Source: Cupriavidus basilensis
GTDB taxonomy: Bacteria; Pseudomonadota; Gammaproteobacteria; Burkholderiales; Burkholderiaceae
Reading direction: 5' to 3'
Length of the DNA: 64,000 bases
Assembly: GCF_000832305.1 (NCBI RefSeq)
Contig: NZ_CP010536.1
Span: 2,728,001-2,792,000, forward strand
The notes beneath the pieces were generated by a model. It made no database searches. It saw nothing but the letters and a program-made list of their open reading frames with translations, and was not told the origin of the DNA. The position numbers and the translations under genes were made by a program. The first letter of the stretch is position 1, and each line of letters opens with the position of its first letter. This document shows positions 1 to 64,000 of the stretch, in pieces.

Positions 1-2197
1 GCCCCATCAAAGGCGCTAGCACGCTGCCCATGAAAGCGTTGAACGCAATGAGCTGGCCAACGGTCAGCTCGCGCTGCAGCACCAGGTTCGCACCGACCCA
101 TAGCACCGCGATGGTGGTCGCGGCATTGAGCAACTGGCTGGCCAGCCCAACCAGGATATGGAACGCCTGCGCCCGGTACTGGACCTCCAGCGCCTTGGCG
201 TATTTCTTCTCCCACTTCAGGCGCACCGGACGCTCGATTCCCATGCCCTTGACCGTTTCCACCCCGCCCAGCGCCTCCATCAGGTAGGACCGCGCATCGG
301 TCGTGGTGGTGAACACCTCGCGCGCGAAAGCCTTGACCTTTGGCGTTGCCACGATCGTCAGGATCGCGATCGGGATCACGAAGGCGATCAGCACCAGCGT
401 CATCTTGACGTTGTAAAGGAACATGATGGTGAAGTAGATAAACACCATCAGCAGGTTGAGCGCCGTCGTCACCGTGGACTCGGTCAGGAAGGCGCGGATA
501 GTCTGGTTCTCCTGGAAACGCGCAAAGATGTCGCCCGTCTTGCGCTTGGCAAAGAAGGAAAATGGCAGCGACAAGGTGTGCTTGAAGAAGTGCGACATCA
601 TGGCGAAGTCCATATTGCGCACCATGAAATTGGCGAGATACGCCCGCACCGAACTCATCAGTTGCGAAAACACACTGGAAACGATCAACCCAAGTATCAG
701 CAGGTTCAGCAGGCCCATGTTCTGGTGCACGACCACCCCGTCAAGGATGTTCTGGATGATCAGGGGCGGCACCACGCCCAGCACCTGGATCACGAAGGTC
801 GCCATGAACAGGTGCGCAAGGATCCGTTTGTACGGTGCCAGGTAGCCGATGAAGCGCAGCCAGGGCGAGCGTGCCACCGCCAGTTGCGCCATGCTTTCGC
901 CGGAGGTGAAAAGCAGGCAGGTGCCGCTCCACCCGCGCTCGAACTCCTCCACGCCCATCTTGCGAAAGCCCAGGGCCGGGTCGGCCACCCACACCCAGCG
1001 CTTCGATACACCGTAGACCACCACGTAGTGGTAGCCCTCCCAGTGCACGATGAACGGCAGCTCGAAACCCAGCAGGGAATCATGCGTGCACTGCACGCCG
1101 CGCGTGGTAAAGCCGAGCGACTCGCCGGCGCGCGCCAGGCTGTCCAGCGTGGCGCCCTGCGTGGTCACGTTGGCCAGCTCGCGCAGCTTGCCGAGCGTCA
1201 TGGAGATGCCGTGATGGCGGCAGATCATCGCCAGGCAGGCAGCGCCGCAATCCATCTCCTCGGCCTGCTCGACCAGAGCGAAGCGGCGGATAACGCGTTC
1301 GCCGAACTCCGGCTTCGAGCGCAGATCGAGCATCACCGGATGCTTGCGCCGCTCGGCCATCCGCTTTTGCCGATGCAGTTCCCTGTCGATAAAACGTATG
1401 CGCTCCTCCAGCACCTCGCGCAGCTTGGGATTGCGCTCCAGGATCAGCTGCACGGTCTTCTCCGGAATCACCAGCAGCCGCGCATCCGTGCCGGCGATGG
1501 CCGACGCAATCTGCTCCTGTCGCATCACGCAGGCGCGCTCGCCAAAGATATCGCCCTGGCGCAAGGTCGCCAACGGATACTCGACTCCCTCCTCGGTGCG
1601 CACAATGCGCACTTCGCCCTGGCGCACCACGTACAGGCGGCGATCCTCCCGTGCATCCTGCTTCAGGATTTCCTTGCCGGCGGACACGCGCTTTACCCCC
1701 ACGCTGCGCACGGCCTCCTCCAGCTCACTCTTGTCGAGCTTGCCACGCAGGTCGAACAAGCGGGCGACAAAGCCGCCGGCCGACCCGATCGCCACATAGC
1801 TGGCAACAAAAGCCATCGCCGCCGGATTTTGCGCAATCATGGGTTCGGTCGCACTGCGCGGAATAAAGAGCAGCTCAGTCTTGGCGGACGAACGCACCGA
1901 GGATTCATGCCGGTACTCGCGCAGCATGGCGATGTCGGCAAACACCTCGCGCGCCTTGCGCACGCCAAGGCTGACTTCCTTGCCATTGTCCTCGTTGAAG
2001 ATGCGCACGGACCCCGACTTGATGATGAAGAGCCCGTCTGCCGCCTCGCCCGCATTGCAGATAGTCTCGCCAAAGCCGTACGAAAGCGCTTGCGCATGCT
2101 CCGCCAGCCGCTCCATTTCCTCGCGCGAGAACGGCGAGAGTATTTCCACGCCAGCCAGGAAGTCGGCGAGCGGATGCAGTTCGGGACTGGCTTGCAT
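1..2197 (-). CDS. Peptidase C39 ABC exporter with twin cyclic-nucleotide-binding domains (3' end outside window)
   Basis: Reading the minus strand from ATG at 2197 gives at least 732 residues without a stop to the window edge. Order: a CRP-type cyclic-nucleotide-binding fold (about 15-125), a second one (about 150-275), a C39 double-glycine peptidase domain (about 300-430), then an ABC exporter membrane domain (about 450 onward); the ATPase domain must lie beyond base 1. The peptidase triad is visible: Cys317 in EEMDCGAACLAM, His390 in HYVVVYG and Asp406 in VADP. Family knowledge: C39 exporters cut leaders after Gly-Gly in the cytoplasm and export the cargo. The gene starts 20 nt after the prolyl isomerase stop, so it is probably the last or near-last gene of the export operon. 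The double nucleotide-binding N-terminus recalls cyanobacterial HetC-like exporters. Inferred cargo: the Gly-Gly peptides at 8952-17465. Confidence 0.93.
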   Translation of the reverse strand, partial: MQASPELHPLADFLAGVEILSPFSREEMERLAEHAQALSYGFGETICNAGEAADGLFIIKSGSVRIFNEDNGKEVSLGVRKAREVFADIAMLREYRHESSVRSSAKTELLFIPRSATEPMIAQNPAAMAFVASYVAIGSAGGFVARLFDLRGKLDKSELEEAVRSVGVKRVSAGKEILKQDAREDRRLYVVRQGEVRIVRTEEGVEYPLATLRQGDIFGERACVMRQEQIASAIAGTDARLLVIPEKTVQLILERNPKLREVLEERIRFIDRELHRQKRMAERRKHPVMLDLRSKPEFGERVIRRFALVEQAEEMDCGAACLAMICRHHGISMTLGKLRELANVTTQGATLDSLARAGESLGFTTRGVQCTHDSLLGFELPFIVHWEGYHYVVVYGVSKRWVWVADPALGFRKMGVEEFERGWSGTCLLFTSGESMAQLAVARSPWLRFIGYLAPYKRILAHLFMATFVIQVLGVVPPLIIQNILDGVVVHQNMGLLNLLILGLIVSSVFSQLMSSVRAYLANFMVRNMDFAMMSHFFKHTLSLPFSFFAKRKTGDIFARFQENQTIRAFLTESTVTTALNLLMVFIYFTIMFLYNVKMTLVLIAFVIPIAILTIVATPKVKAFAREVFTTTTDARSYLMEALGGVETVKGMGIERPVRLKWEKKYAKALEVQYRAQAFHILVGLASQLLNAATTIAVLWVGANLVLQRELTVGQLIAFNAFMGSVLAPLMG

Positions 2198-2217
2198 ATG
2201 CGTCTGGGCGCTAGCGG

Positions 2218-2970
2218 CTAGCGCGCTTCGATGACGTGTTCCTGCGCCCTGGCCATCAGCCAGTCTTCACGCAGGAGCCGGCGCACCTCCGCCGCCACAT
2301 CGGCATCGAGCGTGGCGGGATGCTTGGCGCTCACCATGAAGATCTCGAAGAAGGAGCGGTCCTGGGACGGGAACGGACCAAGCAGGTCGCCGGTGGCGGC
2401 GTTGAACACCTTGGCTTCGATATCCGTCTTCAGCGAGCCGCGCAAGACCTTGCCGATCGCGCCGCCCTGCTCCTTCGTGTCCGCGATGGAGTGCTCGCGC
2501 GCCATCTCGGCAAAGCTGTCGGGATCGTCCCGCAGGTAGGAGATCAGCTCCTTTGCCTTGCCCTCGGCGTCTACCACGATATGGCTCACCTCGATGCTGT
2601 CGAACTTCGGCGAGTGCAGCTTGAAGTAGGCCTCGACCGCCTTGTCGCTGGCCACCTCGGCAAGCATCTTTTCCTGGTAGAGACTATCGGTTACGAACGA
2701 CTCGAACTCGTCCAGGCTCACACCGAGCACATCGAGGTAATGGTTCATCTGCGTCGCCCGGTGCAAGCCCTGCACGCGCCGGAACTGATCGGCGCGTTCC
2801 TGGATATCCTCGGGCGACACGGTGATGCCATGCTTCTTCGCCGCGTGCACCGTGAGCTTGTCCCTGACAATCTGCTCGACCAGCCCTTCGAATTGGCCCG
2901 TGAGCTTCAAGACCCGGATGAACTCCTCGACCCCGATGACTTCATCGTCGACCCGCACAATCGCTGTCAT
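2218..2970 (-). CDS. Parvulin-type peptidyl-prolyl isomerase of the export operon
   Basis: 250 residues from ATG at 2970, chosen because AAGGAG sits 9 nt upstream; a longer reading frame to 3120 has no such signal. The N-terminal half is helical and SurA/PrsA-like. The C-terminal half carries a parvulin domain (about 140-230) with SHIVV and the GGAIGKVLRG motif. There is no signal peptide or membrane segment, so unlike SurA or PpiD it probably works in the cytoplasm, perhaps keeping precursor peptides exportable or acting on the exporter. It lies between the HlyD-type adaptor (109 nt) and the C39 ABC exporter (20 nt). Parvulins beside C39 exporters with cyclic-nucleotide domains also occur in cyanobacteria, as far as I recall. 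Confidence 0.85.
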   Translation of the reverse strand: MTAIVRVDDEVIGVEEFIRVLKLTGQFEGLVEQIVRDKLTVHAAKKHGITVSPEDIQERADQFRRVQGLHRATQMNHYLDVLGVSLDEFESFVTDSLYQEKMLAEVASDKAVEAYFKLHSPKFDSIEVSHIVVDAEGKAKELISYLRDDPDSFAEMAREHSIADTKEQGGAIGKVLRGSLKTDIEAKVFNAATGDLLGPFPSQDRSFFEIFMVSAKHPATLDADVAAEVRRLLREDWLMARAQEHVIEAR

Positions 2971-3079
2971 CTCGTCAGCTCCTTGATTGTTTCCCATTCG
3001 CCAAAATCCACCCGCACACAGGTGCGGGCCGCCGATGCGTCTCCAACTACCTTCCAAGCGTCGCCGCCATCCGCTGGCT

Positions 3080-4462
3080 TCAGCCCGCCACCTGCCGGAA
3101 CGGATCCAGCCCCAGGTCAATCAGGCGCCGCTCGCGCACCACGATTTCCGCCGTCGCGGTCATGCCGTAGCGCAGCGGGTATTTGTTGTCCGCCACCGTG
3201 TAGTAGTCTTGCGCCAGCCGGACGCGCCCCTCGTACACCGGCTGCTTGTTCGGCCCCGCCAGCTTGGTCGCTGGCGAGATGTACTCGAGCGTGCCGGCAA
3301 TCAAGCCATAGCGCTGGTAGGGAAAAGCGTTGAATTTCAGCTTGACGGGCAAGCCCTCGCGCAGGAAGGCGCGATCACGCTCGGCAATCTCGATCTTGAG
3401 CACGGGGCGTGCATTCTTTGGCGCGATGCCGCCCAATGGCGCATTGGCCAGGACCTTGTCACCGCGCTGCGTGGAGCTGACATCGGTGATCACGCCCGCC
3501 ACGGGCGCCAGGATCAGCAGGAAGTTGTCCTTGTCGATATTCTCGAAACGGATGCGCGCCGCCGCCTCGGCAACCAGCCGCGCGGTCTGCACCTGCAGGC
3601 GCAGCTTGTCTTCCGTATTGGCCATCTCGCGCAGCGCGGCGTCGTACTGGATGCGCAGGTTGGTCAACTCCTGGCTGCTGCCTTCGAGCTGCACGGTAGC
3701 CTGGTTGAATTCCTGGCTCAGCTTGGAATCCAGTTCGGCCAGCCGCGACTGGGCAATCTGCAGCGCGTTCTCCGCCTCGACAGCCGCAATCCGCTTGCCC
3801 TCCACCTGTGACTGCGAGACCCCGCCGCCGCCCGGCAGCGCAAACAAGCGGGCATAGCGGTCCTGCTCCTGGCGCGCGAATTCACGCGTCCGACGTGCGC
3901 TGTCCAGGTTGCTGCGCGCCTGCTGCAATTGTGCCCGCTGTTGTTCCGCGAGCCGGGTCGTGCCCTCCGCCGTGCGATTCTCGTGCAGGCGTTCCGCCAC
4001 ATCGATCTGCTGCTTCAACGCTGCCGCCTTGCGCTCCATCAACAGCTTCTTGTCGGGAAACTGCTTCCACTCCCGCTCGGAATCCTGCAGCTTGAGCTGC
4101 GCCTCCAGCGCATTGGTGGCGGCCTCGATCGCACCACGCGCATTCAGGCGCGCCAGCACGTCGTCCTTGTTCACCGGCTGGCCCTCGGCCACATAGAGAT
4201 CCGCCAGCTCCCCGTCCACCGGCGCATAGAACCGCCGCACTTCGGACTCCGGGGCAAGGGTGCCGTCCGCGGACACGATCACATCCGCATGGCCCACGAA
4301 CGACCAGACCAGTGCACAGACGACCAGCGACACCATGACCAGCACGGAGATCTGCATCAGTTTCCAGGGCTCCGCGCTGAGAATGGCGATGCCCTCAGCA
4401 CTGTGGTCCTCAAGCGCCTCGGACAGCGGCTTAAGGCGATTGTCTCGGCTGTCGTCCTTCAT
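3080..4462 (-). CDS. HlyD-family periplasmic adaptor (membrane fusion protein)
   Basis: 460 residues. ATG at 4462 is preceded by a strong GGAGGGGAGGGTG ribosome site; an in-frame TTG at 4477 lies upstream of that site and is rejected. One membrane segment at about 37-56, a biotinyl-lipoyl-like region (about 75-105), a long Gln/Ala/Arg-rich coiled-coil hairpin (about 115-290), the second lipoyl half (LAPVAGVITDVSS) and a C-terminal beta-barrel region ending in an HlyD-like TATAEIVVRERRLIDL tail. The gene overlaps the FHA gene by 32 nt, so the two are translationally coupled. It would link the C39 ABC exporter to the TolC-like protein encoded upstream. Confidence 0.92.
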   Translation of the reverse strand: MKDDSRDNRLKPLSEALEDHSAEGIAILSAEPWKLMQISVLVMVSLVVCALVWSFVGHADVIVSADGTLAPESEVRRFYAPVDGELADLYVAEGQPVNKDDVLARLNARGAIEAATNALEAQLKLQDSEREWKQFPDKKLLMERKAAALKQQIDVAERLHENRTAEGTTRLAEQQRAQLQQARSNLDSARRTREFARQEQDRYARLFALPGGGGVSQSQVEGKRIAAVEAENALQIAQSRLAELDSKLSQEFNQATVQLEGSSQELTNLRIQYDAALREMANTEDKLRLQVQTARLVAEAAARIRFENIDKDNFLLILAPVAGVITDVSSTQRGDKVLANAPLGGIAPKNARPVLKIEIAERDRAFLREGLPVKLKFNAFPYQRYGLIAGTLEYISPATKLAGPNKQPVYEGRVRLAQDYYTVADNKYPLRYGMTATAEIVVRERRLIDLGLDPFRQVAG

Positions 4463-7028
4463 CACCCTCCCCTCCAATCAATGCCAGCTTGGACTTGAGC
4501 AGCGCAGGGCTCAGCACCATGCGCAATTCCTGCAGGGAACGCCGCTGCAGCTCCGTCTCCGAATCGATATCCTCCCGGACCTGGCTCCATTGCGCCGTAT
4601 CGCCTACCTTCAACTGCGCGTAGATGCGCATGCCCTGGCGCGCCTGCGCGCTGGCGTTGGACAGCAGGCGTGCCTGCGCGCGGAACTTGGCGGAGATATC
4701 GGACTCCAGCCGCTGCTCGCCGCCGATGGCGCCATCGCGGCGATACTGGCGCCACGACGCAAGCGCGGCGTTCATCAGTTCCTGCGCACGCCGGATCGCC
4801 GCATCGTGTATCGCCGCCACATCAGGCTCGACAGCATGTAGGAAATAGACATCCTCGACGGGATCGAGCATGGCGTAGAACGACAGCAAGTCGTCCTCAT
4901 AGCCCTTGCCGCCGTGCGCCTTCTGCAACTCGGCAAACTGCGCGGCGACGGCCTGCTTGCGCGCAAGGTCCTTGGCCGCGGCCTCGGCCCACGGCCCCGT
5001 CTTTATCGCTTGCAGCCCGGCGAACGCCTTGGCGCTGTCCCCTGCGCGCCAGGCCTTGTCCACCTCGGCGTACTGCCGCACCAGTTCCGGCGTCGGCAAG
5101 CGGCTGGCTGCCAATTCGCGAAAGCGCGCCTGGAAGGGCGGCGTGGAAAAGCTGACCTTGGCCATCTGGGCCATCAGCGGGCCTAGCGTGGCTGCGCGCG
5201 CCGCGCCGTCCAGCGCAATGTACTGCTGCAGGTCTTCCTTGATGCGATCCATGCCGGCGAGCCTTGGATACTTCTCCGCGTAGTCCGCCAGCACGGCCTG
5301 CAGCGCTTCAGGATGCTCGCTCGCCAACCCGGTGGCCAGCGACGCATTCAAGCGGTCGATGGCTGCCAGATAGACCGAGTCGTCGCTCTGCAGCTTGCGC
5401 ACATAGCTGAGCGCATCGGCATAGGGCTCCCTGAATTGCGGCACATAGGCGGCAATGCGGTCCAGCGCGCGCTGGTGCGCGGGCGTGTCGTCATTCCAGT
5501 GCTTGAGCAGCGCACGCATGCCCGCTTCATCGGTGAAGATGCGGATCGGCGCATCCACGCCGCCCCGGCCGGCCACGAAGCGGTTCAGCCGGCCGATCCA
5601 GTCGAGTTCATCCAGCACGCCGCGCGCGTCGGCATTGTGCGCACCGAGCGTCTTCATATGCGCAAGCGCCGTTTCGGCGCCATTGAAGTCGCGCGCCTGC
5701 AGCTTGCCGATCCATCCCGGCACCTGGTCGCGCAGCAGCGCCTCGGTACCCATCGCGCGGAACTGCGCATGATCCGGGTGGCGCTCCAGATACGCGCCGG
5801 CCACGGCAGCGGCGCGGGCATAGTCGCCGCCGGCCATCAAGGACCGCATCTCGCGCTCGGGCGCGCCGCGCAAGTACAGGAAGAGCAGCAACGCCACGAC
5901 CGCCACGGCAACGGCACCGCCCCAGCGCGCCGCGCGCTTCAGGCCAGCGCGCTCCGAAGCGCCAAAGCTGCTGCCTAGCCTGCCCATGACCAGCGCGAAC
6001 TTGCCCTGCGCGCGCGGCTTGTCCGTCGCGCCGCCGTCGCCTTCCGGCTGGGGCAATGCCTCCTGATTGACCTCATCCTCCTGCTGGGCGGCATAGTCGA
6101 CGCAGAAAATATCCAGGAAGGAGCCAGCCGCGGCGACAAACGTGGTCTTATCGGGATCGTGCGCCGGCGTGCCGGGTGTTGGCGCTGCGGCGGGTGCCGG
6201 AGCCGACGGGGCCGACGGGGCAGAGAGAGGAGCCGCCTGGTCCCGGGCAGGCAATTCGGCGGCATCGCACGGCGGCAGGATCGCGCTGGTGAGGGTTGCC
6301 TCGGCGGCGGCCCCGTTGCATATGCCAACCCGATAGACAAAATGATTGCCACCAAACGCAAGAAGGTCGCTCTCGCCGAGTGCGACCGCATGCTCATCTA
6401 CCCGCTTGCCGTTGACGAAGGTCCCGTTGGTACTGCCAAGGTCTTCGACAAATGGATCGTTCCCTCTCAGGAAGATGTGCGCATGGCGGCGCGAGACATA
6501 GTTGACCTGGTGCGGATACTTCTCCTTGTAACGGGAGAAAGACGCATCCGCCTTGCTGATCAGGAAGGGGAAGCCAGCCACCTCAATCGGCTGCAGCCCA
6601 AGATCGTCGCGCTCGGGCACGAGCGTCAGCACTATCGGCGCCCGGCTTGCCGCCTGGACCGGCGCGCGAGCGCGTAGCCGCACCAGGTAGGACAGCGCCG
6701 TGCCGAAGCGCAGTTCATCGCCATCGCGCAGCCTGGCCGGCTGCTGTGCCACGGCCGCGCCATTGACGGTGGTGCCGTTCTTGCTGCCCAGGTCAGCGAT
6801 ATAGACCGCGCCATGCTCGGAGAAGATGCGCGCATGACGGCGCGAGAGCACTGCGGCCGTATCGGGCGGGTATGCAGCGAAAGGCGCTTCCGCGCGGCCT
6901 ACGGCGAACAGGCTCTCGTCGATGCGGATCTCGCCGAGCTCAGGGTCGGAGATGGGCTCGAGCACGATATCGAACGCCTGCCCCACCTTCGCCCGCATCT
7001 CGACAATCAGAGCTTCGTCTGGAGCCAT
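4431..7028 (-). CDS. Double-FHA-domain inner-membrane protein
   Basis: 865 residues from ATG at 7028. FHA1 spans about 40-118 with GR, SRRHA and SKNGT motifs; FHA2 spans about 150-235 with SRRHAHIF and STNGTFVNG. FHA2 has Lys where the phosphothreonine-contacting Arg of the GR motif normally sits. A Pro/Ala-rich linker (about 255-295) leads to one membrane helix (about 370-387), followed by roughly 475 residues, helical and repeat-like, that I do not recognise and that should be periplasmic. FHA domains bind phosphothreonine, so the Ser/Thr kinase at 13615-15696 is the obvious candidate partner (inference). It overlaps the HlyD gene and lies 216 nt after the TolC-like gene, which points to control of export by phosphorylation. 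Confidence 0.88.
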   Translation of the reverse strand: MAPDEALIVEMRAKVGQAFDIVLEPISDPELGEIRIDESLFAVGRAEAPFAAYPPDTAAVLSRRHARIFSEHGAVYIADLGSKNGTTVNGAAVAQQPARLRDGDELRFGTALSYLVRLRARAPVQAASRAPIVLTLVPERDDLGLQPIEVAGFPFLISKADASFSRYKEKYPHQVNYVSRRHAHIFLRGNDPFVEDLGSTNGTFVNGKRVDEHAVALGESDLLAFGGNHFVYRVGICNGAAAEATLTSAILPPCDAAELPARDQAAPLSAPSAPSAPAPAAAPTPGTPAHDPDKTTFVAAAGSFLDIFCVDYAAQQEDEVNQEALPQPEGDGGATDKPRAQGKFALVMGRLGSSFGASERAGLKRAARWGGAVAVAVVALLLFLYLRGAPEREMRSLMAGGDYARAAAVAGAYLERHPDHAQFRAMGTEALLRDQVPGWIGKLQARDFNGAETALAHMKTLGAHNADARGVLDELDWIGRLNRFVAGRGGVDAPIRIFTDEAGMRALLKHWNDDTPAHQRALDRIAAYVPQFREPYADALSYVRKLQSDDSVYLAAIDRLNASLATGLASEHPEALQAVLADYAEKYPRLAGMDRIKEDLQQYIALDGAARAATLGPLMAQMAKVSFSTPPFQARFRELAASRLPTPELVRQYAEVDKAWRAGDSAKAFAGLQAIKTGPWAEAAAKDLARKQAVAAQFAELQKAHGGKGYEDDLLSFYAMLDPVEDVYFLHAVEPDVAAIHDAAIRRAQELMNAALASWRQYRRDGAIGGEQRLESDISAKFRAQARLLSNASAQARQGMRIYAQLKVGDTAQWSQVREDIDSETELQRRSLQELRMVLSPALLKSKLALIGGEGDEGRQPRQSP

Positions 7029-7244
7029 GTTTCGATACCACCAACAGCGCGTGCCACGACGCGTGCGCCAGCGGCAAGCCATGTTTCATGGCGACGGCGC
7101 GAGCCGGTGCGGCCCGCTGCGTCGTGAACGTGTTGACTAAGGACATAGTAGGCCACGCTTGCCCGTAGTCAAACGTCCGCCGGTGGCGTACTTCGCGCCT
7201 TGCCGGGCGTACCCGGCTTCTCGTGCGCAACGGGTTGCAGCCCC

Positions 7245-8711
7245 CTACTTCGAGACCTGCTGCGACGTCTCTTTCGGTGCATTGCTCACCTCGGTGCTTG
7301 GCCAACCGCCCCCAAGTGCCTTGTAGAGGGTGACAGTGTCGGCCAGGATCTGTTGGTGGTTGGCCAACAATTCCTGTTGCGCGCTCAGCAGCGATCGCTC
7401 GGTCTCGAATACATCGAGCTGGGACACCACGCCTTCCTTCAGCTGGGCCTCGATCTGCGCCGACACCACGCGCAATTGCGCAACCTGCTGCTGCAGTTCC
7501 ACGCGCTGCTTCTTGTGCGCGTCGACGTTGACCAGCGCGTTCTCCACTTCCTCGAATGCTGTAATCACGGTGCGGCCGTATTCGCTCTCGGCGACCTTGG
7601 TCTGGGCCTCGCTGGTCTTCACCCGGGCACGAACGCCCGGGTCCAGCATGGGCAGATTGATGCTCGGCATGAAGCCGAAGGTGAAGGACTTCAGCAGGTC
7701 GCTCAGCGCGAAACTCGCAGTGCCGCCGCGGCCCGTCAGGCTGACGCTGGGCAGCTGCGCCAGGCGCGCCTGGCCGACCAGGTTGACGGACTCAAGCACG
7801 CGATACTCCGCCGCCACAATGTCAGGGCGCCGCGAGAGCAATTGCGACGGCAGCCCCGCCGGCACCGTCGGCAGTTGAACGCGCTCCTGCAGTCGCCCGG
7901 CCGGCACCTTGAACACGCCAGCCGGCACACCCACCAGCGTGGCCAGCGCATTCTCGGAAATATCGCGCGAGCGGCGAAGCTCCAGCAGGTCCTTGGTGAG
8001 CCTGTTGATCTCGGCTTGCTGCTGCATCACGCGGATTTTCGGAATCAGGCCGTTCTGGAACATGGCCTGGTAGGTGGCGAGGATCTGCTTGTTCCTCGCT
8101 AGCGTCTTGCTCTGCTGATCGATCTGTTCGTCGAACTGCAGTATCTGGAAGTAGGTGGTGGACACATCCGAGACCAGGGTGAGGTAGCCGGCACGCCAAT
8201 CCGCTTCGGTCGCGTTGAACTCGGCGGTCTGGGCCTGCACACCCTTCTCCACCTTGCCCCAGATATCGATGTCCCAGTTGACCTGGGTGCCGAGGTTGTA
8301 GGTCTTGACGAGCGACGTGCCTGTGCTCTTCTCGAAGCTTGCCCCTGCCCCCACGTCAAAGACCGGCAGCGCGCCGGCCTTGACCTCGGCAATCTGCGCG
8401 CCCGCTACCTTGATGCGTGCGGCCAGCACCTTGATGTCGTAGTTCCCCGCAATCGCCTTGTCGACCAGTCCGTCGAGGTACGGATCCCGGAACGCCTGCC
8501 ACCAGTTCGGCACGATCGTTTCCGCCGGCGAAACCGTGATCGATCCCTGGCGCGCCCAGTCCGGCTTGGCCGGCGTTTCGGGCCGCTGGTACACCGGCGG
8601 ACGAAAGTCGGCGCAAGCGGCCAGTACCAGCAGGCAGGCGCCTGCCACCAGGCATCGCCGCAACGCGGCGCGCGCACCATGCACGATGAACGGGGTGGAA
8701 TGGTCTGGCAC
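7245..8711 (-). CDS. TolC/NodT-type outer-membrane efflux lipoprotein
   Basis: 488 residues starting at GTG 8711, picked because AGGAGG lies 6 nt upstream; the in-frame ATG at 8759 has no comparable site. A signal peptide ends in the lipobox LVLAAC (Cys32), followed by the NodT-family pattern: two repeated outer-membrane-efflux halves with long amphipathic helices (VAESEYGRTVITAFEEVENAL in part). It is the first gene of the export operon and supplies the outer-membrane tunnel for the HlyD adaptor and C39 ABC transporter. NodT proteins usually serve RND or MFS pumps, so pairing with a type I peptide exporter rests on context. Confidence 0.92.
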   Translation of the reverse strand: MPDHSTPFIVHGARAALRRCLVAGACLLVLAACADFRPPVYQRPETPAKPDWARQGSITVSPAETIVPNWWQAFRDPYLDGLVDKAIAGNYDIKVLAARIKVAGAQIAEVKAGALPVFDVGAGASFEKSTGTSLVKTYNLGTQVNWDIDIWGKVEKGVQAQTAEFNATEADWRAGYLTLVSDVSTTYFQILQFDEQIDQQSKTLARNKQILATYQAMFQNGLIPKIRVMQQQAEINRLTKDLLELRRSRDISENALATLVGVPAGVFKVPAGRLQERVQLPTVPAGLPSQLLSRRPDIVAAEYRVLESVNLVGQARLAQLPSVSLTGRGGTASFALSDLLKSFTFGFMPSINLPMLDPGVRARVKTSEAQTKVAESEYGRTVITAFEEVENALVNVDAHKKQRVELQQQVAQLRVVSAQIEAQLKEGVVSQLDVFETERSLLSAQQELLANHQQILADTVTLYKALGGGWPSTEVSNAPKETSQQVSK

Positions 8712-8905
8712 GATCGCCTCCTGCGAGCGCCGGCGGGGAGAAGAGGCCACGGCGGGCACCGGCCCCCGTCAACCACATCGCCAGCGCCAGTTGCGCCGGG
8801 TCAGTCACGGCCCGGATGCAAAGGAGCCGCGCCATCAACACGCCATGCATGCATTGTGTATCCGCTAGCGGCGCGATCCAACCTGTAAATAGAGGCCCTG
8901 CGGCA

Positions 8906-8945
8906 AGAAAAGGGCCGCCCTGCCCGGCACGCCGGGAGGGCGGCG
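8906..8945 (-). terminator. Intrinsic terminator after the left peptide genes
   Basis: GCCGCCCT/AGGGCGGC and CCGGC/GCCGG form a long GC stem, followed on the minus strand by TTTTCTT. It lies directly after the stop of the peptide gene at 8952 and before the TolC-like gene, so the peptide genes and the export operon are probably separate transcripts. Confidence 0.8.
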
Positions 8946-8951
8946 GTGGCT

Positions 8952-9212
8952 TCAACGATAGATGTTGTTCTCTGCGTTCTGCGTTGAGCTCACGTGGGAC
9001 TTGATGTCGTCGGCAAAGGCCGTGTTGTTGCCGTTCATGTTGACGACGTTTTGCGTCTGCCCGATCAGCTGCTGGGCATTGAAGGTCGAGTCGATCTTGA
9101 CCGCGCTGAAGACGGGCATGAAGGGCACGAAACCGCCGCGCACGGCGCGCATGGCGCGGGTGTCGAGTTCTTCGTTGACGGACAGGTCCTTGATGGCGAG
9201 GGTGGTAGTCAT
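8952..9212 (-). CDS. Double-glycine leader peptide, Asn-rich family (copy 1)
   Basis: 86 residues. The leader reads MTTTLAIKDLSVNEELD then TRAMRAVRGG, with predicted cleavage after Gly27 by a C39 peptidase. The 59-residue mature part begins FVPFMPVF, has no cysteine, is rich in Asn, Gln, Thr and Ser (NVVNMNGNN), and ends in NNIYR. It is the most divergent of the five sister copies (for example VNEE for VTEE, and an extra C-terminal Arg). A good GGAGAACTGCC ribosome site precedes it. The three left-hand copies start exactly 316 nt apart, so they arose by tandem duplication. Without Cys it cannot form lanthionine or disulfide rings; an unmodified bacteriocin, signal or fibre-forming peptide are all possible. 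Confidence 0.85.
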   Translation of the reverse strand: MTTTLAIKDLSVNEELDTRAMRAVRGGFVPFMPVFSAVKIDSTFNAQQLIGQTQNVVNMNGNNTAFADDIKSHVSSTQNAENNIYR

Positions 9213-9270
9213 GGCAGTTCTCCGGGGTATTCAGTGGATTGCGAATTCGGCTTGGGGCGTGGCCCGCGGC

Positions 9271-9528
9271 TTAGTAGATGTTGTTGGTGGCGTTCTGGGT
9301 CGACGTCACGTGGGACTTGATATCGTCGGCAAAGGCCGTGTTGTTGCCGTTCATGTTCACGACGTTCTGGGTCTGGCCGATCAGCTGCGAAGCATTGAAG
9401 GTCGAGTCGATCTTGGTCAGGCTGAAGACGGGCATGAAGGGCACGAAGCCGCCGCGCACGGCGCGCATGGCGCGGGTGTCGAGTTCTTCGGTGACGGACA
9501 GGTCCTTGATGGCGAGGGTGGTAGTCAT
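9271..9528 (-). CDS. Double-glycine leader peptide, Asn-rich family (copy 2)
   Basis: 85 residues with the same 27-residue leader ending RAVRGG and a 58-residue mature peptide that starts FVPFMPVFSLTKID and ends NATNNIY. It differs from its inverted-repeat partner at 16446-16703 by one residue visible by eye (FADDIK here, FAADIK there). It lies 58 nt downstream of copy 3 and 58 nt upstream of copy 1, each with an identical spacer carrying the ribosome site, so the three are probably one transcript that stops at the terminator at 8906-8945. Confidence 0.86.
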   Translation of the reverse strand: MTTTLAIKDLSVTEELDTRAMRAVRGGFVPFMPVFSLTKIDSTFNASQLIGQTQNVVNMNGNNTAFADDIKSHVTSTQNATNNIY

Positions 9529-9586
9529 GGCAGTTCTCCGGGGTATTCAGTGGATTGCGAATTCGGCTTGGGGCGTGGCCCGCGGC

Positions 9587-9844
9587 TTAGTAGATGTTGT
9601 TGGTGGCGTTCTGGGTCGACGTCACGTGGGACTTGATGTCGGCCACGAAGGCGGCGTTGTTGCCGTTCATGTTCACGACGTTCTGGGTCTGGCCAATGAG
9701 CTGCGAGGCGTTGAAGGTCGAGTCGAGCTTGACCGAGCTGAAGACGGGCATGAAGGGCACGAAGCCGCCGCGCACGGCGCGCATGGCGCGGGTGTCGAGT
9801 TCTTCGGTGACCGGCAGGTCCTTGATGGCGAGGGTGGTAGTCAT
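9587..9844 (-). CDS. Double-glycine leader peptide, Asn-rich family (copy 3)
   Basis: 85 residues, ATG at 9844 with AAGGAGAACTGCC upstream; longer in-frame starts to 9952 fall in the leader region and are not needed. The leader has LPVTEELD in place of LSVTEELD and ends RAVRGG (cleavage after residue 27). The mature peptide starts FVPFMPVFSSVKLD. The protein is identical to the one encoded at 16130-16387, because both lie in the arms of the inverted repeat. It is the promoter-proximal gene of the left peptide cluster. Confidence 0.86.
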   Translation of the reverse strand: MTTTLAIKDLPVTEELDTRAMRAVRGGFVPFMPVFSSVKLDSTFNASQLIGQTQNVVNMNGNNAAFVADIKSHVTSTQNATNNIY

Positions 9845-9921
9845 GGCAGTTCTCCTTGGGAGCGATTGGGACTTTGGTTCATTTGGGTTGAGCATCTGTG
9901 CTGCGCTCGGGAGGTACAAAC

Positions 9922-9936
9922 GCATGGAGTGTGCCA
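9922..9936 (-). promoter_or_regulatory. Candidate sigma-54 (RpoN) promoter, left peptide cluster
   Basis: On the minus strand the sequence is TGGCACACTCCATGC. It keeps the GG and GC dinucleotides of the -24/-12 consensus (TGGCACR-N4-TTGC) at the right spacing, with one mismatch. It lies 77 nt upstream of the copy 3 start codon and is repeated in the right arm. No activator site was recognised. Confidence 0.45.
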
Positions 9937-10069
9937 AGGCGGGCCATGTCATCGCAGATCGCCCGCAAACGCAGGCTGGGCCTGGGGAGAGAATTTATCG
10001 GACCGGAAAAGACGTGCCAGCGGGCGGTTCGGGGTGGCCTGGATCTGATGGGTGGCGGCCAACACAACA

Positions 10070-10262
10070 GACACCATGTGTTTGCTCGCTGACGACAAAC
10101 GATCGCCCCGTGCGACGCGCGCGGCCGCTGCAATGAAGTCACGGGGGAGTTGTGCAGCGAGCGCCGCCTGGCCGTGCGCGCAATAAGATCAGCAGCGATG
10201 CGCGCACGGCGCTCGTGATGCGGCACCGCGAAAAAAGCGCGAACCTGAATGAACGATCGGCG
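10070..10262. other. Spacer between the inverted-repeat arm and the DUF4399 gene
   Basis: 193 nt with no gene I can support. It begins where the repeat homology stops and ends at the 3' end of the DUF4399 gene. I see no terminator with a U-tract. Confidence 0.4.
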
Positions 10263-10703
10263 TTACTTCACGTAGATCGTGATCTTCTTGGAGTAGATCG
10301 GCGGGTTGTGCGGAATGTGCTTGTCGTCGGCCATCAGCAGTTGCAAGGTATGTTTGCCCGGCGGCAGCTCGATCGTGGTCTCCGTCTCGCCGGCGCCGAA
10401 ATGCAGATGGTTGCGGTCGTTTGGGATTTCCTTGTCCATGGGCGGCAGATCGGTATCGATCAGCAGATGATGATGGCCGCTGTTTGGAAATTTCACGCCG
10501 CGCGGCGCGACACCCATGCCGCGCAGCCCGAACCACACCTTGATCGGCTTGCCCGCCGGCAGGACCTGGTTGTTGTTGGGAAAGCCGATGTACAGGTAGG
10601 CATGGGCGGGCGCGGGCGTGGCGTCCGCGATTGCGCTGCTCGGCATGCCACCGATCAGAAGCAGGCTGGCGGCGAGCGCAGCAGCCGGAATGAGCTTACG
10701 CAT
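10263..10703 (-). CDS. DUF4399 secreted protein
   Basis: 146 residues from ATG at 10703. A signal peptide (RKLIPAAALAASLLLIGG... ADATPAPA) precedes a single DUF4399 domain with the conserved core HHHLLIDTDLPPMDKEIP and NDRNHLHFGAGETE, ending in a strand motif (PPIYSKKITIYV). The function of this domain is unknown; the His-rich core could bind metal (inference). It lies 44 nt downstream of a paralogue and both sit inside the inverted repeat, so a role with the peptides or the kinase is suggested by place only. Confidence 0.8.
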   Translation of the reverse strand: MRKLIPAAALAASLLLIGGMPSSAIADATPAPAHAYLYIGFPNNNQVLPAGKPIKVWFGLRGMGVAPRGVKFPNSGHHHLLIDTDLPPMDKEIPNDRNHLHFGAGETETTIELPPGKHTLQLLMADDKHIPHNPPIYSKKITIYVK

Positions 10704-10747
10704 GGACTGTCTCCCGTATCGTGCCGCCGGCAAGGCGGCCCGGGGCC

Positions 10748-11173
10748 TTATCGAACGGTGATGGTGATCTTCCTGGAGTAGATCGGCGGATCGTGGGGCT
10801 TGTGATCCTTGTCGCCGAGCAGCAACTGCAAGGTGTGCTTGCCCGGCGGCAACTCGATCCGCGCCTCGGTCTCGCCAGCGCCGAAGTGCAGGTGGTTCCG
10901 GTCATTCGGAATCTCCTTGTCCATGGGCGGCAGGTCCGTGTCGATCAACAGGTGGTGGTGGCCGACGTTGGCCATGTCGACGCCCTTGGGGGCGATCCCC
11001 ATATTGCGCAGGCCCATGCGCACCCAGAATTTGCCGCCATCGATCACGGCGCCGTCGGGCGGCCAGATGATGTAGACCTCGGCATTGGGTGGGGATGTCG
11101 TGGACAACGAGATCGAAGGCAACGGAGCCAGCAGCGACGCTGCCAATGTGCCTAGCACGGTTCGTCTGTGCAT
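10748..11173 (-). CDS. DUF4399 secreted protein, paralogue
   Basis: 141 residues from ATG at 11173. The N-terminus MHRRTVLGTLAASLLAPLPS looks like a short signal peptide with an RR pair, so Tat export is possible. The rest is DUF4399 and shares long identical stretches with its neighbour (HHHLLIDTDLPP, MDKEIPNDRNHLHFGAGE), so the two genes are a tandem duplication that diverged mainly at the N-terminal strand region. Probably co-transcribed with the downstream copy. Function unknown. Confidence 0.8.
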   Translation of the reverse strand: MHRRTVLGTLAASLLAPLPSISLSTTSPPNAEVYIIWPPDGAVIDGGKFWVRMGLRNMGIAPKGVDMANVGHHHLLIDTDLPPMDKEIPNDRNHLHFGAGETEARIELPPGKHTLQLLLGDKDHKPHDPPIYSRKITITVR

Positions 11174-11595
11174 ACGTTAGCCCTCCCGAACAGCTTGTCT
11201 CGAAACGCGGTGAATTCTTGCTATTGGTACTCGGCTTTTGGCCGATTCGTTGATTGGCTTCAGGCCGGCGCGCTGCATTTCGTCATCCAATTTCGTCATT
11301 CAGCTTAGAACGGAAAACGGCAAAAAGATACTTGGCGAGACCCTGCGCCGCGTAGGCGCCGCGCGGCTGTGAGCTTGCTACGCCACCCGGTGTTGCGAAG
11401 CACCTCCGGATTCACAATCGCTGTGCTATGGTTGATTGAGCCAGCCCAGTGCCGCTAGCGCTGCATCCTGTGAGCGCAAAGGACAAGGCGGGCCGGCCAG
11501 GTGATGGCCGGGCATCATCGCTCTCGCGTGCCGCGTCACGCCGTTGGCACGTGGACCGCCGATGCACTTCGGCGCCGTACGAACAAGGCCTGCAT
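11174..11595. other. Divergent intergenic region
   Basis: 422 nt between the DUF4399 pair (minus) and the caspase/FGE gene (plus); it should carry both promoters. A short direct repeat, TTTCGTCAT, occurs near 11278-11300. A reading frame open from 11449 into the next gene lacks a convincing start. No RNA gene recognised. Confidence 0.4.
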
Positions 11596-13596
11596 ATGTG
11601 GCGAAAATTCCTTGTCGTGTGCCTGCTCGGGTTGGCTGCGGCCGTGCGCGCCGAAGCCGGCATCGACACGCCAACCCTCCCCCTCCCCCTCCAAGCAACA
11701 AAGCACCCGGCCGCCGCCCCCGCGAGCGCTCCGGGCAGGCGCCTCGCCCTGGTCATCGGCAACGGCGCCTATGTGGACGAGCCACTGCCCAACGCCGCCA
11801 ATGACGCCCGGGCAATGCGCCGCACCTTGGCCGCGCTCGGCTTCGACGTCACGCTCCGCGAGAACCTGGACCGGGAAGGCATGGCGCGCGCGCTTGCCGA
11901 ATTCCAGCAGCGCCTGCAGGCGGGCGGCACGGGGTTGTTCTATTTCGCGGGGCACGGCATCGAGGTCGCGGACACCCCGGTGATGATTCCCGTCGATGCC
12001 GGCAGCCGTGCACCTGGCCGCTTGCTCACCGCGGGCACCGCGCTTGACGCCGTACTGGCCAGCATGTCGGCGCCAAGGCCGGACATGCTTAACGTGGTAA
12101 TCCTCGATAGCTGCCTGGACAACCCCTATCGCGGCAGTGCCGTCAAGCCACCCTCCGCCCCCGCCAACACGCTGATCGCCTATGCCACGGCCCCCGGCGC
12201 CGTGGCGGCCGAGGGGGCGCGGCACGGTGCGTTCACCGCCGCCTTACTGCGTACGATGCGCATGCCCGGCCTTGATGCCGAGGCCGCCCTGCTCCGGGCT
12301 GGTGAAATCGTGAGCCAGAATACCGGGCGGCGGCAGCAACCGTGGATATCATCGTCTTTACCCGCCCCGCTCCGGTTCGCGGCAAACACTGCGGCCTCCA
12401 GCGAAAAGGACAACGACAACGCAGCCTTCACGCCCGCACGAAGTCAAGCCGATCCGCCGATCCTTGCGCAGCATCGCGGCATCCTTCCCAAGGACAGCGA
12501 CGAGCAGTACGAGCTCAGCTTCTGGGACTCCATCAAGAACAGCAATTTCGCAAGTGACTACGAGGCCTACCTTAAGGCCTATCCGAACGGCCGCTTCGCG
12601 CCGCTGGCGCGCGCCAGGATCGAGCGGCTGCGCGCGGCCGGGCCGCAGGCCGGGGCGCCTGCGGAGCGTGCTCGCACGCCAGGCGCCTCAGCCGGGCAAG
12701 CCACCGCGCAAGGCGCCGTCACGCCGCCGCCCGCGCGCGCGCAGTCCGGCAAGGTGCAGGCGCCGCCCGCCGCGCCGTCACCAACCGCGCCTGCCGCATC
12801 CGCGCCGCCCGCCCCGACCGCGAGCGTACCCACCACGCAACGAACTGCCGCGGCCGGCGCCGTGATAGTCGAGATCAAGCCAGTCGAGGTCAAGGACTGC
12901 CCGGGCTGTCCCGTGCTGCACAGCCTGCCGGCGGGCAGCTTCATCATGGGCAGCAACGGCGGTGACCCGACCGAGAAGCCGCCGCATCACGTCACCATCG
13001 GCCAGCCCTTCGCGATCGGCAAGTACGAAGTCACGGTGGAACAATGGGGGGCCTGCGCTGATGCGGGGGCATGCCAGCGCATCGCCACCGTCGCCAACGC
13101 GCCGAGGAACGCCCCCGTGCGCGATGTGAGCTGGGACGATGCCCAGCAGTACGTCGCCTGGCTGAGCAAGGTCAGCGGCAAGCACTACCGCCTGCCAACC
13201 GAAGCCGAGTGGGAGTACGCCGCCCGGGGCGGCACCGCGACACTCTACTGGTGGGGCGACCAGATGCGCAAAGGCACGGCCAACTGCAAGGACTGCGGCG
13301 AACCGTGGAATGCCGACGCGCCCGCCAACGTCGGCTCCTTTGCCGCCAATGGCTACGGCCTCCACGACATGAACGGCAGCGTGTGGGAATGGGTCGCCGA
13401 CTGCTGGCACATCTCCTACAAGAACGCGCCTGCCGACGGACGCGCCTGGGACGAGCCCGGCTGCGGCGTGCGCGTGATCCGTGGCGGCTCATGGCGTGAA
13501 GGCGCGAGCTACATGCTCTCCTCCACCCGCTTCAAGTACAGCGCGAGCGTACGCCAGTCGCAAAACGGCTTTCGCGTCGTGCGGGACCTGAAGTAG
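11596..13596 (+). CDS. Secreted caspase-like protease fused to an FGE-sulfatase (SUMF1) domain
   Basis: 666 residues from ATG at 11596, chosen because it opens a signal peptide (MWRKFLVVCLLGLAAAVRA) and has AAGG upstream; in-frame codons back to 11449 do not fit. The caspase domain (about 48-250) keeps the catalytic dyad: His120 in YFAGHG and Cys173 in ILDSCLDNPY. A short helical repeat (about 300-350) and a Pro/Ala-rich linker (about 355-430) lead to an FGE-sulfatase domain (about 440-664) with LPTEAEWEYAARGG, DMNGSVWEW and GGSWREG. Such domains often act as binding or oxidising modules; an active formylglycine activity is not shown. The protein should be periplasmic and might process exported peptides or proteins (inference). 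It converges on the kinase gene with an 18-nt gap. Confidence 0.88.
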   Translation: MWRKFLVVCLLGLAAAVRAEAGIDTPTLPLPLQATKHPAAAPASAPGRRLALVIGNGAYVDEPLPNAANDARAMRRTLAALGFDVTLRENLDREGMARALAEFQQRLQAGGTGLFYFAGHGIEVADTPVMIPVDAGSRAPGRLLTAGTALDAVLASMSAPRPDMLNVVILDSCLDNPYRGSAVKPPSAPANTLIAYATAPGAVAAEGARHGAFTAALLRTMRMPGLDAEAALLRAGEIVSQNTGRRQQPWISSSLPAPLRFAANTAASSEKDNDNAAFTPARSQADPPILAQHRGILPKDSDEQYELSFWDSIKNSNFASDYEAYLKAYPNGRFAPLARARIERLRAAGPQAGAPAERARTPGASAGQATAQGAVTPPPARAQSGKVQAPPAAPSPTAPAASAPPAPTASVPTTQRTAAAGAVIVEIKPVEVKDCPGCPVLHSLPAGSFIMGSNGGDPTEKPPHHVTIGQPFAIGKYEVTVEQWGACADAGACQRIATVANAPRNAPVRDVSWDDAQQYVAWLSKVSGKHYRLPTEAEWEYAARGGTATLYWWGDQMRKGTANCKDCGEPWNADAPANVGSFAANGYGLHDMNGSVWEWVADCWHISYKNAPADGRAWDEPGCGVRVIRGGSWREGASYMLSSTRFKYSASVRQSQNGFRVVRDLK

Positions 13597-13614
13597 CCGC
13601 TGCGCCTTGCCTGG

Positions 13615-15696
13615 CTAGCGCGGGTTGGTGGATATCTGCACCATGTCGGCACCGATGTGGCTTTCTCCGTGCTTCGCCGCCATCGGGCCCAGCTGCCTGT
13701 CGAGCGCGCGCAGGTAGTCCTGCCTGGACTCCGACTCGGGGCGCAACGCGTCGAACAGGGCCGCAGGCGTAGTGATCAGCACGATCAGCTCCGTGCCGAA
13801 CGGCTTCGAGATCACCCAGTCCCCGAGGCTGCCCACGGCAGCGGTGTAGCTGGCGGGTGCCTGGTTGGCCTTGGCGCGCTGGCTTGGCACCATATGCACG
13901 ACCTTGCCATCGGCCATGTAGTAGTCGACGTAGACATAGGTGTCGTAAGGCGGCGTGGTGATATCCACGATCAGTGGCGTTCCCTCCGTGAGTTGCGCGC
14001 CGGGCGCCCGGGTGCGGATCGTGGTCAGCGCGGTTGCGCTGCGGCGCCCCGACCAGTAAGGCGAGATCAGCTTGACCACGTCGCACTTGTCATCACCCAG
14101 CGCCTGCACGTCCAGGTTCAGCGTCTGCACGCCGGGCACCGCGCTCAGCTCCTCTTTCAGGCGCTTGATGCCAAAGCGCTCCGCCACGTAGCCACGCACC
14201 TGAAGTGCGTGGTCCTGCCCGGTGGCCGACAGCAGCGAGCAAGGCGCGCGTGCCAGCACCGGCGTCACGGCCTGCATGGAGAGCGCGCGCTCGCGCCGGG
14301 CTTCCTCGCTCGGTTGCGCCGACGGCGGCGCCCCCGGCGTGGCGGATGGCGTCACTGCGGCTTGGGGGGGGGCCGATACCACCGCGCTTGACGCGGATTG
14401 CGCCGCAGGCTGCTGCCCCTCCTGCGTGGTGCGCGCGCGCCACACGTAGTAACCCAGCCCGCCGGCCAGCAGCACGCCGGCCACGGACGCGGCGCCCAGC
14501 TTGGCCATTGGCATGCCACCGTGGCGCTCGGTGCCCATGTCGGCCAGGAAACGCGCCACGGTAGGCGTGCGTGTCGCGCGATCGAAAGACAGCGCCGCGC
14601 GCAGTGCGCGCCACTGCCCGCGGCTGAGCACCTTGGGGCGCTGTGGCTTGAGGCCGGCGCCGCGCGCCTGGTTGGCCGACAGCCGCTCATAGGGGTGCCT
14701 TCCAGTCAGCAGTTCATAGGTCACGCAGGCCAGCGCGTAGATGTCGTCGCGCGGATCCGGCTCGCGATGCTCGAACATCTCGGGGCTGGCATAGGCGGGG
14801 GTCATGCCGCCGAGCGTGCCGGGGTCGAACACGGTCGGGTCCGCGTCGTCCGCCGGTTGCTGGAAAACGCGCGCGATGCCGAAATCGATCACCTTCACTT
14901 CGCCGCTATCGGTGAGGAAGACATTGGCGGGCTTGAAGTCGCAGTGGACAAAGCCGCGCTCGTGCGCATAGGACAAGGCCCGGCCCATGCCGGTGATGAT
15001 CGGCAGCGCCTTGGCGTAAGGCATGCCGGCGAAGTCTGGCGCGCGCAAGACACGATTGAGCGACTTGCCCGACAGGTACTCCATGGTCAGGTAAACCACC
15101 GAGCCATCGCGGTCGAAGTCATAGACCGTCACGATGTTGCGGTGCGCCAGCGTCTGCGCCTTGCGCGCCTCGCGCTGCAGCGCGATCAGCGATTTCGGAT
15201 GACCGCGGAACTGCACATTGAGGACCTTGATGGCGATGTACGGCTTGCGGTCCGAGGCCTCGAGCTTGCGCAGGTCGAGCGCCTTGTAGACCGTCCCCAT
15301 GCCGCCCACGCCCAGGCACTCCTCCAGCACGAAGCGGCCATTCAAGGTATCGCCCACCCCTTTGGTCTGCTCCGCCCCGCCAATCGCCTGATCGCTCGCG
15401 GGCGCTTGCGATGGCAAGGAAGGCGCGGACGCCATGCCGGCGCGGCCAGTCTGCACGCGGGTTTCCTCGCCGCCATCCTCGAACTGGGTTGCCCCGCGGC
15501 GCTCGATGCGCCGCAACACCTCTTCATAAACGCCAGGCGGCAGCGGGAAGCGGGTGTTCTCCTCGCTGAGCATGTCCGCTAGCTGCGTGGCGCTTGCCTG
15601 GTCCACGGCCAAGGTGCTGTCGATGCGGGCCAACAGTTCGTCGTGCGACAGACCACCGCTTTGGAAGGTACGTATCAGGTCTGGAATGCTAGGCAT
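13615..15696 (-). CDS. Transmembrane Ser/Thr protein kinase with DUF4384-like periplasmic part
   Basis: 693 residues from ATG at 15696 (MPSIPDLIRTF). The Hanks-type kinase domain (about 120-385) has the G-loop GVGGMG, Lys157 in YIAIKVL, the catalytic motif HCDFKPAN (Asp253), DFG at 271-273 and ASPEM. The usual Arg of HRD is Cys, so it is a non-RD kinase. A membrane helix (about 399-419) precedes a Pro/Ala/Ser linker and a C-terminal domain of the DUF4384 type, expected in the periplasm. It probably senses an envelope signal and phosphorylates Thr residues read by the double-FHA protein at 4431-7028 (inference from gene context). It lies between the inverted-repeat arms. Confidence 0.88.
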   Translation of the reverse strand: MPSIPDLIRTFQSGGLSHDELLARIDSTLAVDQASATQLADMLSEENTRFPLPPGVYEEVLRRIERRGATQFEDGGEETRVQTGRAGMASAPSLPSQAPASDQAIGGAEQTKGVGDTLNGRFVLEECLGVGGMGTVYKALDLRKLEASDRKPYIAIKVLNVQFRGHPKSLIALQREARKAQTLAHRNIVTVYDFDRDGSVVYLTMEYLSGKSLNRVLRAPDFAGMPYAKALPIITGMGRALSYAHERGFVHCDFKPANVFLTDSGEVKVIDFGIARVFQQPADDADPTVFDPGTLGGMTPAYASPEMFEHREPDPRDDIYALACVTYELLTGRHPYERLSANQARGAGLKPQRPKVLSRGQWRALRAALSFDRATRTPTVARFLADMGTERHGGMPMAKLGAASVAGVLLAGGLGYYVWRARTTQEGQQPAAQSASSAVVSAPPQAAVTPSATPGAPPSAQPSEEARRERALSMQAVTPVLARAPCSLLSATGQDHALQVRGYVAERFGIKRLKEELSAVPGVQTLNLDVQALGDDKCDVVKLISPYWSGRRSATALTTIRTRAPGAQLTEGTPLIVDITTPPYDTYVYVDYYMADGKVVHMVPSQRAKANQAPASYTAAVGSLGDWVISKPFGTELIVLITTPAALFDALRPESESRQDYLRALDRQLGPMAAKHGESHIGADMVQISTNPR

Positions 15697-15904
15697 CGAT
15701 GCAGCCACGACGTGATTGCGCGAAGTTGCGCATTGAGCGCCCACTCGCCCGTCTACAGCGAGTACCTGCCCACGATGGATACTAGTGCGCACTCACGCCA
15801 ATCGCAAACCCCTCGTGCTTTGCATCAACGCCGGCAAGCCACGCCAGCGGCACGATGGCGCCGCAAGAGCCACTACCTGTCGCACATGCGCGAACACCCT
15901 GTGT
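15697..15904. other. Spacer between kinase gene and right inverted-repeat arm
   Basis: 208 nt that should hold the kinase promoter (minus strand). No gene or clear promoter hexamers seen; repeat homology begins at 15905. Confidence 0.4.
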
Positions 15905-16037
15905 TGTTGTGTTGGCCGCCACCCATCAGATCCAGGCCACCCCGAACCGCCCGCTGGCACGTCTTTTCCGGTCCGATAAATTCTCTCCCCAGGCCCAGCC
16001 TGCGTTTGCGGGCAATCTGCGATGACATGGCCCGCCT

Positions 16038-16052
16038 TGGCACACTCCATGC
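16038..16052 (+). promoter_or_regulatory. Candidate sigma-54 (RpoN) promoter, right peptide cluster
   Basis: TGGCACACTCCATGC, the same element as in the left arm, with GG at 16039-16040 and GC at 16051-16052. Transcription would start near 16064, about 66 nt before the copy 4 start codon. Confidence 0.45.
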
Positions 16053-16129
16053 GTTTGTACCTCCCGAGCGCAGCACAGATGCTCAACCCAAATGAACCAA
16101 AGTCCCAATCGCTCCCAAGGAGAACTGCC

Positions 16130-16387
16130 ATGACTACCACCCTCGCCATCAAGGACCTGCCGGTCACCGAAGAACTCGACACCCGCGCCATGCGCGCCGT
16201 GCGCGGCGGCTTCGTGCCCTTCATGCCCGTCTTCAGCTCGGTCAAGCTCGACTCGACCTTCAACGCCTCGCAGCTCATTGGCCAGACCCAGAACGTCGTG
16301 AACATGAACGGCAACAACGCCGCCTTCGTGGCCGACATCAAGTCCCACGTGACGTCGACCCAGAACGCCACCAACAACATCTACTAA
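16130..16387 (+). CDS. Double-glycine leader peptide, Asn-rich family (copy 4)
   Basis: 85 residues, protein identical to copy 3 at 9587-9844. Leader of 27 residues ending RAMRAVRGG; mature peptide of 58 residues starting FVPFMPVFSSVKLD and ending NATNNIY, no Cys. ATG at 16130 follows AAGGAGAACTGCC. First gene of the right peptide cluster; copy 5 follows after 58 nt. Confidence 0.86.
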   Translation: MTTTLAIKDLPVTEELDTRAMRAVRGGFVPFMPVFSSVKLDSTFNASQLIGQTQNVVNMNGNNAAFVADIKSHVTSTQNATNNIY

Positions 16388-16445
16388 GCCGCGGGCCACG
16401 CCCCAAGCCGAATTCGCAATCCACTGAATACCCCGGAGAACTGCC

Positions 16446-16703
16446 ATGACTACCACCCTCGCCATCAAGGACCTGTCCGTCACCGAAGAACTCGACACCC
16501 GCGCCATGCGCGCCGTGCGCGGCGGCTTCGTGCCCTTCATGCCTGTCTTCAGCCTGACCAAGATCGACTCGACCTTCAATGCTTCGCAGCTGATCGGCCA
16601 GACCCAGAACGTCGTGAACATGAACGGCAACAACACGGCCTTTGCCGCCGACATCAAGTCCCACGTGACGTCGACCCAGAACGCCACCAACAACATTTAT
16701 TGA
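16446..16703 (+). CDS. Double-glycine leader peptide, Asn-rich family (copy 5)
   Basis: 85 residues; leader as in copy 2 (LSVTEELD ... RAVRGG) and a 58-residue mature peptide differing from copy 2 by one residue (FAADIK). It ends in a TTTATTGA context, unlike the CTACTAA of the other copies, so its last codons mark the outer edge of the repeat. A GC-rich hairpin at 16723-16741 without a U-tract follows, which may only attenuate transcription into the next leader peptide gene. Confidence 0.86.
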   Translation: MTTTLAIKDLSVTEELDTRAMRAVRGGFVPFMPVFSLTKIDSTFNASQLIGQTQNVVNMNGNNTAFAADIKSHVTSTQNATNNIY

Positions 16704-16722
16704 ATGGTCCCGGCACCGGCAA

Positions 16723-16741
16723 GAGGCGGCCCCGCCGCCTC
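16723..16741 (+). promoter_or_regulatory. GC-rich hairpin between peptide genes
   Basis: GAGGCGGC (16723-16730) pairs with GCCGCCTC (16734-16741) around a 3-nt loop. No T-run follows, so it is more likely an attenuator or RNA-stability element than a full terminator. Confidence 0.4.
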
Positions 16742-16803
16742 CGCTGCCAGCCAGTACCCGCCATTTCCAGCAATCAAGTCAAGTGAAGTCTAGGAGAACC
16801 ATC

Positions 16804-17067
16804 ATGTCATCCATCATCGTGCGCGACCTCGCCCTGACCCAAGACCTCGACAGCAAGTCCCTGGCCGCGGTGCGCGGCGGCAATTCCTGGTTGCAAGGAC
16901 TGGGCCCGGTGGCCAACGTCAATGTCAACGTCAACCAGAACATCGCCCAGTTGCAGAGCATCAACGTGAACACGCTCAACAACGTCGGCGTGATCGGCTC
17001 CGGCTTCGGCCCGCTGAGCATCGACGTCAACCCGTCGCAGTGGGCCGCTACCCACGCCGCGGTCTGA
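16804..17067 (+). CDS. Double-glycine leader peptide with different, Asn/Val-rich mature part
   Basis: 87 residues from ATG at 16804, with AGGAGAACC upstream. The leader MSSIIVRDLALTQDLD plus SKSLAAVRGG matches the pattern of the Asn-rich family (I/V-x-K/R-D-L, L-D, A-V-R-G-G), with cleavage after residue 26. The 61-residue mature part is unrelated in detail: alternating NVNVNVNQN, further Asn-Val and Gln repeats, then GSGFGPL, and no Cys. Alternating Asn/Val strands suggest a beta-rich or amyloid-prone peptide (inference). Lies 100 nt after copy 5. Confidence 0.8.
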   Translation: MSSIIVRDLALTQDLDSKSLAAVRGGNSWLQGLGPVANVNVNVNQNIAQLQSINVNTLNNVGVIGSGFGPLSIDVNPSQWAATHAAV

Positions 17068-17246
17068 GCGAGATGCGCCCCGCTCCGTGGAAACCCAAGG
17101 GTTTCCACGGCTGTTGCGCACGAACTGGCACCGCCCCGGAGGTAAAACCCGTGGCCTATACTGATCTGGCCGGGCCTGCCGCATCGCGCGCACCCACCCG
17201 GCGAACCCCGGCCGAGCCGGCCTTCGCCACCCTGCAGGAGGAAGTC

Positions 17247-17465
17247 ATGGCCGTCATCGTCATCAAGGATTTGCCGGACAGCGTGGATCTCGACAGAGAA
17301 GCCATGGTGGCAATCACAGGCGGCGCGAGAACGCGCGCCGGTCATGCATGGACGCAGCGCAAGCTCGGGGGAGCCTTGCGCGTCATCAGCTATCCGGAGG
17401 GCTTTCCAGGCCAACCGCTGGCAGGCACGCAGTCGCGGCCGGCCGGGGACATCAAGCGCAAGTAA
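17247..17465 (+). CDS. Double-glycine leader peptide with basic mature part
   Basis: 72 residues from ATG at 17247 after CAGGAGGAAGTC, an excellent ribosome site. Leader MAVIVIKDLPDSVDLD plus REAMVAITGG (cleavage after residue 26) fits the local consensus, with TGG-type Gly-Gly. The 46-residue mature part is strongly basic (ARTRAGH at the start, DIKRK at the end), has no Cys and no likeness to the Asn-rich peptides, so the exporter may handle several cargo types sharing one leader. Followed by an intrinsic terminator at 17506-17545. Confidence 0.75.
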   Translation: MAVIVIKDLPDSVDLDREAMVAITGGARTRAGHAWTQRKLGGALRVISYPEGFPGQPLAGTQSRPAGDIKRK

Positions 17466-17505
17466 GTCGAATCAGAAGCGCAAGGCAGCGATACTCTGCC
17501 CTCCG

Positions 17506-17545
17506 CGCCCGTTGCCCTGTCGGCAACGGGCGTCAGTGCTTTTGG
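17506..17545 (+). terminator. Intrinsic terminator after the last leader-peptide gene
   Basis: CGCCCGTTGCC (17506-17516) and GGCAACGGGCG (17522-17532) form a perfect 11-bp stem with a 5-nt loop, followed by TCAGTGCTTTT. It closes the right peptide cluster. Confidence 0.75.
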
Positions 17546-17595
17546 GAGGTGGGTTTTGAGAACTTTGGCGGTTACTTCGGCGGTTGCATTGCCGA

Positions 17596-18156
17596 TCAAC
17601 GAGCCGCGTTGCGCTCGATCCAGGCGGCATAGGTCGCCAGGTACTTGCCCAGGAATCCACGGGTGGACTCGTTGGCGATGCCGCCCTGCTCGTCGAAGAG
17701 CTTGTCAACGCCGCTGATATAGGCTTCCGGTTGCTGGAGGACCGGGATATTGAGGAAGACGAGCGACTGACGCAGGTGGTGATTGGCGCCGAAGCCGCCG
17801 ACGGCGCCGGGCGAGGCGCTGATGACGCCGCCGGGCTTGCCGTCCCAGGCGCTCTGGCCGTAGGGGCGCGAGCCGACGTCGATGGCGTTCTTGAGCGCGG
17901 CCGGCACCGAGCGGTTGTACTCGGGTGTCACGAAGAGCACCGCGTCGGCGCACCGGATGCGGTCGCGAAAGGCGACCCATGGCGCGGGCGGGCTGGCGTC
18001 CTCGTCCTGGTTGTACAGCGGCAACTGGCCGATTTCGACGATGTCGAGCTTGAGCCCGGCCGGCGCCATCGCGGCGAGCGCGAGTGCCAGCTTGCGGTTG
18101 AAGGAGTCCTTGCGCAGGCTGCCTACCAATACGGCTACATCACGTGGAGTACTCAT
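17596..18156 (-). CDS. NADPH-dependent FMN reductase (ChrR/YieF-like)
   Basis: 186 residues from ATG at 18156 (AAGGAATCGCG upstream); in-frame codons to 18240 are a poor fit. Flavodoxin-like fold with GSLRKDSFNRKLA for the FMN phosphate and TPEYNRSVPAALKNAID, the signature of NAD(P)H-dependent FMN/quinone/chromate reductases. Soluble cytosolic enzyme of about the usual length. It reduces quinones, dyes or metal oxyanions with NAD(P)H; the natural substrate cannot be read from sequence. Stands alone, converging on the peptide cluster. Confidence 0.9.
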   Translation of the reverse strand: MSTPRDVAVLVGSLRKDSFNRKLALALAAMAPAGLKLDIVEIGQLPLYNQDEDASPPAPWVAFRDRIRCADAVLFVTPEYNRSVPAALKNAIDVGSRPYGQSAWDGKPGGVISASPGAVGGFGANHHLRQSLVFLNIPVLQQPEAYISGVDKLFDEQGGIANESTRGFLGKYLATYAAWIERNAAR

Positions 18157-18286
18157 CGCGATTCCTTTTTCGTTCACGGCACCATGGGTGGACGGAGCCG
18201 GCTCGCGCGCCGCATTGCTGCGCAGCGGCGGCCGGTCCAAGCGTCACTCTAATCCATTTGCGCGAAAGGAACCGCCAGTCGCCAGC

Positions 18287-19375
18287 CTACAGCGCCGCCA
18301 GCGGATGCTCGCCGTGCGCCCAGGGGCTGTCGAAAAACGCGTGCACGCGCTCGCGGGTGACCTCATCGAGACGCGCGGGCTGCCACTTCGGCGCGTGGTC
18401 CTTGTCGACCGCCAGCGCGCGAATGCCTTCGACGCCGTCGCCGTGGCGGAACACGTGGTACATCATGTCCAGCTCCATACGCAGCTCGTCGTTCAGCGCC
18501 ATGGTGCGGGCGCGGCGGATCTGCTCCAGCGTGACGTTGAGCATCAGCGGCGAGCGCGTGCGCAGCATGGCCGCCGTCTGCGCGGCCCAGTCGGAGCCGG
18601 CATCGCTCACCGCTGCCACGATCCCGGTCACCGAGGCGCCGGCAAACAGGCCATCGATCTCTTCCTGCAGCTTGGCCAGCTGGCTTTCGCCCGGCGGGCA
18701 GGCGGCGCGGTGCGCCGCGGTGGCCTCGTCGACGCAAGCGAGCACGGCGTCGCCATCGGCAAACTGACGTGCGCGCAGCACCTCCACCAGCTCCGCCATG
18801 GCATTGCCCGGCAGATAGGCATCCGCCAGGCCTGCGTACAGCGCGTCAGCAGCATGAATCATGGCGCCGGTCAGGCCCAGGTATTCACCCAGGCGACCGG
18901 GCGTGCGCGACAGGAACCAGCCGCCGCCCACGTCCGGGAACAAGCCGATATTGGTCTCCGGCATTGCCATCTTGGTCCGCTCGGTCACCAGACGGCGGCG
19001 TGCGCCTTGCGAGATACCCATGCCGCCGCCCATCACCACGCCGTCCATCAGCGCGATGTAAGGCTTGGCGTAGGTATGGATCAAGTGATTGAGCGCGTAT
19101 TCCTCGACGAAGAACTGATCGAGCGCCGGATCGCCGGCGAGCGCGGCCTTGTGGAAGAAGCGGATGTCGCCTCCGGCGCAAAAAGCCTTGCCGCCCGCGC
19201 CGGCGATGACTACGGCCGCCACTTCGGGCGCCACCGCCCATGCGTTGAGCGCCTGGGTGATGGCGCGAATCATCTCGAGCGACAGTGCGTTGAGCGCCTG
19301 GGGCCGGTTCAGCGTCAGGTAGCCGATGCCACCCTCGATGCGACCCTGTATCTCGCTTGTGACCAAGTCAGTCAT
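18287..19375 (-). CDS. Enoyl-CoA hydratase/isomerase family protein, 3-hydroxyisobutyryl-CoA hydrolase type
   Basis: 362 residues from ATG at 19375, with GGAGAAGAGAC upstream. Crotonase fold with NRPQALNALS, the oxyanion-hole motifs AFCAGGDIRF and GVVMGGGMGIS, and PETNIGLFPDVGGGW. The length and C-terminal extension (ECH_2 type) match 3-hydroxyisobutyryl-CoA hydrolases of valine breakdown better than simple hydratases (about 260 residues). No other valine-pathway gene is next to it, so the exact substrate stays open. Confidence 0.85.
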   Translation of the reverse strand: MTDLVTSEIQGRIEGGIGYLTLNRPQALNALSLEMIRAITQALNAWAVAPEVAAVVIAGAGGKAFCAGGDIRFFHKAALAGDPALDQFFVEEYALNHLIHTYAKPYIALMDGVVMGGGMGISQGARRRLVTERTKMAMPETNIGLFPDVGGGWFLSRTPGRLGEYLGLTGAMIHAADALYAGLADAYLPGNAMAELVEVLRARQFADGDAVLACVDEATAAHRAACPPGESQLAKLQEEIDGLFAGASVTGIVAAVSDAGSDWAAQTAAMLRTRSPLMLNVTLEQIRRARTMALNDELRMELDMMYHVFRHGDGVEGIRALAVDKDHAPKWQPARLDEVTRERVHAFFDSPWAHGEHPLAAL

Positions 19376-19461
19376 GTCTCTCTTCTCCGCGAATGCAACC
19401 CGCAACTTTACACCAGCCAAGCTGCGCGCCGCACCCCTGAGCGGCGTCCGAGACACCGCGT

Positions 19462-21024
19462 TCAGGCCACCCGAAATGCCGACATCAGCCCGGTAAGCCG
19501 CTGCGCCTGGTCCTCCAGCGAAGCCGCTGCCGCAGCGGCCTGCTCGACCAGCGCGGCGTTCTGCTGGGTCATGCCGTCCATCTGCGCCACCGCCTGGTTG
19601 ACCTGCTCGATGCCGCGCGACTGCTCGTCGGATGCCGAACTAATGCCGCTCATGATGCCGCTCACGCGGCGCACCGCACCAACCATTTCCTGCATCACTT
19701 GCCCCGCTTGCTCGACCATCTCGCCGCCGGCGCGCACGCGCGACACAGAGTCGCTGATCAGCGTGCGGATCTCCTTTGACGCGCCCGCGCAGCGCTGCGA
19801 GAGATCGCGCACGTCGCCCGCGACCACCGCGAAGCCTCGTCCGTGCTCGCCGGCCCGCGCGGCTTCCACCGCCGCGTTGAGGGCAAGGATATTGGTCTGG
19901 AATGCGATCTTCTCGATGACATCGATGATGTCGACGATCTTGTTGGCACTGGCGTCGATCGCCTGCATGGTGCTGGCTACGCGCGCCACCGCGTCGCTGC
20001 CGCGCTCCGCCAGGCCAGTGGCGCTGCTGGCGAGGTCATTGGCCTCGCGCGCGCTATCCGCGTTCTGGCGCACCGTGCCCGTGAGCTCCTCCATGCTGGA
20101 CGCCGTTTCCTCGAGCGACGCGGCCTGCTGCTCCGTGCGTTGCGACAAGTCGCTGTTGCCGCTGGCAATCTGCTTGCTGGCGGCGGCAATGGAATCGGCC
20201 CCGCCGCGCACGTCGCTCACCATCGCGGCCAGGCTCTCTTGCATGCGCCCGAGCATGGCGAGCATGCGGCCAGTCTCGCTGCGCCCCGCCTCGGCGCCGC
20301 AGCCGGCGCCATCCGCCTTCGCGCCAAGATCGCCGGCGGCGATGCGCTCGAAGCGGGCGATGGCCGTATCGAGCGGACCCACGATGGAACGCCGCAGGCG
20401 CCAGGCCACCACCGTGCTGAAGCACAAGCCAAATACCAACACGCCGATCGAAAGCGAGCGCAGCGTGGTGTAGCGCTCCTGCGACCCGTGATAGACCTCC
20501 AGCGCGCCGGCGAGCTGCAGCTTGCCCAACTCGGTATTGACGGCCGTGAAAGCGATATCGAGCTTGGGAATGGTCTCCAGCACGGCGCGCATCACCGCCT
20601 CGCGGTCGCCTTGCTTGAGCGCGGCGATCATCGGCGACACACCTTGCGTGAACAACGCCTCACGCTTGGCGGCAACGTCCGCAGCCGCGCGGGCTTCTTG
20701 CGCCGAACGCGGCAGCGCCAGATAGGCCTGCCAGGCCGCATCGGACTGGCGCGCAAACCCCTCGGCTGTATCGGCGCGCGCACGGGCGTCGGCGGGATCG
20801 GCGGCGAAGGTGGCCTGGTCGAGCAAGACCCGTACGAGCAACTGGTTGGAACGCGCCTCGGCCAGGTTGACCGCGGCGGAGAGCTGATGCTGGTAGATCT
20901 GCCGCGTGGCGTCGTTGCTGCGCGACATGCCAAACCAGCCTACGGCACCGACAATCATCAACAGTGCATTGGTGACGATAGTCAGAATCCACAATCTAGT
21001 ACCGATCGTAGTGTTGCGAAACAT
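19462..21024 (-). CDS. Methyl-accepting chemotaxis protein
   Basis: 520 residues. Two membrane helices (about 10-32 and 190-210) bracket a four-helix Tar-like periplasmic sensor domain; HAMP (about 212-265) and the cytoplasmic signalling domain follow. The hairpin tip reads [24 protein letters not shown], then [20 protein letters not shown], where most homologues have VVAGEVRxLAQRSA. There is no C-terminal CheR-tethering pentapeptide. It signals through CheW/CheA, which are not in the window. Ligand unknown. Confidence 0.92.
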
Positions 21025-21266
21025 GAGGGCTCCCCGTTGGTTTTAGCGCTGATGCGGCTCCGTTTTTGGCCGCCCCGCTATAACGGCGCCCCTCACCGCT
21101 CCTTGACACCGCGCATGCGGATATTCAGTCGTGCAAAATAGTCAGGAATGCGAATGTGCGCAGGAAGGATTTTTGAGTGCGCTAGCGTACGCATTTGGCA
21201 ACACCGCACGACCGTATAGAGGATCGCCTCCAGGCAAAACCGACAGAATCGGGCAACACTTTGCGC

Positions 21267-22163
21267 ATGACACCGTCAACAATCGATCCCGGCCTGATCC
21301 TGCTGGCTTTCGCACCAGTCTTCCTGCTGACCATCGGCGCGGAGGCCTGGTACTGGGCGCGCCGCGACCCCGCCATCTACAGCCTGCGCGATACCGCGTC
21401 CAACGCCGCGCTGGCGCTGATGCACCAGGCGTCGGACGCGTTCTTCCTGTGGCTGATGGTGCGCACGGTCTACACGTGGAGCTACCAGCATGGCCTGAAG
21501 GCGATGCCGCAGACGGTCTGGTCGTTCCTGCTCTTGCTGCTGCTGCAGGATTTCCTTTACTACTGGTTTCATCGCGCCAGCCATCGGGTGCGCTGGATGT
21601 GGGCTTCACACGTCACCCATCATTCCTCGGAGGGCATGAATTTCTCGACGGCGTTCCGCCAGAGCCTGACATATCCGCTTTCGGGCATGTGGTTGTTCTG
21701 GATTCCGCTGGCGCTGATCGGCTTCACGCCCGACTGGGTGATCCTGGCGGTGGGGTTGAACCTGGCCTTCCAGTTTTTCGTGCACACCCGGCTGGGCGGC
21801 CGCTGGCACCGGCTTGAATGGCTGTTCAATACGCCCTCAGTACACCGCGTACACCATGCGCGTAACCCGCAGTACATCGACCGCAACTATGCGGGCGTGC
21901 TGACCGCGTGGGACCGCATGTTCGGCTCCTTCGTGCCCGAAGAGGCGCCGCCCGAATACGGCATTACGCGTCGCATCGCCAGCCATAACCCGATCACTCT
22001 CACCTTCCATGAGTGGGGCGACATGTTCGCCGACGCGTGGCGCCATCGCGACCTGCGGCACCTCTGGAAACCGCCCGAGTGGCGTCATCCGCGCGACCTG
22101 GCGGCCAGGGACGTGCCGCTGGCCGGCACCGCATCTGGGACGGACCGCAGCCAGGATGCATGA
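21267..22163 (+). CDS. Sterol desaturase / fatty acid hydroxylase family membrane protein
   Basis: 298 residues from ATG at 21267. Four to five membrane helices and the di-iron histidine boxes of the family: HRASH, HVTHH and HRVHHARNPQYIDRNYAG. Family members hydroxylate or desaturate lipids, alkylglycerols or carotenoids at the membrane using O2; substrate not predictable here. Single-gene unit ending in a bidirectional terminator shared with typA. Confidence 0.88.
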   Translation: MTPSTIDPGLILLAFAPVFLLTIGAEAWYWARRDPAIYSLRDTASNAALALMHQASDAFFLWLMVRTVYTWSYQHGLKAMPQTVWSFLLLLLLQDFLYYWFHRASHRVRWMWASHVTHHSSEGMNFSTAFRQSLTYPLSGMWLFWIPLALIGFTPDWVILAVGLNLAFQFFVHTRLGGRWHRLEWLFNTPSVHRVHHARNPQYIDRNYAGVLTAWDRMFGSFVPEEAPPEYGITRRIASHNPITLTFHEWGDMFADAWRHRDLRHLWKPPEWRHPRDLAARDVPLAGTASGTDRSQDA

Positions 22164-22197
22164 TGGCTGGATAGCCAAAGGCGCCACGGAAAGCAGA

Positions 22198-22234
22198 CAA
22201 CAAAAAACCGCGCCTCGTGCGCGGTTTTTTGTTG
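22198..22234. terminator. Bidirectional intrinsic terminator (fatty acid hydroxylase / typA)
   Basis: CAACAAAAAACCGCGC (22198-22213) and GCGCGGTTTTTTGTTG (22219-22234) pair perfectly around CTCGT. The A/T runs give a U-tract on both strands, fitting the convergent genes on either side. Confidence 0.92.
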
Positions 22235-22262
22235 CTGGCAAAGTAGCCTGGGACGAAAACGC

Positions 22263-24083
22263 TTACACGGATTCGCGCGAAGCACGCTTACGCTCGTGCT
22301 CCTTCAGGTGACGCTTGCGCAGGCGGATGCTCTTCGGCGTGATTTCCACCAGTTCGTCGTCGGCGATGAACTCCACGGCGTATTCCAGCGACATCTGGAT
22401 CGGCGTGACCAGGCGCACTGCTTCGTCGGTACCCGAGGCGCGCACGTTGGTCAGCTGCTTGCCCTTGATCGGGTTCACAACCAGGTCGTTGTCGCGGCTG
22501 TGGATGCCGATGATCATGCCTTCGTACAGTGCATCGCCCGGCTTGACGAACATGCGGCCGCGATCCTGCAGCTTCCACAGCGCGTAGGCCACGGCATCGC
22601 CGTCGTCCTGCGAGATCAGCACGCCGTTGTGGCGCTCACCCAGGCCGCCTTCGCGCAGAGGCGCGTAGTCGTCGAAGATGTGGCTGATCAGGCCGGTGCC
22701 GCGGGTCAGCGTCAGGAACTCGCCCTGGAAGCCGATCAGGCCACGGGCCGGAACGCGGTACTCGAGGCGGGTGCGGCCCTTGCCGTCGGACGCCATGTCG
22801 AGCAGTTCGCCCTTGCGGCGGCCCAGCTCTTCCATCACGCTGCCCTGGTGGCCGTCTTCAACGTCCACGGTCAGCAGTTCGTACGGCTCGTGCTTGACGC
22901 CGTCGATTTCCTTGAACACCACGCGCGGGCGCGACACGGCCAGCTCGTAGCCTTCGCGGCGCATGTTTTCCAGCAGGATGGTCAGGTGCAGCTCGCCGCG
23001 GCCCGACACTTCGAAGATGGTGTCGTCGCCGGTCTCGGCCACGCGCAGCGCCACGTTCGACTTCAGTTCGCGGTCCAGGCGTTCGCGCAGCTGGCGGCTG
23101 GTCACGAACTTGCCTTCACGGCCGGCCAGCGGCGACGTGTTGACACAGAAGTTCATGGTCAGCGTGGGCTCGTCCACCTTCAGCATCGGCAGCGCGTCTT
23201 GCGCATCCGGTGCGCACACGGTGCAACCGATGCCCAGCTCTTCGATGCCGTTGATCAGCACGATGTCGCCGGCTTCGGCTTCCGCCACGATTTCGCGCTC
23301 CAGGCCCTGGAACTTCAGCACCTGGTTGATACGACCCTTGATGGGGTTGCCTTCCGGGCCGAACTTGACCACCACGTCTTGCAGCGAACGGGCACGGCCA
23401 CGCGAAATGCGGCCTACGCCGATCTTGCCGACATAGCTGTTGTAATCGAGCGAGATGATCTGCAGCTGCAGCGGACCGTCCGGGTTGTCGTCACGGACCG
23501 GCACCTTGGCCAGCACGGTCTCGAACAGCGGCTTCATGTCGCCTTCGCGCACGTCGTCGGTCAGCCCGGCATAGCCGTTCAGGCCGGATGCGTAGATCAC
23601 CGGGAAATCGAGCTGCTCATCGGTGGCGCCCAGCTTGTCGAACAGGTCGAACGTCTGGTTGATCACCCATTCCGGACGCGCGCCCGGGCGGTCGACCTTG
23701 TTGATCACCACGATCGGCTTCAGGCCCAGCGCCAGCGCCTTGCGCGTGACGAAACGGGTCTGCGGCATCGGGCCTTCGACAGCGTCAACCAGCAGCAGCA
23801 CGCCGTCAACCATCGACAGCACGCGCTCCACTTCACCGCCGAAATCGGCGTGGCCAGGGGTATCGACGATATTGATGTGGGTGCCGTTGTATTCAACAGC
23901 ACAGTTCTTCGCGAGGATGGTGATCCCGCGTTCCTTTTCAATGTCGTTCGAGTCCATCACGCGCTCGACCATTTGCTGGTTGTCGCGGAAGGTGCCTGCC
24001 TGGCGCAGGAGTTGGTCGACCAGAGTGGTCTTGCCATGATCGACGTGAGCGATGATGGCGATATTGCGGATGGCGCGGGTCAT
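22263..24083 (-). CDS. typA: Translational GTPase TypA/BipA
   Basis: 606 residues, normal for the family. GTPase motifs G1 AHVDHGKT, G3 [12 protein letters not shown] and G4 NKVDRPGAR, followed by domain II, the EF-G-like domain III/V and the TypA-specific C-terminal domain ([34 protein letters not shown]). It binds the ribosome in a GTP-dependent way and helps large-subunit assembly and stress adaptation. Single gene, divergent from the marR operon. Confidence 0.98.
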
Positions 24084-24205
24084 TGCAGCGTCTCGCTTTG
24101 GGGCTGAGCATCAAAAGATAACCCGAAATTATAGCATGCTGCGGCGCAAAACCCGAGGACGACGTTGGAGAGCTTCCTAAGCCGTCACCCCGTCACAAAT
24201 CCGAT

Positions 24206-24224
24206 TATTGCGATATCCGCAATA
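24206..24224. promoter_or_regulatory. Operator-like perfect inverted repeat upstream of marR
   Basis: TATTGCG-ATATC-CGCAATA, a perfect 7+5+7 palindrome just upstream of the marR promoter hexamers. Size and place suit a MarR dimer site and would allow autorepression of the efflux operon (inference). Confidence 0.55.
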
Positions 24225-24238
24225 GCAAATTGACGTCC

Positions 24239-24267
24239 TTGCGGATCAGCGAACGTGAACATATAGT
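24239..24267 (+). promoter_or_regulatory. Sigma-70-type promoter of the marR-efflux operon
   Basis: TTGCGG (24239-24244), a 17-nt spacer and TATAGT (24262-24267). A second small palindrome, TTGCC-AC-GGCAA (24267-24278), overlaps the expected transcription start, about 33 nt before the marR start codon. Confidence 0.55.
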
Positions 24268-24306
24268 TGCCACGGCAAACATTGCACCGACAAGCACCGA
24301 GCCGAG

Positions 24307-24786
24307 ATGTCCGAGCAGAGCCAGCCCATTTCCGACGAAGCCTTTCCGTTCGACCCGGCCGAGTACCGCATGGGCGAGAGCATCGGCTATCTGATGGCAC
24401 GCGCCAAGAACGTGCTGTCGCACGGCGTGGAGCAGGAGGTCGATGGCCTGGACATCACGCACGCCCAGGCCACCTGCCTGATGATGCTGGCCGCCGGCCG
24501 TGGCAGCACGGTGACGGATCTTGGCCGGGAGCTCAATTGCGATATGGGCTCGGTCACGCGCCTGCTCAGCCGCCTGGAAAAGCGCGGCCTGATCGAGCGC
24601 CAGCGCAGCGATGCCGACCGGCGCGTGGTCGACCTGTCGATCACCCCCGCCGGCCAGATCCTCGTGAACCAGCTGCCCCAGATCTATTGCCGCGTGCTGA
24701 ACCGGCATTTCCGCGGCTTCTCCGAAGCCGAACTACAGACCTTCCGCTCGATGCTGCACCGGATCATCGGCAACAACAGCGGGTAG
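24307..24786 (+). CDS. MarR-family transcriptional regulator
   Basis: 159 residues. Winged helix-turn-helix of the MarR type: THAQATCLMML, STVTDLGRELNCDMGSVTRLLSRLEKRGL and the wing RQRSDADRRVVDLSIT, with dimerisation helices at both ends. It leads the outer-membrane/EmrA/EmrB efflux genes and probably represses them until a toxic ligand binds, as in the EmrR-EmrAB arrangement. Operator candidates lie at 24206-24224 and 24267-24278. Confidence 0.92.
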   Translation: MSEQSQPISDEAFPFDPAEYRMGESIGYLMARAKNVLSHGVEQEVDGLDITHAQATCLMMLAAGRGSTVTDLGRELNCDMGSVTRLLSRLEKRGLIERQRSDADRRVVDLSITPAGQILVNQLPQIYCRVLNRHFRGFSEAELQTFRSMLHRIIGNNSG

Positions 24787-24882
24787 CGGCCAGGCATGGC
24801 GGCCAGTGACGCCAGCGGCGCCACGATCTCTCAAATACAAGAAACAAGAACAAACACTAACGCTCTATCGCAGGGCACCCAG

Positions 24883-26403
24883 ATGAACCAAGCTCTCTCT
24901 TCTTTTTCCGCTTTGTCGCCGCGTACGCGCGCGGCGTGCCGCCGCGCCGGTACGCTGGCGCTGACCGCGCTGGCGGCCGCGGTGCTGGCGGGCTGCGCCG
25001 CGTTCGGCAACTCGCACAGCACGCAGACCGTTACCGCGCCGGCCTCGCTCGCCAGCGCCCAGGCCCTGCCCTCGCAGCATGGCCAGTGGCCTTCGCTTGA
25101 CTGGGTCGACCAGTTCAAGGACCCGCAACTGCGCGCCCTGGTCGACGAGGCGGTAAAGGACAGCCCCAACCTGCAAGCCGCTTTCGCGCGTGTGGAAGCC
25201 TCCCGCGCGATGGCGGACGCCACGCGCAGCGCGCTGTACCCGCACGTCGACTTTGACGGCAGCCTGGTACGCCAGCGCTTCTCGCAAACGGACCTGTTCG
25301 AAGGCACGCCGCTGGCCGGTTCGTGGCAGAACCAGTCACGCCTGCAAGCCGGGCTCTCCTATGATTTCGACTTCTGGGGCAAGAACCGCAAGGCGCTCGA
25401 AGCCGCTCTGTCCGACGACCGCGCTGCCGAGGCCGAAAGCCAGGCTTCGCGCCTGATCCTGACCACGTCGGTCGCTCGCACCTATGCCCGCCTGGCCGCC
25501 TTGTACGCGCAACGCGACGTGGCCGAGCGCGCCATCGCCCAGCGCCGCGGCCTGAGCGACCTGTCACGCGACCGGCTCAACGCCGGCCTGGACACGCAGG
25601 TCGAAACCACGCAGGCGCGCGGCACGGTGGCATCGGCACAGACCGACCTGCTTCGCGTGGATGAAGACATCCTGCTGGCGCGCAACCAGCTCGCCGCGCT
25701 GCTGGGCAAGGGCCCGGACCGCGGCCTGGCGATCCAGCGCCCGACCATCCTGGCGCAAAGCACGCCGCTGCTGCCGGACAACCTCACCATTGACCTGCTG
25801 GGCCGCCGCCCGGACCTGGTTGCCGCACGCTGGCGCGTGGAGGCCACCAGCAAGGATATCGAGGTGGCACGCACGCAATTCCTGCCGGCCGTCACGTTGT
25901 CCGCTTTTGCCGGCGTGGCGTCGCTGGACCCATCCAACCTGCTGATGGGCATCAGCCGGACCTTTGGCATCGGTCCGGCGATCCGCCTGCCGATCTTCGA
26001 GGGCGGCAAGCTGCGCGCCAACCTGAAGGGCAAGTACGCGCAATACGACCTCGCCGTGGCCAACTACAACCAGACGCTGGTCGATGCGCTGCGCGAAACC
26101 GCCGACACGGTGGCCAGCATCCGCAGCGTGGATACGCAGATCACGGCCCAGCGCGAGGCGCTGGCTCTCGCCGAGCGCGCCTACTCACTATCCACCATCC
26201 GCTACAAGGCCGGGCTAGGCACCCAGCTCACGGTGCTCAATGCCGAAAGCAACGTGCTGCAGCAACGCCGCCTTGCGACCGACCTGCAGGCGCGCCGCCT
26301 GGACCTGCAGATGGGCCTGATAAAGGCGCTCGGCGGGGGTTACCAGGAACAAGCCGAAGGCGCCGGGACGGATGCGCAGAAGCCAGCCGAGGCACGTGGC
26401 TAA
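24883..26403 (+). CDS. NodT-family outer-membrane efflux lipoprotein
   Basis: 506 residues from ATG at 24883; an upstream in-frame ATG at 24796 only adds unrelated residues. The signal peptide ends with the lipobox VLAGC, then the two efflux repeats of the TolC fold, with QAGLSYDFDFWGKNR and PAIRLPIFEGGKLRANL typical of NodT. It forms the outer-membrane channel for the EmrA/EmrB pump encoded next. Unrelated in role to the TolC-like gene at 7245-8711, although of the same family. Confidence 0.93.
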   Translation: MNQALSSFSALSPRTRAACRRAGTLALTALAAAVLAGCAAFGNSHSTQTVTAPASLASAQALPSQHGQWPSLDWVDQFKDPQLRALVDEAVKDSPNLQAAFARVEASRAMADATRSALYPHVDFDGSLVRQRFSQTDLFEGTPLAGSWQNQSRLQAGLSYDFDFWGKNRKALEAALSDDRAAEAESQASRLILTTSVARTYARLAALYAQRDVAERAIAQRRGLSDLSRDRLNAGLDTQVETTQARGTVASAQTDLLRVDEDILLARNQLAALLGKGPDRGLAIQRPTILAQSTPLLPDNLTIDLLGRRPDLVAARWRVEATSKDIEVARTQFLPAVTLSAFAGVASLDPSNLLMGISRTFGIGPAIRLPIFEGGKLRANLKGKYAQYDLAVANYNQTLVDALRETADTVASIRSVDTQITAQREALALAERAYSLSTIRYKAGLGTQLTVLNAESNVLQQRRLATDLQARRLDLQMGLIKALGGGYQEQAEGAGTDAQKPAEARG

Positions 26404-26475
26404 ACGGTTAGGTGGCTACGGCCAAGCAGCCGGAAAAACAACGAGCAGTACCGACAGCATTCTTAGAAGACGATC

Positions 26476-27729
26476 ATGAGCGATAACAAGCAAGCGGCCC
26501 AGACTCCCGCCTCCCCGGCGGCTCCCGTCAACAACAACGGCAAGCGCAAGCGCCTGCTGCTCTCGCTGACCGCCGCGGTAGTGGTGGCCGGCGTGGCCTA
26601 TGGCATCTACTGGGGCATGTACGCGCGCCACTTCGAGAGCACCGACGACGCGTATGTTGCGGGCAACGTGGTGCAGGTCACCCCACTGGTCGGCGGCACC
26701 GTGATTTCGATCTCGGCCGACGATACGCAGCTTGTCACTGCGGGCCAGCCCCTGATCCAGCTCGACCGCGCCGACTCGCAGGTCGCCATGGAGCAGGCTG
26801 AGGCGCAACTGGCGCAAGCCGTGCGTGAAGTGCGCACGCTCTACGTCAACAACGGCTCGCTGGCGGCCAACGTGACCATGCGCGAAGCCGATGTGGCCAA
26901 GGCGCGTGAGGACCTGAAGCGCCGCGAGGCCATCGCTGGCTCCGGCGCGGTTTCGGGCGAAGAAATCTCCCACGCGCAGACCGCCCTCACGGCCGCGCAA
27001 TCGGCACTGTTGGCCACGCGCGAGCAACTGGCATCCAACAAGGTGCTGACCGACCAGACCACGGTGGAGAAGCACCCCAACGTGCAGCGCGCCGCCGCCA
27101 ACCTGCGTGCCGCCTATCTCGCGTTCGCACGCTCGACGCTGCCCGCGCCGGTAACCGGCTACGTGGCCAAGCGCTCGGTGCAGGTCGGCCAGCGCGTAGC
27201 CCCCGGCGCGCCACTGATGGCCGTGGTGCCGCTGGACCAGGTGTGGATCGACGCCAACTTCAAGGAAGTGCAGATCACGCATATGCGCGTGGGCCAACCG
27301 GTCACGCTGGAGGCCGACCTGTACGGCTCCAAGGTGACCTATAACGGCAAGGTGGAAGGTTTCTCGGCCGGCACCGGCTCGGCCTTCTCCCTGCTGCCGG
27401 CGCAGAACGCCACCGGCAACTGGATCAAGGTTGTGCAACGCCTGCCGGTGCGCATCGCACTGGACCCGCAGCAGCTCAAGGACCACCCGCTGCGGGTTGG
27501 CCTGTCGATGAACGTGACGGTCGATGTGCGCAAGGAAGAAGGCGCGGCCATGACCAACGCCACGGTTGCGCGCCCGATGCAGACCGACGTCTATGAGAAG
27601 GTCGCGCAGGACGCCGACGCACTGATCGCCCGCATCATCTCGCTGAACAACGGCGGCCGCCAGGCGACCGAGCCCATGGCAGCGCCGGTGTCGTCGACGC
27701 CGGCCGCCGCCAAGCCCGCCAACACCTGA
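26476..27729 (+). CDS. emrA: EmrA-type periplasmic adaptor of an MFS efflux pump
   Basis: 417 residues. Short cytosolic N-terminus, one membrane helix (about 26-46), the lipoyl halves (STDDAYVAGNVVQVTPLVGGTV and LPAPVTGYVAKRSVQVGQRV, each split by a coiled coil) and a beta-barrel domain. The FESTDDAYV signature is typical of EmrA/HlyD adaptors paired with 14-helix MFS pumps. It lies 72 nt after the OMP gene and 2 nt before emrB. The name is by family; substrates unknown. Confidence 0.92.
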   Translation: MSDNKQAAQTPASPAAPVNNNGKRKRLLLSLTAAVVVAGVAYGIYWGMYARHFESTDDAYVAGNVVQVTPLVGGTVISISADDTQLVTAGQPLIQLDRADSQVAMEQAEAQLAQAVREVRTLYVNNGSLAANVTMREADVAKAREDLKRREAIAGSGAVSGEEISHAQTALTAAQSALLATREQLASNKVLTDQTTVEKHPNVQRAAANLRAAYLAFARSTLPAPVTGYVAKRSVQVGQRVAPGAPLMAVVPLDQVWIDANFKEVQITHMRVGQPVTLEADLYGSKVTYNGKVEGFSAGTGSAFSLLPAQNATGNWIKVVQRLPVRIALDPQQLKDHPLRVGLSMNVTVDVRKEEGAAMTNATVARPMQTDVYEKVAQDADALIARIISLNNGGRQATEPMAAPVSSTPAAAKPANT

Positions 27730-27731
27730 AC

Positions 27732-29336
27732 ATGGCTACCTCCCTCCCCGCGCGCGACGGCGCCTCGCCCGGCCCGGCGGCGCCAGCGGCGCGCCGCGCC
27801 GCGCCAGTGCCGTTGTCGGGCGCAAAGCTGATCGTCGGCACGATCGCGCTGTCGCTGGCCACGTTCATGAACGTGCTCGACTCATCGATCGCCAACGTAT
27901 CGATCCCGGCCATCTCGGGCGACCTTGGCGTGGCCCCCAACCAAGGCACGTGGGTCATCACCTCGTTCGCTGTGGCCAATGCCATCTCGGTGCCGCTGAC
28001 CGGATGGATGACCACGCGCTTCGGGGCGGTGCGGCTGTTCGTCACGTCGATCCTGCTGTTCGTGATCTCGTCGTGGCTGTGCGGTGTCGCGCCCAACCTC
28101 GAAGTGCTGCTGGCCGCGCGCGTGCTGCAAGGCGCAGTGGCAGGACCGATGATTCCGCTGTCGCAATCGCTACTGCTGTCGAGCTATCCGCCGCAGAAAA
28201 GCACCATGGCGCTCGCCCTATGGGGCATGACCACGCTGGTGGCGCCCATCATGGGGCCGCTGCTGGGCGGCTGGATCTCGGACAACATGACCTGGCCGTG
28301 GATCTTCTACATCAACATCCCGGTGGGCCTGGGCGCCGCCTATGCAACCTGGGCGATTTACCGCGACCGCGAGACGCCGATCAAGATCCTGCCGATCGAC
28401 CGGATCGGGCTGGCGCTGCTGGTGATCTGGGTAGGCTCGATGCAGCTCATGCTCGACAAGGGCAAGGAGCTCGACTGGTTCCACTCGACCTCGATCGTCG
28501 TGTTGACAGTAGTGGCCATTGTGGGTTTCCTGTTTTTCCTGATCTGGGAGAGCTACGAGAAGCATCCGATCGTCGATATCACCTTGTTCAAGGGACGTAA
28601 CTTCAGCGCGGGAGTGGTGGCCATCTCGGTGGCCTACGGCCTGTTCTTCGGCAACCTGGTGATCCTCCCGCTGTGGCTGCAAACCATCGTCGGCTATACC
28701 GCAACGGATGCCGGCATCGTGATGGCGCCGGTCGGGATCTTCGCCATCCTGCTGTCGCCGCTGATCGGCAAGAACCTGCCCAAGATGGATGCGCGCTGGG
28801 TCGCGACCCTGGCCTTCGTCACCTTTGGCGTGGTCAGCCTGATGCGCTCGGGATTCACCTTGCAGGTCGATACCCGCACGCTGATGATCCCGACGCTGAT
28901 CCAGGGTGCGGCGATGGCGATGTTCTTCATCCCGCTGACGTCGATCATCCTGTCGGGCCAGCCGCCGGAGAGGATCCCGTCGGCCTCCGGGGTATCCAAC
29001 TTCGTGCGGATCACGTTCGGTGCGATCGGTGCGTCGATCTCGACCACCATCTGGGAAAACCGCACGGCGCTGCATCACGCGCAACTGGTGGAACAGGTCA
29101 ATCCGTACAACCCGACCTATATCGACCAGCTCAACCACCTGATGCAGCTGGGCATGAGCCAGGCCCAGGCCAACGGCCAGATCGAGCGCAACATTTCGCA
29201 GCAGGCGGCCATGCTGGGCGCCAACGATATCTTCTGGATCTCGGGCGTGCTGTTCTTCGTGCTGATCGTCTTTGTCTGGCTGACCAAGCCTAAGAAAGGG
29301 GGGGATCTGGACGCCTCCGCGGCCGGGGCGCACTAG
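27732..29336 (+). CDS. emrB: EmrB/QacA-type DHA2 family MFS multidrug transporter
   Basis: 534 residues, 14 predicted membrane helices. DHA2 motifs: LDSSIANVSIPAISGDLGV in helix 1, WVITSFAVANAISVPLTGWM and the loop motif with RFGAVRLF, and the motif C region LGGWISDNMTWPWIFYINIP. It exports hydrophobic toxic compounds by proton antiport through the EmrA/OMP conduit. Third gene of the operon, with an intrinsic terminator 34 nt after the stop. Confidence 0.95.
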   Translation: MATSLPARDGASPGPAAPAARRAAPVPLSGAKLIVGTIALSLATFMNVLDSSIANVSIPAISGDLGVAPNQGTWVITSFAVANAISVPLTGWMTTRFGAVRLFVTSILLFVISSWLCGVAPNLEVLLAARVLQGAVAGPMIPLSQSLLLSSYPPQKSTMALALWGMTTLVAPIMGPLLGGWISDNMTWPWIFYINIPVGLGAAYATWAIYRDRETPIKILPIDRIGLALLVIWVGSMQLMLDKGKELDWFHSTSIVVLTVVAIVGFLFFLIWESYEKHPIVDITLFKGRNFSAGVVAISVAYGLFFGNLVILPLWLQTIVGYTATDAGIVMAPVGIFAILLSPLIGKNLPKMDARWVATLAFVTFGVVSLMRSGFTLQVDTRTLMIPTLIQGAAMAMFFIPLTSIILSGQPPERIPSASGVSNFVRITFGAIGASISTTIWENRTALHHAQLVEQVNPYNPTYIDQLNHLMQLGMSQAQANGQIERNISQQAAMLGANDIFWISGVLFFVLIVFVWLTKPKKGGDLDASAAGAH

Positions 29337-29370
29337 CTGCAGTAGCTGCACCGAGCACACGCGCCGCACG

Positions 29371-29410
29371 CGAGGCCGATGCCGTCACAGGCATCGGCCT
29401 CGTGCTTTCT
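29371..29410 (+). terminator. Intrinsic terminator of the efflux operon
   Basis: CGAGGCCGATGCC (29371-29383) pairs with GGCATCGGCCTCG (29390-29402) around a 6-nt loop, followed by TGCTTTCT. Confidence 0.8.
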
Positions 29411-29485
29411 GGCCCCTTCCCTCGCCCAGGCTCAAGCCTTCGGGATTTCCTGCCCGATGCAGCCGCATTGGCCGCATTGGCCGCG

Positions 29486-30433
29486 TTAGAGCTTGACCAG
29501 CCGCTCGGGCCGCAAGGCGCCTTCACGCATGCGCGCCACGCCAAGCAAGCGGCGCGGCTCGCCGCCATAGACACTGGCGAGTTCATCTTCCGCCAGCGCC
29601 ACGCCCGCCGGCAGGTCGCGCTGCGCGATGCGCTGGCCCTGCAGGAAGCGCGCCATCGCGGCCTCGTCTAGCGTTACCGCTACGCAGCGCTGCAACAGCG
29701 CATCGACCGGCGCAAGCATTCCGGGGCGCTCCTCGTCGGAGCGCTGCTCGATCTGCTCCAGCGTGACCGCACCTTCGAGGCTCAGGTCACCCACCGCTGT
29801 ACGGCGCAAGCCGGTCAGGTGCGCGCCGCACCCGAGCGCCTCGCCAATGTCCTCGGCCAGGGTGCGGATATAAGTGCCCTTGCTGCAGGTCACGCGCATG
29901 CTGAAGGTGGGTACCTGCGGCAGCCCGCAATCGAGCAGCGTGATTTCATGGATGGTGACGCGGCGCGCGGCGCGCTCCACGGTCTGGCCGGCACGTGCGT
30001 ATTCGTACAGCGGACGTCCGTCCTTCTTCAGTGCGGAATGCATCGGCGGCACCTGCTCGATTTCGCCCGCGAAGCGCAGCATTGCGGCGCGCAGCGCTTC
30101 GACATCGCAGGTTACCGGACGCTCGGCGATCACCTCGCCCTCGGCGTCGCCGGTCGCGGTCTTGAGGCCCAGCCGCACGGTGGCTTCGTATGTCTTGTCG
30201 GCCTCGAGCAGGTCCTGCGAGAACTTCGTCGCCTCGCCAAAGCACAGCGGCAGCAAGCCGGTGGCAAGCGGATCGAGCGTGCCGGTGTGTCCGGCCTTTA
30301 GCGCGCGCAGCATGCGCTTGGCACGCACCAGCGCATCGTTGGACGAAAGGCCGAGCGGCTTGTCGAGCAGCAGCACGCCATGCACCTCGCGGCGCGGCTG
30401 CCGGGGCGGGCGATTGGTATTGGGATGAGTCAT
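29486..30433 (-). CDS. truB: tRNA pseudouridine(55) synthase
   Basis: 315 residues. TruB motif I ([17 protein letters not shown]), the catalytic Asp motif [17 protein letters not shown] and [10 protein letters not shown], with the [13 protein letters not shown] motif near the C-terminal third and a PUA-like end. It makes pseudouridine 55 in the T-loop of tRNAs. Downstream of rbfA as usual, but an intrinsic terminator lies between the two. Confidence 0.98.
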
Positions 30434-30519
30434 GGCGGGGAGCTATGTGACGCCGGCAAAGCTTCAGGGCCGGGCGCGACAGACAGGGACAAAGGAGACG
30501 CGAAGCAACCGGCGCGAAC

Positions 30520-30548
30520 AAGAAAACGGCCCGTGGTTACGGGCCGTC
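30520..30548 (-). terminator. Intrinsic terminator between rbfA and truB
   Basis: ACGGCCCGT (30526-30534) and ACGGGCCGT (30539-30547) form a perfect stem with loop GGTT. On the minus strand it is followed by TTTTCTTG. It directly follows the rbfA stop, so truB is either expressed by read-through or from its own promoter. Confidence 0.75.
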
Positions 30549-30550
30549 TT

Positions 30551-30919
30551 TCAGTCTTCTTTTGCGCGTGTGGAGTTAGCTTCTTTGATCAGCTTGGACA
30601 TCTCGATCGCTTGTTCCACCGAGGTATCGTGGAAGAAGCGCAGCGTCGGCACGGTATGGATATGCAACCGCTTGTAGAGCAGCGAATGCAGGTAACCGGA
30701 CTTTTCGTTGAGGATGCCCTCCACTTCCGCGGCATCAGCCGCCAGGACGGTGAAGTACACCTTGGCGTGCGCGTAGTCGGGGGTCAGCGTGACCGACTGC
30801 AGTGTGACGAGCCCCAGGCGGGGATCGCGCAGCTCACGCTGGATCATCTCGGCCAGGTCGCGCTGGATCTGGTCGGAAATCCGGAGATTACGAGAGGAGA
30901 TATTGCCTTTCTTGGCCAT
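30551..30919 (-). CDS. rbfA: Ribosome-binding factor A
   Basis: 122 residues. The KH-type RbfA fold is shown by [44 protein letters not shown] and [19 protein letters not shown]. It helps late 30S subunit and 16S 5'-end maturation and cold adaptation. It follows infB after 63 nt that contain a strong GC hairpin. Confidence 0.98.
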
Positions 30920-30946
30920 TCAATACGCTTGCTGTCGAGAAGGGCA

Positions 30947-30970
30947 GCGGCGGGCCAGTTGGCCCGCCGC
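30947..30970. promoter_or_regulatory. Strong hairpin in the infB-rbfA spacer
   Basis: GCGGCGGGCCA (30947-30957) is the perfect complement of TGGCCCGCCGC (30960-30970) with a 2-nt centre. No T-run follows on the minus strand, so it may protect or fold the mRNA rather than end it. Confidence 0.4.
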
Positions 30971-30982
30971 CCGCAACACGCC

Positions 30983-33883
30983 TTACAGCGTGCGCGCCAC
31001 CTCGGTGATTTCATACACTTCGAGCTGGTCGCCTTCCTGAACGTCGTTGAAGTTCTTGATCGACAAACCGCACTCGAAGCCTTGCTTGACTTCCTTGACG
31101 TCATCCTTGAAGCGCTTGAGCGAATCAAGCTCGCCGGTATGGATGACCACGTTGTTGCGCAGCACCCGCACCAGGGCGGTACGCTTGACCAGCCCGTCGG
31201 TGACCATACAACCAGCCACCGCGCCAATCTTCGGCACGCGGAAGACCTGGCGCACTTCGACCGTACCCAGCGTGACTTCGCGCTTTTCCGGTGCCAGCAT
31301 GCCCGACATTGCCGCCTTGATCTCGTCTACCGCATCGTAAATGATGTTGTAGTAGCGAATATCGATGCCGTTGTTCTCGGCCAGCTTGCGCGCGCCAGCA
31401 TCGGCACGCACGTTGAAACCGATGATGACCGCCTTCGAAGCCGTAGCCAGGTTGACGTCCGACTCCGAGATACCGCCCACGCCGCCGTGCACGATCTGTA
31501 CGCGCACTTCTTCGGTGGAGAGCTTCTGCAGCGATTGCACCAGTGCTTCCTGCGAACCCTGGACGTCGGCCTTGACGATCAGCGGCAGCGTCTGCACTTC
31601 GCCTTCGCTCATCTGTTCCAGCATCGTTTCCAGCTTGGCCGCCTGCTGCTTGGCCAGCTTGACGTCACGGTACTTGCCTTGACGGAACAGCGCAATTTCG
31701 CGCGCCTTGCGCTCGTCCGGCAGCACCAGCACTTCTTCACCAGCCGCAGGCACTTCGGACAGACCCTGGATCTCGACCGGAATCGAGGGACCGGCTTCCT
31801 TGGTCGGCTTGCCGGTTTCGTCCAGCATGGCGCGAACGCGGCCATAAGCGCTGCCAGCCAGCACCACATCGCCACGCTTGAGCGTGCCGCTGGTGACCAG
31901 GATGGTCGCGATCGGGCCCTTGCCCTTGTCCAGCTGGGCCTCCACCACCAGGCCCTTGGCCGGGGCGTCCACCGGTGCCTTCAGTTCCAGCACTTCAGCC
32001 TGCAGCAGCACTTGCTCGAGCAGATCGTCGATGCCGGCGCCGGTCTTGGCGGACACCGGAACGAACGGCGAATCACCGCCGTACTCTTCCGGCAGCACCT
32101 GCTCGGCCACCAGTTCCTGCTTGACGCGGTCCGGGTTCGCTTCGGGCTTGTCGATCTTGTTGATCGCGACCACGATGGGCACACCCGCCGCCTTGGCGTG
32201 GGCAATGGCTTCCTTCGTCTGCGGCATCACGCCGTCGTCGGCCGCGACCACCAGGATCACGATGTCGGTCGCCTTGGCACCGCGAGCACGCATGGCCGTG
32301 AAGGCCTCGTGACCCGGGGTGTCCAGGAAGGTGATCACGCCGCGCTCGGTTTCCACATGGTAGGCACCGATGTGCTGCGTAATACCACCGGCTTCGCCCG
32401 CCGCAACCTTGGCACGACGGATGTAGTCCAGCAGCGAGGTCTTGCCGTGGTCGACGTGACCCATCACGGTCACCACCGGCGGACGCGGCAGCTGCTCGGC
32501 GTCGGTGTGGTCTTCACCACCCACGACCAGCAGCGCTTCCGGATCGTCCAGCTTGGCGGCAAATGCCTTGTGGCCCATTTCTTCCACCACGATCATGGCG
32601 GTTTCCTGGTCCAGCACCTGGTTGATGGTCACCATCTGGCCGAGCTTCATCATCTGCTTGATGACCTCGGAAGCCTTGACGGCCATCTTGTGCGCCAGGT
32701 CGGCCACCGAAATGGTCTCGGGGATGTGCACTTCGCGCACCACCGGTTCCGTCGGCGCCTGGAAATTCGTGCCGCGATCGTCTTGCTGGTGACGGTTGCC
32801 ACGGCCGCGCGGACCGCCGCGCCAGCCGCCAACGCCACCCGACGAATCGCCGCGGGTCTTCAGGCCGCTGCCCTTCTTCTTCGAGCCTTCGTCCTGCCAG
32901 GTCGAGGAAGTCCCTGCCTTCACTACCTTGCCGGTCTTCTTGTCGACGGTGGTGGTAGCGGTGGCCGTGGTCGTTGCGGGCTTCTTCTCGTCTTTCTTGA
33001 CTTCGGTGCCAGGCGGCTTGACCGGCTTGTGCAGCGTGCCGGTCTGCTCGGCCTTCTTTTCTTCAGCCTTGCGTTCCGACGGCGCCTTGAGCACGCGCGC
33101 CGGCGCATTCAGCATCTGCTGAATGGCGCGGGCTTCGGCTTCGGCGGCCTCGCGGCGCTTGCGCGCTGCGTCCTGTTCGGCACGCGCCTTGTCGGCGGCC
33201 TGCTTGGCGTCGTCGGCGGCCTTCTGCGCGGCAGCGCGTTCGGCGGCCAGGCGAGCCTTTTCGTCTTCGGCCTTCTTGCGCGAATCGTCGTCTTCCGGCG
33301 CCTTGGCCGTAGCGGCGGCGCGCAGGGCGGCAGCTTCCTCTTCCGCCTTGCGGGCGGCGAGTTCAGCCTGGCGGCGCTCTTCAGCCTCCAACGCTTCCTG
33401 CTTGGCGCGACGCTCGGCCTCCTCGCGTTCGGCCGCCTCCTGGCGTGCCTTCGACTCGGCTTCCTGGCGTGCCAGCAACTCGGCCTGCTGACGATCTTCC
33501 TCATCCTGGCGCGCCTGCTCGGCCGCATCGACCGGCAGCTCGACCACTTCGTGGCCATCGGCGCCATCGGCGGAAGCCTCATCGCGCTTGATCAGGACGC
33601 GCTTCTTGCGCACCTCGACCTGCACCGTGCGAGTCTTGCCGGTGGAATCAGCCTGGCGGATCTCGGAGGTCTCACGCTTGGTCAACGTGATCTTCTTGCG
33701 CGCGCTGTCATCGGCCGCCCCATGGGAACGCTTGAGGTAATCCAGCAACTTGGTCTTGTCGGATTCGGTGATGATGTCGTCAGGCGTCACCTTGCCCACC
33801 CCAGCTGCCTGCAATTGTTCCAGCAGGGCAGCTGCGCTGCGGCTCAGTTCTGCGGCCAGTTGGGCAACTGTTGTGCTTGCCAT
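30983..33883 (-). CDS. infB: Translation initiation factor IF-2
   Basis: 966 residues. An N-terminal IF2N domain ([20 protein letters not shown]), a very long charged Ala/Glu/Lys/Arg helical region (about 110-270), a second IF2N-like piece, then the GTPase with [26 protein letters not shown] and [10 protein letters not shown], domain II and the fMet-tRNA-binding C-terminal domains. It brings initiator tRNA to the 30S subunit. Part of the rimP-nusA-infB-rbfA-truB series. Confidence 0.98.
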
Positions 33884-33976
33884 TCAAACCCTTTCAATGC
33901 TTGGTTATACGTCGGGACAATTGTGTGTGGAATGCGCGCTCAAGCAGCCTGGAAAAGCACTACGTGGGCGTGTCCC

Positions 33977-35452
33977 TCAGTTAAACCAATGTTCCCGTGC
34001 TTTCATGATCAGCGCGCGGGCATCATCCTCGCCGAGACCAACCATGTCGACGAGTTCGTCGACGGCCAATTCGGCCAGTTCGTCACGCGTGTGGATATTG
34101 CCTTCGGCCAGCTTGCCGATCAGTTCCGGGGTCAGGCCGTCGAGCGAGCGCAGATCCTGCGACACCTCTTCCACCTTTTCTTCCCGGGCCAGTTCCATCG
34201 TCAAGAGCGCATCGCGGGCGCGGTTGCGCAGCTCGTTGACGGTATCTTCATCGAAGGCGTCGATTTCCAACATCTCGCTGATGGGCACATAGGCCACTTC
34301 TTCCAGCGTGGAGAAACCTTCGTCGATCAAGATGTCAGCCACTTCTTCGTCCACGTCCAGCTTGGCCATGAACAACTTGCGCACCACGTCGCTTTCCTCG
34401 GCTTGCTTCTGTGCCGATTCTTCCTGCGTCATGATGTTGATCTGCCAGCCGGTCAGCTCGGACGCCAGGCGCACGTTCTGACCACTGCGGCCGATGGCGA
34501 CGGCGAGGTTTTCCTCGTCGACCACCACGTCCATGCTGTGCTTTTCCTCGTCTACCACGATCGACTGTACCTGTGCCGGCGCCAGGGCGCCAATCACGAA
34601 CTGCGCCGGGTCTTCCGACCACAGCACGATGTCGACCGCTTCGCCGCCAATCTCGTTACGGACCGCGGTCACCCGCGTGCCGCGCACGCCGACGCAGGTA
34701 CCGATCGGATCGATACGCTTGTCATGCGCCACAACGGCAATCTTGGCGCGTACGCCGGGGTCGCGGGCAGCTGCCTTGATTTCCAGCAGGCCCTGCTCCA
34801 TCTCCGGCACTTCGTTCTCGAACAGCTTGATCAGGAACTCGGGCGCGGTGCGCGAGAGCTCGATCTGCGGGCCGCGTGCGGTGCGATCCACATTCAGGAT
34901 ATATGCACGAACACGGTCGCCGGTGCGCAGGTTTTCCTTGGGGATGATCTGGTCGCGGGCCAGCAGCGCTTCCACGCGGCCAGACTCGACGATCAAGCCC
35001 TTCTTGTCGGCACGCTTGACCGTGCCGGTCATGACCTTCTCGCCACGATCCAGGTAATCGTTGAGGATCTGCTCGCGCTCGGCGTCACGGATCTTCTGCA
35101 GGATCACCTGCTTGGCGGCTTGCGCACCGATACGACCGAACTCGACCGACTCGATCTGCTCTTCGACAAATTCATCCAGCTGGATGTCCGGATCCTGCTC
35201 ACGGGCCTCGAACATGAGGATTTGCTTGTCCGGCTCCTGCAGACCCTGTTCATCCGGGACTACAAGCCAGCGGCGGAACGTCTCGTGCTCACCGGACTCA
35301 CGATCGATGGCGACGCGAATATCCACGTCTTCCTCGAAACGCTTCTTGGTTGCCGAAGCGAGTGCCGCTTCCAGCGCACCGAATACCACATCCTTGTCGA
35401 CGTTCTTCTCACGCGCAAGCGCATCGACGAGCAACAGAACTTCGCGGCTCAT
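33977..35452 (-). CDS. nusA: Transcription termination/antitermination protein NusA
   Basis: 491 residues. N-terminal RNA-polymerase-binding domain, S1 domain ([20 protein letters not shown]), two KH domains ([41 protein letters not shown]) and two C-terminal acidic AR repeats ([37 protein letters not shown]) as in proteobacterial NusA. It controls pausing, termination and rRNA antitermination. It overlaps rimP by 4 nt. Confidence 0.98.
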
Positions 35453-35937
35453 TGCTTGTTCCCTTTTTTCTGATTTCCTTTGAAGTCGATCACCGGCACC
35501 AGGCGTGCGCGATCAACATCGGATATGGTGAATTCCAGCAGCGCCGTGCCGTTCTGGCCTTCGAACTCGAGGCCAATCTGCTCTGCCCCCGGCTCACCGG
35601 TGGGCGTCTGCAGGATGCCGACGAAGTTCTTCTGCCCGTTGACCGGAAGGCGCAAGGTAACCCTGGCTTCCTGGCCCGCGAAGCGGACGAAGTCAGCCAG
35701 TTTCTTGAGCGGCCGGTCCAGCCCCGGCGAGGACACTTCGAGGCGCTCGTAGTCGATGTTCTCGACGGTGAGCACGTGGGTAAGCTGACGGCTTACCTTC
35801 TCGCAATCCTCAATGACGATGCCGGTTTCAGGCTGATCGATATAGACGCGCATGAGTCCGCCTGGAGCGCGCTCGAGCTCAACCAGCTCGTACCCCATGC
35901 CGTTCAGGGTGGTTTCGATCAAATCTGCCAGATGCAC
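35449..35937 (-). CDS. rimP: Ribosome maturation factor RimP
   Basis: 162 residues. [20 protein letters not shown], the [13 protein letters not shown] region and [17 protein letters not shown] are RimP signatures; a C-terminal SH3-like domain follows. Needed for 30S assembly. It starts the rimP-nusA-infB operon and overlaps nusA by 4 nt, which indicates coupled translation. Confidence 0.97.
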
Positions 35938-36267
35938 TGTATTCCCGAATAATGGCCATCAATACCGTGGCAGACCCAGCCCATCGGCACGGCCGTCTTG
36001 GTTGACGGCCTCAGCCAGCTTGCCTGCCAGTCACCCCGACCGGCGCGCCGCGAAACACGGCAAGCACACGAAACGGGCGAAGCAAAAAAAAATGGGCGCA
36101 ATGCCCATCATTCGCCCACCCTTTTGCAGGATGACTTTTGAATAGACTTGGATTATACGCTGTCGCGGTGCAAAAGGCAAAGGCAGCCGGCTTTGGCGCG
36201 ACAGGGATGCGGGCCGTGCCGCTCTTTTCCCTGCCAGGCCCGCCCAAGGCGCCCTGCCTCGCATCGC
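35938..36267. other. rluB-rimP intergenic region
   Basis: 330 nt. It holds the terminator of rluB at about 36084-36110 and then, towards rimP, about 145 nt that must contain the rimP-nusA-infB promoter. I saw no tRNA or convincing hexamers. Confidence 0.45.
36084..36110 (-). terminator. Intrinsic terminator downstream of rluB
   Basis: ATGGGC (36092-36097) and GCCCAT (36103-36108) form the stem; on the minus strand nine T residues follow at once. Confidence 0.8.
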
Positions 36268-38184
36268 TCAACGATTGCCGTCGCGACCACCACCACGAGG
36301 ACGGCGGTTGCCATTGGGCTTGCCAGCCTGCGGCATCACATTCCCGTTGGCTTCGCCACCGCCGCGGCGCTGGGAACGATTCTGACCGCCGCCCATGCCA
36401 CCCATGCCACCCATGCCACCCATGCCAGCGCCACGGCCGCCACGGCCCGGGCCGCGGGGGGAACCCGCCGCGCCACCGCCCAGCTTGGTGGTATGGGACG
36501 TCAGCAGGGTCGGGCCACCGATGTAGCCCATCGACGTTTGCATCGGATCCGGCTGGCCGCGGCCAGCGCCGCTGCCGCGCGGGCCGTTGCCGCGGTTGAC
36601 GCGCGGCAGGCCGTCCATGCCGGTCGGCATCGGCATGCCGGCAATGGCTGCCTCCGTGCGCTGCTGGCGGCCACCCACCTTGCTGCCTCCGCGGGGACCG
36701 CTATCCCCCTTGGACGGCGCCTTCAGGCCGATGGATGCCATCAGCGCGCGCACGTCATCCGCCGCGAGCTCCTGCCAGCGGCCGCGCTTCAGGCCGCGCG
36801 GCAGCAGGAACTGGCCGTAACGGGTACGAATCAGGCGTGACACGGTCAGGCCGACAGCCTCGAACATGCGGCGCACTTCGCGGTTGCGGCCTTCGGTCAG
36901 CGCCACGTGGTACCAGTGGTTGATGCCTTCGCCACCACCGTCCGCGATGCGCAGAAAATTAGCCTCGCCATCCTCGAGCTTGATGCCATGCAGCAGGCGC
37001 TGGCGATCGGCCTCGGCCAGCTCGCCCAGTGTGCGCACCGCATATTCGCGCTCCACGCCGTAGCGCGGATGCATGAACTTGTTGGCGATGTCGCCGGAGG
37101 AGGTAAAGATCAGCAAGCCCTCGGTGTTGAAGTCGAGGCGGCCCACGGCCACCCACTTCCCTGCCTTGATGCGCGGCAGGCTGTCGAACACGGTCGGGCG
37201 GCCTTCCGGATCCGACTGGCTGACGATCTCGCCAGACGGCTTGTGATACAGCAGCACGCGCGGCGGCTTGGACGACACACGGCGATGGATCAGCTTGCCG
37301 TTGACCCGGACCTGGTCGGCCGGCAGGATACGCTGGCCGATGTGGGCAGGCAGGCCATTGACCGAAACCCGGCCCTGAAGGATCAACTCTTCCATTTCCC
37401 GGCGCGAGCCCAGTCCACCTTCAGCGAGCACCTTGTGCAGCTTGGGCGCATCGTCGTCTGCGGACAGCTCGCGCACCGGCTTGACCCGGGCCTGCGGACC
37501 GCTCGACTCTTCCTGGTCATACTGACCGGAAATGACAAAGCGGAACAGGTCCTCACCGCTCGCAGCAGCGGCGGCAGGCGCCTTCTCAGGCACACCAGCG
37601 CCCGGGCGCTGCATGCCGCCCTTGCCCTTGTTGCCCTTGCCTTGCTGACGCGGGCCGCCTTGCTGCCCTTCGGCGCTACCGCGGCGGGCCGCGCCTTGCG
37701 GCTGCTGGCCTTGCTGCGGCTTGCGCTTGCGGGCGCCATTCCCGTTCGGGTTGGCGCGAGCGCCATCGCGCTGGCGCTCGCCCACGGCTTCGCTTACGCC
37801 TTCGGCAGCGTCACCGCCGAAGTTGCGGCGGCCTCGCGGCGCCGGGCGCTCGCCCTGCTGCTCGCCGGCCTGCGCTGACTCGCCTTCTGCGGGCTTGCGC
37901 TTGCCACGCGTGCGTCCCTTCCTTGCGCTGTCGCCACGCGCGTCTTGCGCGGCGCCCGCATCGGGGCTGCCCGCAGGGATTGCCGCCCCGCCGTCCGCGA
38001 CACGGTCGCCATCGCGGTCCTGCGCGGCCTGGCGGCGCGTGGCCACCAGATTGCGCAAGCCACGGCGCAGGCCCTTGCGGCGCGGCGCGCCATCGGTGCC
38101 ATTGCCGGCATCACCGGCCGGCGTATCCGCCTGGCGGACGTCTTGATCAGAATCGGACAAGGTATTCACATTCGGATGTTGCAT
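36268..38184 (-). CDS. rluB: 23S rRNA pseudouridine synthase, RsuA/RluB family, with long disordered arms
   Basis: 638 residues, about twice the family core. Residues 1-235 are a low-complexity Arg/Gly/Gln-rich arm. Then an S4 RNA-binding domain ([24 protein letters not shown]), the catalytic region with Asp in [13 protein letters not shown] and the VEREYAVR motif. The C-terminal 130 residues are Gly/Arg/Met-rich (GGMGGMGG repeats, RGGGRDGN). RluB modifies U2605 of 23S rRNA. Arms of this type are common in Burkholderiaceae RluB and probably bind RNA. scpB lies 5 nt upstream. Confidence 0.95.
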
Positions 38185-38189
38185 GGTGT

Positions 38190-39266
38190 TCAGTTGGACA
38201 CGCGCTGGTCGTGCTCGTCGTGCTCGCTGGGGTGCGCCGGATTCGTCGTGGACGCCCCCGGGACTTCGGACGCCTGCTCGCCGGAGGCCACTTGTACGTG
38301 GTAACCGTTGGCGGGCGTGTCCGTTTGCTCATTTGTTTCACCGTCTTCGACGGCTTGCTCCTCGGCTGTGCCGCCGGATTGCGCACCGGGGGACTCGCCG
38401 GCCACCGGCTCGCTCGCCGGCTCACTGCCTGGCCCGGGCGTCGCCGGCACGTTCACCACGGCTTCGGTGGTGGGTGTAAACCCGACCTCTACTTGCGCCA
38501 AGGCCTCCTTCCTTTCAAACGCATCCACCAAATCGGCGATGCCGTCTGTGGCGCCGGCCGCAAGACCATCGAGGGCAACCACGCCGGAAGGGATCGGCTC
38601 CCCCTCTCCGGCATCCGCCACAACCAGCGCGGCAGCGCTGGCCTGATCATGGCCAGGTTCCGCGAATGCCTCTTCGTCGCTATCCGCCGGCACCGTGCCC
38701 AGCGCCTCGAAATCAATCGGCTCCTGATTCAGCAGCGCGACCTGCGCCTGGGCCTGGATGTCTTCCAGCGGCGGCAATTCATCGAGCGTGCGCAGGCCAA
38801 GGTCATCAAGGAAATTCTTGGTGGTGGCATAGAGCGCAGGCCGTCCGGGCACGTCACGGTGGCCGATCACCTCGATCCAGCTGCGATCCTCGAGCTTCTT
38901 CACGACTTCGGTGCTGACCGCGACACCGCGGATTTCCTCGATATCGCCCCGTGTGACGGGTTGCCGGTAGGCAATGATCGCCAGCGTCTCCATCACGGCG
39001 CGGGAGTACTTGGGCGGCTTTTCAGGATTCAGCCGATCCAGGTACTCACGCATGACAGGGCGGCTCTGGAAACGCCAGCCACTGGCCAGTGCCACGAGTT
39101 CCACGCCGCGTTGCTCCCAGTCGCGGCGCAGCTCTTCCAGCAGCACGCGAATGGTGTCGGCACCGACGTCGTCGGCAAACAGCCGGCGCAAGTCATTGAC
39201 GCGCAAGGGTTCCTGCGCGCAGATCAGCGCGGTCTCGAGGACGATCTTCGCCTCTTGGGTATTCAT
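38190..39266 (-). CDS. scpB: Segregation and condensation protein B, with C-terminal extension
   Basis: 358 residues. The winged-helix ScpB core occupies about 1-190 ([75 protein letters not shown]). The last 160 residues are an acidic, low-complexity tail not found in short ScpB proteins. ScpB works with ScpA and SMC in chromosome condensation; neither partner gene is in the window. Likely co-transcribed with rluB (5-nt gap). Confidence 0.95.
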
Positions 39267-39857
39267 GTTGATTGCGTGCAGCCTGTCTTTGCACCTGCGC
39301 CCCGGTTGATCCCGGGCGCACTGGAGATTGCGGGTTCAGCGGTAGGGATTGCCACCGCCATCTGGCCGCGCAGCCAACCGCATGCTCGATGCATGCCAGC
39401 CGTGCGCCTTCTTTATTGCATCGGGTGCCGGACCTGACCGGCAGGAGATCGCCCGGCCACCGGCTTTATCTGCCGGTCGACGGAGCCCTTGCGTCGCGCC
39501 TTCCCCCTGATGTGGCGGACCTGTCCGGCACGGCGTTTATCGTCGAACGCACCGGTTGCAAGAAAATACGGATATTGGGCCTGCTGACCTATTTCACCCC
39601 GCCCTGCCGTGACTGGTCTTTTGAACCGAATCTTTTTAACCGGACGGCGGATGGGGAACGGTCCCTGGCGCTGATGCCTGCCTGGGTGTTCCTGGCATGC
39701 ATCCCTGATGCAGCGGATGCTACCTGACGATGCCACGATGAAACACGCTGCGCGATATCGCTGTTCTTGCGATTGTATGGCATTCCCTGGCAAACCTGCA
39801 ACCGATTCGCGCAGCTAGCTCAGCGCAGAAGTGACAAATACACCACGAAACGGCGCT
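39267..39857. other. 591-nt gap without a recognised gene
   Basis: Between the scpB start and the 3' end of the SafE-like gene, so it should contain the scpB promoter. Two short reading frames (151 residues on plus, 126 on minus) show no known motif, signal peptide or ribosome site. The part from about 39530 to 39850 looks less GC-rich than its surroundings. No tRNA or other RNA gene recognised. Confidence 0.4.
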
Positions 39858-40622
39858 TCAGAAGACAAGGCAGAATCCATGCGCGGCAAGCGTCTCTGGC
39901 AAAAGCAGTGCACGCGCCACCCCGGCCAAGCCAAAGGCCACCACCGCAAGGCCAGCGCCAGCCCGCAACGCCGGGCGCCGCGAAAGTTGCCTGAGATAGC
40001 CGGACAGGCCCGAGATCACCAGCAGGTTTGGCAGGGTGCCAAGGCCAAACACGGCCATCACCAGCGCGCCCGACGGCGCATTGCCGGCCAGCAACGCCAT
40101 GGCAAGGGCGCCGTACACCATGCCGCACGGGACCAGCCCCCAGGCTAGCCCCATGCCGTAGCGCCGCAGCAACCGGCCCTGCCCCTGCGCCCGGGCCACA
40201 GCCGGCAAGCGCGCCCCGACGGCGCCAAGGCCGCGCAGCAAACCGCCCGCGCCACGGGCGGCGAGCCGCTCCAGCCAACCCGTACCCATGGTGCGCCCGC
40301 GCAACATCCACAAGCCCGACAGCACCAACATCACGCTGCCGATCCCGAACAGCCAACGCTGCAGCGGCAGGTACTGTGCCTTCCAGACACCAGCGCCAAG
40401 GGCGCCCAGCAAGGCCCCCAGCACCGCATACATGCTCAGCCGCCCGGCATGCATGACAAGCAGTTCCAGCAACCAATGGCCGGGACGCCGGAGCACCGTG
40501 GCGGGCACGCGCGCAACGCCGCCCTGCTCCGCCGCCAGCGCGATCCCGCCGCACATGGCGGCGCAGTGCACGCCGCCCAGCAAAGCCAGGGTAAATACGC
40601 TGATAAGCACGCCTATGGTCAA
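39858..40622 (-). CDS. SafE/TauE-like (COG2836) membrane protein linked to cytochrome oxidase
   Basis: 254 residues. I chose TTG at 40622 because GGAGGAGAAG lies directly before it; GTG at 40613 is the alternative. About six membrane helices. The first holds HCAAMCGG, a His-Cys-x-x-Met-Cys pattern typical of the COG2836 group and suited to binding copper. Members of this group are often next to cco genes and have been linked to copper supply or cytochrome oxidase assembly; they are usually annotated sulfite exporters by distant similarity. Divergent from fnr. Confidence 0.82.
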   Translation of the reverse strand: MTIGVLISVFTLALLGGVHCAAMCGGIALAAEQGGVARVPATVLRRPGHWLLELLVMHAGRLSMYAVLGALLGALGAGVWKAQYLPLQRWLFGIGSVMLVLSGLWMLRGRTMGTGWLERLAARGAGGLLRGLGAVGARLPAVARAQGQGRLLRRYGMGLAWGLVPCGMVYGALAMALLAGNAPSGALVMAVFGLGTLPNLLVISGLSGYLRQLSRRPALRAGAGLAVVAFGLAGVARALLLPETLAAHGFCLVF

Positions 40623-40920
40623 CTTCTCCTCCCAATCACACAATCGCAACGTCCGACGCGGTAAAATGCGGCGAACGCGCCCCCGCAGTTCCAAGAGGCG
40701 CTATCAACATGAAGCTTGGCGCCCGCGCACACCAGTGCGCTCGCGCAACATGACGACGGGCACGGCAAGCCGCGCTGCACAGATAGCGCACTGCCGCAAG
40801 ACCCGCGCGCCAGGCCGATGTGGATAGCGCTTCCAATCGACGACTCTCAACGTCAAGCTCTCAACTCAATGCGCCTGCCACATCGCGCTTGATTGACTGC
40901 GCTAAACCGACAGGCCCCAA
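40623..40920. other. Divergent SafE-like/fnr intergenic region
   Basis: 298 nt holding the promoters of both genes. A TTGAT half-site of an FNR box occurs at about 40889-40893, but its second half is not conserved, so FNR autoregulation is not shown. Confidence 0.4.
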
Positions 40921-41646
40921 TTGCTCACCACCATTCCCATTACCGAGATGTCGCCCCGCTGCTCCACTTGCTCGCTCGGCCAGCTCTGCCTGCCCGTCGG
41001 CATGTCGCAGCAGGACCTCGAAAAGATGGATACGCTGGTCCAGGACCGGGTGCGCGTACGCAAGGGCGAAACCCTGTACCGCCTCGGAGATCCTCTCACC
41101 GCCGTCTACGCGATCCGCTTCGGCACGCTCAAGACCCACCTGACAATGGAAGACGGCCGCTCGCAGATCACGGGCTTCCACCTTCCCGGCGAAGTCGTCG
41201 GCCTCGACGGCCTTGGCGAGATGCAGCACGCTTCGGACGCCACCGCACTGGAGGATACCGAAGTCTGCATGGTGCGCTTTGGCGATCTCCAGACGCTGTC
41301 CAACGTCCTGCCTTCCCTGCAGCATCAGTTCATGCGCCTGATGAGCAAGGAGATCTCGCAGGACCAGGTCATGTTGATCACGCTCGGATCGATGCGTGCC
41401 GAGGAGCGGCTTGCCGCTTTCCTGATCAACCTGTCCGAGCGCTTGTCCGCGCGCGGCTATTCGGCCTCCGAGTTTGTGCTGCGCATGAGCCGCGAGGAAA
41501 TCGGCAGCTACCTGGGACTCAAGCTCGAAACCGTCAGCCGCCTGTTCTCGCGCTTTGCGGAAGCCGGCCTGATCCAGATTCGCCAGCGCCACGTCAAGCT
41601 GGTCGACATGGCGGGGATCAAGCAGATCGTCAACAAGTCCTGCTGA
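40921..41646 (+). CDS. fnr: FNR-type oxygen-sensing transcriptional regulator
   Basis: 241 residues if started at TTG 40921 (an in-frame TAA lies 18 nt upstream); ATG at 40948 is a shorter alternative. Cys14, Cys17, Cys23 and Cys116 have the same spacing as the four [4Fe-4S] ligands of E. coli FNR. A cyclic-nucleotide-binding-like fold, dimerisation helix and HTH (SREEIGSYLGLKLETVSRLFSRF) follow; E-xx-SR is the FNR DNA-contact pattern. Under low oxygen it should bind TTGAT-N4-ATCAA, found before ccoN and ccoI, and so switch on the high-affinity oxidase. Confidence 0.95.
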   Translation: MLTTIPITEMSPRCSTCSLGQLCLPVGMSQQDLEKMDTLVQDRVRVRKGETLYRLGDPLTAVYAIRFGTLKTHLTMEDGRSQITGFHLPGEVVGLDGLGEMQHASDATALEDTEVCMVRFGDLQTLSNVLPSLQHQFMRLMSKEISQDQVMLITLGSMRAEERLAAFLINLSERLSARGYSASEFVLRMSREEIGSYLGLKLETVSRLFSRFAEAGLIQIRQRHVKLVDMAGIKQIVNKSC

Positions 41647-41732
41647 CGTGCTCGTCGCGGGCCACCCTCGCCCGCGGCGGCTCGCCGCGATACCGCGCCT
41701 GCTGGCCTGAACCGGCAAGGCGCGCATCGCAT

Positions 41733-41984
41733 TCACTCCAGCTCGTCCGTGTCCGCCAGCCGCGTGGGCATGGTGTACAGCGTCAAGCCGCTCGACAGCG
41801 AGCACAGCACCCACGCGATCAGGAAGCCCACGGTGTAGACCGCCTCCCGCGATGCCTCGACCGGCTGGCCGAAGAAGCGCAGGTCGCCGGGATCGACCAT
41901 GGAGAATACCAGCGCGGTCGCCAGCCCGGCGACCAGGAAAGCGGGCCACAGCACCCACATCAGCCAGCGTAGTCTCATGATCAC
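41733..41984 (-). CDS. Small two-helix membrane protein at the end of the cco operon
   Basis: 83 residues with two membrane helices (about 6-28 and 50-70) and an acidic end (DTDELE). It starts within an ATGA overlap with the FixH-like gene, so it is a translated member of the operon. Family not recognised; place suggests a part in cbb3 oxidase assembly or stability. Confidence 0.7.
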   Translation of the reverse strand: MIMRLRWLMWVLWPAFLVAGLATALVFSMVDPGDLRFFGQPVEASREAVYTVGFLIAWVLCSLSSGLTLYTMPTRLADTDELE

Positions 41985-42199
41985 CTCGCTTGCGCCGCGA
42001 CCGGCGCTGCCTGGCGTGCCGCGCTGCCCGCCTTCTCGACCACCAGGCCGTGGCGAGCCACCCCCTCCTCAATGGGCGGATCCGGATGGGTCATGGCCAG
42101 CCAGATCGTGACCCCGCAGGCCACCATGGCCACGAATGGCCCACTCATCAGCAGCCACGGCCATGGCTCCTTCCACCAGGGATTGCTTTGCTGCGTCAT
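41981..42199 (-). CDS. Short FixH-like protein
   Basis: 72 residues from ATG at 42199, with GAGGAGGCCAG upstream. PWPWLLMSGPFVAMVACGVTIW forms the membrane helix in part, followed by the FixH-like LAMTHPDPPIEEGVARHGL. Full FixH proteins are about twice as long, so most of the periplasmic domain is missing here. FixH/CcoH assists cbb3 oxidase assembly. Lies 67 nt after ccoG, where fixH is expected. Confidence 0.75.
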   Translation of the reverse strand: MTQQSNPWWKEPWPWLLMSGPFVAMVACGVTIWLAMTHPDPPIEEGVARHGLVVEKAGSAARQAAPVAAQAR

Positions 42200-42266
42200 C
42201 TGGCCTCCTCTAGATCTAGATCGCGTATGTTGCGTGCGGATTGGTGCATCCAGCGTCTCAGCCGCC

Positions 42267-43766
42267 TCATAGATTGCGCGGCACGATAAAGCTGGTGCTC
42301 TGTCGAATCTCCGCGCCATGACTCCCCGCGCCCTCGTCGGGCACCGCGGTCACTGTGACCTCGATCTTGTGCGTGCCCTGCGCCGCGGACTCGATCGGCA
42401 CGCGCACCCGCACGGGAATCAGGCGATTGGACGTGGGCTCCAGGTTGCCCGCAGCGTGGTCATATTCCACGACCAGGCCCTTGAGCTCATCGCTGCCCGC
42501 GCTGACGGCGACGCGCATCGGCGCCTCTGTCGTGTTGATCAGCTGCAGCCGGTACACGTTTTCGATCCAGCGCCCTTCCACTTCCCGCCCCAGCGCGCCG
42601 CGGTCGCGGATGATATCGACCTTGAGCGGCGTGCGCATGGCCAGCGAGACCATGAAGCCGGCGACCAGCGCCAGCCAGATCAACGAGTAGATCACCGTGC
42701 GCGGCCGCACCAGGCGCTTGCGCGCCACGGTCTCGGAGAGCGCGCTGCGCATGGCGTTCTCAGAGGTATAGCGAATCAGCCCGCGCGGGTAAGCCATCTT
42801 GTCCATGACCTGGTTGCAGGCGTCAATACAGGCGCCGCAGCCAATGCAGTCGTACTGCAGTCCATCGCGAATATCGATGCCAGTAGGACAGACCTGCACG
42901 CAGATGCTGCAATTCACGCACGAGCCCAGCCCGGCAGCCTTGTGGTCCGCCTTGCGCGAGCGGCTGCCGCGCGGCTCGCCGCGGCCCACGTCATAGGTGA
43001 CTACATAGGTGTCGCGATCCACCATCACGCTCTGGAAGCGCGCATACGGGCACATGTACTTGCAGACCTGCTCGCGCATGAAGCCGGCGTTGCCCCAGGT
43101 GGCAAACGAGTAAAACAGCATCCAGAACGTCTGCCACGGACCGAGCGAGAGGCTCAGCACCTGCGCGCCGAGCGTGCGGATGGGCGAGAAATAGCCGACG
43201 AAGGTAAAGCCGGTCCATAGCGCGATCACGATCCAGAGCGTGTGCTTGGTGGCCTTCAGGCGCAGTTTGCGCGCGCTCCAAGGATCGCCGTCCAGGCGGA
43301 TACGGGCAAAGCGGTCGCCTTCCACATGCCGCTCAATCCACATGAATATCTCGGTGTACACCGTCTGCGGACACGCGTAGCCGCAAAACAGCCGCCCCGC
43401 GATCGCCGTGAAGAGAAACAGCGACACTGCGGAGATCACCAGCAGCACGGCAAGGTAGATCACATCCTGCGGCCACAGCACCAGGCCGAAAATATAGAAC
43501 TTGCGCGCGCCGAGATCGAACAACATGGCCTGGCGGCCGTTCCACTGCAGCCAGGGCATGCCATAGAAGAACAGCTGGGTCAGGACCACCATCCAGACCC
43601 GCCAGCTCGAGAACGCACCCGACACCGAGCGCGGATAGATCTTGCGGCGGACTTCATACAGGGTCTCGTCCGACGTTTCCGCGTCCGCCGAATCAGGTGT
43701 AGGTGCTCGCAGCGGCGCCCACGCGGCCCCGTTCCTTTCAAGCGGCTCCGGTCCGGGGGCGTTCAT
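42267..43766 (-). CDS. ccoG: Cytochrome c oxidase accessory protein CcoG (FixG/RdxA)
   Basis: 499 residues from ATG at 43766. Membrane helices plus polyferredoxin clusters: CGYACPQTVY, CKYMCPYARFQ, and two 4Fe-4S motifs, CVNCSICVQVCPTGID and CIGCGACIDAC. A C-terminal Ig-like periplasmic domain follows. It is thought to reduce copper during cbb3 oxidase assembly. It follows ccoP in the operon. Confidence 0.96.
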   Translation of the reverse strand: MNAPGPEPLERNGAAWAPLRAPTPDSADAETSDETLYEVRRKIYPRSVSGAFSSWRVWMVVLTQLFFYGMPWLQWNGRQAMLFDLGARKFYIFGLVLWPQDVIYLAVLLVISAVSLFLFTAIAGRLFCGYACPQTVYTEIFMWIERHVEGDRFARIRLDGDPWSARKLRLKATKHTLWIVIALWTGFTFVGYFSPIRTLGAQVLSLSLGPWQTFWMLFYSFATWGNAGFMREQVCKYMCPYARFQSVMVDRDTYVVTYDVGRGEPRGSRSRKADHKAAGLGSCVNCSICVQVCPTGIDIRDGLQYDCIGCGACIDACNQVMDKMAYPRGLIRYTSENAMRSALSETVARKRLVRPRTVIYSLIWLALVAGFMVSLAMRTPLKVDIIRDRGALGREVEGRWIENVYRLQLINTTEAPMRVAVSAGSDELKGLVVEYDHAAGNLEPTSNRLIPVRVRVPIESAAQGTHKIEVTVTAVPDEGAGSHGAEIRQSTSFIVPRNL

Positions 43767-43821
43767 GGGCGAACGCCCCCGCCGCGGTGCGGGTCGGGCT
43801 GACAAGCATAAGCGCAGCGGC

Positions 43822-44748
43822 TCATTGCTTCCCCCCTTCGCCTGCGCCGCCGATGTTGGACAGGCCCCAGACATAGGCCGTCAACATGCGGATGCGCTCC
43901 GGCGTGAGGATTTCCTCGTGCGCCGGCATATGGTTGTTATGGCCCTTCAGGATGGCGTCGACGATGTTCGCCTCCGAACTGCCGTACAGCCACACGCGGT
44001 CCGACAGGTTAGGCGCGCCAAGCGCCTGGTTGCCCTTGCCGGTGGAGCCATGGCAGGCCGCGCAGGTGGACTTGAACGTGCTCTCGCCGCGCGAGGCGCG
44101 GATCGGGTCGGAAGACAGGCCGGACAGCGAACGCACGTATTGCGCCACGTCACCAGCGAGCTTGCCGTCGATGGTCGAGGCGAACGACGGCATCACGCCA
44201 TTGCGGCCCTTGGTAATGGTCTGCGTGATGGTCTCGGGATCCCCGCCGTACAGCCAGTCGTTGTCGGTCAGGTTGGGAAAGCCGCGGCTGCCGCGCGCAT
44301 CGGAGCCGTGGCATTGCGCGCAGTAGTTGAGAAACAGGCGTTGCCCGATCTCGCGCGCCGCCGGTTCGGCCGCCACCTGCTTGACGTCCATCTGCATGTA
44401 CTTGCCATAGACCTCGCGCTGCAGTTGTTCGGCCGCCTGGCGGTGCGCCTCCAGCTCAACCCGGCTGGAGGTCTTGAGCACGCCGGCGTAGGAACCCAGG
44501 CCGGGGTACAGCACCAGGTAACCCAGGCCAAAGATGCATGCCAGCAGGAACATCCACATCCACCAGCGTGGCAGCGGGTTGTTCAACTCGCGCAGGTCGC
44601 CGTCCCACACGTGGCCGGTGTCCTCAGGGGCGCCCACAACCTTGGTGACCTTGCGCTGGGAGAACAGCAGCCACACGCACCAGACGATGCCGACCAGTGC
44701 GATGGCGGCAATGTAGTAGCTCCAGAAATCCGTGAAGAAGTCGCTCAT
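43822..44748 (-). CDS. ccoP: cbb3-type cytochrome c oxidase, dihaem subunit III
   Basis: 308 residues. Two N-terminal membrane helices with the CcoP motif NNPLPRWWMWMF, then two cytochrome c domains with haem sites CAQCH and CAACH. It takes electrons from soluble cytochrome c and passes them to CcoO/CcoN. Three nt after ccoQ. Confidence 0.97.
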   Translation of the reverse strand: MSDFFTDFWSYYIAAIALVGIVWCVWLLFSQRKVTKVVGAPEDTGHVWDGDLRELNNPLPRWWMWMFLLACIFGLGYLVLYPGLGSYAGVLKTSSRVELEAHRQAAEQLQREVYGKYMQMDVKQVAAEPAAREIGQRLFLNYCAQCHGSDARGSRGFPNLTDNDWLYGGDPETITQTITKGRNGVMPSFASTIDGKLAGDVAQYVRSLSGLSSDPIRASRGESTFKSTCAACHGSTGKGNQALGAPNLSDRVWLYGSSEANIVDAILKGHNNHMPAHEEILTPERIRMLTAYVWGLSNIGGAGEGGKQ

Positions 44749-44751
44749 GAC

Positions 44752-44979
44752 TCAGTGTTCCTGCGTGGTGTTGTTTGCGCCGCCGGCATGACGCGCGACA
44801 CGGCGGCCGGCGTCGGGCCTGGCGTCTTGGCGTGCGGCCAGCGGCTCGTCGGGCAAGGCGAACGGCAGCATGGCCGACTCCTGGTTGGCGGCCTTGCGCC
44901 CGGACGACCAGGCCCACCAGCAGATGGCGATGAAGGCAGCCATCGAGATCACGGTGGAAAACGCGGTGATCATTGCCAT
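44752..44979 (-). CDS. ccoQ: cbb3-type oxidase subunit CcoQ/FixQ
   Basis: 75 residues: one membrane helix (about 8-26, FSTVISMAAFIAICWWAW) and a polar tail with FALPDEP, typical of CcoQ. It stabilises the core oxidase. Three nt after ccoO and three before ccoP. Confidence 0.9.
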   Translation of the reverse strand: MAMITAFSTVISMAAFIAICWWAWSSGRKAANQESAMLPFALPDEPLAARQDARPDAGRRVARHAGGANNTTQEH

Positions 44980-44982
44980 GGC

Positions 44983-45660
44983 TTACTCCTTGGCCGGCGT
45001 GGCCGCGGGCTGCGCGGCGGCCGCGGTATCGACCCGCACATTGCGCTTGGCGATGCCAAGCTCCTGCAGGTAGGCGACCATCGCGTCTTCCTCGGTCTTA
45101 CCGGCCAGCGTGGCAGGCGCCTGCTCAATCTCGGCGTCGGTGTACGGCACGCCGAGACGGCGCAGCGCACGCATGCGGTCGCGGACATCGTTGGTCTGCA
45201 ACGGCGTTTTCTCCAGCCACGCGTAGGACGGCATCACCGATTCGGGCACCACATCGCGCGGATTGCGCAAGTGGATGCGCTGCCAGTCATCGGAGTAGCG
45301 TCCGCCCACGCGCGCCAGATCGGGACCGGTACGCTTGGAACCCCACAGGAAGGGATGGTCGTAGACCGACTCGCCAGCCGTGGAGTAGTGGCCATAGCGC
45401 TCGACGTCACCCTGCAAAGTGCGTACCTGCTGCGAATGGCAGCCCACGCAGCCCTCGCGGATATAGATATCGCGGCCCATCAGGCGCAGCGCGGAGTACG
45501 GCTTGATGCCCGCGTCGGGCTCGGTGGTGGAGTGCTGGAAGAACAGCGGCACGATCTGGACCAGCCCGGCGATGCTGACCACCAGGATGGTGCAGATGAT
45601 CAGCCACCCGATATTCTTCTCCAGGGTCTCGTGCGTAAAGAAGCTTCGTTTTTCGGACAT
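44983..45660 (-). CDS. ccoO: cbb3-type cytochrome c oxidase, monohaem subunit II
   Basis: 225 residues. One N-terminal membrane anchor (about 16-38), the CcoO motif [24 protein letters not shown] in part, with haem site CVGCH, and [11 protein letters not shown] plus [11 protein letters not shown] carrying the Met ligand. Electron relay from CcoP to CcoN. Nineteen nt after ccoN. Confidence 0.97.
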
Positions 45661-45679
45661 CGTTTCTATCCTGGAATGA

Positions 45680-47128
45680 TCAATGGGCGGAGGCGGAAAC
45701 GCTGGTCGGGATCAGTGCATCCACGGCAGGCTTGCCGATGATGGTCCTGGCCACGTTGTATGCCATCAGCAGCATGCCGGAGAGGAAGCACAAGCCACCC
45801 AGCAAGCGGATCAGGTAGAACGGGTACTTGGCCTTGACCGCTTCCACGAAAGCGTAGGTCAGCGTGCCGTCGGGCTGGGTGGCGCGCCACATCAGGCCCT
45901 CCATCACACCGGCGATCCACATCGAGGCGATGTACAGCACCACGCCGATGGTGGCGATCCAGAAATGCAACTCGATCAGGCGCACGCTGTACATCTCCTT
46001 CTCGCCAAAGAGCCGCGGGATCAGGTAGTAGAGCGAACCGATCGAGATCATCGCGACCCAGCCCAGCGCGCCGGAATGCACGTGGCCAATGGTCCAGTCC
46101 GTGTAGTGCGACAGCGCGTTGACGGTCTTGATCGACATCATCGAGCCCTCGAAGGTCGCCATGCCGTAGAACGACAGCGCCACCACCAGGAACTTGAGGA
46201 TGGGATCGGTGCGCAGCTTGTGCCAGGCACCTGACAAGGTCATGATGCCGTTGATCATGCCGCCCCACGAAGGCGCCAGCAGGATCAGCGAGAACACCAT
46301 GCCGAGCGATTGCGCCCAATCCGGCAGCGAGGTGAACTGCAAGTGGTGGGGACCAGCCCACATATAGGTGAAGTTGAGCGCCCAGAAGTGAACGATCGAC
46401 AGGCGATAGGAATAGATCGGGCGGCCGGCCTGCTTGGGGATGAAGTAATACATCATGCCCAGGAAGCTGGTGGTCAGGAAGAAGCCCACCGCGTTATGGC
46501 CGTACCACCACTGCACCATGGCGTCCTGCACGCCGGCGTACGCCGAGTAGGACTTCCACATGCCCACCGGCATCTCCGCGTTGTTGACGAGATGCAGGAT
46601 GGCGATGGTCAGGATGTAAGCGCCGAAGAACCAGTTGGCCACGTAGATATGGCGGGTCTTGCGCTTCATGATGGTGCCGAAGAACACGATGGCATAAGCC
46701 ACCCAGACCAGCGTGATCAGGATGTCGATCGGCCATTCGAGCTCGGCGTATTCCTTCGAGCTGGTGATGCCCAGCGGCAGCGTGATGACCGCGGCCACGA
46801 TCACCAGTTGCCAGCCCCAGAACGTGAAGGCCGCCAGCGGGCCGCAGAACAGCCGCGCCTGACAGGTGCGCTGCACGATGTAGTACGAAGTAGCGAAAAG
46901 CGCGCTGCCGCCGAAGGCGAAGATGACCGCATTGGTGTGCAGCGGGCGCAAGCGCCCGAACGACAGCCAGGGCGTGTTGAAATTAAGCTCCGGCCAGATC
47001 AACTGTGCCGCGAGCAGAACGCCTACGGCCATACCGACAATCCCCCAGACTACCGTCATGACGGCAAACTGCCGCACAACGCCGTAATTGAAGGTGTCGG
47101 CGCGAGAATACGCGGCGGTGACAGCCAT
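45680..47128 (-). CDS. ccoN: cbb3-type cytochrome c oxidase, catalytic subunit I
   Basis: 482 residues, 12 membrane helices. The haem-copper ligands are in [35 protein letters not shown] and [10 protein letters not shown]. This is the site of O2 reduction with high affinity, so it serves growth at low oxygen. First gene of ccoNOQPG, with a perfect FNR box 68 nt upstream. Confidence 0.98.
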
Positions 47129-47167
47129 TCAGACCCCCAGATTGGATAAACATGAATTGATGTTGTG

Positions 47168-47209
47168 ACTGTAGGAAAAGCGCGCGCAAGCTGTCTTGAT
47201 CTGTATCAA
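47168..47209 (-). promoter_or_regulatory. FNR-activated promoter of ccoN
   Basis: A perfect FNR box, TTGATCTGTATCAA, lies at 47196-47209. A -10-like TACAGT (minus strand) lies at 47168-47173, 32 nt from the box centre. This fits a class II site at -41.5 with a start near 47161. Confidence 0.88.
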
Positions 47210-47316
47210 GCGCACCGGAAAGCATGGGAACTCAGGTGCAACGGCGTCTCACATCCGCACACACGGCAACGCAGCCGCGCGCGGGCACGGCCGCATTGCC
47301 GCATTGCCGCGATCAC

Positions 47317-47463
47317 TCAGGGCTTGTCGTTGTCGAGCAGAATGGCCTCGCCGGGCCGGTCGAGGTCGTCGTATTGCCCGGCGTGCAGCGCCCACCAGAG
47401 CGCGCCGGCGATGACCGCGACCAGCACCAGGCTCATCGGCACCAGCAGGTAGAGCATGTCCAT
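47317..47463 (-). CDS. ccoS: cbb3-type oxidase assembly protein CcoS
   Basis: 48 residues from ATG at 47463. One membrane helix (LLVPMSLVLVAVIAGALWWAL) and the CcoS signature GQYDDLDRPGEAIL. Needed for haem and copper insertion in CcoN. Four nt after ccoI. Confidence 0.93.
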   Translation of the reverse strand: MDMLYLLVPMSLVLVAVIAGALWWALHAGQYDDLDRPGEAILLDNDKP

Positions 47464-47467
47464 GGCG

Positions 47468-50038
47468 TCAGTCTCCGGGCTTGCCGGCGCGCAGCAGGCG
47501 CCAGGCGTTGGCCACCACCAGCAGCGACGACACCGACATGCCGATGCCCGCCATCCAGGCGGTGACATAGCCGGTTGCCGCCAGCGGAATGGCGATCACG
47601 TTATAGGCAAACGCCCAGGCGAGGTTCTGGCGCACCACACTGCGCGCACGGCGGGCCATCTTGAGCGCGTTCGCGATCTCCGCCACGCGGCCATGGGTCA
47701 GCACCGCGTCGGCGCCGGCCTGCGCCAGCGGCGCGCCGCTGCCGATGGCGATCGAAACTTGCGCCTGCGCCAGCACCGGCGCGTCGTTGATGCCGTCGCC
47801 CACCGCCAGCACCACGGCGCCGCCGCGCTGCAGGCGCGCCACGTACTCGCGCTTGCCTTCGGGCGTGACACCGCCCTCGCGGCGCGAAATCTGGAAATGA
47901 TCGGCCCACCAGCCGACGGTCGCCGGCGTATCGCCCGAGACGAGATGGCAGGTCACGCCGAGCGCGCGCAACTCGCTGAGCAAGCGCGCGGATTGCTCGC
48001 GCGCGACATCGGCCAGCTCAAACACCGCCAGCGTGCCGGCGGCGCTGCCCAGCCATACCAGCGTGGCGCCGCGGCGCTCACTGCCGGCGAGTTCGGCATG
48101 CCAGTTGGCGGCGCTGCCGTGCTCGCACAGCGCCTCTACGAACTCGCGCCGGCCAAGGCGGTAACGCCGCCCATCCAAATCGGCTTCGAGGCCCTGCCCC
48201 GGCACATTACGCATGGCGTCGATGGCGAGCGTCTCGTGCCCAAGGCCTTGCGCCTGTGCGGCTTCGACGATGCCGCGCGCGATCGGGTGCTCGCCGGAGC
48301 GTTCCATGGCCGCGGCCAGGCGCAGGCAGGTGGCGGCATCGGCATCGGCATCGGCATCGCCGTTTGACTGCGTGCGCACCAGTGCGAAACGCCCCTGCGT
48401 GAGCGTGCCGGTTTTGTCGAGCATCACGTCCGTGACACTGGCCAGGGTCTCCAGCGCGTGGCCGCGCGTGAGCAGCAAGCCGCGGCGCGACAATGCGGCC
48501 CCGGCCGCGGCCAGCGCTGCCGGCGTGGCCAGCGAGAGCGCGCACGGGCAACTCACCACCAGCACCGCCACCGTCACAAGCAACGCGCGCGCGGGATCGA
48601 TCCAGGCCCACCAGACGGCGCCGGTGACGGCCGCCAGCACCAGCAGGATGGCGACGAACCAGCCCGCCACGCGGTCGGCCACGGTGGCCAGGCGCGGCTT
48701 CTCGGCCAGCGCGCGGTCCAGCACGGCGACGATCTCCGCCAGCCGGGTGCCCGCCCCTACCTTGGCCACGCGCAACTCAAGCGGGCTCGCGGTATTGAAG
48801 CAACCTGCCAGCACGGGATCCCCGATGCCGCGCGGCACCGGCCGGCTCTCGCCGGTCAGCATGGATTCATCGAGCTCGCTAGCGCCGGCGATCACCGTGG
48901 CATCGGCGGGTACCACCTCGCCCGCCTTGACGCGGATCAGGTCGCCGGCGCGCAGGCGTGCCACCGGCACCCGCTCGCCCGCTCCGCCCTCGGCACGCAG
49001 GCGCTCGCAGGTGGCGGGCAATTGCCGCGCCAGCATCTCGGCACCACTGCGCGATGCCTGGCGCACGCGCAGCTCCAGGTAGCGCGCCAGCAGCAAGAAC
49101 GCCACAAACATGGTGACGGAATCGAAGTACACCTCGCCGGTGCCGCGCAGCGTCGCCACGGTGCTGGCGACAAAGCCCGCGCCCACGCCCAGCGCCACCG
49201 GCACATCCATGCCCAGGTGGCGCTGCCGCAGCCCGCGCCACGCCCCGGCGAAGATCGGCGAGGCCGAGTACAGCACCACAGGCAAGGTCAGCACCAGGCT
49301 GGCCCAGCGCATCAGCTGCAACTGGCCGGGATCGATGGTGGCTTCATGGGTATAGATGGGCCATGCGTACATCATCACCTGCATCATGCCGAGCATGGCC
49401 ACCGCCATGCGCATCAACAGGCCACGGCGCGCGTGGCGGTCCTGCCGGTCCGAGCGCGAAACCTCGAACGGCCACGCCAGGTAGCCGATCCCCGCCAGCG
49501 CGGCGAGCAAGGCGGAGACCGGCTGCTCGGCCGCGCGCCAGCGCACCACCACGCGGCGCGTGGCCACGTTGGCGATCACCGATTCCACGCCGGGCAGGCT
49601 GCCCAGGTGCTGCTCGATCAGCCAGGCGCAGGCGGCGCAGCGGATATTCTCCGGCGCCAGCGTGATCTCGGCCCGGCGTTCGTCCAGCGCACGCACGAAC
49701 TGGGCCCGTAACTCCTCGGTGTCGTAGGCGGCCCACACGGGCTCGGCCTCGCGCCGCGCCGCGTCGTCGATCGGCCGGGCAAAGCGGGCCTGGTCGCCAT
49801 AGAGATGGCCGAACCCGGCTGCGTGCAGTGTTTGCGCCAGGGCTTGGCAACCACCGCAGCAAAACGCCTGCTCCTCGCCGTCGATGCTGGCATGCAAGGG
49901 CGGCTCGCCGGCCACGAGCGGCTGTCCGCAGTGGAAGCAGCCCGCACGCCCGGCGGCCGCCGACGCGCTGCTTGCGCGTGCAAGCGGCGGATTGGGCAGG
50001 GACCGGGCGGAAAAAACTGGGGCTGGGGAGGTCGGCAT
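47468..50038 (-). CDS. ccoI: Copper-translocating P-type ATPase CcoI/FixI
   Basis: 856 residues. N-terminal Cys-rich metal-binding region (CFHCGQPL, CCGGC), a heavy-metal-associated domain with CAAC, eight membrane helices with the CPC motif (VSCPCALSLATPAA), TGES in the actuator domain, phosphorylation site DKTGTLT and GDGINDAPVLA. It exports Cu(I) for cbb3 assembly. FNR box upstream at 50090-50103. Confidence 0.97.
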   Translation of the reverse strand: MPTSPAPVFSARSLPNPPLARASSASAAAGRAGCFHCGQPLVAGEPPLHASIDGEEQAFCCGGCQALAQTLHAAGFGHLYGDQARFARPIDDAARREAEPVWAAYDTEELRAQFVRALDERRAEITLAPENIRCAACAWLIEQHLGSLPGVESVIANVATRRVVVRWRAAEQPVSALLAALAGIGYLAWPFEVSRSDRQDRHARRGLLMRMAVAMLGMMQVMMYAWPIYTHEATIDPGQLQLMRWASLVLTLPVVLYSASPIFAGAWRGLRQRHLGMDVPVALGVGAGFVASTVATLRGTGEVYFDSVTMFVAFLLLARYLELRVRQASRSGAEMLARQLPATCERLRAEGGAGERVPVARLRAGDLIRVKAGEVVPADATVIAGASELDESMLTGESRPVPRGIGDPVLAGCFNTASPLELRVAKVGAGTRLAEIVAVLDRALAEKPRLATVADRVAGWFVAILLVLAAVTGAVWWAWIDPARALLVTVAVLVVSCPCALSLATPAALAAAGAALSRRGLLLTRGHALETLASVTDVMLDKTGTLTQGRFALVRTQSNGDADADADAATCLRLAAAMERSGEHPIARGIVEAAQAQGLGHETLAIDAMRNVPGQGLEADLDGRRYRLGRREFVEALCEHGSAANWHAELAGSERRGATLVWLGSAAGTLAVFELADVAREQSARLLSELRALGVTCHLVSGDTPATVGWWADHFQISRREGGVTPEGKREYVARLQRGGAVVLAVGDGINDAPVLAQAQVSIAIGSGAPLAQAGADAVLTHGRVAEIANALKMARRARSVVRQNLAWAFAYNVIAIPLAATGYVTAWMAGIGMSVSSLLVVANAWRLLRAGKPGD

Positions 50039-50050
50039 CGGGACTCTTTT

Positions 50051-50103
50051 TTACCATCTGCATGGTAAGAGTCCCGGTGGCAAGCCGCCTTGATACAGAT
50101 CAA
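50051..50103 (-). promoter_or_regulatory. FNR-activated promoter of ccoI with a palindrome over the -10
   Basis: A perfect FNR box, TTGATACAGATCAA, lies at 50090-50103. The -10-like TACCAT (50062-50067, minus) is again 32 nt from the box centre. It is part of the inverted repeat TTACCAT-CTGC-ATGGTAA (50051-50068), which would cover the -10 and the start site. Confidence 0.82.
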
Positions 50104-50146
50104 GCGGGTGGCCAGACGGCACACGACGCGCCGCTTGCGCAGTACG

Positions 50147-51244
50147 TCAGGTCAGCGAGGTGTCGACCGTGCGGCGTGGCGCTTCCAGGTATTCGCGCGA
50201 CTGCATCTCGATGATGCGCGACACCGTGCGGCTGAACTCGTTGGCCATCTGGCCTTCGGTGTAGAGTTCATCCGCCGGCACTTCCGCCGAAATCAGCAGC
50301 TTGACCTTGTGGTCGTAGAACACGTCGATCAGCCAGGTGAAACGGCGTGCCTCCGACGACATGCGCGGCGTCATCCTGGGCACGTCGGACAGGATCACCG
50401 TATGGAACTCGGTGGCCAGCTCCAGGTAGTCGTTCTGCGAGCGCGGGCCGCCGCACAGTGTATTGAAATCGAACCAGACCACCCCGCCCGCCTTGCGCAG
50501 CGCGCGCAGTTCGCGGTGCTCGATATGCAGGATGGGGGATTCGTCGGCCACGCCGGCAATGCCGGTAAAGGCATGGCGCAGGGCCGAGCTGGCCTCGGGT
50601 CCCAGCGGCGTGTGATACGCCTCGACCTGCTCCAGCGCGCGCTTGCGGTAGTCGATGCCAGCATCGACATTGAGCACGTCAAGCTTGTGCTGCAACAGCG
50701 CGATGGCCGGCAGCACGCGATCCCGGTGCAAGCCGTCCGGGTACAGCAGGTCCGGCCGGTAATTCGACGTCATCACGAACTGCACGCCATTCTCGAACAT
50801 CTGCTGCAGCAGGCGGTGCAGGATCATCGCATCGGCCACGTCGCTGACATGGAACTCATCGAAGCAGATCAGGCGGAACCGCCGCGCGATGCGCTTGGCC
50901 AGTTCGTCCAGCGGATCCGGGCGCCCGCGCAGCTCTTCGAGCTGGCGATGCACCTCGCGCATGAATTCGTGGAAATGCAGCCGAGTCTTGCGCACCACCG
51001 GCACGCAGGTATAGAAGCTGTCCATCAGGAAGGACTTGCCGCGCCCTACCCCGCCCCACAGGTACACGCCCTTGGGCACGTCCGGGTGCACCAGCAGCTT
51101 TTTCAGCGTGCTGTTGCGCCGGCTCTTGTAGGCCACCCACTCGTCATAGCATTGCTGCAGGCGCTCGACGGCGCGCAACTGCGCAGGGTCGGTGGTGTAG
51201 CCGCGTTGCTTCAGTTCCTGCTCGTAGTACTCACGGACGTTCAT
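50147..51244 (-). CDS. zapE: Cell division protein ZapE (AFG1-like ATPase)
   Basis: 365 residues. Walker A GGVGRGKSFLMDSF, Walker B LICFDEFHVSDVADAMIL, sensor TSNYRPDLLYPDGLHRD, and a C-terminal region with RRFTWLIDVFYDHKVKL. ZapE modulates FtsZ ring constriction. It starts with MNVREYYEQELKQRGY and lies between lpdA and the cco genes. Confidence 0.96.
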   Translation of the reverse strand: MNVREYYEQELKQRGYTTDPAQLRAVERLQQCYDEWVAYKSRRNSTLKKLLVHPDVPKGVYLWGGVGRGKSFLMDSFYTCVPVVRKTRLHFHEFMREVHRQLEELRGRPDPLDELAKRIARRFRLICFDEFHVSDVADAMILHRLLQQMFENGVQFVMTSNYRPDLLYPDGLHRDRVLPAIALLQHKLDVLNVDAGIDYRKRALEQVEAYHTPLGPEASSALRHAFTGIAGVADESPILHIEHRELRALRKAGGVVWFDFNTLCGGPRSQNDYLELATEFHTVILSDVPRMTPRMSSEARRFTWLIDVFYDHKVKLLISAEVPADELYTEGQMANEFSRTVSRIIEMQSREYLEAPRRTVDTSLT

Positions 51245-51335
51245 GCTGACTGCTTGCGCTGGATGCCGGGAGGCGCCGGCTTGGATGAGGATCGGGGCGC
51301 ATGACAGGGCAATCTGCCCCTGCCGGCCCGAAAGC

Positions 51336-51366
51336 GAAAACGGCGCGCCGCTGGAGCGGCGCGCCG
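51336..51366 (-). terminator. Intrinsic terminator of the odh operon
   Basis: CGGCGCGCCGC (51341-51351) is complementary to GCGGCGCGCCG (51356-51366); on the minus strand TTTTCGCTTT follows. It lies just after the lpdA stop. Confidence 0.85.
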
Positions 51367-51393
51367 GTACTCAACAATACGAAGGCCTATGCC

Positions 51394-52830
51394 TTACATA
51401 TTGAGCTGGCGCTTGTCGACAGCGAGTGCGGCTTCGCGCATGACTTCCGACATCGACGGATGCGGATGGCAGGTGCGGCCGATGTCTTCGCTGGCGGCCT
51501 TGAACTCCATCGCCACCACGGCTTCGGCGATCAGGTCCGACGCATTCGCGGCAACCACGTGCACGCCCAGGATCTCATCGGTCTTGGCATCGGCCAGCAT
51601 CTTGACGAAGCCTTCCGAGTGACCCATGCCCAGTGCACGGCCGTTGGCCATGAACGGGAACTGGCCGGACTTGTACTCGCGGCCTTCGGCCTTGAGCTGC
51701 TGCTCGGTCTTGCCCACCCATGCGATTTCCGGGAAGGTGTAGATCACCCACGGAATGCAGTTGTAGTCGATGTGCGGCTTCTGGCCGGCGATGCGCTCGG
51801 CAACAGCCACGCCTTCGTCCTCTGCCTTGTGGGCCAGCATCGGGCCGCGCACCACGTCGCCGATGGCCCACAGGCCCGGCACGCTGGTCGCGCAGTGGTC
51901 GTCCACCTCGATGAAGCCGCGCTGGTCGGCCGCCAGGCCGATGGCGTCGAGGCCAAGGTTGTCGGTGTTGGGCACGCGGCCAACCGACACGATCAGGCGA
52001 TCGACTTCCAGGGTCTGGGCTGCGCCGTCCTTGTCCGTGTAGCTGACGGTGACGTTGTCCTTGCCGGTCTTGACTTCATTGACCTTCACGCCCAGGCTGA
52101 ACTTCAGGCCTTGCTTGGTCAGCAGCTTCTGCGCTTCCTTGGCCACGCCTTCGTCGGCGGCGCCCAGGAACGACGGCAGTGCTTCCAGCACGGTCACTTC
52201 GGCGCCCAGGCGGCGCCACACGGAACCCAGCTCGAGGCCGATCACGCCAGCGCCGATCACGCCCAGCTTCTTCGGCACGCCAGCGAACTTGAGCGCGCCT
52301 TCGTTATCGCTGACCAGCACGTTGTCCACCGCGATTCCCGGCAGGTGACGCGCCTTGGAGCCCGTAGCGACGATGACCTGCTTGGCCGTCACGACTTCGG
52401 TACCTGCCTTGCCGGCGATCTCGACCTGGAAGCCCTCGGCGGTCTTGCCGACGAACTTGCCGTAGCCCTTGAGCAGCGTGACCTTGTTCTTGCGGAACAG
52501 GAACTCGATACCCTTGGTCATCTTGCCGACGATATCGTCCTTGCGCTTGAGCATCTTGGCCACGTCGACCTTGACATCGCCAACGGTGATGCCGTGGTCG
52601 CCCAGGTGATGCTGCACGTTCTCGAATTCTTCCGAGGATGCCAGCAGTGCCTTGGAGGGGATGCACCCCACGTTCAGGCAGGTGCCACCCAGGCGCGGTT
52701 CGTCCTTGGGATCGTCGTAGGCATTGCCTTCGCAGCAGGCCACATTCAGGCCCAGCTGGCCGGCACGAATAGCGGCGATGTAGCCGCCGGGGCCGGCACC
52801 GATCACCAGCACGTCGAATTGTTTGCTCAT
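51394..52830 (-). CDS. lpdA: Dihydrolipoyl dehydrogenase (E3)
   Basis: 478 residues from ATG at 52830. FAD site [17 protein letters not shown], redox pair Cys51/Cys56 in [16 protein letters not shown] site [17 protein letters not shown] and the C-terminal catalytic His-Glu (CHPHPSMSE). It reoxidises dihydrolipoamide of OdhB with NAD+. There is no N-terminal lipoyl domain, unlike the pyruvate-dehydrogenase E3 of some relatives. Third gene of odhA-odhB-lpdA. Confidence 0.97.
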
Positions 52831-52973
52831 GGAGATTCCTTTTGCAGCCACGGCGGGGCAACGTCGCCCGCCAGGCTGCTTTCAACTCTTCGGTCCGTCA
52901 TGCCCGCCAGCGCCGCGCCCGATGAGGGACGTGGCGGGAAAAACGCGGGCAAGACCTCAGGCTTTGCAGATGA

Positions 52974-54221
52974 TTACAGGTCCAGCAGCAGGCGTGCCGG
53001 ATCTTCCAGCGCGTCCTTCATGGCGACCAGGCCCAGGACGGCTTCGCGGCCGTCGATGATGCGGTGGTCGTAGGACATGGCGAGGTAGTTCATCGGACGA
53101 ATCACGATCTGGCCGTCTTCCACCACCGGGCGGTCCTTGGTGGCGTGCACGCCCAGGATCGCGGATTGCGGCGGGTTGATGATCGGCGTCGACAGCATCG
53201 AGCCGAAGGTGCCACCGTTGGAGATCGAGAACGTGCCACCGGTCAGCTCTTCCAGCGACAACTTGCCGTCGCGGGCCTTGGCGCCGAATTCAGCAATCTT
53301 CTTCTCGATGTCGGCCAGGCTCATCTGGTCGGCGTTGCGCAGGATAGGCACCACCAGGCCACGGGGCGAGCCCACCGCGATACCGATGTCGAAGTAGCCG
53401 TGATAGACGATGTCGTTGCCGTCGATCGATGCGTTGATCAGCGGGAATTTCTTCAGCGCGTGAACCGCGGCCTTGACGAAGAAGGACATGAAGCCCAGCT
53501 TCACACCGTGTTCCTTCTCGAAGCGGTCCTTGTACTTGTTACGCAGGTCCATCACCGGCTTCATGTTCACTTCATTGAACGTGGTGAGGATGGCGTTGGT
53601 GCTTTGCGATTGCAGCAGGCGCTCGGCGATACGGGCACGCAGGCGGCTCATCGGCACGCGTTCTTCCGGGCGGTCGCCCAGTGCGGCGAAGTCCATCGGG
53701 GCGGCAACCTGCTGCAGCGCCGGCTTGGCAGCGGCCGGAGCCGGTGCTGCCTTGGCGGCCGGTGCGGGAGCGGGAGCAGCGGTCGCGGCCAGCACGTCAC
53801 CCTTGGTGATGCGGCCATCCTTGCCCGTGCCTGCAACCTGGCCGGCGGACAGTCCGCCTTCGGCCATCAGCTTGGCTGCCGAAGGCATGGCCACGGCGCC
53901 GGCTGCTGCCGGAGCGGCTGCTGCGGCCGGGGCAGCGGGTGCCGGTGCGGCAGCGGCGGGAGCGACGGCGCCAGCGGTGGCTTCGGTGTCGATCTTGGCG
54001 ATCACTTCGTCGGCAACCACGGTGTCGCCGTCGTTGCGGATGATCTGCGACAGCACGCCAGCCGACGGGGCGGGCACTTCGAGCACGACTTTGTCGGTCT
54101 CGATTTCGATCAGGATTTCGTCTTGGGCAACAGCTTCGCCCGGCTTCTTCTTCCAGTTCAGCATGGTTGCTTCTGCAACCGATTCAGAGAGTTGCGGAAC
54201 CTTGACGTCAACAATAGCCAT
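52974..54221 (-). CDS. odhB: 2-oxoglutarate dehydrogenase E2, dihydrolipoyl succinyltransferase
   Basis: 415 residues from ATG at 54221. One lipoyl domain (1-76) with lipoyl Lys44 in [12 protein letters not shown], an Ala/Pro linker, the E3-binding domain ([22 protein letters not shown] in part), a second linker, and the acyltransferase core with [13 protein letters not shown]. It transfers succinyl groups to CoA. The gap to odhA contains a terminator-like hairpin. Confidence 0.97.
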
Positions 54222-54266
54222 GGTTGGAATTTCCTTGATGTATTCGTTTTTGCTTAAGGCAGGTGG

Positions 54267-54308
54267 CAAAAAACATGGCGGTGCGCGCTCTTCGCGCGCG
54301 CCGCCATG
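54267..54308 (-). terminator. Terminator-like hairpin between odhA and odhB
   Basis: CATGGCGG (54274-54281) pairs with CCGCCATG (54301-54308), extended by GCGCGC repeats inside; on the minus strand TTTTTT follows. By sequence it is a full intrinsic terminator, inside an operon. Confidence 0.75.
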
Positions 54309-54318
54309 CTGGCCACGA

Positions 54319-57174
54319 TCATTTGGTCAAGACAAAGCCCTTGAGCTTGGAGAACGCCGCATCCAGCAGCGCCTTCTGTTGCTCGTTGTGCTTGGCGTAG
54401 TAGCCCACCGCCGGCGATGCCGAGGCGGGACGACCTGCGTAACCGAGCTTCTGGCCTTCCGCCATGTTTTCCATGATGAAGTGCTGGACGAAGAACCAGG
54501 CACCCTGGTTCTGCGGCTCGTCCTGGCACCACACGATTTCGTTGGCGTTCGGGTACTTCTTCAGCTCGGCTGCCACTGCCTTGTGCGGGAACGGATACAG
54601 CTGTTCCATGCGGATGACGGCCGTGTCGGTTGCGCCGCGTTCCTTGCGGGTGTTGACCAGGTCGTAGTAGACCTTGCCCGAGCACATGATCACGCGCTTG
54701 ACCTTGCTGGCGTTCAGCTCTTCGTGATCGGGGATGACCGTCTCGAAGTGACCCTTGGCCAGGTCGGACAGCGGCGAGACCGCTTCCTTGTTACGCAGCA
54801 GCGACTTCGGCGTCATGATCACCAGCGGCTTGCGGAACAGACGGATCATCTGGCGGCGCAGCAGGTGGAAGATCTGGGCCGGAGTGGTCGGCTGGCAGAC
54901 TTGCATATTGTGGTCCGCGCACAGCTGCAGGAAGCGCTCGATGCGCGCCGAGCTGTGTTCCGGGCCTTGGCCTTCGTAGCCGTGCGGCAGCATCAGGGTC
55001 AGGCCCGAGGCGCGGCCCCACTTCACTTCGCCGGAGGAGATGAACTGGTCGATCACCACCTGGGCGCCGTTGACGAAGTCGCCGAACTGGGCTTCCCAGA
55101 TCACGAGTGCGTTCGGCTCAGCGGTGGAGAAGCCGTACTCAAAGCCGAGCACAGCCTCTTCCGACAGCACCGAGTCGATCACCGTGAACGGTGCCTGGTT
55201 TTCCGACACGTTCTGCAGGGGCACGTAGCTGCCTGCATCCCAGCGCTCGCGGTTCTGGTCGTGCAGCACCGAGTGGCGGTGGGTAAAAGTGCCACGGCCG
55301 GCGTCCTGGCCGGTGATGCGCACCGGGTAGCCCGAAGCCACCAGCGAGGCGAAGGCCAGATGCTCGCCCATGCCCCAGTCCAGCGGCTGGTCGCCGCGAC
55401 CCATGTTGGCGCGATCCTTCACCACCTTCTCGACCAGCGGGTGCAGCTTGAGGTGTTCGGGAATGGTGGTGATGCGTTCGGCCAGGCGCTTGAGCTCGGT
55501 CACCGGCACGGCGGTGTCGGCGGCGTCGGTCCACTTGCGGTTCAGAAACGGCATCCAGTCCACGGCGAACTTGTTCTTGAAGTTCGACAGGACGGGGTCG
55601 ACCGTGTGCTTGCCTGCGTCCATCGCGGCACGGTATTCCTTGACCAGCTGGTCGCCGAAGTCGGCAGACACCAGGTTCTGCGCGGTCAGCTTGTCAGCGT
55701 ACAGCTTGCGCGTGCCCGGGTGCTGGGCGATCTTCTTGTACATCAGCGGCTGGGTAACGGCCGGCGTGTCCTGCTCGTTGTGGCCCAGCTTACGGAAGCA
55801 GATGATGTCGACCACGACATCCTTCTTGAACTCCATGCGGAAGTCCACGGCCAGCTGCATGGCGAACACCACGGCTTCGGGATCGTCGCCGTTGACGTGC
55901 AGCACCGGTGCCTCGATCATCTTGACGACGTCGGTGCAATACAGCGTGGAACGCGAGTCGCGCGGATCCGAGGTGGTGAAGCCGATCTGGTTGTTGATCA
56001 CGATGTGCATCGTGCCGCCCGTGCCGTAGCCGCGGGTCTGCGCCAGGTTCAGCGTTTCCATCACTACGCCCTGGCCTGCGAATGCCGCGTCGCCGTGCAC
56101 TTGCACCGGCAGCACTTCCGCATGGCCTGCGGGCTCGCCGCGGCGTTCCTGGCGGGCCTTGACCGAGCCTTCGACGACCGGGTTGACGATTTCCAGGTGG
56201 GACGGGTTGAAGGCGAGCGACAGGTGGACCGGGCCGCCTTCGGTGGAGACGTCGCTGGAGAAGCCCTTGTGGTACTTCACGTCGCCGGCCGGCAGGTCAT
56301 CGACGTGCTTGCCCTCGAACTCGGCGAACAGGTCAGCCGGCATCTTGCCCAGCGTATTGACCAGCACGTTCAGGCGGCCGCGGTGGGCCATGCCGATCAC
56401 GATTTCCTGCACGCCCTTGCTGCCGCTGTGCTGGATCAGTTCGTCCATGGCAGCGATGAAGCTTTCGCCGCCTTCCAGCGAGAAGCGCTTCTGGCCAACG
56501 TACTTGGTGTGGAGGAAGCGCTCCAGGCCTTCGGCCGCGGTCAGGCGGTCGAGCACGTGCTTCTTCTTTTCGAGGGTGAACACCGGCTTGGAACGCGTGG
56601 TCTCCAGGCGCTCTTGCCACCAGCGCTTTTGCGCCTGGTCGCTGATGTACATGAACTCGGCGCCAATGCTGCTGCAGTATGTTTCGCGCAGGTTGTTGAG
56701 CAGCTCGCGCAGGCTCATCGATTCCTTGCCGAAATACGTATTGCTGGCGTTGAAGACGATGTCGAGATCGCTTTCGGAGAAGCCGTAGAACGCGGGGTCG
56801 AGGTCCGGCAGGGGCGGACGTTCCTGGCGCTTGAGCGGATCCAGGTCTGCCCAGTGCGAACCGATGTTGCGGTAAGCGGCGATCAGCTGCGTGGCAGCGA
56901 CGCGCTTGCGCCCCATATCGGAGTCGGCCGAGGCAACAATAGTCTTGATCGGACCCGACTTGGCGCGTTCAGCGAACGAGGCGACGATGGGAGCGTGGGC
57001 AATATCGCGGGCGTTGGAGCCATCGACAGCCGGCACGTTCTGCATCGCGTCGAAGTACGCGCGCCAGTTATCGGGAACCGAGGAGGGATTTTCGAGGTAG
57101 GCCTCGTACAGCTCTTCTACATAGGGGGCATTGCCGCCGAAGAGGTACGAATTGCTCTGATACTGCTGCATCAT
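54319..57174 (-). CDS. odhA: 2-oxoglutarate dehydrogenase E1 component
   Basis: 951 residues, normal length. N-terminal motif [22 protein letters not shown], thiamine diphosphate region ([11 protein letters not shown]; the [21 protein letters not shown] stretch in part) and a transketolase-like pyrimidine-binding and C-terminal domain ([19 protein letters not shown]). It decarboxylates 2-oxoglutarate in the citric acid cycle. First gene of the operon; ATG at 57174 is followed by a second ATG, so the start may be one codon later. Confidence 0.98.
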
Positions 57175-57597
57175 GGGGCGCTCACTATTATCCGGGAATG
57201 CCGGAATAAAGCGGGTTCATCAACCTTCCGCGACACGGCTTGACCGGTTAGCGGATTGCAAACAACTCTTTCTGGGCAGCAACTGAAACACATTAAATGC
57301 ATCATTATGCAAACGGCACCGCAACGGGTGCCGATCTGTTCAGTTGCCCTGAAAGGGTCAGTTGTGCGTGGAAGGACCTAAGTCTTCACTCGCATAAGAA
57401 TAGCACGTTTGCCGCGTGAGCCGAGGGAATTTTGCCGTAACGCGCGCGGGCCGATTCGCAGTGTTGCGAAGCGGCCAAGACCGCCTCCCGGGGGAGATGA
57501 CGAAACCCATGCGTTCGATAGCATGGAGCCGTAAACCAAAGGAGCGATCCGTGCATCTCTTGCCACACCCGCCGCGGGCCAGCGCCCGGCCCCGCCA
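57175..57597. other. Divergent odhA/SulP intergenic region
   Basis: 423 nt with promoters for both directions. A small perfect inverted repeat, TGCAT-CATT-ATGCA, lies at 57298-57311 upstream of odhA and could be a regulator site. No gene or RNA seen. Confidence 0.4.
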
Positions 57598-59259
57598 ATG
57601 ATGCCCGCCCCCACCGCCGACGCCTCCGCGCCGAGCGCCGCTTTCGCCACATGGCGCGCAGACCTGGTGGCCGGCCTGGCCATCGCCGGACTGCTGCTGC
57701 CCGAGGCCGTGGCCTATTCCGGGATTGCCGGGCTACCGCCGCAAGCCGGCGTGATCGCGCTGTTAGCGGGCCTGCTGGTCTACGGCCTGCTTGGCAGCAG
57801 CCGCTTTGCCATCGTTTCAGCCACCTCGTCGTCTGCCGCGGTGCTGCTGGCCGCTACCACGGCCGCCGCCGAGGGCGACGCCGGACTGCGCATCGCGCTC
57901 GGCGCCGCCGTGATCCTGCTCGCGGGGGTGCTGTTCCTGCTGGCGTCGCTGGCGCACCTGGGGGCGATCTCCAACCTGATCGCCAAGCCCGTGCTGCGCG
58001 GCTTCGCGCTGGGACTGGCGCTGACCATCGTGCTCAAGCAATGCCCGAAGGTCCTGGACGTGCATCCGGCACACGGCGACTTCCTGCACCTGGCTTGGGA
58101 ACTGCTGGCCAGCTGGCGCCACTGGAACCTGGCAGGCGCGGCGGTGGCATTGGTTGCGCTGGCGCTGCTGCACGTGTTTGCCCGCTGGCGCGCCATGCCG
58201 GGCGCGCTGCTGGTCATCGCCGCCGGCATCATGCTCGACCTCAGCGGCTGGACCCAGGCTCACGGCGTGGCAGCCGTCGGCAACATCGCCCTGCAGTTCT
58301 CGGCGCCCCGGGTGCCGGACCTGACCACGGCCGACTGGATGCGGGTGAGCGAACTGGCCGCCGCGCTGGCCCTGATCCTGTACGCCGAGAGCTACGGCTC
58401 GATCCGCACCTTTGCCATGCGCCACGGCGACATCGTCTCGCCTAACCGGGACCTGGCGGCACTGGGGCTGGCCAACCTCGCTTCGGGGCTGTTCCAGGGC
58501 ATGCCGGTGGGCGCGGGCTTTTCCGGCACCTCGGCTAATGAAGCAGCCGGCGCGCAAAGCCGCCGTGCCGGCTTGATTGCGGGTGCCGTGGTCCTTGCCG
58601 CGGTATGCACCCTGCTCCCCTGGATCTCGCACACGCCAGAACCGGTACTCGCGGCCATCGTGATCCGCGCGGTCGGGCACAGCCTGAACCCGGGCAGCCT
58701 CAAGCCTTACTTCGACTGGCGGCGCGACCGCCTGGTCGCGGTGACCGCCTTTGCCGGCGTGCTGTTGCTGGGCGTGCTGCATGGGCTGCTGCTGGCGATC
58801 GGGGTCAGCCTGGCGATGCTGCTGCAGCGCTTGTCGCGCCCGCAGGTCAGCTGGCTGGGGCGTTGGGCCGATAGCCACGACTTCGTAGACACGGCACGCC
58901 ACCCCGAGGCCACTGCGCCCAAGGGACTGCTGATCGCGCGCCCGGAGGTACCGCTGTTCTTCGGCAACGTCGATAGCGTGCTGGGCACCGTGCGCCAGGC
59001 GCTGGCGCGCGAGCATCCCCAGTACGGCCTGATACTCAGCCTGGAAGAATCATCGGACCTCGACGGCACTGTCATTGAAGCCCTGGGCGAACTGGCAGTG
59101 TTCGCGAAGGCCCACGGCATACCGCTGCGGCTCGCGCGGGTCAAGGACGAGGTGCGCGACCTGCTGGCGCATGCGCGCAACCCCGCCCTGCCCGAGGAGA
59201 TATGGCGCGGCTGGAGCGTGGACGATGCGGTGCGTGACGCGTTGGCGCAGCCTGCATGA
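57598..59259 (+). CDS. SulP-family anion transporter with STAS domain
   Basis: 553 residues; tandem ATG codons at 57598 and 57601. The N-terminal transport domain has 10-12 membrane helices with LLLPEAVAYSGIAGLPPQAG and SSRFAIVSATSSSAAVLLAA, SulP signatures. A C-terminal STAS domain (about 440-545) contains GLILSLEESSDLDGTVIEAL. SulP proteins carry sulfate, bicarbonate or dicarboxylates; the substrate is not clear from sequence. A position beside the odh operon is at most suggestive of a carboxylate or bicarbonate. Confidence 0.92.
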   Translation: MMPAPTADASAPSAAFATWRADLVAGLAIAGLLLPEAVAYSGIAGLPPQAGVIALLAGLLVYGLLGSSRFAIVSATSSSAAVLLAATTAAAEGDAGLRIALGAAVILLAGVLFLLASLAHLGAISNLIAKPVLRGFALGLALTIVLKQCPKVLDVHPAHGDFLHLAWELLASWRHWNLAGAAVALVALALLHVFARWRAMPGALLVIAAGIMLDLSGWTQAHGVAAVGNIALQFSAPRVPDLTTADWMRVSELAAALALILYAESYGSIRTFAMRHGDIVSPNRDLAALGLANLASGLFQGMPVGAGFSGTSANEAAGAQSRRAGLIAGAVVLAAVCTLLPWISHTPEPVLAAIVIRAVGHSLNPGSLKPYFDWRRDRLVAVTAFAGVLLLGVLHGLLLAIGVSLAMLLQRLSRPQVSWLGRWADSHDFVDTARHPEATAPKGLLIARPEVPLFFGNVDSVLGTVRQALAREHPQYGLILSLEESSDLDGTVIEALGELAVFAKAHGIPLRLARVKDEVRDLLAHARNPALPEEIWRGWSVDDAVRDALAQPA

Positions 59260-59287
59260 ACTGGCCGCGCCAACACCGCCGGGTGGA

Positions 59288-60034
59288 CTAGCCTTGACAC
59301 GGCGCGATCAGATCGACCGCGTCGGTAATCAGTGTGTCCAGCCCCCAGCTCAGCAGCTCCGTCGCGCGCGCCGGGTCATTGACGGTATAGCAGGCCACCC
59401 GGAAACCGGCCGCATGGGCCGCCCGGATGACCTCGGCGGTAAGCACGGGATGGTTGGCATCGAGCGCCACGCAGTCCAGCCGGCGCAGCCGCTCCAGCCA
59501 GTCGGGCGGCAGCTCGTCCAGCAACAGCGCGCGCGGCAGGCCAGGCGCGGCCTTGCGGGCCGCCTCCAGCGACTCTTCCGAGAATGACGACAGTAGCGGT
59601 AGCACATCGCTGCCAGCCCACAGTGCCTGGGCGTCGAGGGCTACCGCTGCGCCGGTGCGCCATTCCGCGCCGGGCACGGGCTTGATCTCGATATTGACGA
59701 ACAAGCCGTTGGCACGGGTATAGCGAGCAATCGCCGCCAGCGTGGGCACCGGCTCGCCGGCATAGGCGGGGCTGTGCCAGCTGCCAGCGTCCAGCATGGC
59801 GATCTCGCCCAGCGTCAGCGCATCGACCCGCCCCTGCCCGTTGGTGGTGCGGTCCAGCGTGGCGTCGTGCAGCAGCACCGGGCGTCCATCGCCCGACAGC
59901 TTCACGTCGAACTCGAACATGCGATAGCCAAACGATGCCCCGTGGCGGAACGCCGCCAGGGTGTTCTCGGGTGCAAGCTTGCCCGCGCCACGATGGGCGA
60001 CATGGCGCGGATAGGGCCAGGCGGCCAGGGTCAT
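59288..60034 (-). CDS. ugpQ: Glycerophosphodiester phosphodiesterase
   Basis: 248 residues. GDPD fold with catalytic HRGAGKLAPENT, the metal-binding FEFDVKLSGDGRPVLLHD and NIEIKP. No signal peptide, so cytosolic as in UgpQ. It cleaves glycerophosphodiesters taken up by the Ugp transporter to glycerol-3-phosphate. It starts just after ugpC (1-nt gap). Confidence 0.95.
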   Translation of the reverse strand: MTLAAWPYPRHVAHRGAGKLAPENTLAAFRHGASFGYRMFEFDVKLSGDGRPVLLHDATLDRTTNGQGRVDALTLGEIAMLDAGSWHSPAYAGEPVPTLAAIARYTRANGLFVNIEIKPVPGAEWRTGAAVALDAQALWAGSDVLPLLSSFSEESLEAARKAAPGLPRALLLDELPPDWLERLRRLDCVALDANHPVLTAEVIRAAHAAGFRVACYTVNDPARATELLSWGLDTLITDAVDLIAPCQG

Positions 60035-60035
60035 G

Positions 60036-61139
60036 TCAGGCCTCGATGCGCTTGCCGGAATCGGCGTCGAAGAAATGCAGGTGCTCGGCCGCAGCCGTGA
60101 TCGGCAGGCGATCGCCGCTGCTCACAGGCATATTGCTGTCCAGCCGCACCACCACCGGCTGGCCGCCAAGCGTGCCATACGCATAGGAATCGGCGCCAAG
60201 CGCCTCGACCAGGCGGACCTCGATCTCGGCGATCGCCTCATGTGCCGCGCACGGCTCGATATGCTCCGGACGCAGGCCAAGCAGCGCGCGCTCGGGCAGG
60301 TGCAGGCCCATCGGCAGGTGGCCGAGGGTGGCGGGCGCACCTTGCGCACCCGGCTTCTGCTCCACCCGCATCTGCGCTTCGCCCTGCCCGCCATTGGTCC
60401 GCGTCACCGGAACCAGATTCATCGGCGGCGAGCCGATAAAGCTGGCCACGAAGGTGCTGGCCGGACGCGCATAGACTTCCAGCGGCGTGCCGATCTGCTC
60501 CACGCTCCCGCCATTGAGCACCATCATGCGGTCCGCCAGCGTCATGGCTTCGACCTGATCGTGGGTCACATACATGCTGGTGGTACGCAGGCGGCGGTGC
60601 AACTCCTTCAACTCCAGGCGCATCTGCACGCGCAGCTTGGCGTCGAGGTTGGACAGCGGCTCGTCAAACAGGAACACGGCAGGCTCACGTACGATCGCGC
60701 GGCCCATGGCCACACGCTGGCGCTGGCCGCCCGACAACGCGCGCGGCTTGCGCTCGAGCAGCGGCGCCAGCTCCAGGATGCCGGCGGCGTGCTTGACCCG
60801 CTGCTCGATCTCGCTCTTGTCCATGCCGCGGATCTTCAGCCCGTAGGCCATATTGTCGTACACGCTCATATGCGGGTAGAGCGCGTAGTTCTGGAACACC
60901 ATGGCGATGTCCCGCTCGGCGGGCTCGAGGTGATTGACGACCTTGTCGCCAATATGCACCTCGCCACCGCTGATGGCTTCCAGCCCGGCCACCATGCGCA
61001 GCAGCGTGGATTTGCCGCAGCCCGAGGGGCCGACGATGACGATGAACTCGCCATCGTTGATTTCCATATCGATGCCGTGCACAACCTTGACGTTGCCGGC
61101 GTAAGTCTTCTGTACGTTGCGAAGCGACAGTTTTGCCAT
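60036..61139 (-). CDS. ugpC: sn-Glycerol-3-phosphate ABC transporter ATPase
   Basis: 367 residues from ATG at 61139. Walker [13 protein letters not shown]-loop [11 protein letters not shown], signature [15 protein letters not shown], Walker [17 protein letters not shown], His switch [10 protein letters not shown], and a C-terminal TOBE/MalK-type regulatory domain (about 240-367). It drives UgpAE. Confidence 0.96.
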
Positions 61140-61207
61140 TGCTATTCTTTCTCGCTGGGCAAGCGTGGCGGGCGCGCCATCACATGGGCACGCCCCGCCC
61201 CACCCGC

Positions 61208-62056
61208 TTATTTTTCGGTTTCGACCAGGCCCTTGACGAACCACTTCTGCATCAGCACCACCACGATCGCGGGCGGCACCATGGCCAGCATCACGGTGGC
61301 CATCACCAGGTTCCAGTCGGTCGCGGCATCCCCGGAGCGGGAGATCATCTGCGTGACCCCCACCACCACCGGCGTCATCGACTTCTGCGTGGTGATCAGG
61401 AGCGGCCACAGGTACTGGTTCCAGCCGTAGATGAACTGGATCACAAAGAGTGCCGCGATGCTGGTCTTGGACAGCGGCAGCACCACGTCCTTGAAAAAGC
61501 GCATCGGCCCGGCGCCGTCGATGCGCGCGGCCTCGGCCAGCTCATCCGGAATGGTCAGGAAGAACTGGCGGAACAGGAAGGTCGCGGTCGCCGAGGCGAT
61601 GATCGGGATGGTCAGGCCGAAGTAGCTGTCCAGCATGCCGAGATCGGACACCACCTTGTAGGTCGGCAGGATCCGCACTTCCACCGGCAGCATCAGCGTG
61701 ATGAAGATCATCCAGAAGAAGGTCTTGCGCAGCGGGAACTTGAAGTACACCACCGCAAAGGCCGAGATGATCGAGATCGTGATCTTGCCCAGCGCGATGC
61801 CCAGCGCCATGATCAAGCTGTTCAACATCATGGTGGAGACCGGCGAGGCGGCATTGCCCACGCCGGCTACCAGCACGGTGCGATAGTTCTCAAGAAAATG
61901 GCTGCCCGGCAGCAGCGTCATCGGTGCCTGCAGCACCTCGTCGGCGGTCAGCGTCGAGGCAACAAACGTGACATAGACAGGGAAAGCCACTACCACTACG
62001 CCCAGCACCAGCATCAGGTGCGAGAGAAAATCCAGAAAGGGTCGTCGTTCTACCAT
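61208..62056 (-). CDS. ugpE: sn-Glycerol-3-phosphate ABC transporter permease UgpE
   Basis: 282 residues, six membrane helices, with the EAA loop [23 protein letters not shown] that contacts UgpC in part. MalG-type permease. Twelve nt after ugpA, 68 nt before ugpC. Confidence 0.95.
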
Positions 62057-62068
62057 TTTGCCAATCCT

Positions 62069-62950
62069 TCAGTACTGCACCTTGCGTTCCACGTAGCGGA
62101 ACTGCACCACCGTGAGAACAATCACGATCCCCATCAGCACAACCGACTGCGCGGCCGAGCCGCCGATATCGAGTCCCCGGAAGCCATCCTGGTAGACCTT
62201 GTAGACCAGCGTATTGGTCGCGTTGACGGGGCCGCCATGGGTCACCGCGTCGATAATGGCAAAGGTGTCGAAGAAGGCGTACACCACATTGATCACCATC
62301 AGGAAGAACGTGGTCGGCGACAGTAACGGGAATATGATCGACCAGAACCGGCGCCAAGGCCCCGCGCCATCGATGGCGGCGGCCTCGATCAGCGATTTAG
62401 GGATGCTCTGCAAGCCGGCCAGGAAGAACAGGAAGTTGTAGCTGATCTGCTTCCACGCGGCAATCAGCACCACGAGCAGCATGGCCTGGTTGCTATTGAG
62501 CAAGAAGTTCCAGTCCACACCGAACCGATGCAGCGCGTAGGACACCACGCCCAGCGTCGGGTTGAACATGAACATCCACAGCACGCCCGCCACCGCCGGC
62601 GCCACGGCATACGGCCAGATCAGCAGCATCTTGTAGCCACTGGCGCCCCGCACCACGCGATCGGCGAAGTAGGCAAGCATCAGCGAGACCGTCAGCCCGA
62701 CCAGCGTCACCCCGACGGCGAACACGCCCGTGACGCGAAACGCATTCAGGTACTGCGCATCACTGAACAGATCGCGAAAGTTCTCCAGGCCGACGAACTG
62801 GAGATCAATACCGAAGGCATCCTGCCGCAGCACAGACTGGTACAGCGCCTGTCCGGCCGGCCAAAAAAAGAAGATCAGCGTCACCGCCATCTGCGGTAGC
62901 ACCAGCAGATAAGGCAACCATGAAGATCGGAATACGACCCGTTTTTCCAT
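62069..62950 (-). CDS. ugpA: sn-Glycerol-3-phosphate ABC transporter permease UgpA
   Basis: 293 residues from ATG at 62950 (a GTG lies one codon earlier). Six membrane helices and the EAA loop [20 protein letters not shown]. MalF-type permease without the large periplasmic loop. Confidence 0.95.
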
Positions 62951-62998
62951 CACGCATCCAAGCCACCGCTATGCGCGGCGCGTCATCAATCATAGCTA

Positions 62999-63045
62999 GT
63001 GCGGCGAAGTTGCCGCACAAACCAAAGACGGAGGCAAAGCCTCCG
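62999..63045. promoter_or_regulatory. Two hairpins in the ugpB-ugpA spacer
   Basis: GTGCGGC/GCCGCAC (62999-63018) and CGGAGGC/GCCTCCG (63029-63045) fold separately. Neither has a good U-tract. Such hairpins after a binding-protein gene often give more binding protein than permease by protecting the upstream mRNA (inference). Confidence 0.5.
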
Positions 63046-63074
63046 CCTCCCAAACACACAAGAAGCCGCAGCGC

Positions 63075-64000
63075 TTATTCGCGGACCGTCTTCTGGAAAC
63101 GCTCCAGCAATTCATTGCCGCGCGCAACCGCCGAATCCAGTGCCTCCTTAGGCTGCTTCTTGCCGGTCCACACCGCTTCGAGCTCTTCGTCGATCACCGT
63201 ACGGATCTGCGGGAAGTTGCCCAGGCGAATGCCTCGCGACTTGTCGGTGGTCTTGACGATCATCTGCTTGACCGCCACGTCCGCGCCGGGGTTCTTCTCA
63301 TAGAAGCCCGATTTCTTGGTGAGTTCGTAGGCTGCCGTCGTCACCGGCAGGTAGCCGGTCGACTGGTGCCAGTCGGCCTGCACCTCGGGGCGTGACAGGT
63401 AGGTGAAGAACTTGGCTACGCCCTTGTACTCCTCGGCCTTCTTGCCGCCCATCACCCACAACGAAGCGCCGCCGATGATGGTGTTTTGCGGAGCGCCCGG
63501 CACGCCTTGCTCGTAGGGCAGCTGCGCCACGGTGAAGTCGAACTTGGCGTTCTTGCGGATATTCGCCAGCGCCGCCGAGGAACCGGTCAGCATCGCGCAC
63601 TGGCCGGCAATAAACTTCGCCTTCGGCTCGTCCTTGCGGCCGCCATAGACAAAGTAGCCCTTCTGCTGCATGTCGAGCAGGTTGGCAATATGCTTGACGT
63701 GCAGCGGCGAATTGAACACCAGGCGCGCGCCCGTGCCACCGAAGCCATTGTTCTCGGTGGCGAACAGGACGTTGTGCCAGGCCGAGAAGCTCTCCAGCTG
63801 CACCCACGACTGCCAGTCGGTGGTGTAACCGCAAGAGATGCCGGCAGCCTTGAGCTTGGCGGAATCGGTGGCCACCTCTTGCCAGGTCACGGGCGGCTTG
63901 TTCGGATCCAGGCCGGCCTTCTTGAAGGCGTCCTTGTTGTAGTACATCACCGTGGTGGAGCTATTGAACGGGAACGACAGCATCTCACCCTTGTTCGAGG
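63075..64000 (-). CDS. ugpB: sn-Glycerol-3-phosphate-binding protein UgpB (5' end outside window)
   Basis: The last 308 residues or so are present; the frame is open to the right edge. [35 protein letters not shown] and [14 protein letters not shown] match UgpB-type periplasmic solute-binding proteins. The missing start should carry the signal peptide. First gene of ugpBAECQ. Confidence 0.94.

Follow-up and report, generated by a model that had tools for sequence, protein, structure and literature searches.

At the left end of the window, by which we mean the whole 64,000-nucleotide stretch of Cupriavidus basilensis DNA analysed here, lies a gene cluster that proved larger than first noted, its left end falling ~3.6 kb outside the window. 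The core comprises six genes encoding a sigma-54 activator, a C39 ABC exporter with two CNB domains, a PpiC protein, an HlyD adaptor, a membrane protein with two FHA domains and a NodT channel. Beside it are encoded DUF4399 proteins, an FGE-fold protein, a transmembrane Ser/Thr kinase and several families of Gly-Gly peptides. The activator gene, a PP2C phosphatase gene and an eighth peptide gene lie to the left of the window; the genes named in the first-pass annotation are all present within it, as assessed by Pfam for the domains and by NCBIfam for NodT.

The exporter gene (1019 aa; 1..2197, minus strand) is truncated by the left edge of the window and extends to about -862; Pfam searches of the full gene recovered cNMP_binding in two stretches, C39 (PF03412), PF00664 and PF00005, giving the order two CNB, C39, TMD and NBD. 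The minus strand further encodes a PpiC/SurA-like parvulin (2218..2970; Rotamase, E = 5.7e-12), an HlyD-type periplasmic adaptor (3080..4462; HlyD_3 in Pfam), the FHA protein (4431..7028) and a NodT/TolC-type outer-membrane channel (7245..8759; TIGR01845, 315.5 bits against a cut-off of 210.05), the start sites of the first three being predicted positions. A left peptide array of three family-A genes (8952..9212, 9271..9528 and its first gene, 9587..9844) stands behind a sigma-54 (-24/-12) promoter-like site at 9922..9936, all on the minus strand, as are two DUF4399 proteins that look exported (10263..10733, PF14347 E = 3.4e-38; 10748..11173, E = 1.3e-37). A caspase (C14) and FGE/SUMF1-fold protein that looks secreted follows on the plus strand (11596..13596, start placed from a signal-like sequence), and the transmembrane Ser/Thr kinase with its DUF4384 domain occupies 13615..15792 on the minus strand (Pkinase, E = 1.2e-39). 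The right peptide array, on the plus strand, has a second sigma-54 (-24/-12) promoter-like site (16038..16052), a first gene of family A (16130..16387), another of family A (16446..16703), one of family B with a VNVNVN pattern (16804..17067) and one of the cationic family D (17247..17465). A 7TM-type histidine kinase gene lies ~2 kb past the outermost peptide gene.

The catalytic C39 residues of the exporter, C317, H390 and D406, are invariant in 13/13 aligned sequences, and the solved chains matching its C39 and ABC parts are HlyB, an ABC-type bacteriocin transporter and ComA. PCAT type I is defined by a C39 domain with Cys, His and Asp fused to an ABC TMD-NBD, which is the architecture found here; the adaptor and outer-membrane channel genes (HlyD, NodT) and the exporter-linked precursors with Gly-Gly leaders that this type requires accompany the exporter gene. 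Membership in NHLP/NHLM, with which the cluster shares C39-ABC and HlyD components, was rejected because the scores all fell below cut-off (TIGR03796, 552 of 853 bits; TIGR03797, 398 of 709; TIGR03794, 71 of 156). The adaptor likewise scored 155 bits against TIGR01843 (cut-off 208.65) and the parvulin 97.8 bits against TIGR04500 (cut-off 180). Several small proteins, EbfG1-4, are exported together in Synechococcus (PMC4997328), as we propose for this cluster. CvaB and the PteB/EbfG system of Synechococcus share with it an intact C39-ABC, HlyD, an outer-membrane channel and Gly-Gly leaders; beyond these, the cluster has two N-terminal CNB domains, the FHA-kinase-phosphatase set, the sigma-54 activator, and DUF4399 and FGE-fold proteins.

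The first-pass annotation had supposed that export is gated by cyclic nucleotides. The Glu and Arg of the CNB phosphate-binding cassette mark cAMP- and cGMP-responsive domains, with the Arg binding the ligand. Aligned with CNB domains of solved structure, the exporter has His in CNB1 and Gln in CNB2 where this Arg would be, and Asp replaces the Glu in CNB1. With both domains lacking the usual Arg, such gating of the exporter was rejected on the alignments and the earlier claim is left unsupported. HetC of Nostoc also carries a CNB ahead of a C39-ABC exporter, and this CNB is needed in vivo, does not respond to cAMP and binds ppGpp in vitro (PMC10986499). HetC differs from the exporter here in having no membrane-fusion gene nearby, and the excerpts of that source give it a single CNB and mention no FHA or kinase partner.

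The signalling parts center on the FHA protein, in which Pfam matched FHA in two stretches, the second with Lys at the canonical Arg position. A disordered linker, one TM helix and a large alpha-helical domain complete the protein (Pfam, AlphaFold, Foldseek), and the linker motif D-K-T-T-F (DxTTF) occurs in 77/79 relatives. The top Foldseek matches of the model were FHA structures covering the FHA part; the helical domain gave no clear fold in Foldseek, helical-repeat matches having probabilities <0.5. A DxT motif similar in form to the linker, D-K-T-x-x-N-P, is present in the tail of the PP2C (62/66), itself identified through its sequence motifs. The kinase combines Pkinase and DUF4384 (Pfam), with catalytic motifs invariant in 12/12 aligned sequences. 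For the counts on the linker, the PP2C tail and the FGE part, proteins were picked by motifs (kinases by the glycine loop and H-[RC]-D), and only features outside those motifs serve as tests. A Ser/Thr kinase with a TM segment and an outer domain, a PP2C and an FHA protein are thus all linked to one secretion machine. Together with the conserved D-K-T motifs, these sequences give good grounds to infer that export would be controlled by threonine phosphorylation.

We show that the six core genes are present and colinear in 67/69 complete loci (80 loci minus 11 under 22 kb), with the reservation that the loci counted are not phylogenetically independent and that some genomes appear in both locus sets. 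In 67 of these loci, the HlyD and NodT genes flank the FHA gene within the exporter operon. Gene order is identical in 20/20 regions taken from among the 28 further Cupriavidus genomes that are FHA-positive, and two distant genomes of the same class have the core six in order. Among 36 Cupriavidus genomes, the one studied here included, the FHA protein is found in 29 and the CNB-C39 exporter in the same 29. A peptide query (E up to 0.01) matched in 28 of the 29 carriers (in three through nothing but the leader) and in none of the seven non-carriers (Fisher p = 1e-6), so that the co-occurrence on which the first-pass annotation had staked its reading is borne out. The cluster also occurs in many Paraburkholderia and Caballeronia, as well as in Aromatoleum and Dechloromonas; wider samples are thin, with 3/399 matches order-wide and 3/369 class-wide, our own genome being in both.

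The kinase query found no match in 15 complete loci, chiefly of Caballeronia, even though ~4 kb lie past the FGE gene. Of the genomes with these kinase-less loci, seven were searched, and all seven encode elsewhere a kinase 54-58% identical, with Gly-Gly peptide genes adjoining the relocated kinase in 4/4 loci scanned. The PP2C query had no match in 7/69 complete loci, and in the two distant genomes the neighbourhood of the core showed no recognisable kinase, PP2C or peptide carrying this leader. Such absences near the core indicate that exporter and signalling parts can be separated. An ordinary C39 exporter operon beside an unrelated phospho-signalling module, their synteny reflecting only an old neighbourhood, would account for these two genomes, for the kinase encoded elsewhere in some Caballeronia and for two Aromatoleum loci whose kinase block is flipped with respect to the core. 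It sits poorly, however, with an FHA gene within the exporter operon, with peptide genes beside the relocated kinase and with identical phyletic patterns of FHA protein and exporter in 36 genomes, and we regard it as quite improbable. Gene order and phyletic pattern exclude chance. Colinearity, matching presence and absence, and the relocated kinase lend strong support to the earlier claim that the genes belong to a single system.

A Ser/Thr kinase, PP2C and FHA protein are known together from the T6SS threonine-phosphorylation pathway (PpkA, PppA, Fha1 and TagR; RtkS or TssW in other species; PMC3224232, PMC6082577, PMC12607579). As far as the excerpts of these sources describe it, the pathway shares with the cluster a TM kinase with a periplasmic domain, a PP2C, an FHA protein, an envelope-side partner and encoding with a secretion machine. 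In contrast, the machine of the cluster is a C39 type I exporter and no contractile injector, its FHA protein combines a pair of FHA domains with a TM helix and a large helical part, and the cluster is also present in genomes that lack a T6SS sheath gene. The types of kinase, phosphatase and FHA protein would also fit a regulator of a T6SS encoded elsewhere in the same genome, and both T6SS regions of C. basilensis (40 kb each) were without such genes (tblastn at 1e-4, motif scan); the VipA genes of this genome are encoded far away from the cluster. Yet the sheath gene (T6SS_VipA) is missing in 8/29 carriers and present in 6/7 non-carriers, a distribution on which we reject this role as the main reading and regard it as highly improbable. 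Another precedent is Rv1747-PknF of Mycobacterium tuberculosis, where two FHA domains and a cognate Ser/Thr kinase positively control an ABC exporter (PMC3908365); unlike here, the FHA domains are within the transporter, and the excerpts of that source leave C39, Gly-Gly peptides and an adaptor unmentioned. The excerpts of PMC3482391 hold no description of this gene set, and no title or opening of an abstract among the literature matches listed from full-text searches, in which subscription journals are largely missing, describes the cluster. It is widely conserved in soil beta-proteobacteria and apparently has no name.

In the FGE-fold protein, Pfam matched Peptidase_C14 and FGE-sulfatase, and the nearest solved chain of the FGE part is PvdO. 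FGE enzymes have an active-site Cys shortly after RGGSW/Y; the FGE part lacks it, and Cys is found in that stretch in 0/71 relatives. With the usual Cys missing in all 71 and the peptides nearly Cys-free, a role as a peptide-modifying enzyme was rejected. TagR is an FGE-fold protein (no paper among the literature matches listed names both TagR and FGE). The caspase half is variable, with no Pfam match in 4/5 Cupriavidus relatives scanned and a query match in 51/69 complete loci, and was rejected as a constant part of the cluster. The FGE and DUF4399 queries matched in 69/69, the two DUF4399 queries cross-matching. A literature search for DUF4399 gave one passage among the excerpts listed, a table entry (PMC12322963).

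Of the small double-glycine genes, seven are within the window, an eighth lies to its left, and two more copies are on the second replicon. Six of the seven leaders in the window end in AVRGG, in agreement with the consensus proposed earlier, and the seventh ends in AITGG, so this consensus was slightly too tight. A cargo mix poor in cysteine is confirmed: the mature part is without Cys in all ten peptides of the genome, and Cys occurs in 11/357 distinct mature sequences across loci (411 peptide gene records, including duplicates between the two locus sets; 2/413 candidates scored below 8). Mature peptides are 60-70 aa, Asn/Gln-rich and present in several copies. Families A to C, neutral to acidic, outnumber family D, which is short and cationic (net about +5.7) with a Tyr-Pro motif by which the class was itself defined. 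Neither NCBIfam nor Pfam gave a match for the family-A peptide, and the 120 peptide relatives listed are 'hypothetical', 'uncharacterized' or without a name, except for one 'STAS domain-containing'. Beta-alternation is strong in family B (z = 14.4), present to some extent in C (4.3) and not seen in A (1.3), and a uniform amyloid cargo is not supported; the AlphaFold model of peptide B is of low confidence (pLDDT 51.5). In 30 aligned family-A sequences, the first 19 mature residues are the most variable, with a mean column entropy of 2.21 vs 0.80 in the leader. The genes are tandemly duplicated, with gaps of 58 to 179 nt in the window.

These features bear on what the cargo does. Gaps of this size leave no space for immunity genes between peptide genes, no dedicated immunity gene was recognised in an unsystematic look at small ORFs (a DUF4399 or LRAT-type protein could serve), and families A to C are not cationic, all of which weakens the case for an antibacterial, microcin- or CDZ-like cargo. 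Such a cargo would make the cluster a multi-peptide weapon whose switch fires on a rival's envelope damage, as TagQRST does for H1 type VI. The variable N-terminus of family A, the tandem copies and the charge of family D are in line with it, C39 exporters often carry bacteriocins (PMC10986499), and the nearest signalling parallel is an antagonism system (PMC3224232, PMC6082577). We consider this reading possible, if rather unlikely.

Peptides could also be signals, with the cluster as the export arm of a communication circuit and the upstream histidine kinase or the Ser/Thr kinase as receiver. Gly-Gly peptides serve as pheromones in Gram-positive bacteria, and this precedent, the short, cationic family D with its class-defining motif and the nearby 7TM-type histidine kinase would suit such a circuit. 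Multi-copy, Asn/Gln-rich peptides of this length are large for signals, however, family D is outnumbered, and the compared regions of relatives end about where the histidine kinase would sit; we find the idea improbable.

Sigma-54 promoter-like sites, absent from the first-pass annotation, mark the starts of the arrays, being found upstream of 119/138 first-in-array genes of family A and 55/79 of family C and of no later array genes (A 0/57, B 0/50, D 0/36) against a background of 51/2045, with a site pattern fixed after an earlier look at sites and with counts that skip genes with <150 nt upstream and repeat records of one gene. The association is looser elsewhere, with a site before 3/12 first D genes and 4/9 first unclassified genes and none before 24/79 first family-C genes.

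Overall, we propose, with a probability of roughly 0.6, that the cluster encodes a sigma-54-induced type I system secreting double-glycine peptides, and that threonine phosphorylation switches its machine in a manner resembling the T6SS pathway. The activator of the cluster would turn on the peptide arrays through the -24/-12 promoter-like sites identified from sequence. Judging from their families, the C39 domain would cut the leader after Gly-Gly, exporter, HlyD and NodT would move the mature peptide out, and the parvulin probably assists. The FHA protein, with its FHA domains predicted in the cytoplasm and its helical domain in the periplasm, might hold the exporter-adaptor complex. The secreted, non-catalytic FGE-fold protein could sense the envelope and activate the membrane kinase, which would phosphorylate the D-K-T-T-F linker, alter FHA contacts and so license export; the PP2C would reset the switch, and the DUF4399 proteins may be periplasmic helpers. 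The weakest step concerns the cargo, which we picture as several peptide families exported together and most likely serving as material of the surface or matrix where cells touch each other or a surface.

More tentatively, the cluster might represent a distinct secretion class: a type I exporter with a dedicated membrane scaffold (FHA-FHA-linker-TM-helical repeat), the scaffold gene being placed between those for adaptor and channel. Threonine phosphorylation, in response to a signal that a non-catalytic FGE-fold protein reads from the envelope, would license the assembly or opening of this machine, and a multi-component peptide mixture would be released on contact or damage. If true, such a class would be to type I secretion what the firing switch is to type VI.

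Type I exporters are usually regarded as constitutive once expressed. Here, a threonine-kinase switch of a type familiar from contact-dependent bacterial weapons, joined to a leader-cutting peptide exporter, suggests that simple exporters can also be under phosphorylation control. The cluster provides >300 different natural substrates with Gly-Gly leaders, as well as a soil-bacterial test system, and if the kinase-phosphatase-FHA set does control the exporter, post-translational firing control would be a portable module and not a type VI invention.

The genes listed in the first-pass annotation were all recovered by ORF reading, Pfam and a peptide-gene scan, and its proposal that they form a single Gly-Gly peptide secretion system is borne out by gene order and phyletic pattern: the cluster is one conserved system. 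The 4.52 Mb contig C1 of an 8.42 Mb, two-contig genome carries the window, whose left edge cuts through the exporter gene. Left of the window (negative positions) lies the gene of a sigma-54 activator, at about -2264 to -882 (sigma-54 AAA+ domain by Pfam). Beyond it come a PP2C phosphatase on the strand opposite to the activator (about -3069 to -2293), recognized by PP2C motifs in the sequence, and then, at about -3466 to -3179, the eighth peptide gene. On the phosphatase side, an LRAT-family protein (L017:5500-6021 of the own-locus stretch, window about -4500 to -3979) has a match in 52 of the 69 complete loci (>22 kb, named genomes) and is therefore perhaps a peripheral member. Further out, a histidine kinase with a 7TM-type N-terminus occupies L017:3312-4760 (window about -6688 to -5240), about where the stretches of relatives end. 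Within the window, a MarR-like regulator, an outer-membrane factor and EmrA-like and EmrB-like genes stand in a row at 24307-29336, which by ORF reading looks like a drug efflux operon.

The two in-window peptide arrays share an 811-base segment in inverted orientation, its copies being 98.8% identical. Two more peptide genes occur on the second replicon, where L019:12747-13369 (contig C2) holds a second pair of family A and family B peptides with its own sigma-54-like site; a C39 search of the own genome returned no match near this pair. Two other C39-peptidase matches on the second contig (G000:C2:61401-61808 and G000:C2:3892344-3892742; L002 and L003) are not full exporters, since their frames span only 289 and 307 aa.

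Of 36 Cupriavidus genomes, this one included, 29 have the double-FHA membrane protein, and exactly these 29 also encode the double-CNB C39 exporter. A family-A peptide query (E up to 0.01) matched 28 of these 29 vs none of the seven FHA-negative genomes, the matches in G007, G028 and G029 spanning the leader only; the sole carrier without a match, G017, has a family-D peptide at its locus (L037). FHA protein and peptide were absent from all 24 searched genomes of other genera, one of which gave weak matches, to C39 domains only. Order and orientation were identical in 20 of 20 fetched same-genus regions. An FHA-protein alignment scan of named genomes found 206 relatives, of which the best 80 were retained, chiefly from Cupriavidus, Paraburkholderia and Caballeronia; the closest match was in Cupriavidus basilensis, and 69 of the retained loci exceeded 22 kb. 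The core six genes (activator, exporter, PpiC, HlyD, FHA protein and NodT) were complete and colinear in 67 of the 69. In the other two, the exporter (81-82% identical) is encoded beyond the stretch examined: on another contig in a Rhodocyclaceae MAG and probably 16-19 kb past the stretch in Noviherbaspirillum, provided that contig C2 there is the locus contig. Matches to FGE and DUF4399 were found in 69/69 complete loci (the two DUF4399 queries cross-match), to PP2C in 62/69 and to the kinase in 53/69. Two distant genomes of the same class also had the core six in order, with no kinase, PP2C or peptide recognized within the fetched stretch. L084, L095, L116 and L124 (from Noviherbaspirillum, Aromatoleum and a Rhodocyclaceae MAG) each have a second FHA match near the locus; the frame that holds it measures 678 aa in L084 and 659 aa in L116.

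The 16 complete loci missing a kinase match include Noviherbaspirillum, where the stretch end cuts the locus and the kinase appears to lie right at that end, again provided that contig C2 is the locus contig. The other 15 have no kinase although ~4 kb follow the FGE gene. A kinase 54-58% identical was found elsewhere in all seven of their genomes searched, on a different contig or >100 kb off in the three checked by position. Gly-Gly peptide genes stood beside the relocated kinase in 4/4 loci scanned, two loci having three such genes and each of the remaining two a single family-D gene.

The C39 catalytic residues were invariant in 13/13 aligned exporters, and solved chains matching the C39 and ABC parts were HlyB, an ABC-type bacteriocin transporter and ComA. 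Both CNB domains align with protein-kinase regulatory domains and carry His or Gln at the ligand-binding Arg position. HetC likewise joins a CNB domain to a C39 exporter and is reported to show no cAMP response and to bind ppGpp with a Kd of 59 uM (PMC10986499). Export gated by cyclic nucleotides, as previously proposed, is thus not supported, and alarmone binding or ligand-free docking is the more likely role of these domains.

Threonine phosphorylation, the other proposed control, likely does act on the export system, judging from sequence. The kinase glycine loop, Lys, HCD-x-K-P-x-N and DFG were kept in 12/12 aligned, and HCD and DFG occurred in all 52 named-genome kinases, themselves selected for having a glycine loop and H-[RC]-D. 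In the first FHA domain the Gly-Arg, Ser-Arg-x-His and Asn-Gly-Thr motifs are canonical; the second has Lys in place of Arg. In the FHA-protein model, residues 257-385 form a linker of low confidence, helix 381-405 is read as the TM segment, and the part that follows, up to 869, is an all-helical domain modelled mostly with confidence. D-K-T-T-F or D-R-T-T-F occurs in the linker in 77/79, and D-K-T-x-x-N-P or a close variant ends the phosphatase in 62/66, with three E-K-T-L-L-N-P and one different end as exceptions; these motifs look like candidate kinase targets or FHA ligands. The usual active-site Cys of the FGE-fold protein was missing in 71/71. The logic proposed for the kinase, PP2C and FHA set comes from the T6SS, in which PpkA reportedly phosphorylates Fha1, PppA reverses this, and periplasmic TagR/RtkS or outer-membrane TssW acts on the kinase (PMC3224232, PMC6082577, PMC12607579, PMC6423157, PMC6657622). 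An ABC exporter on which FHA and kinase act has a reported precedent in Rv1747-PknF (PMC3908365). The cluster is independent of the T6SS itself, because the sheath gene is missing in 8/29 carriers and present in 6/7 non-carriers.

Sigma-54 promoters carry a -24/-12 element of the TGGCAC-N5-TGC type. With a search pattern set only after initial inspection of sites, and in rows that are non-independent (related species, some genomes in both sets), such a site preceded 119/138 first and 0/57 later genes of family A, 3/3 and 0/50 of family B, 55/79 and 0/2 of family C, 3/12 and 0/36 of family D, and 4/9 and 0/23 of unclassified peptides, vs 51 of 2045 random 200-base stretches from the same loci. 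The median distance to the start of the first family-A gene was ~92 nt. In the window, the pattern matches at 9922-9936 (minus strand) and 16038-16052 (plus strand). Beside its sigma-54 AAA+ domain, Pfam detected no receiver or sensor domain in the activator. From its sequence, it is close to certain that the cluster encodes a C39 export system whose peptide genes have sigma-54-type promoters.

The 411 peptide gene records reduce to 357 different mature sequences with a median length of 64 aa; Asn makes up 12.6% and Gln 6.5% of residues, and 11 of the 357 contain Cys. Motif rules assigned 197 to A, 81 to C, 53 to B, 48 to D and 32 to none, roughly, as several B- or D-like peptides fell in A or unclassified and some A-like in B. 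The 30 aligned family-A members have a conserved leader, and their variation is greatest over the first 19 residues of the mature part. A family-A profile search found 682 proteins at E ≤ 0.001, and none of the 120 listed among them had a Pfam domain or an informative name. Against shuffles, and with z values inflated by homology among family members, alternation was strong in B (14.4), weaker in C (4.3), not seen in A (1.3) and below shuffled in D (-1.8), whose peptides are cationic. Other Gly-Gly families, e.g., glycine-rich, adjoin the same exporter at L039:18064-18989, L124:20638-21616 and L128:20632-21472, suggesting that the cargo is exchangeable. As to what the peptides do, we favor surface or matrix material, rank antagonism second, and place signalling third.
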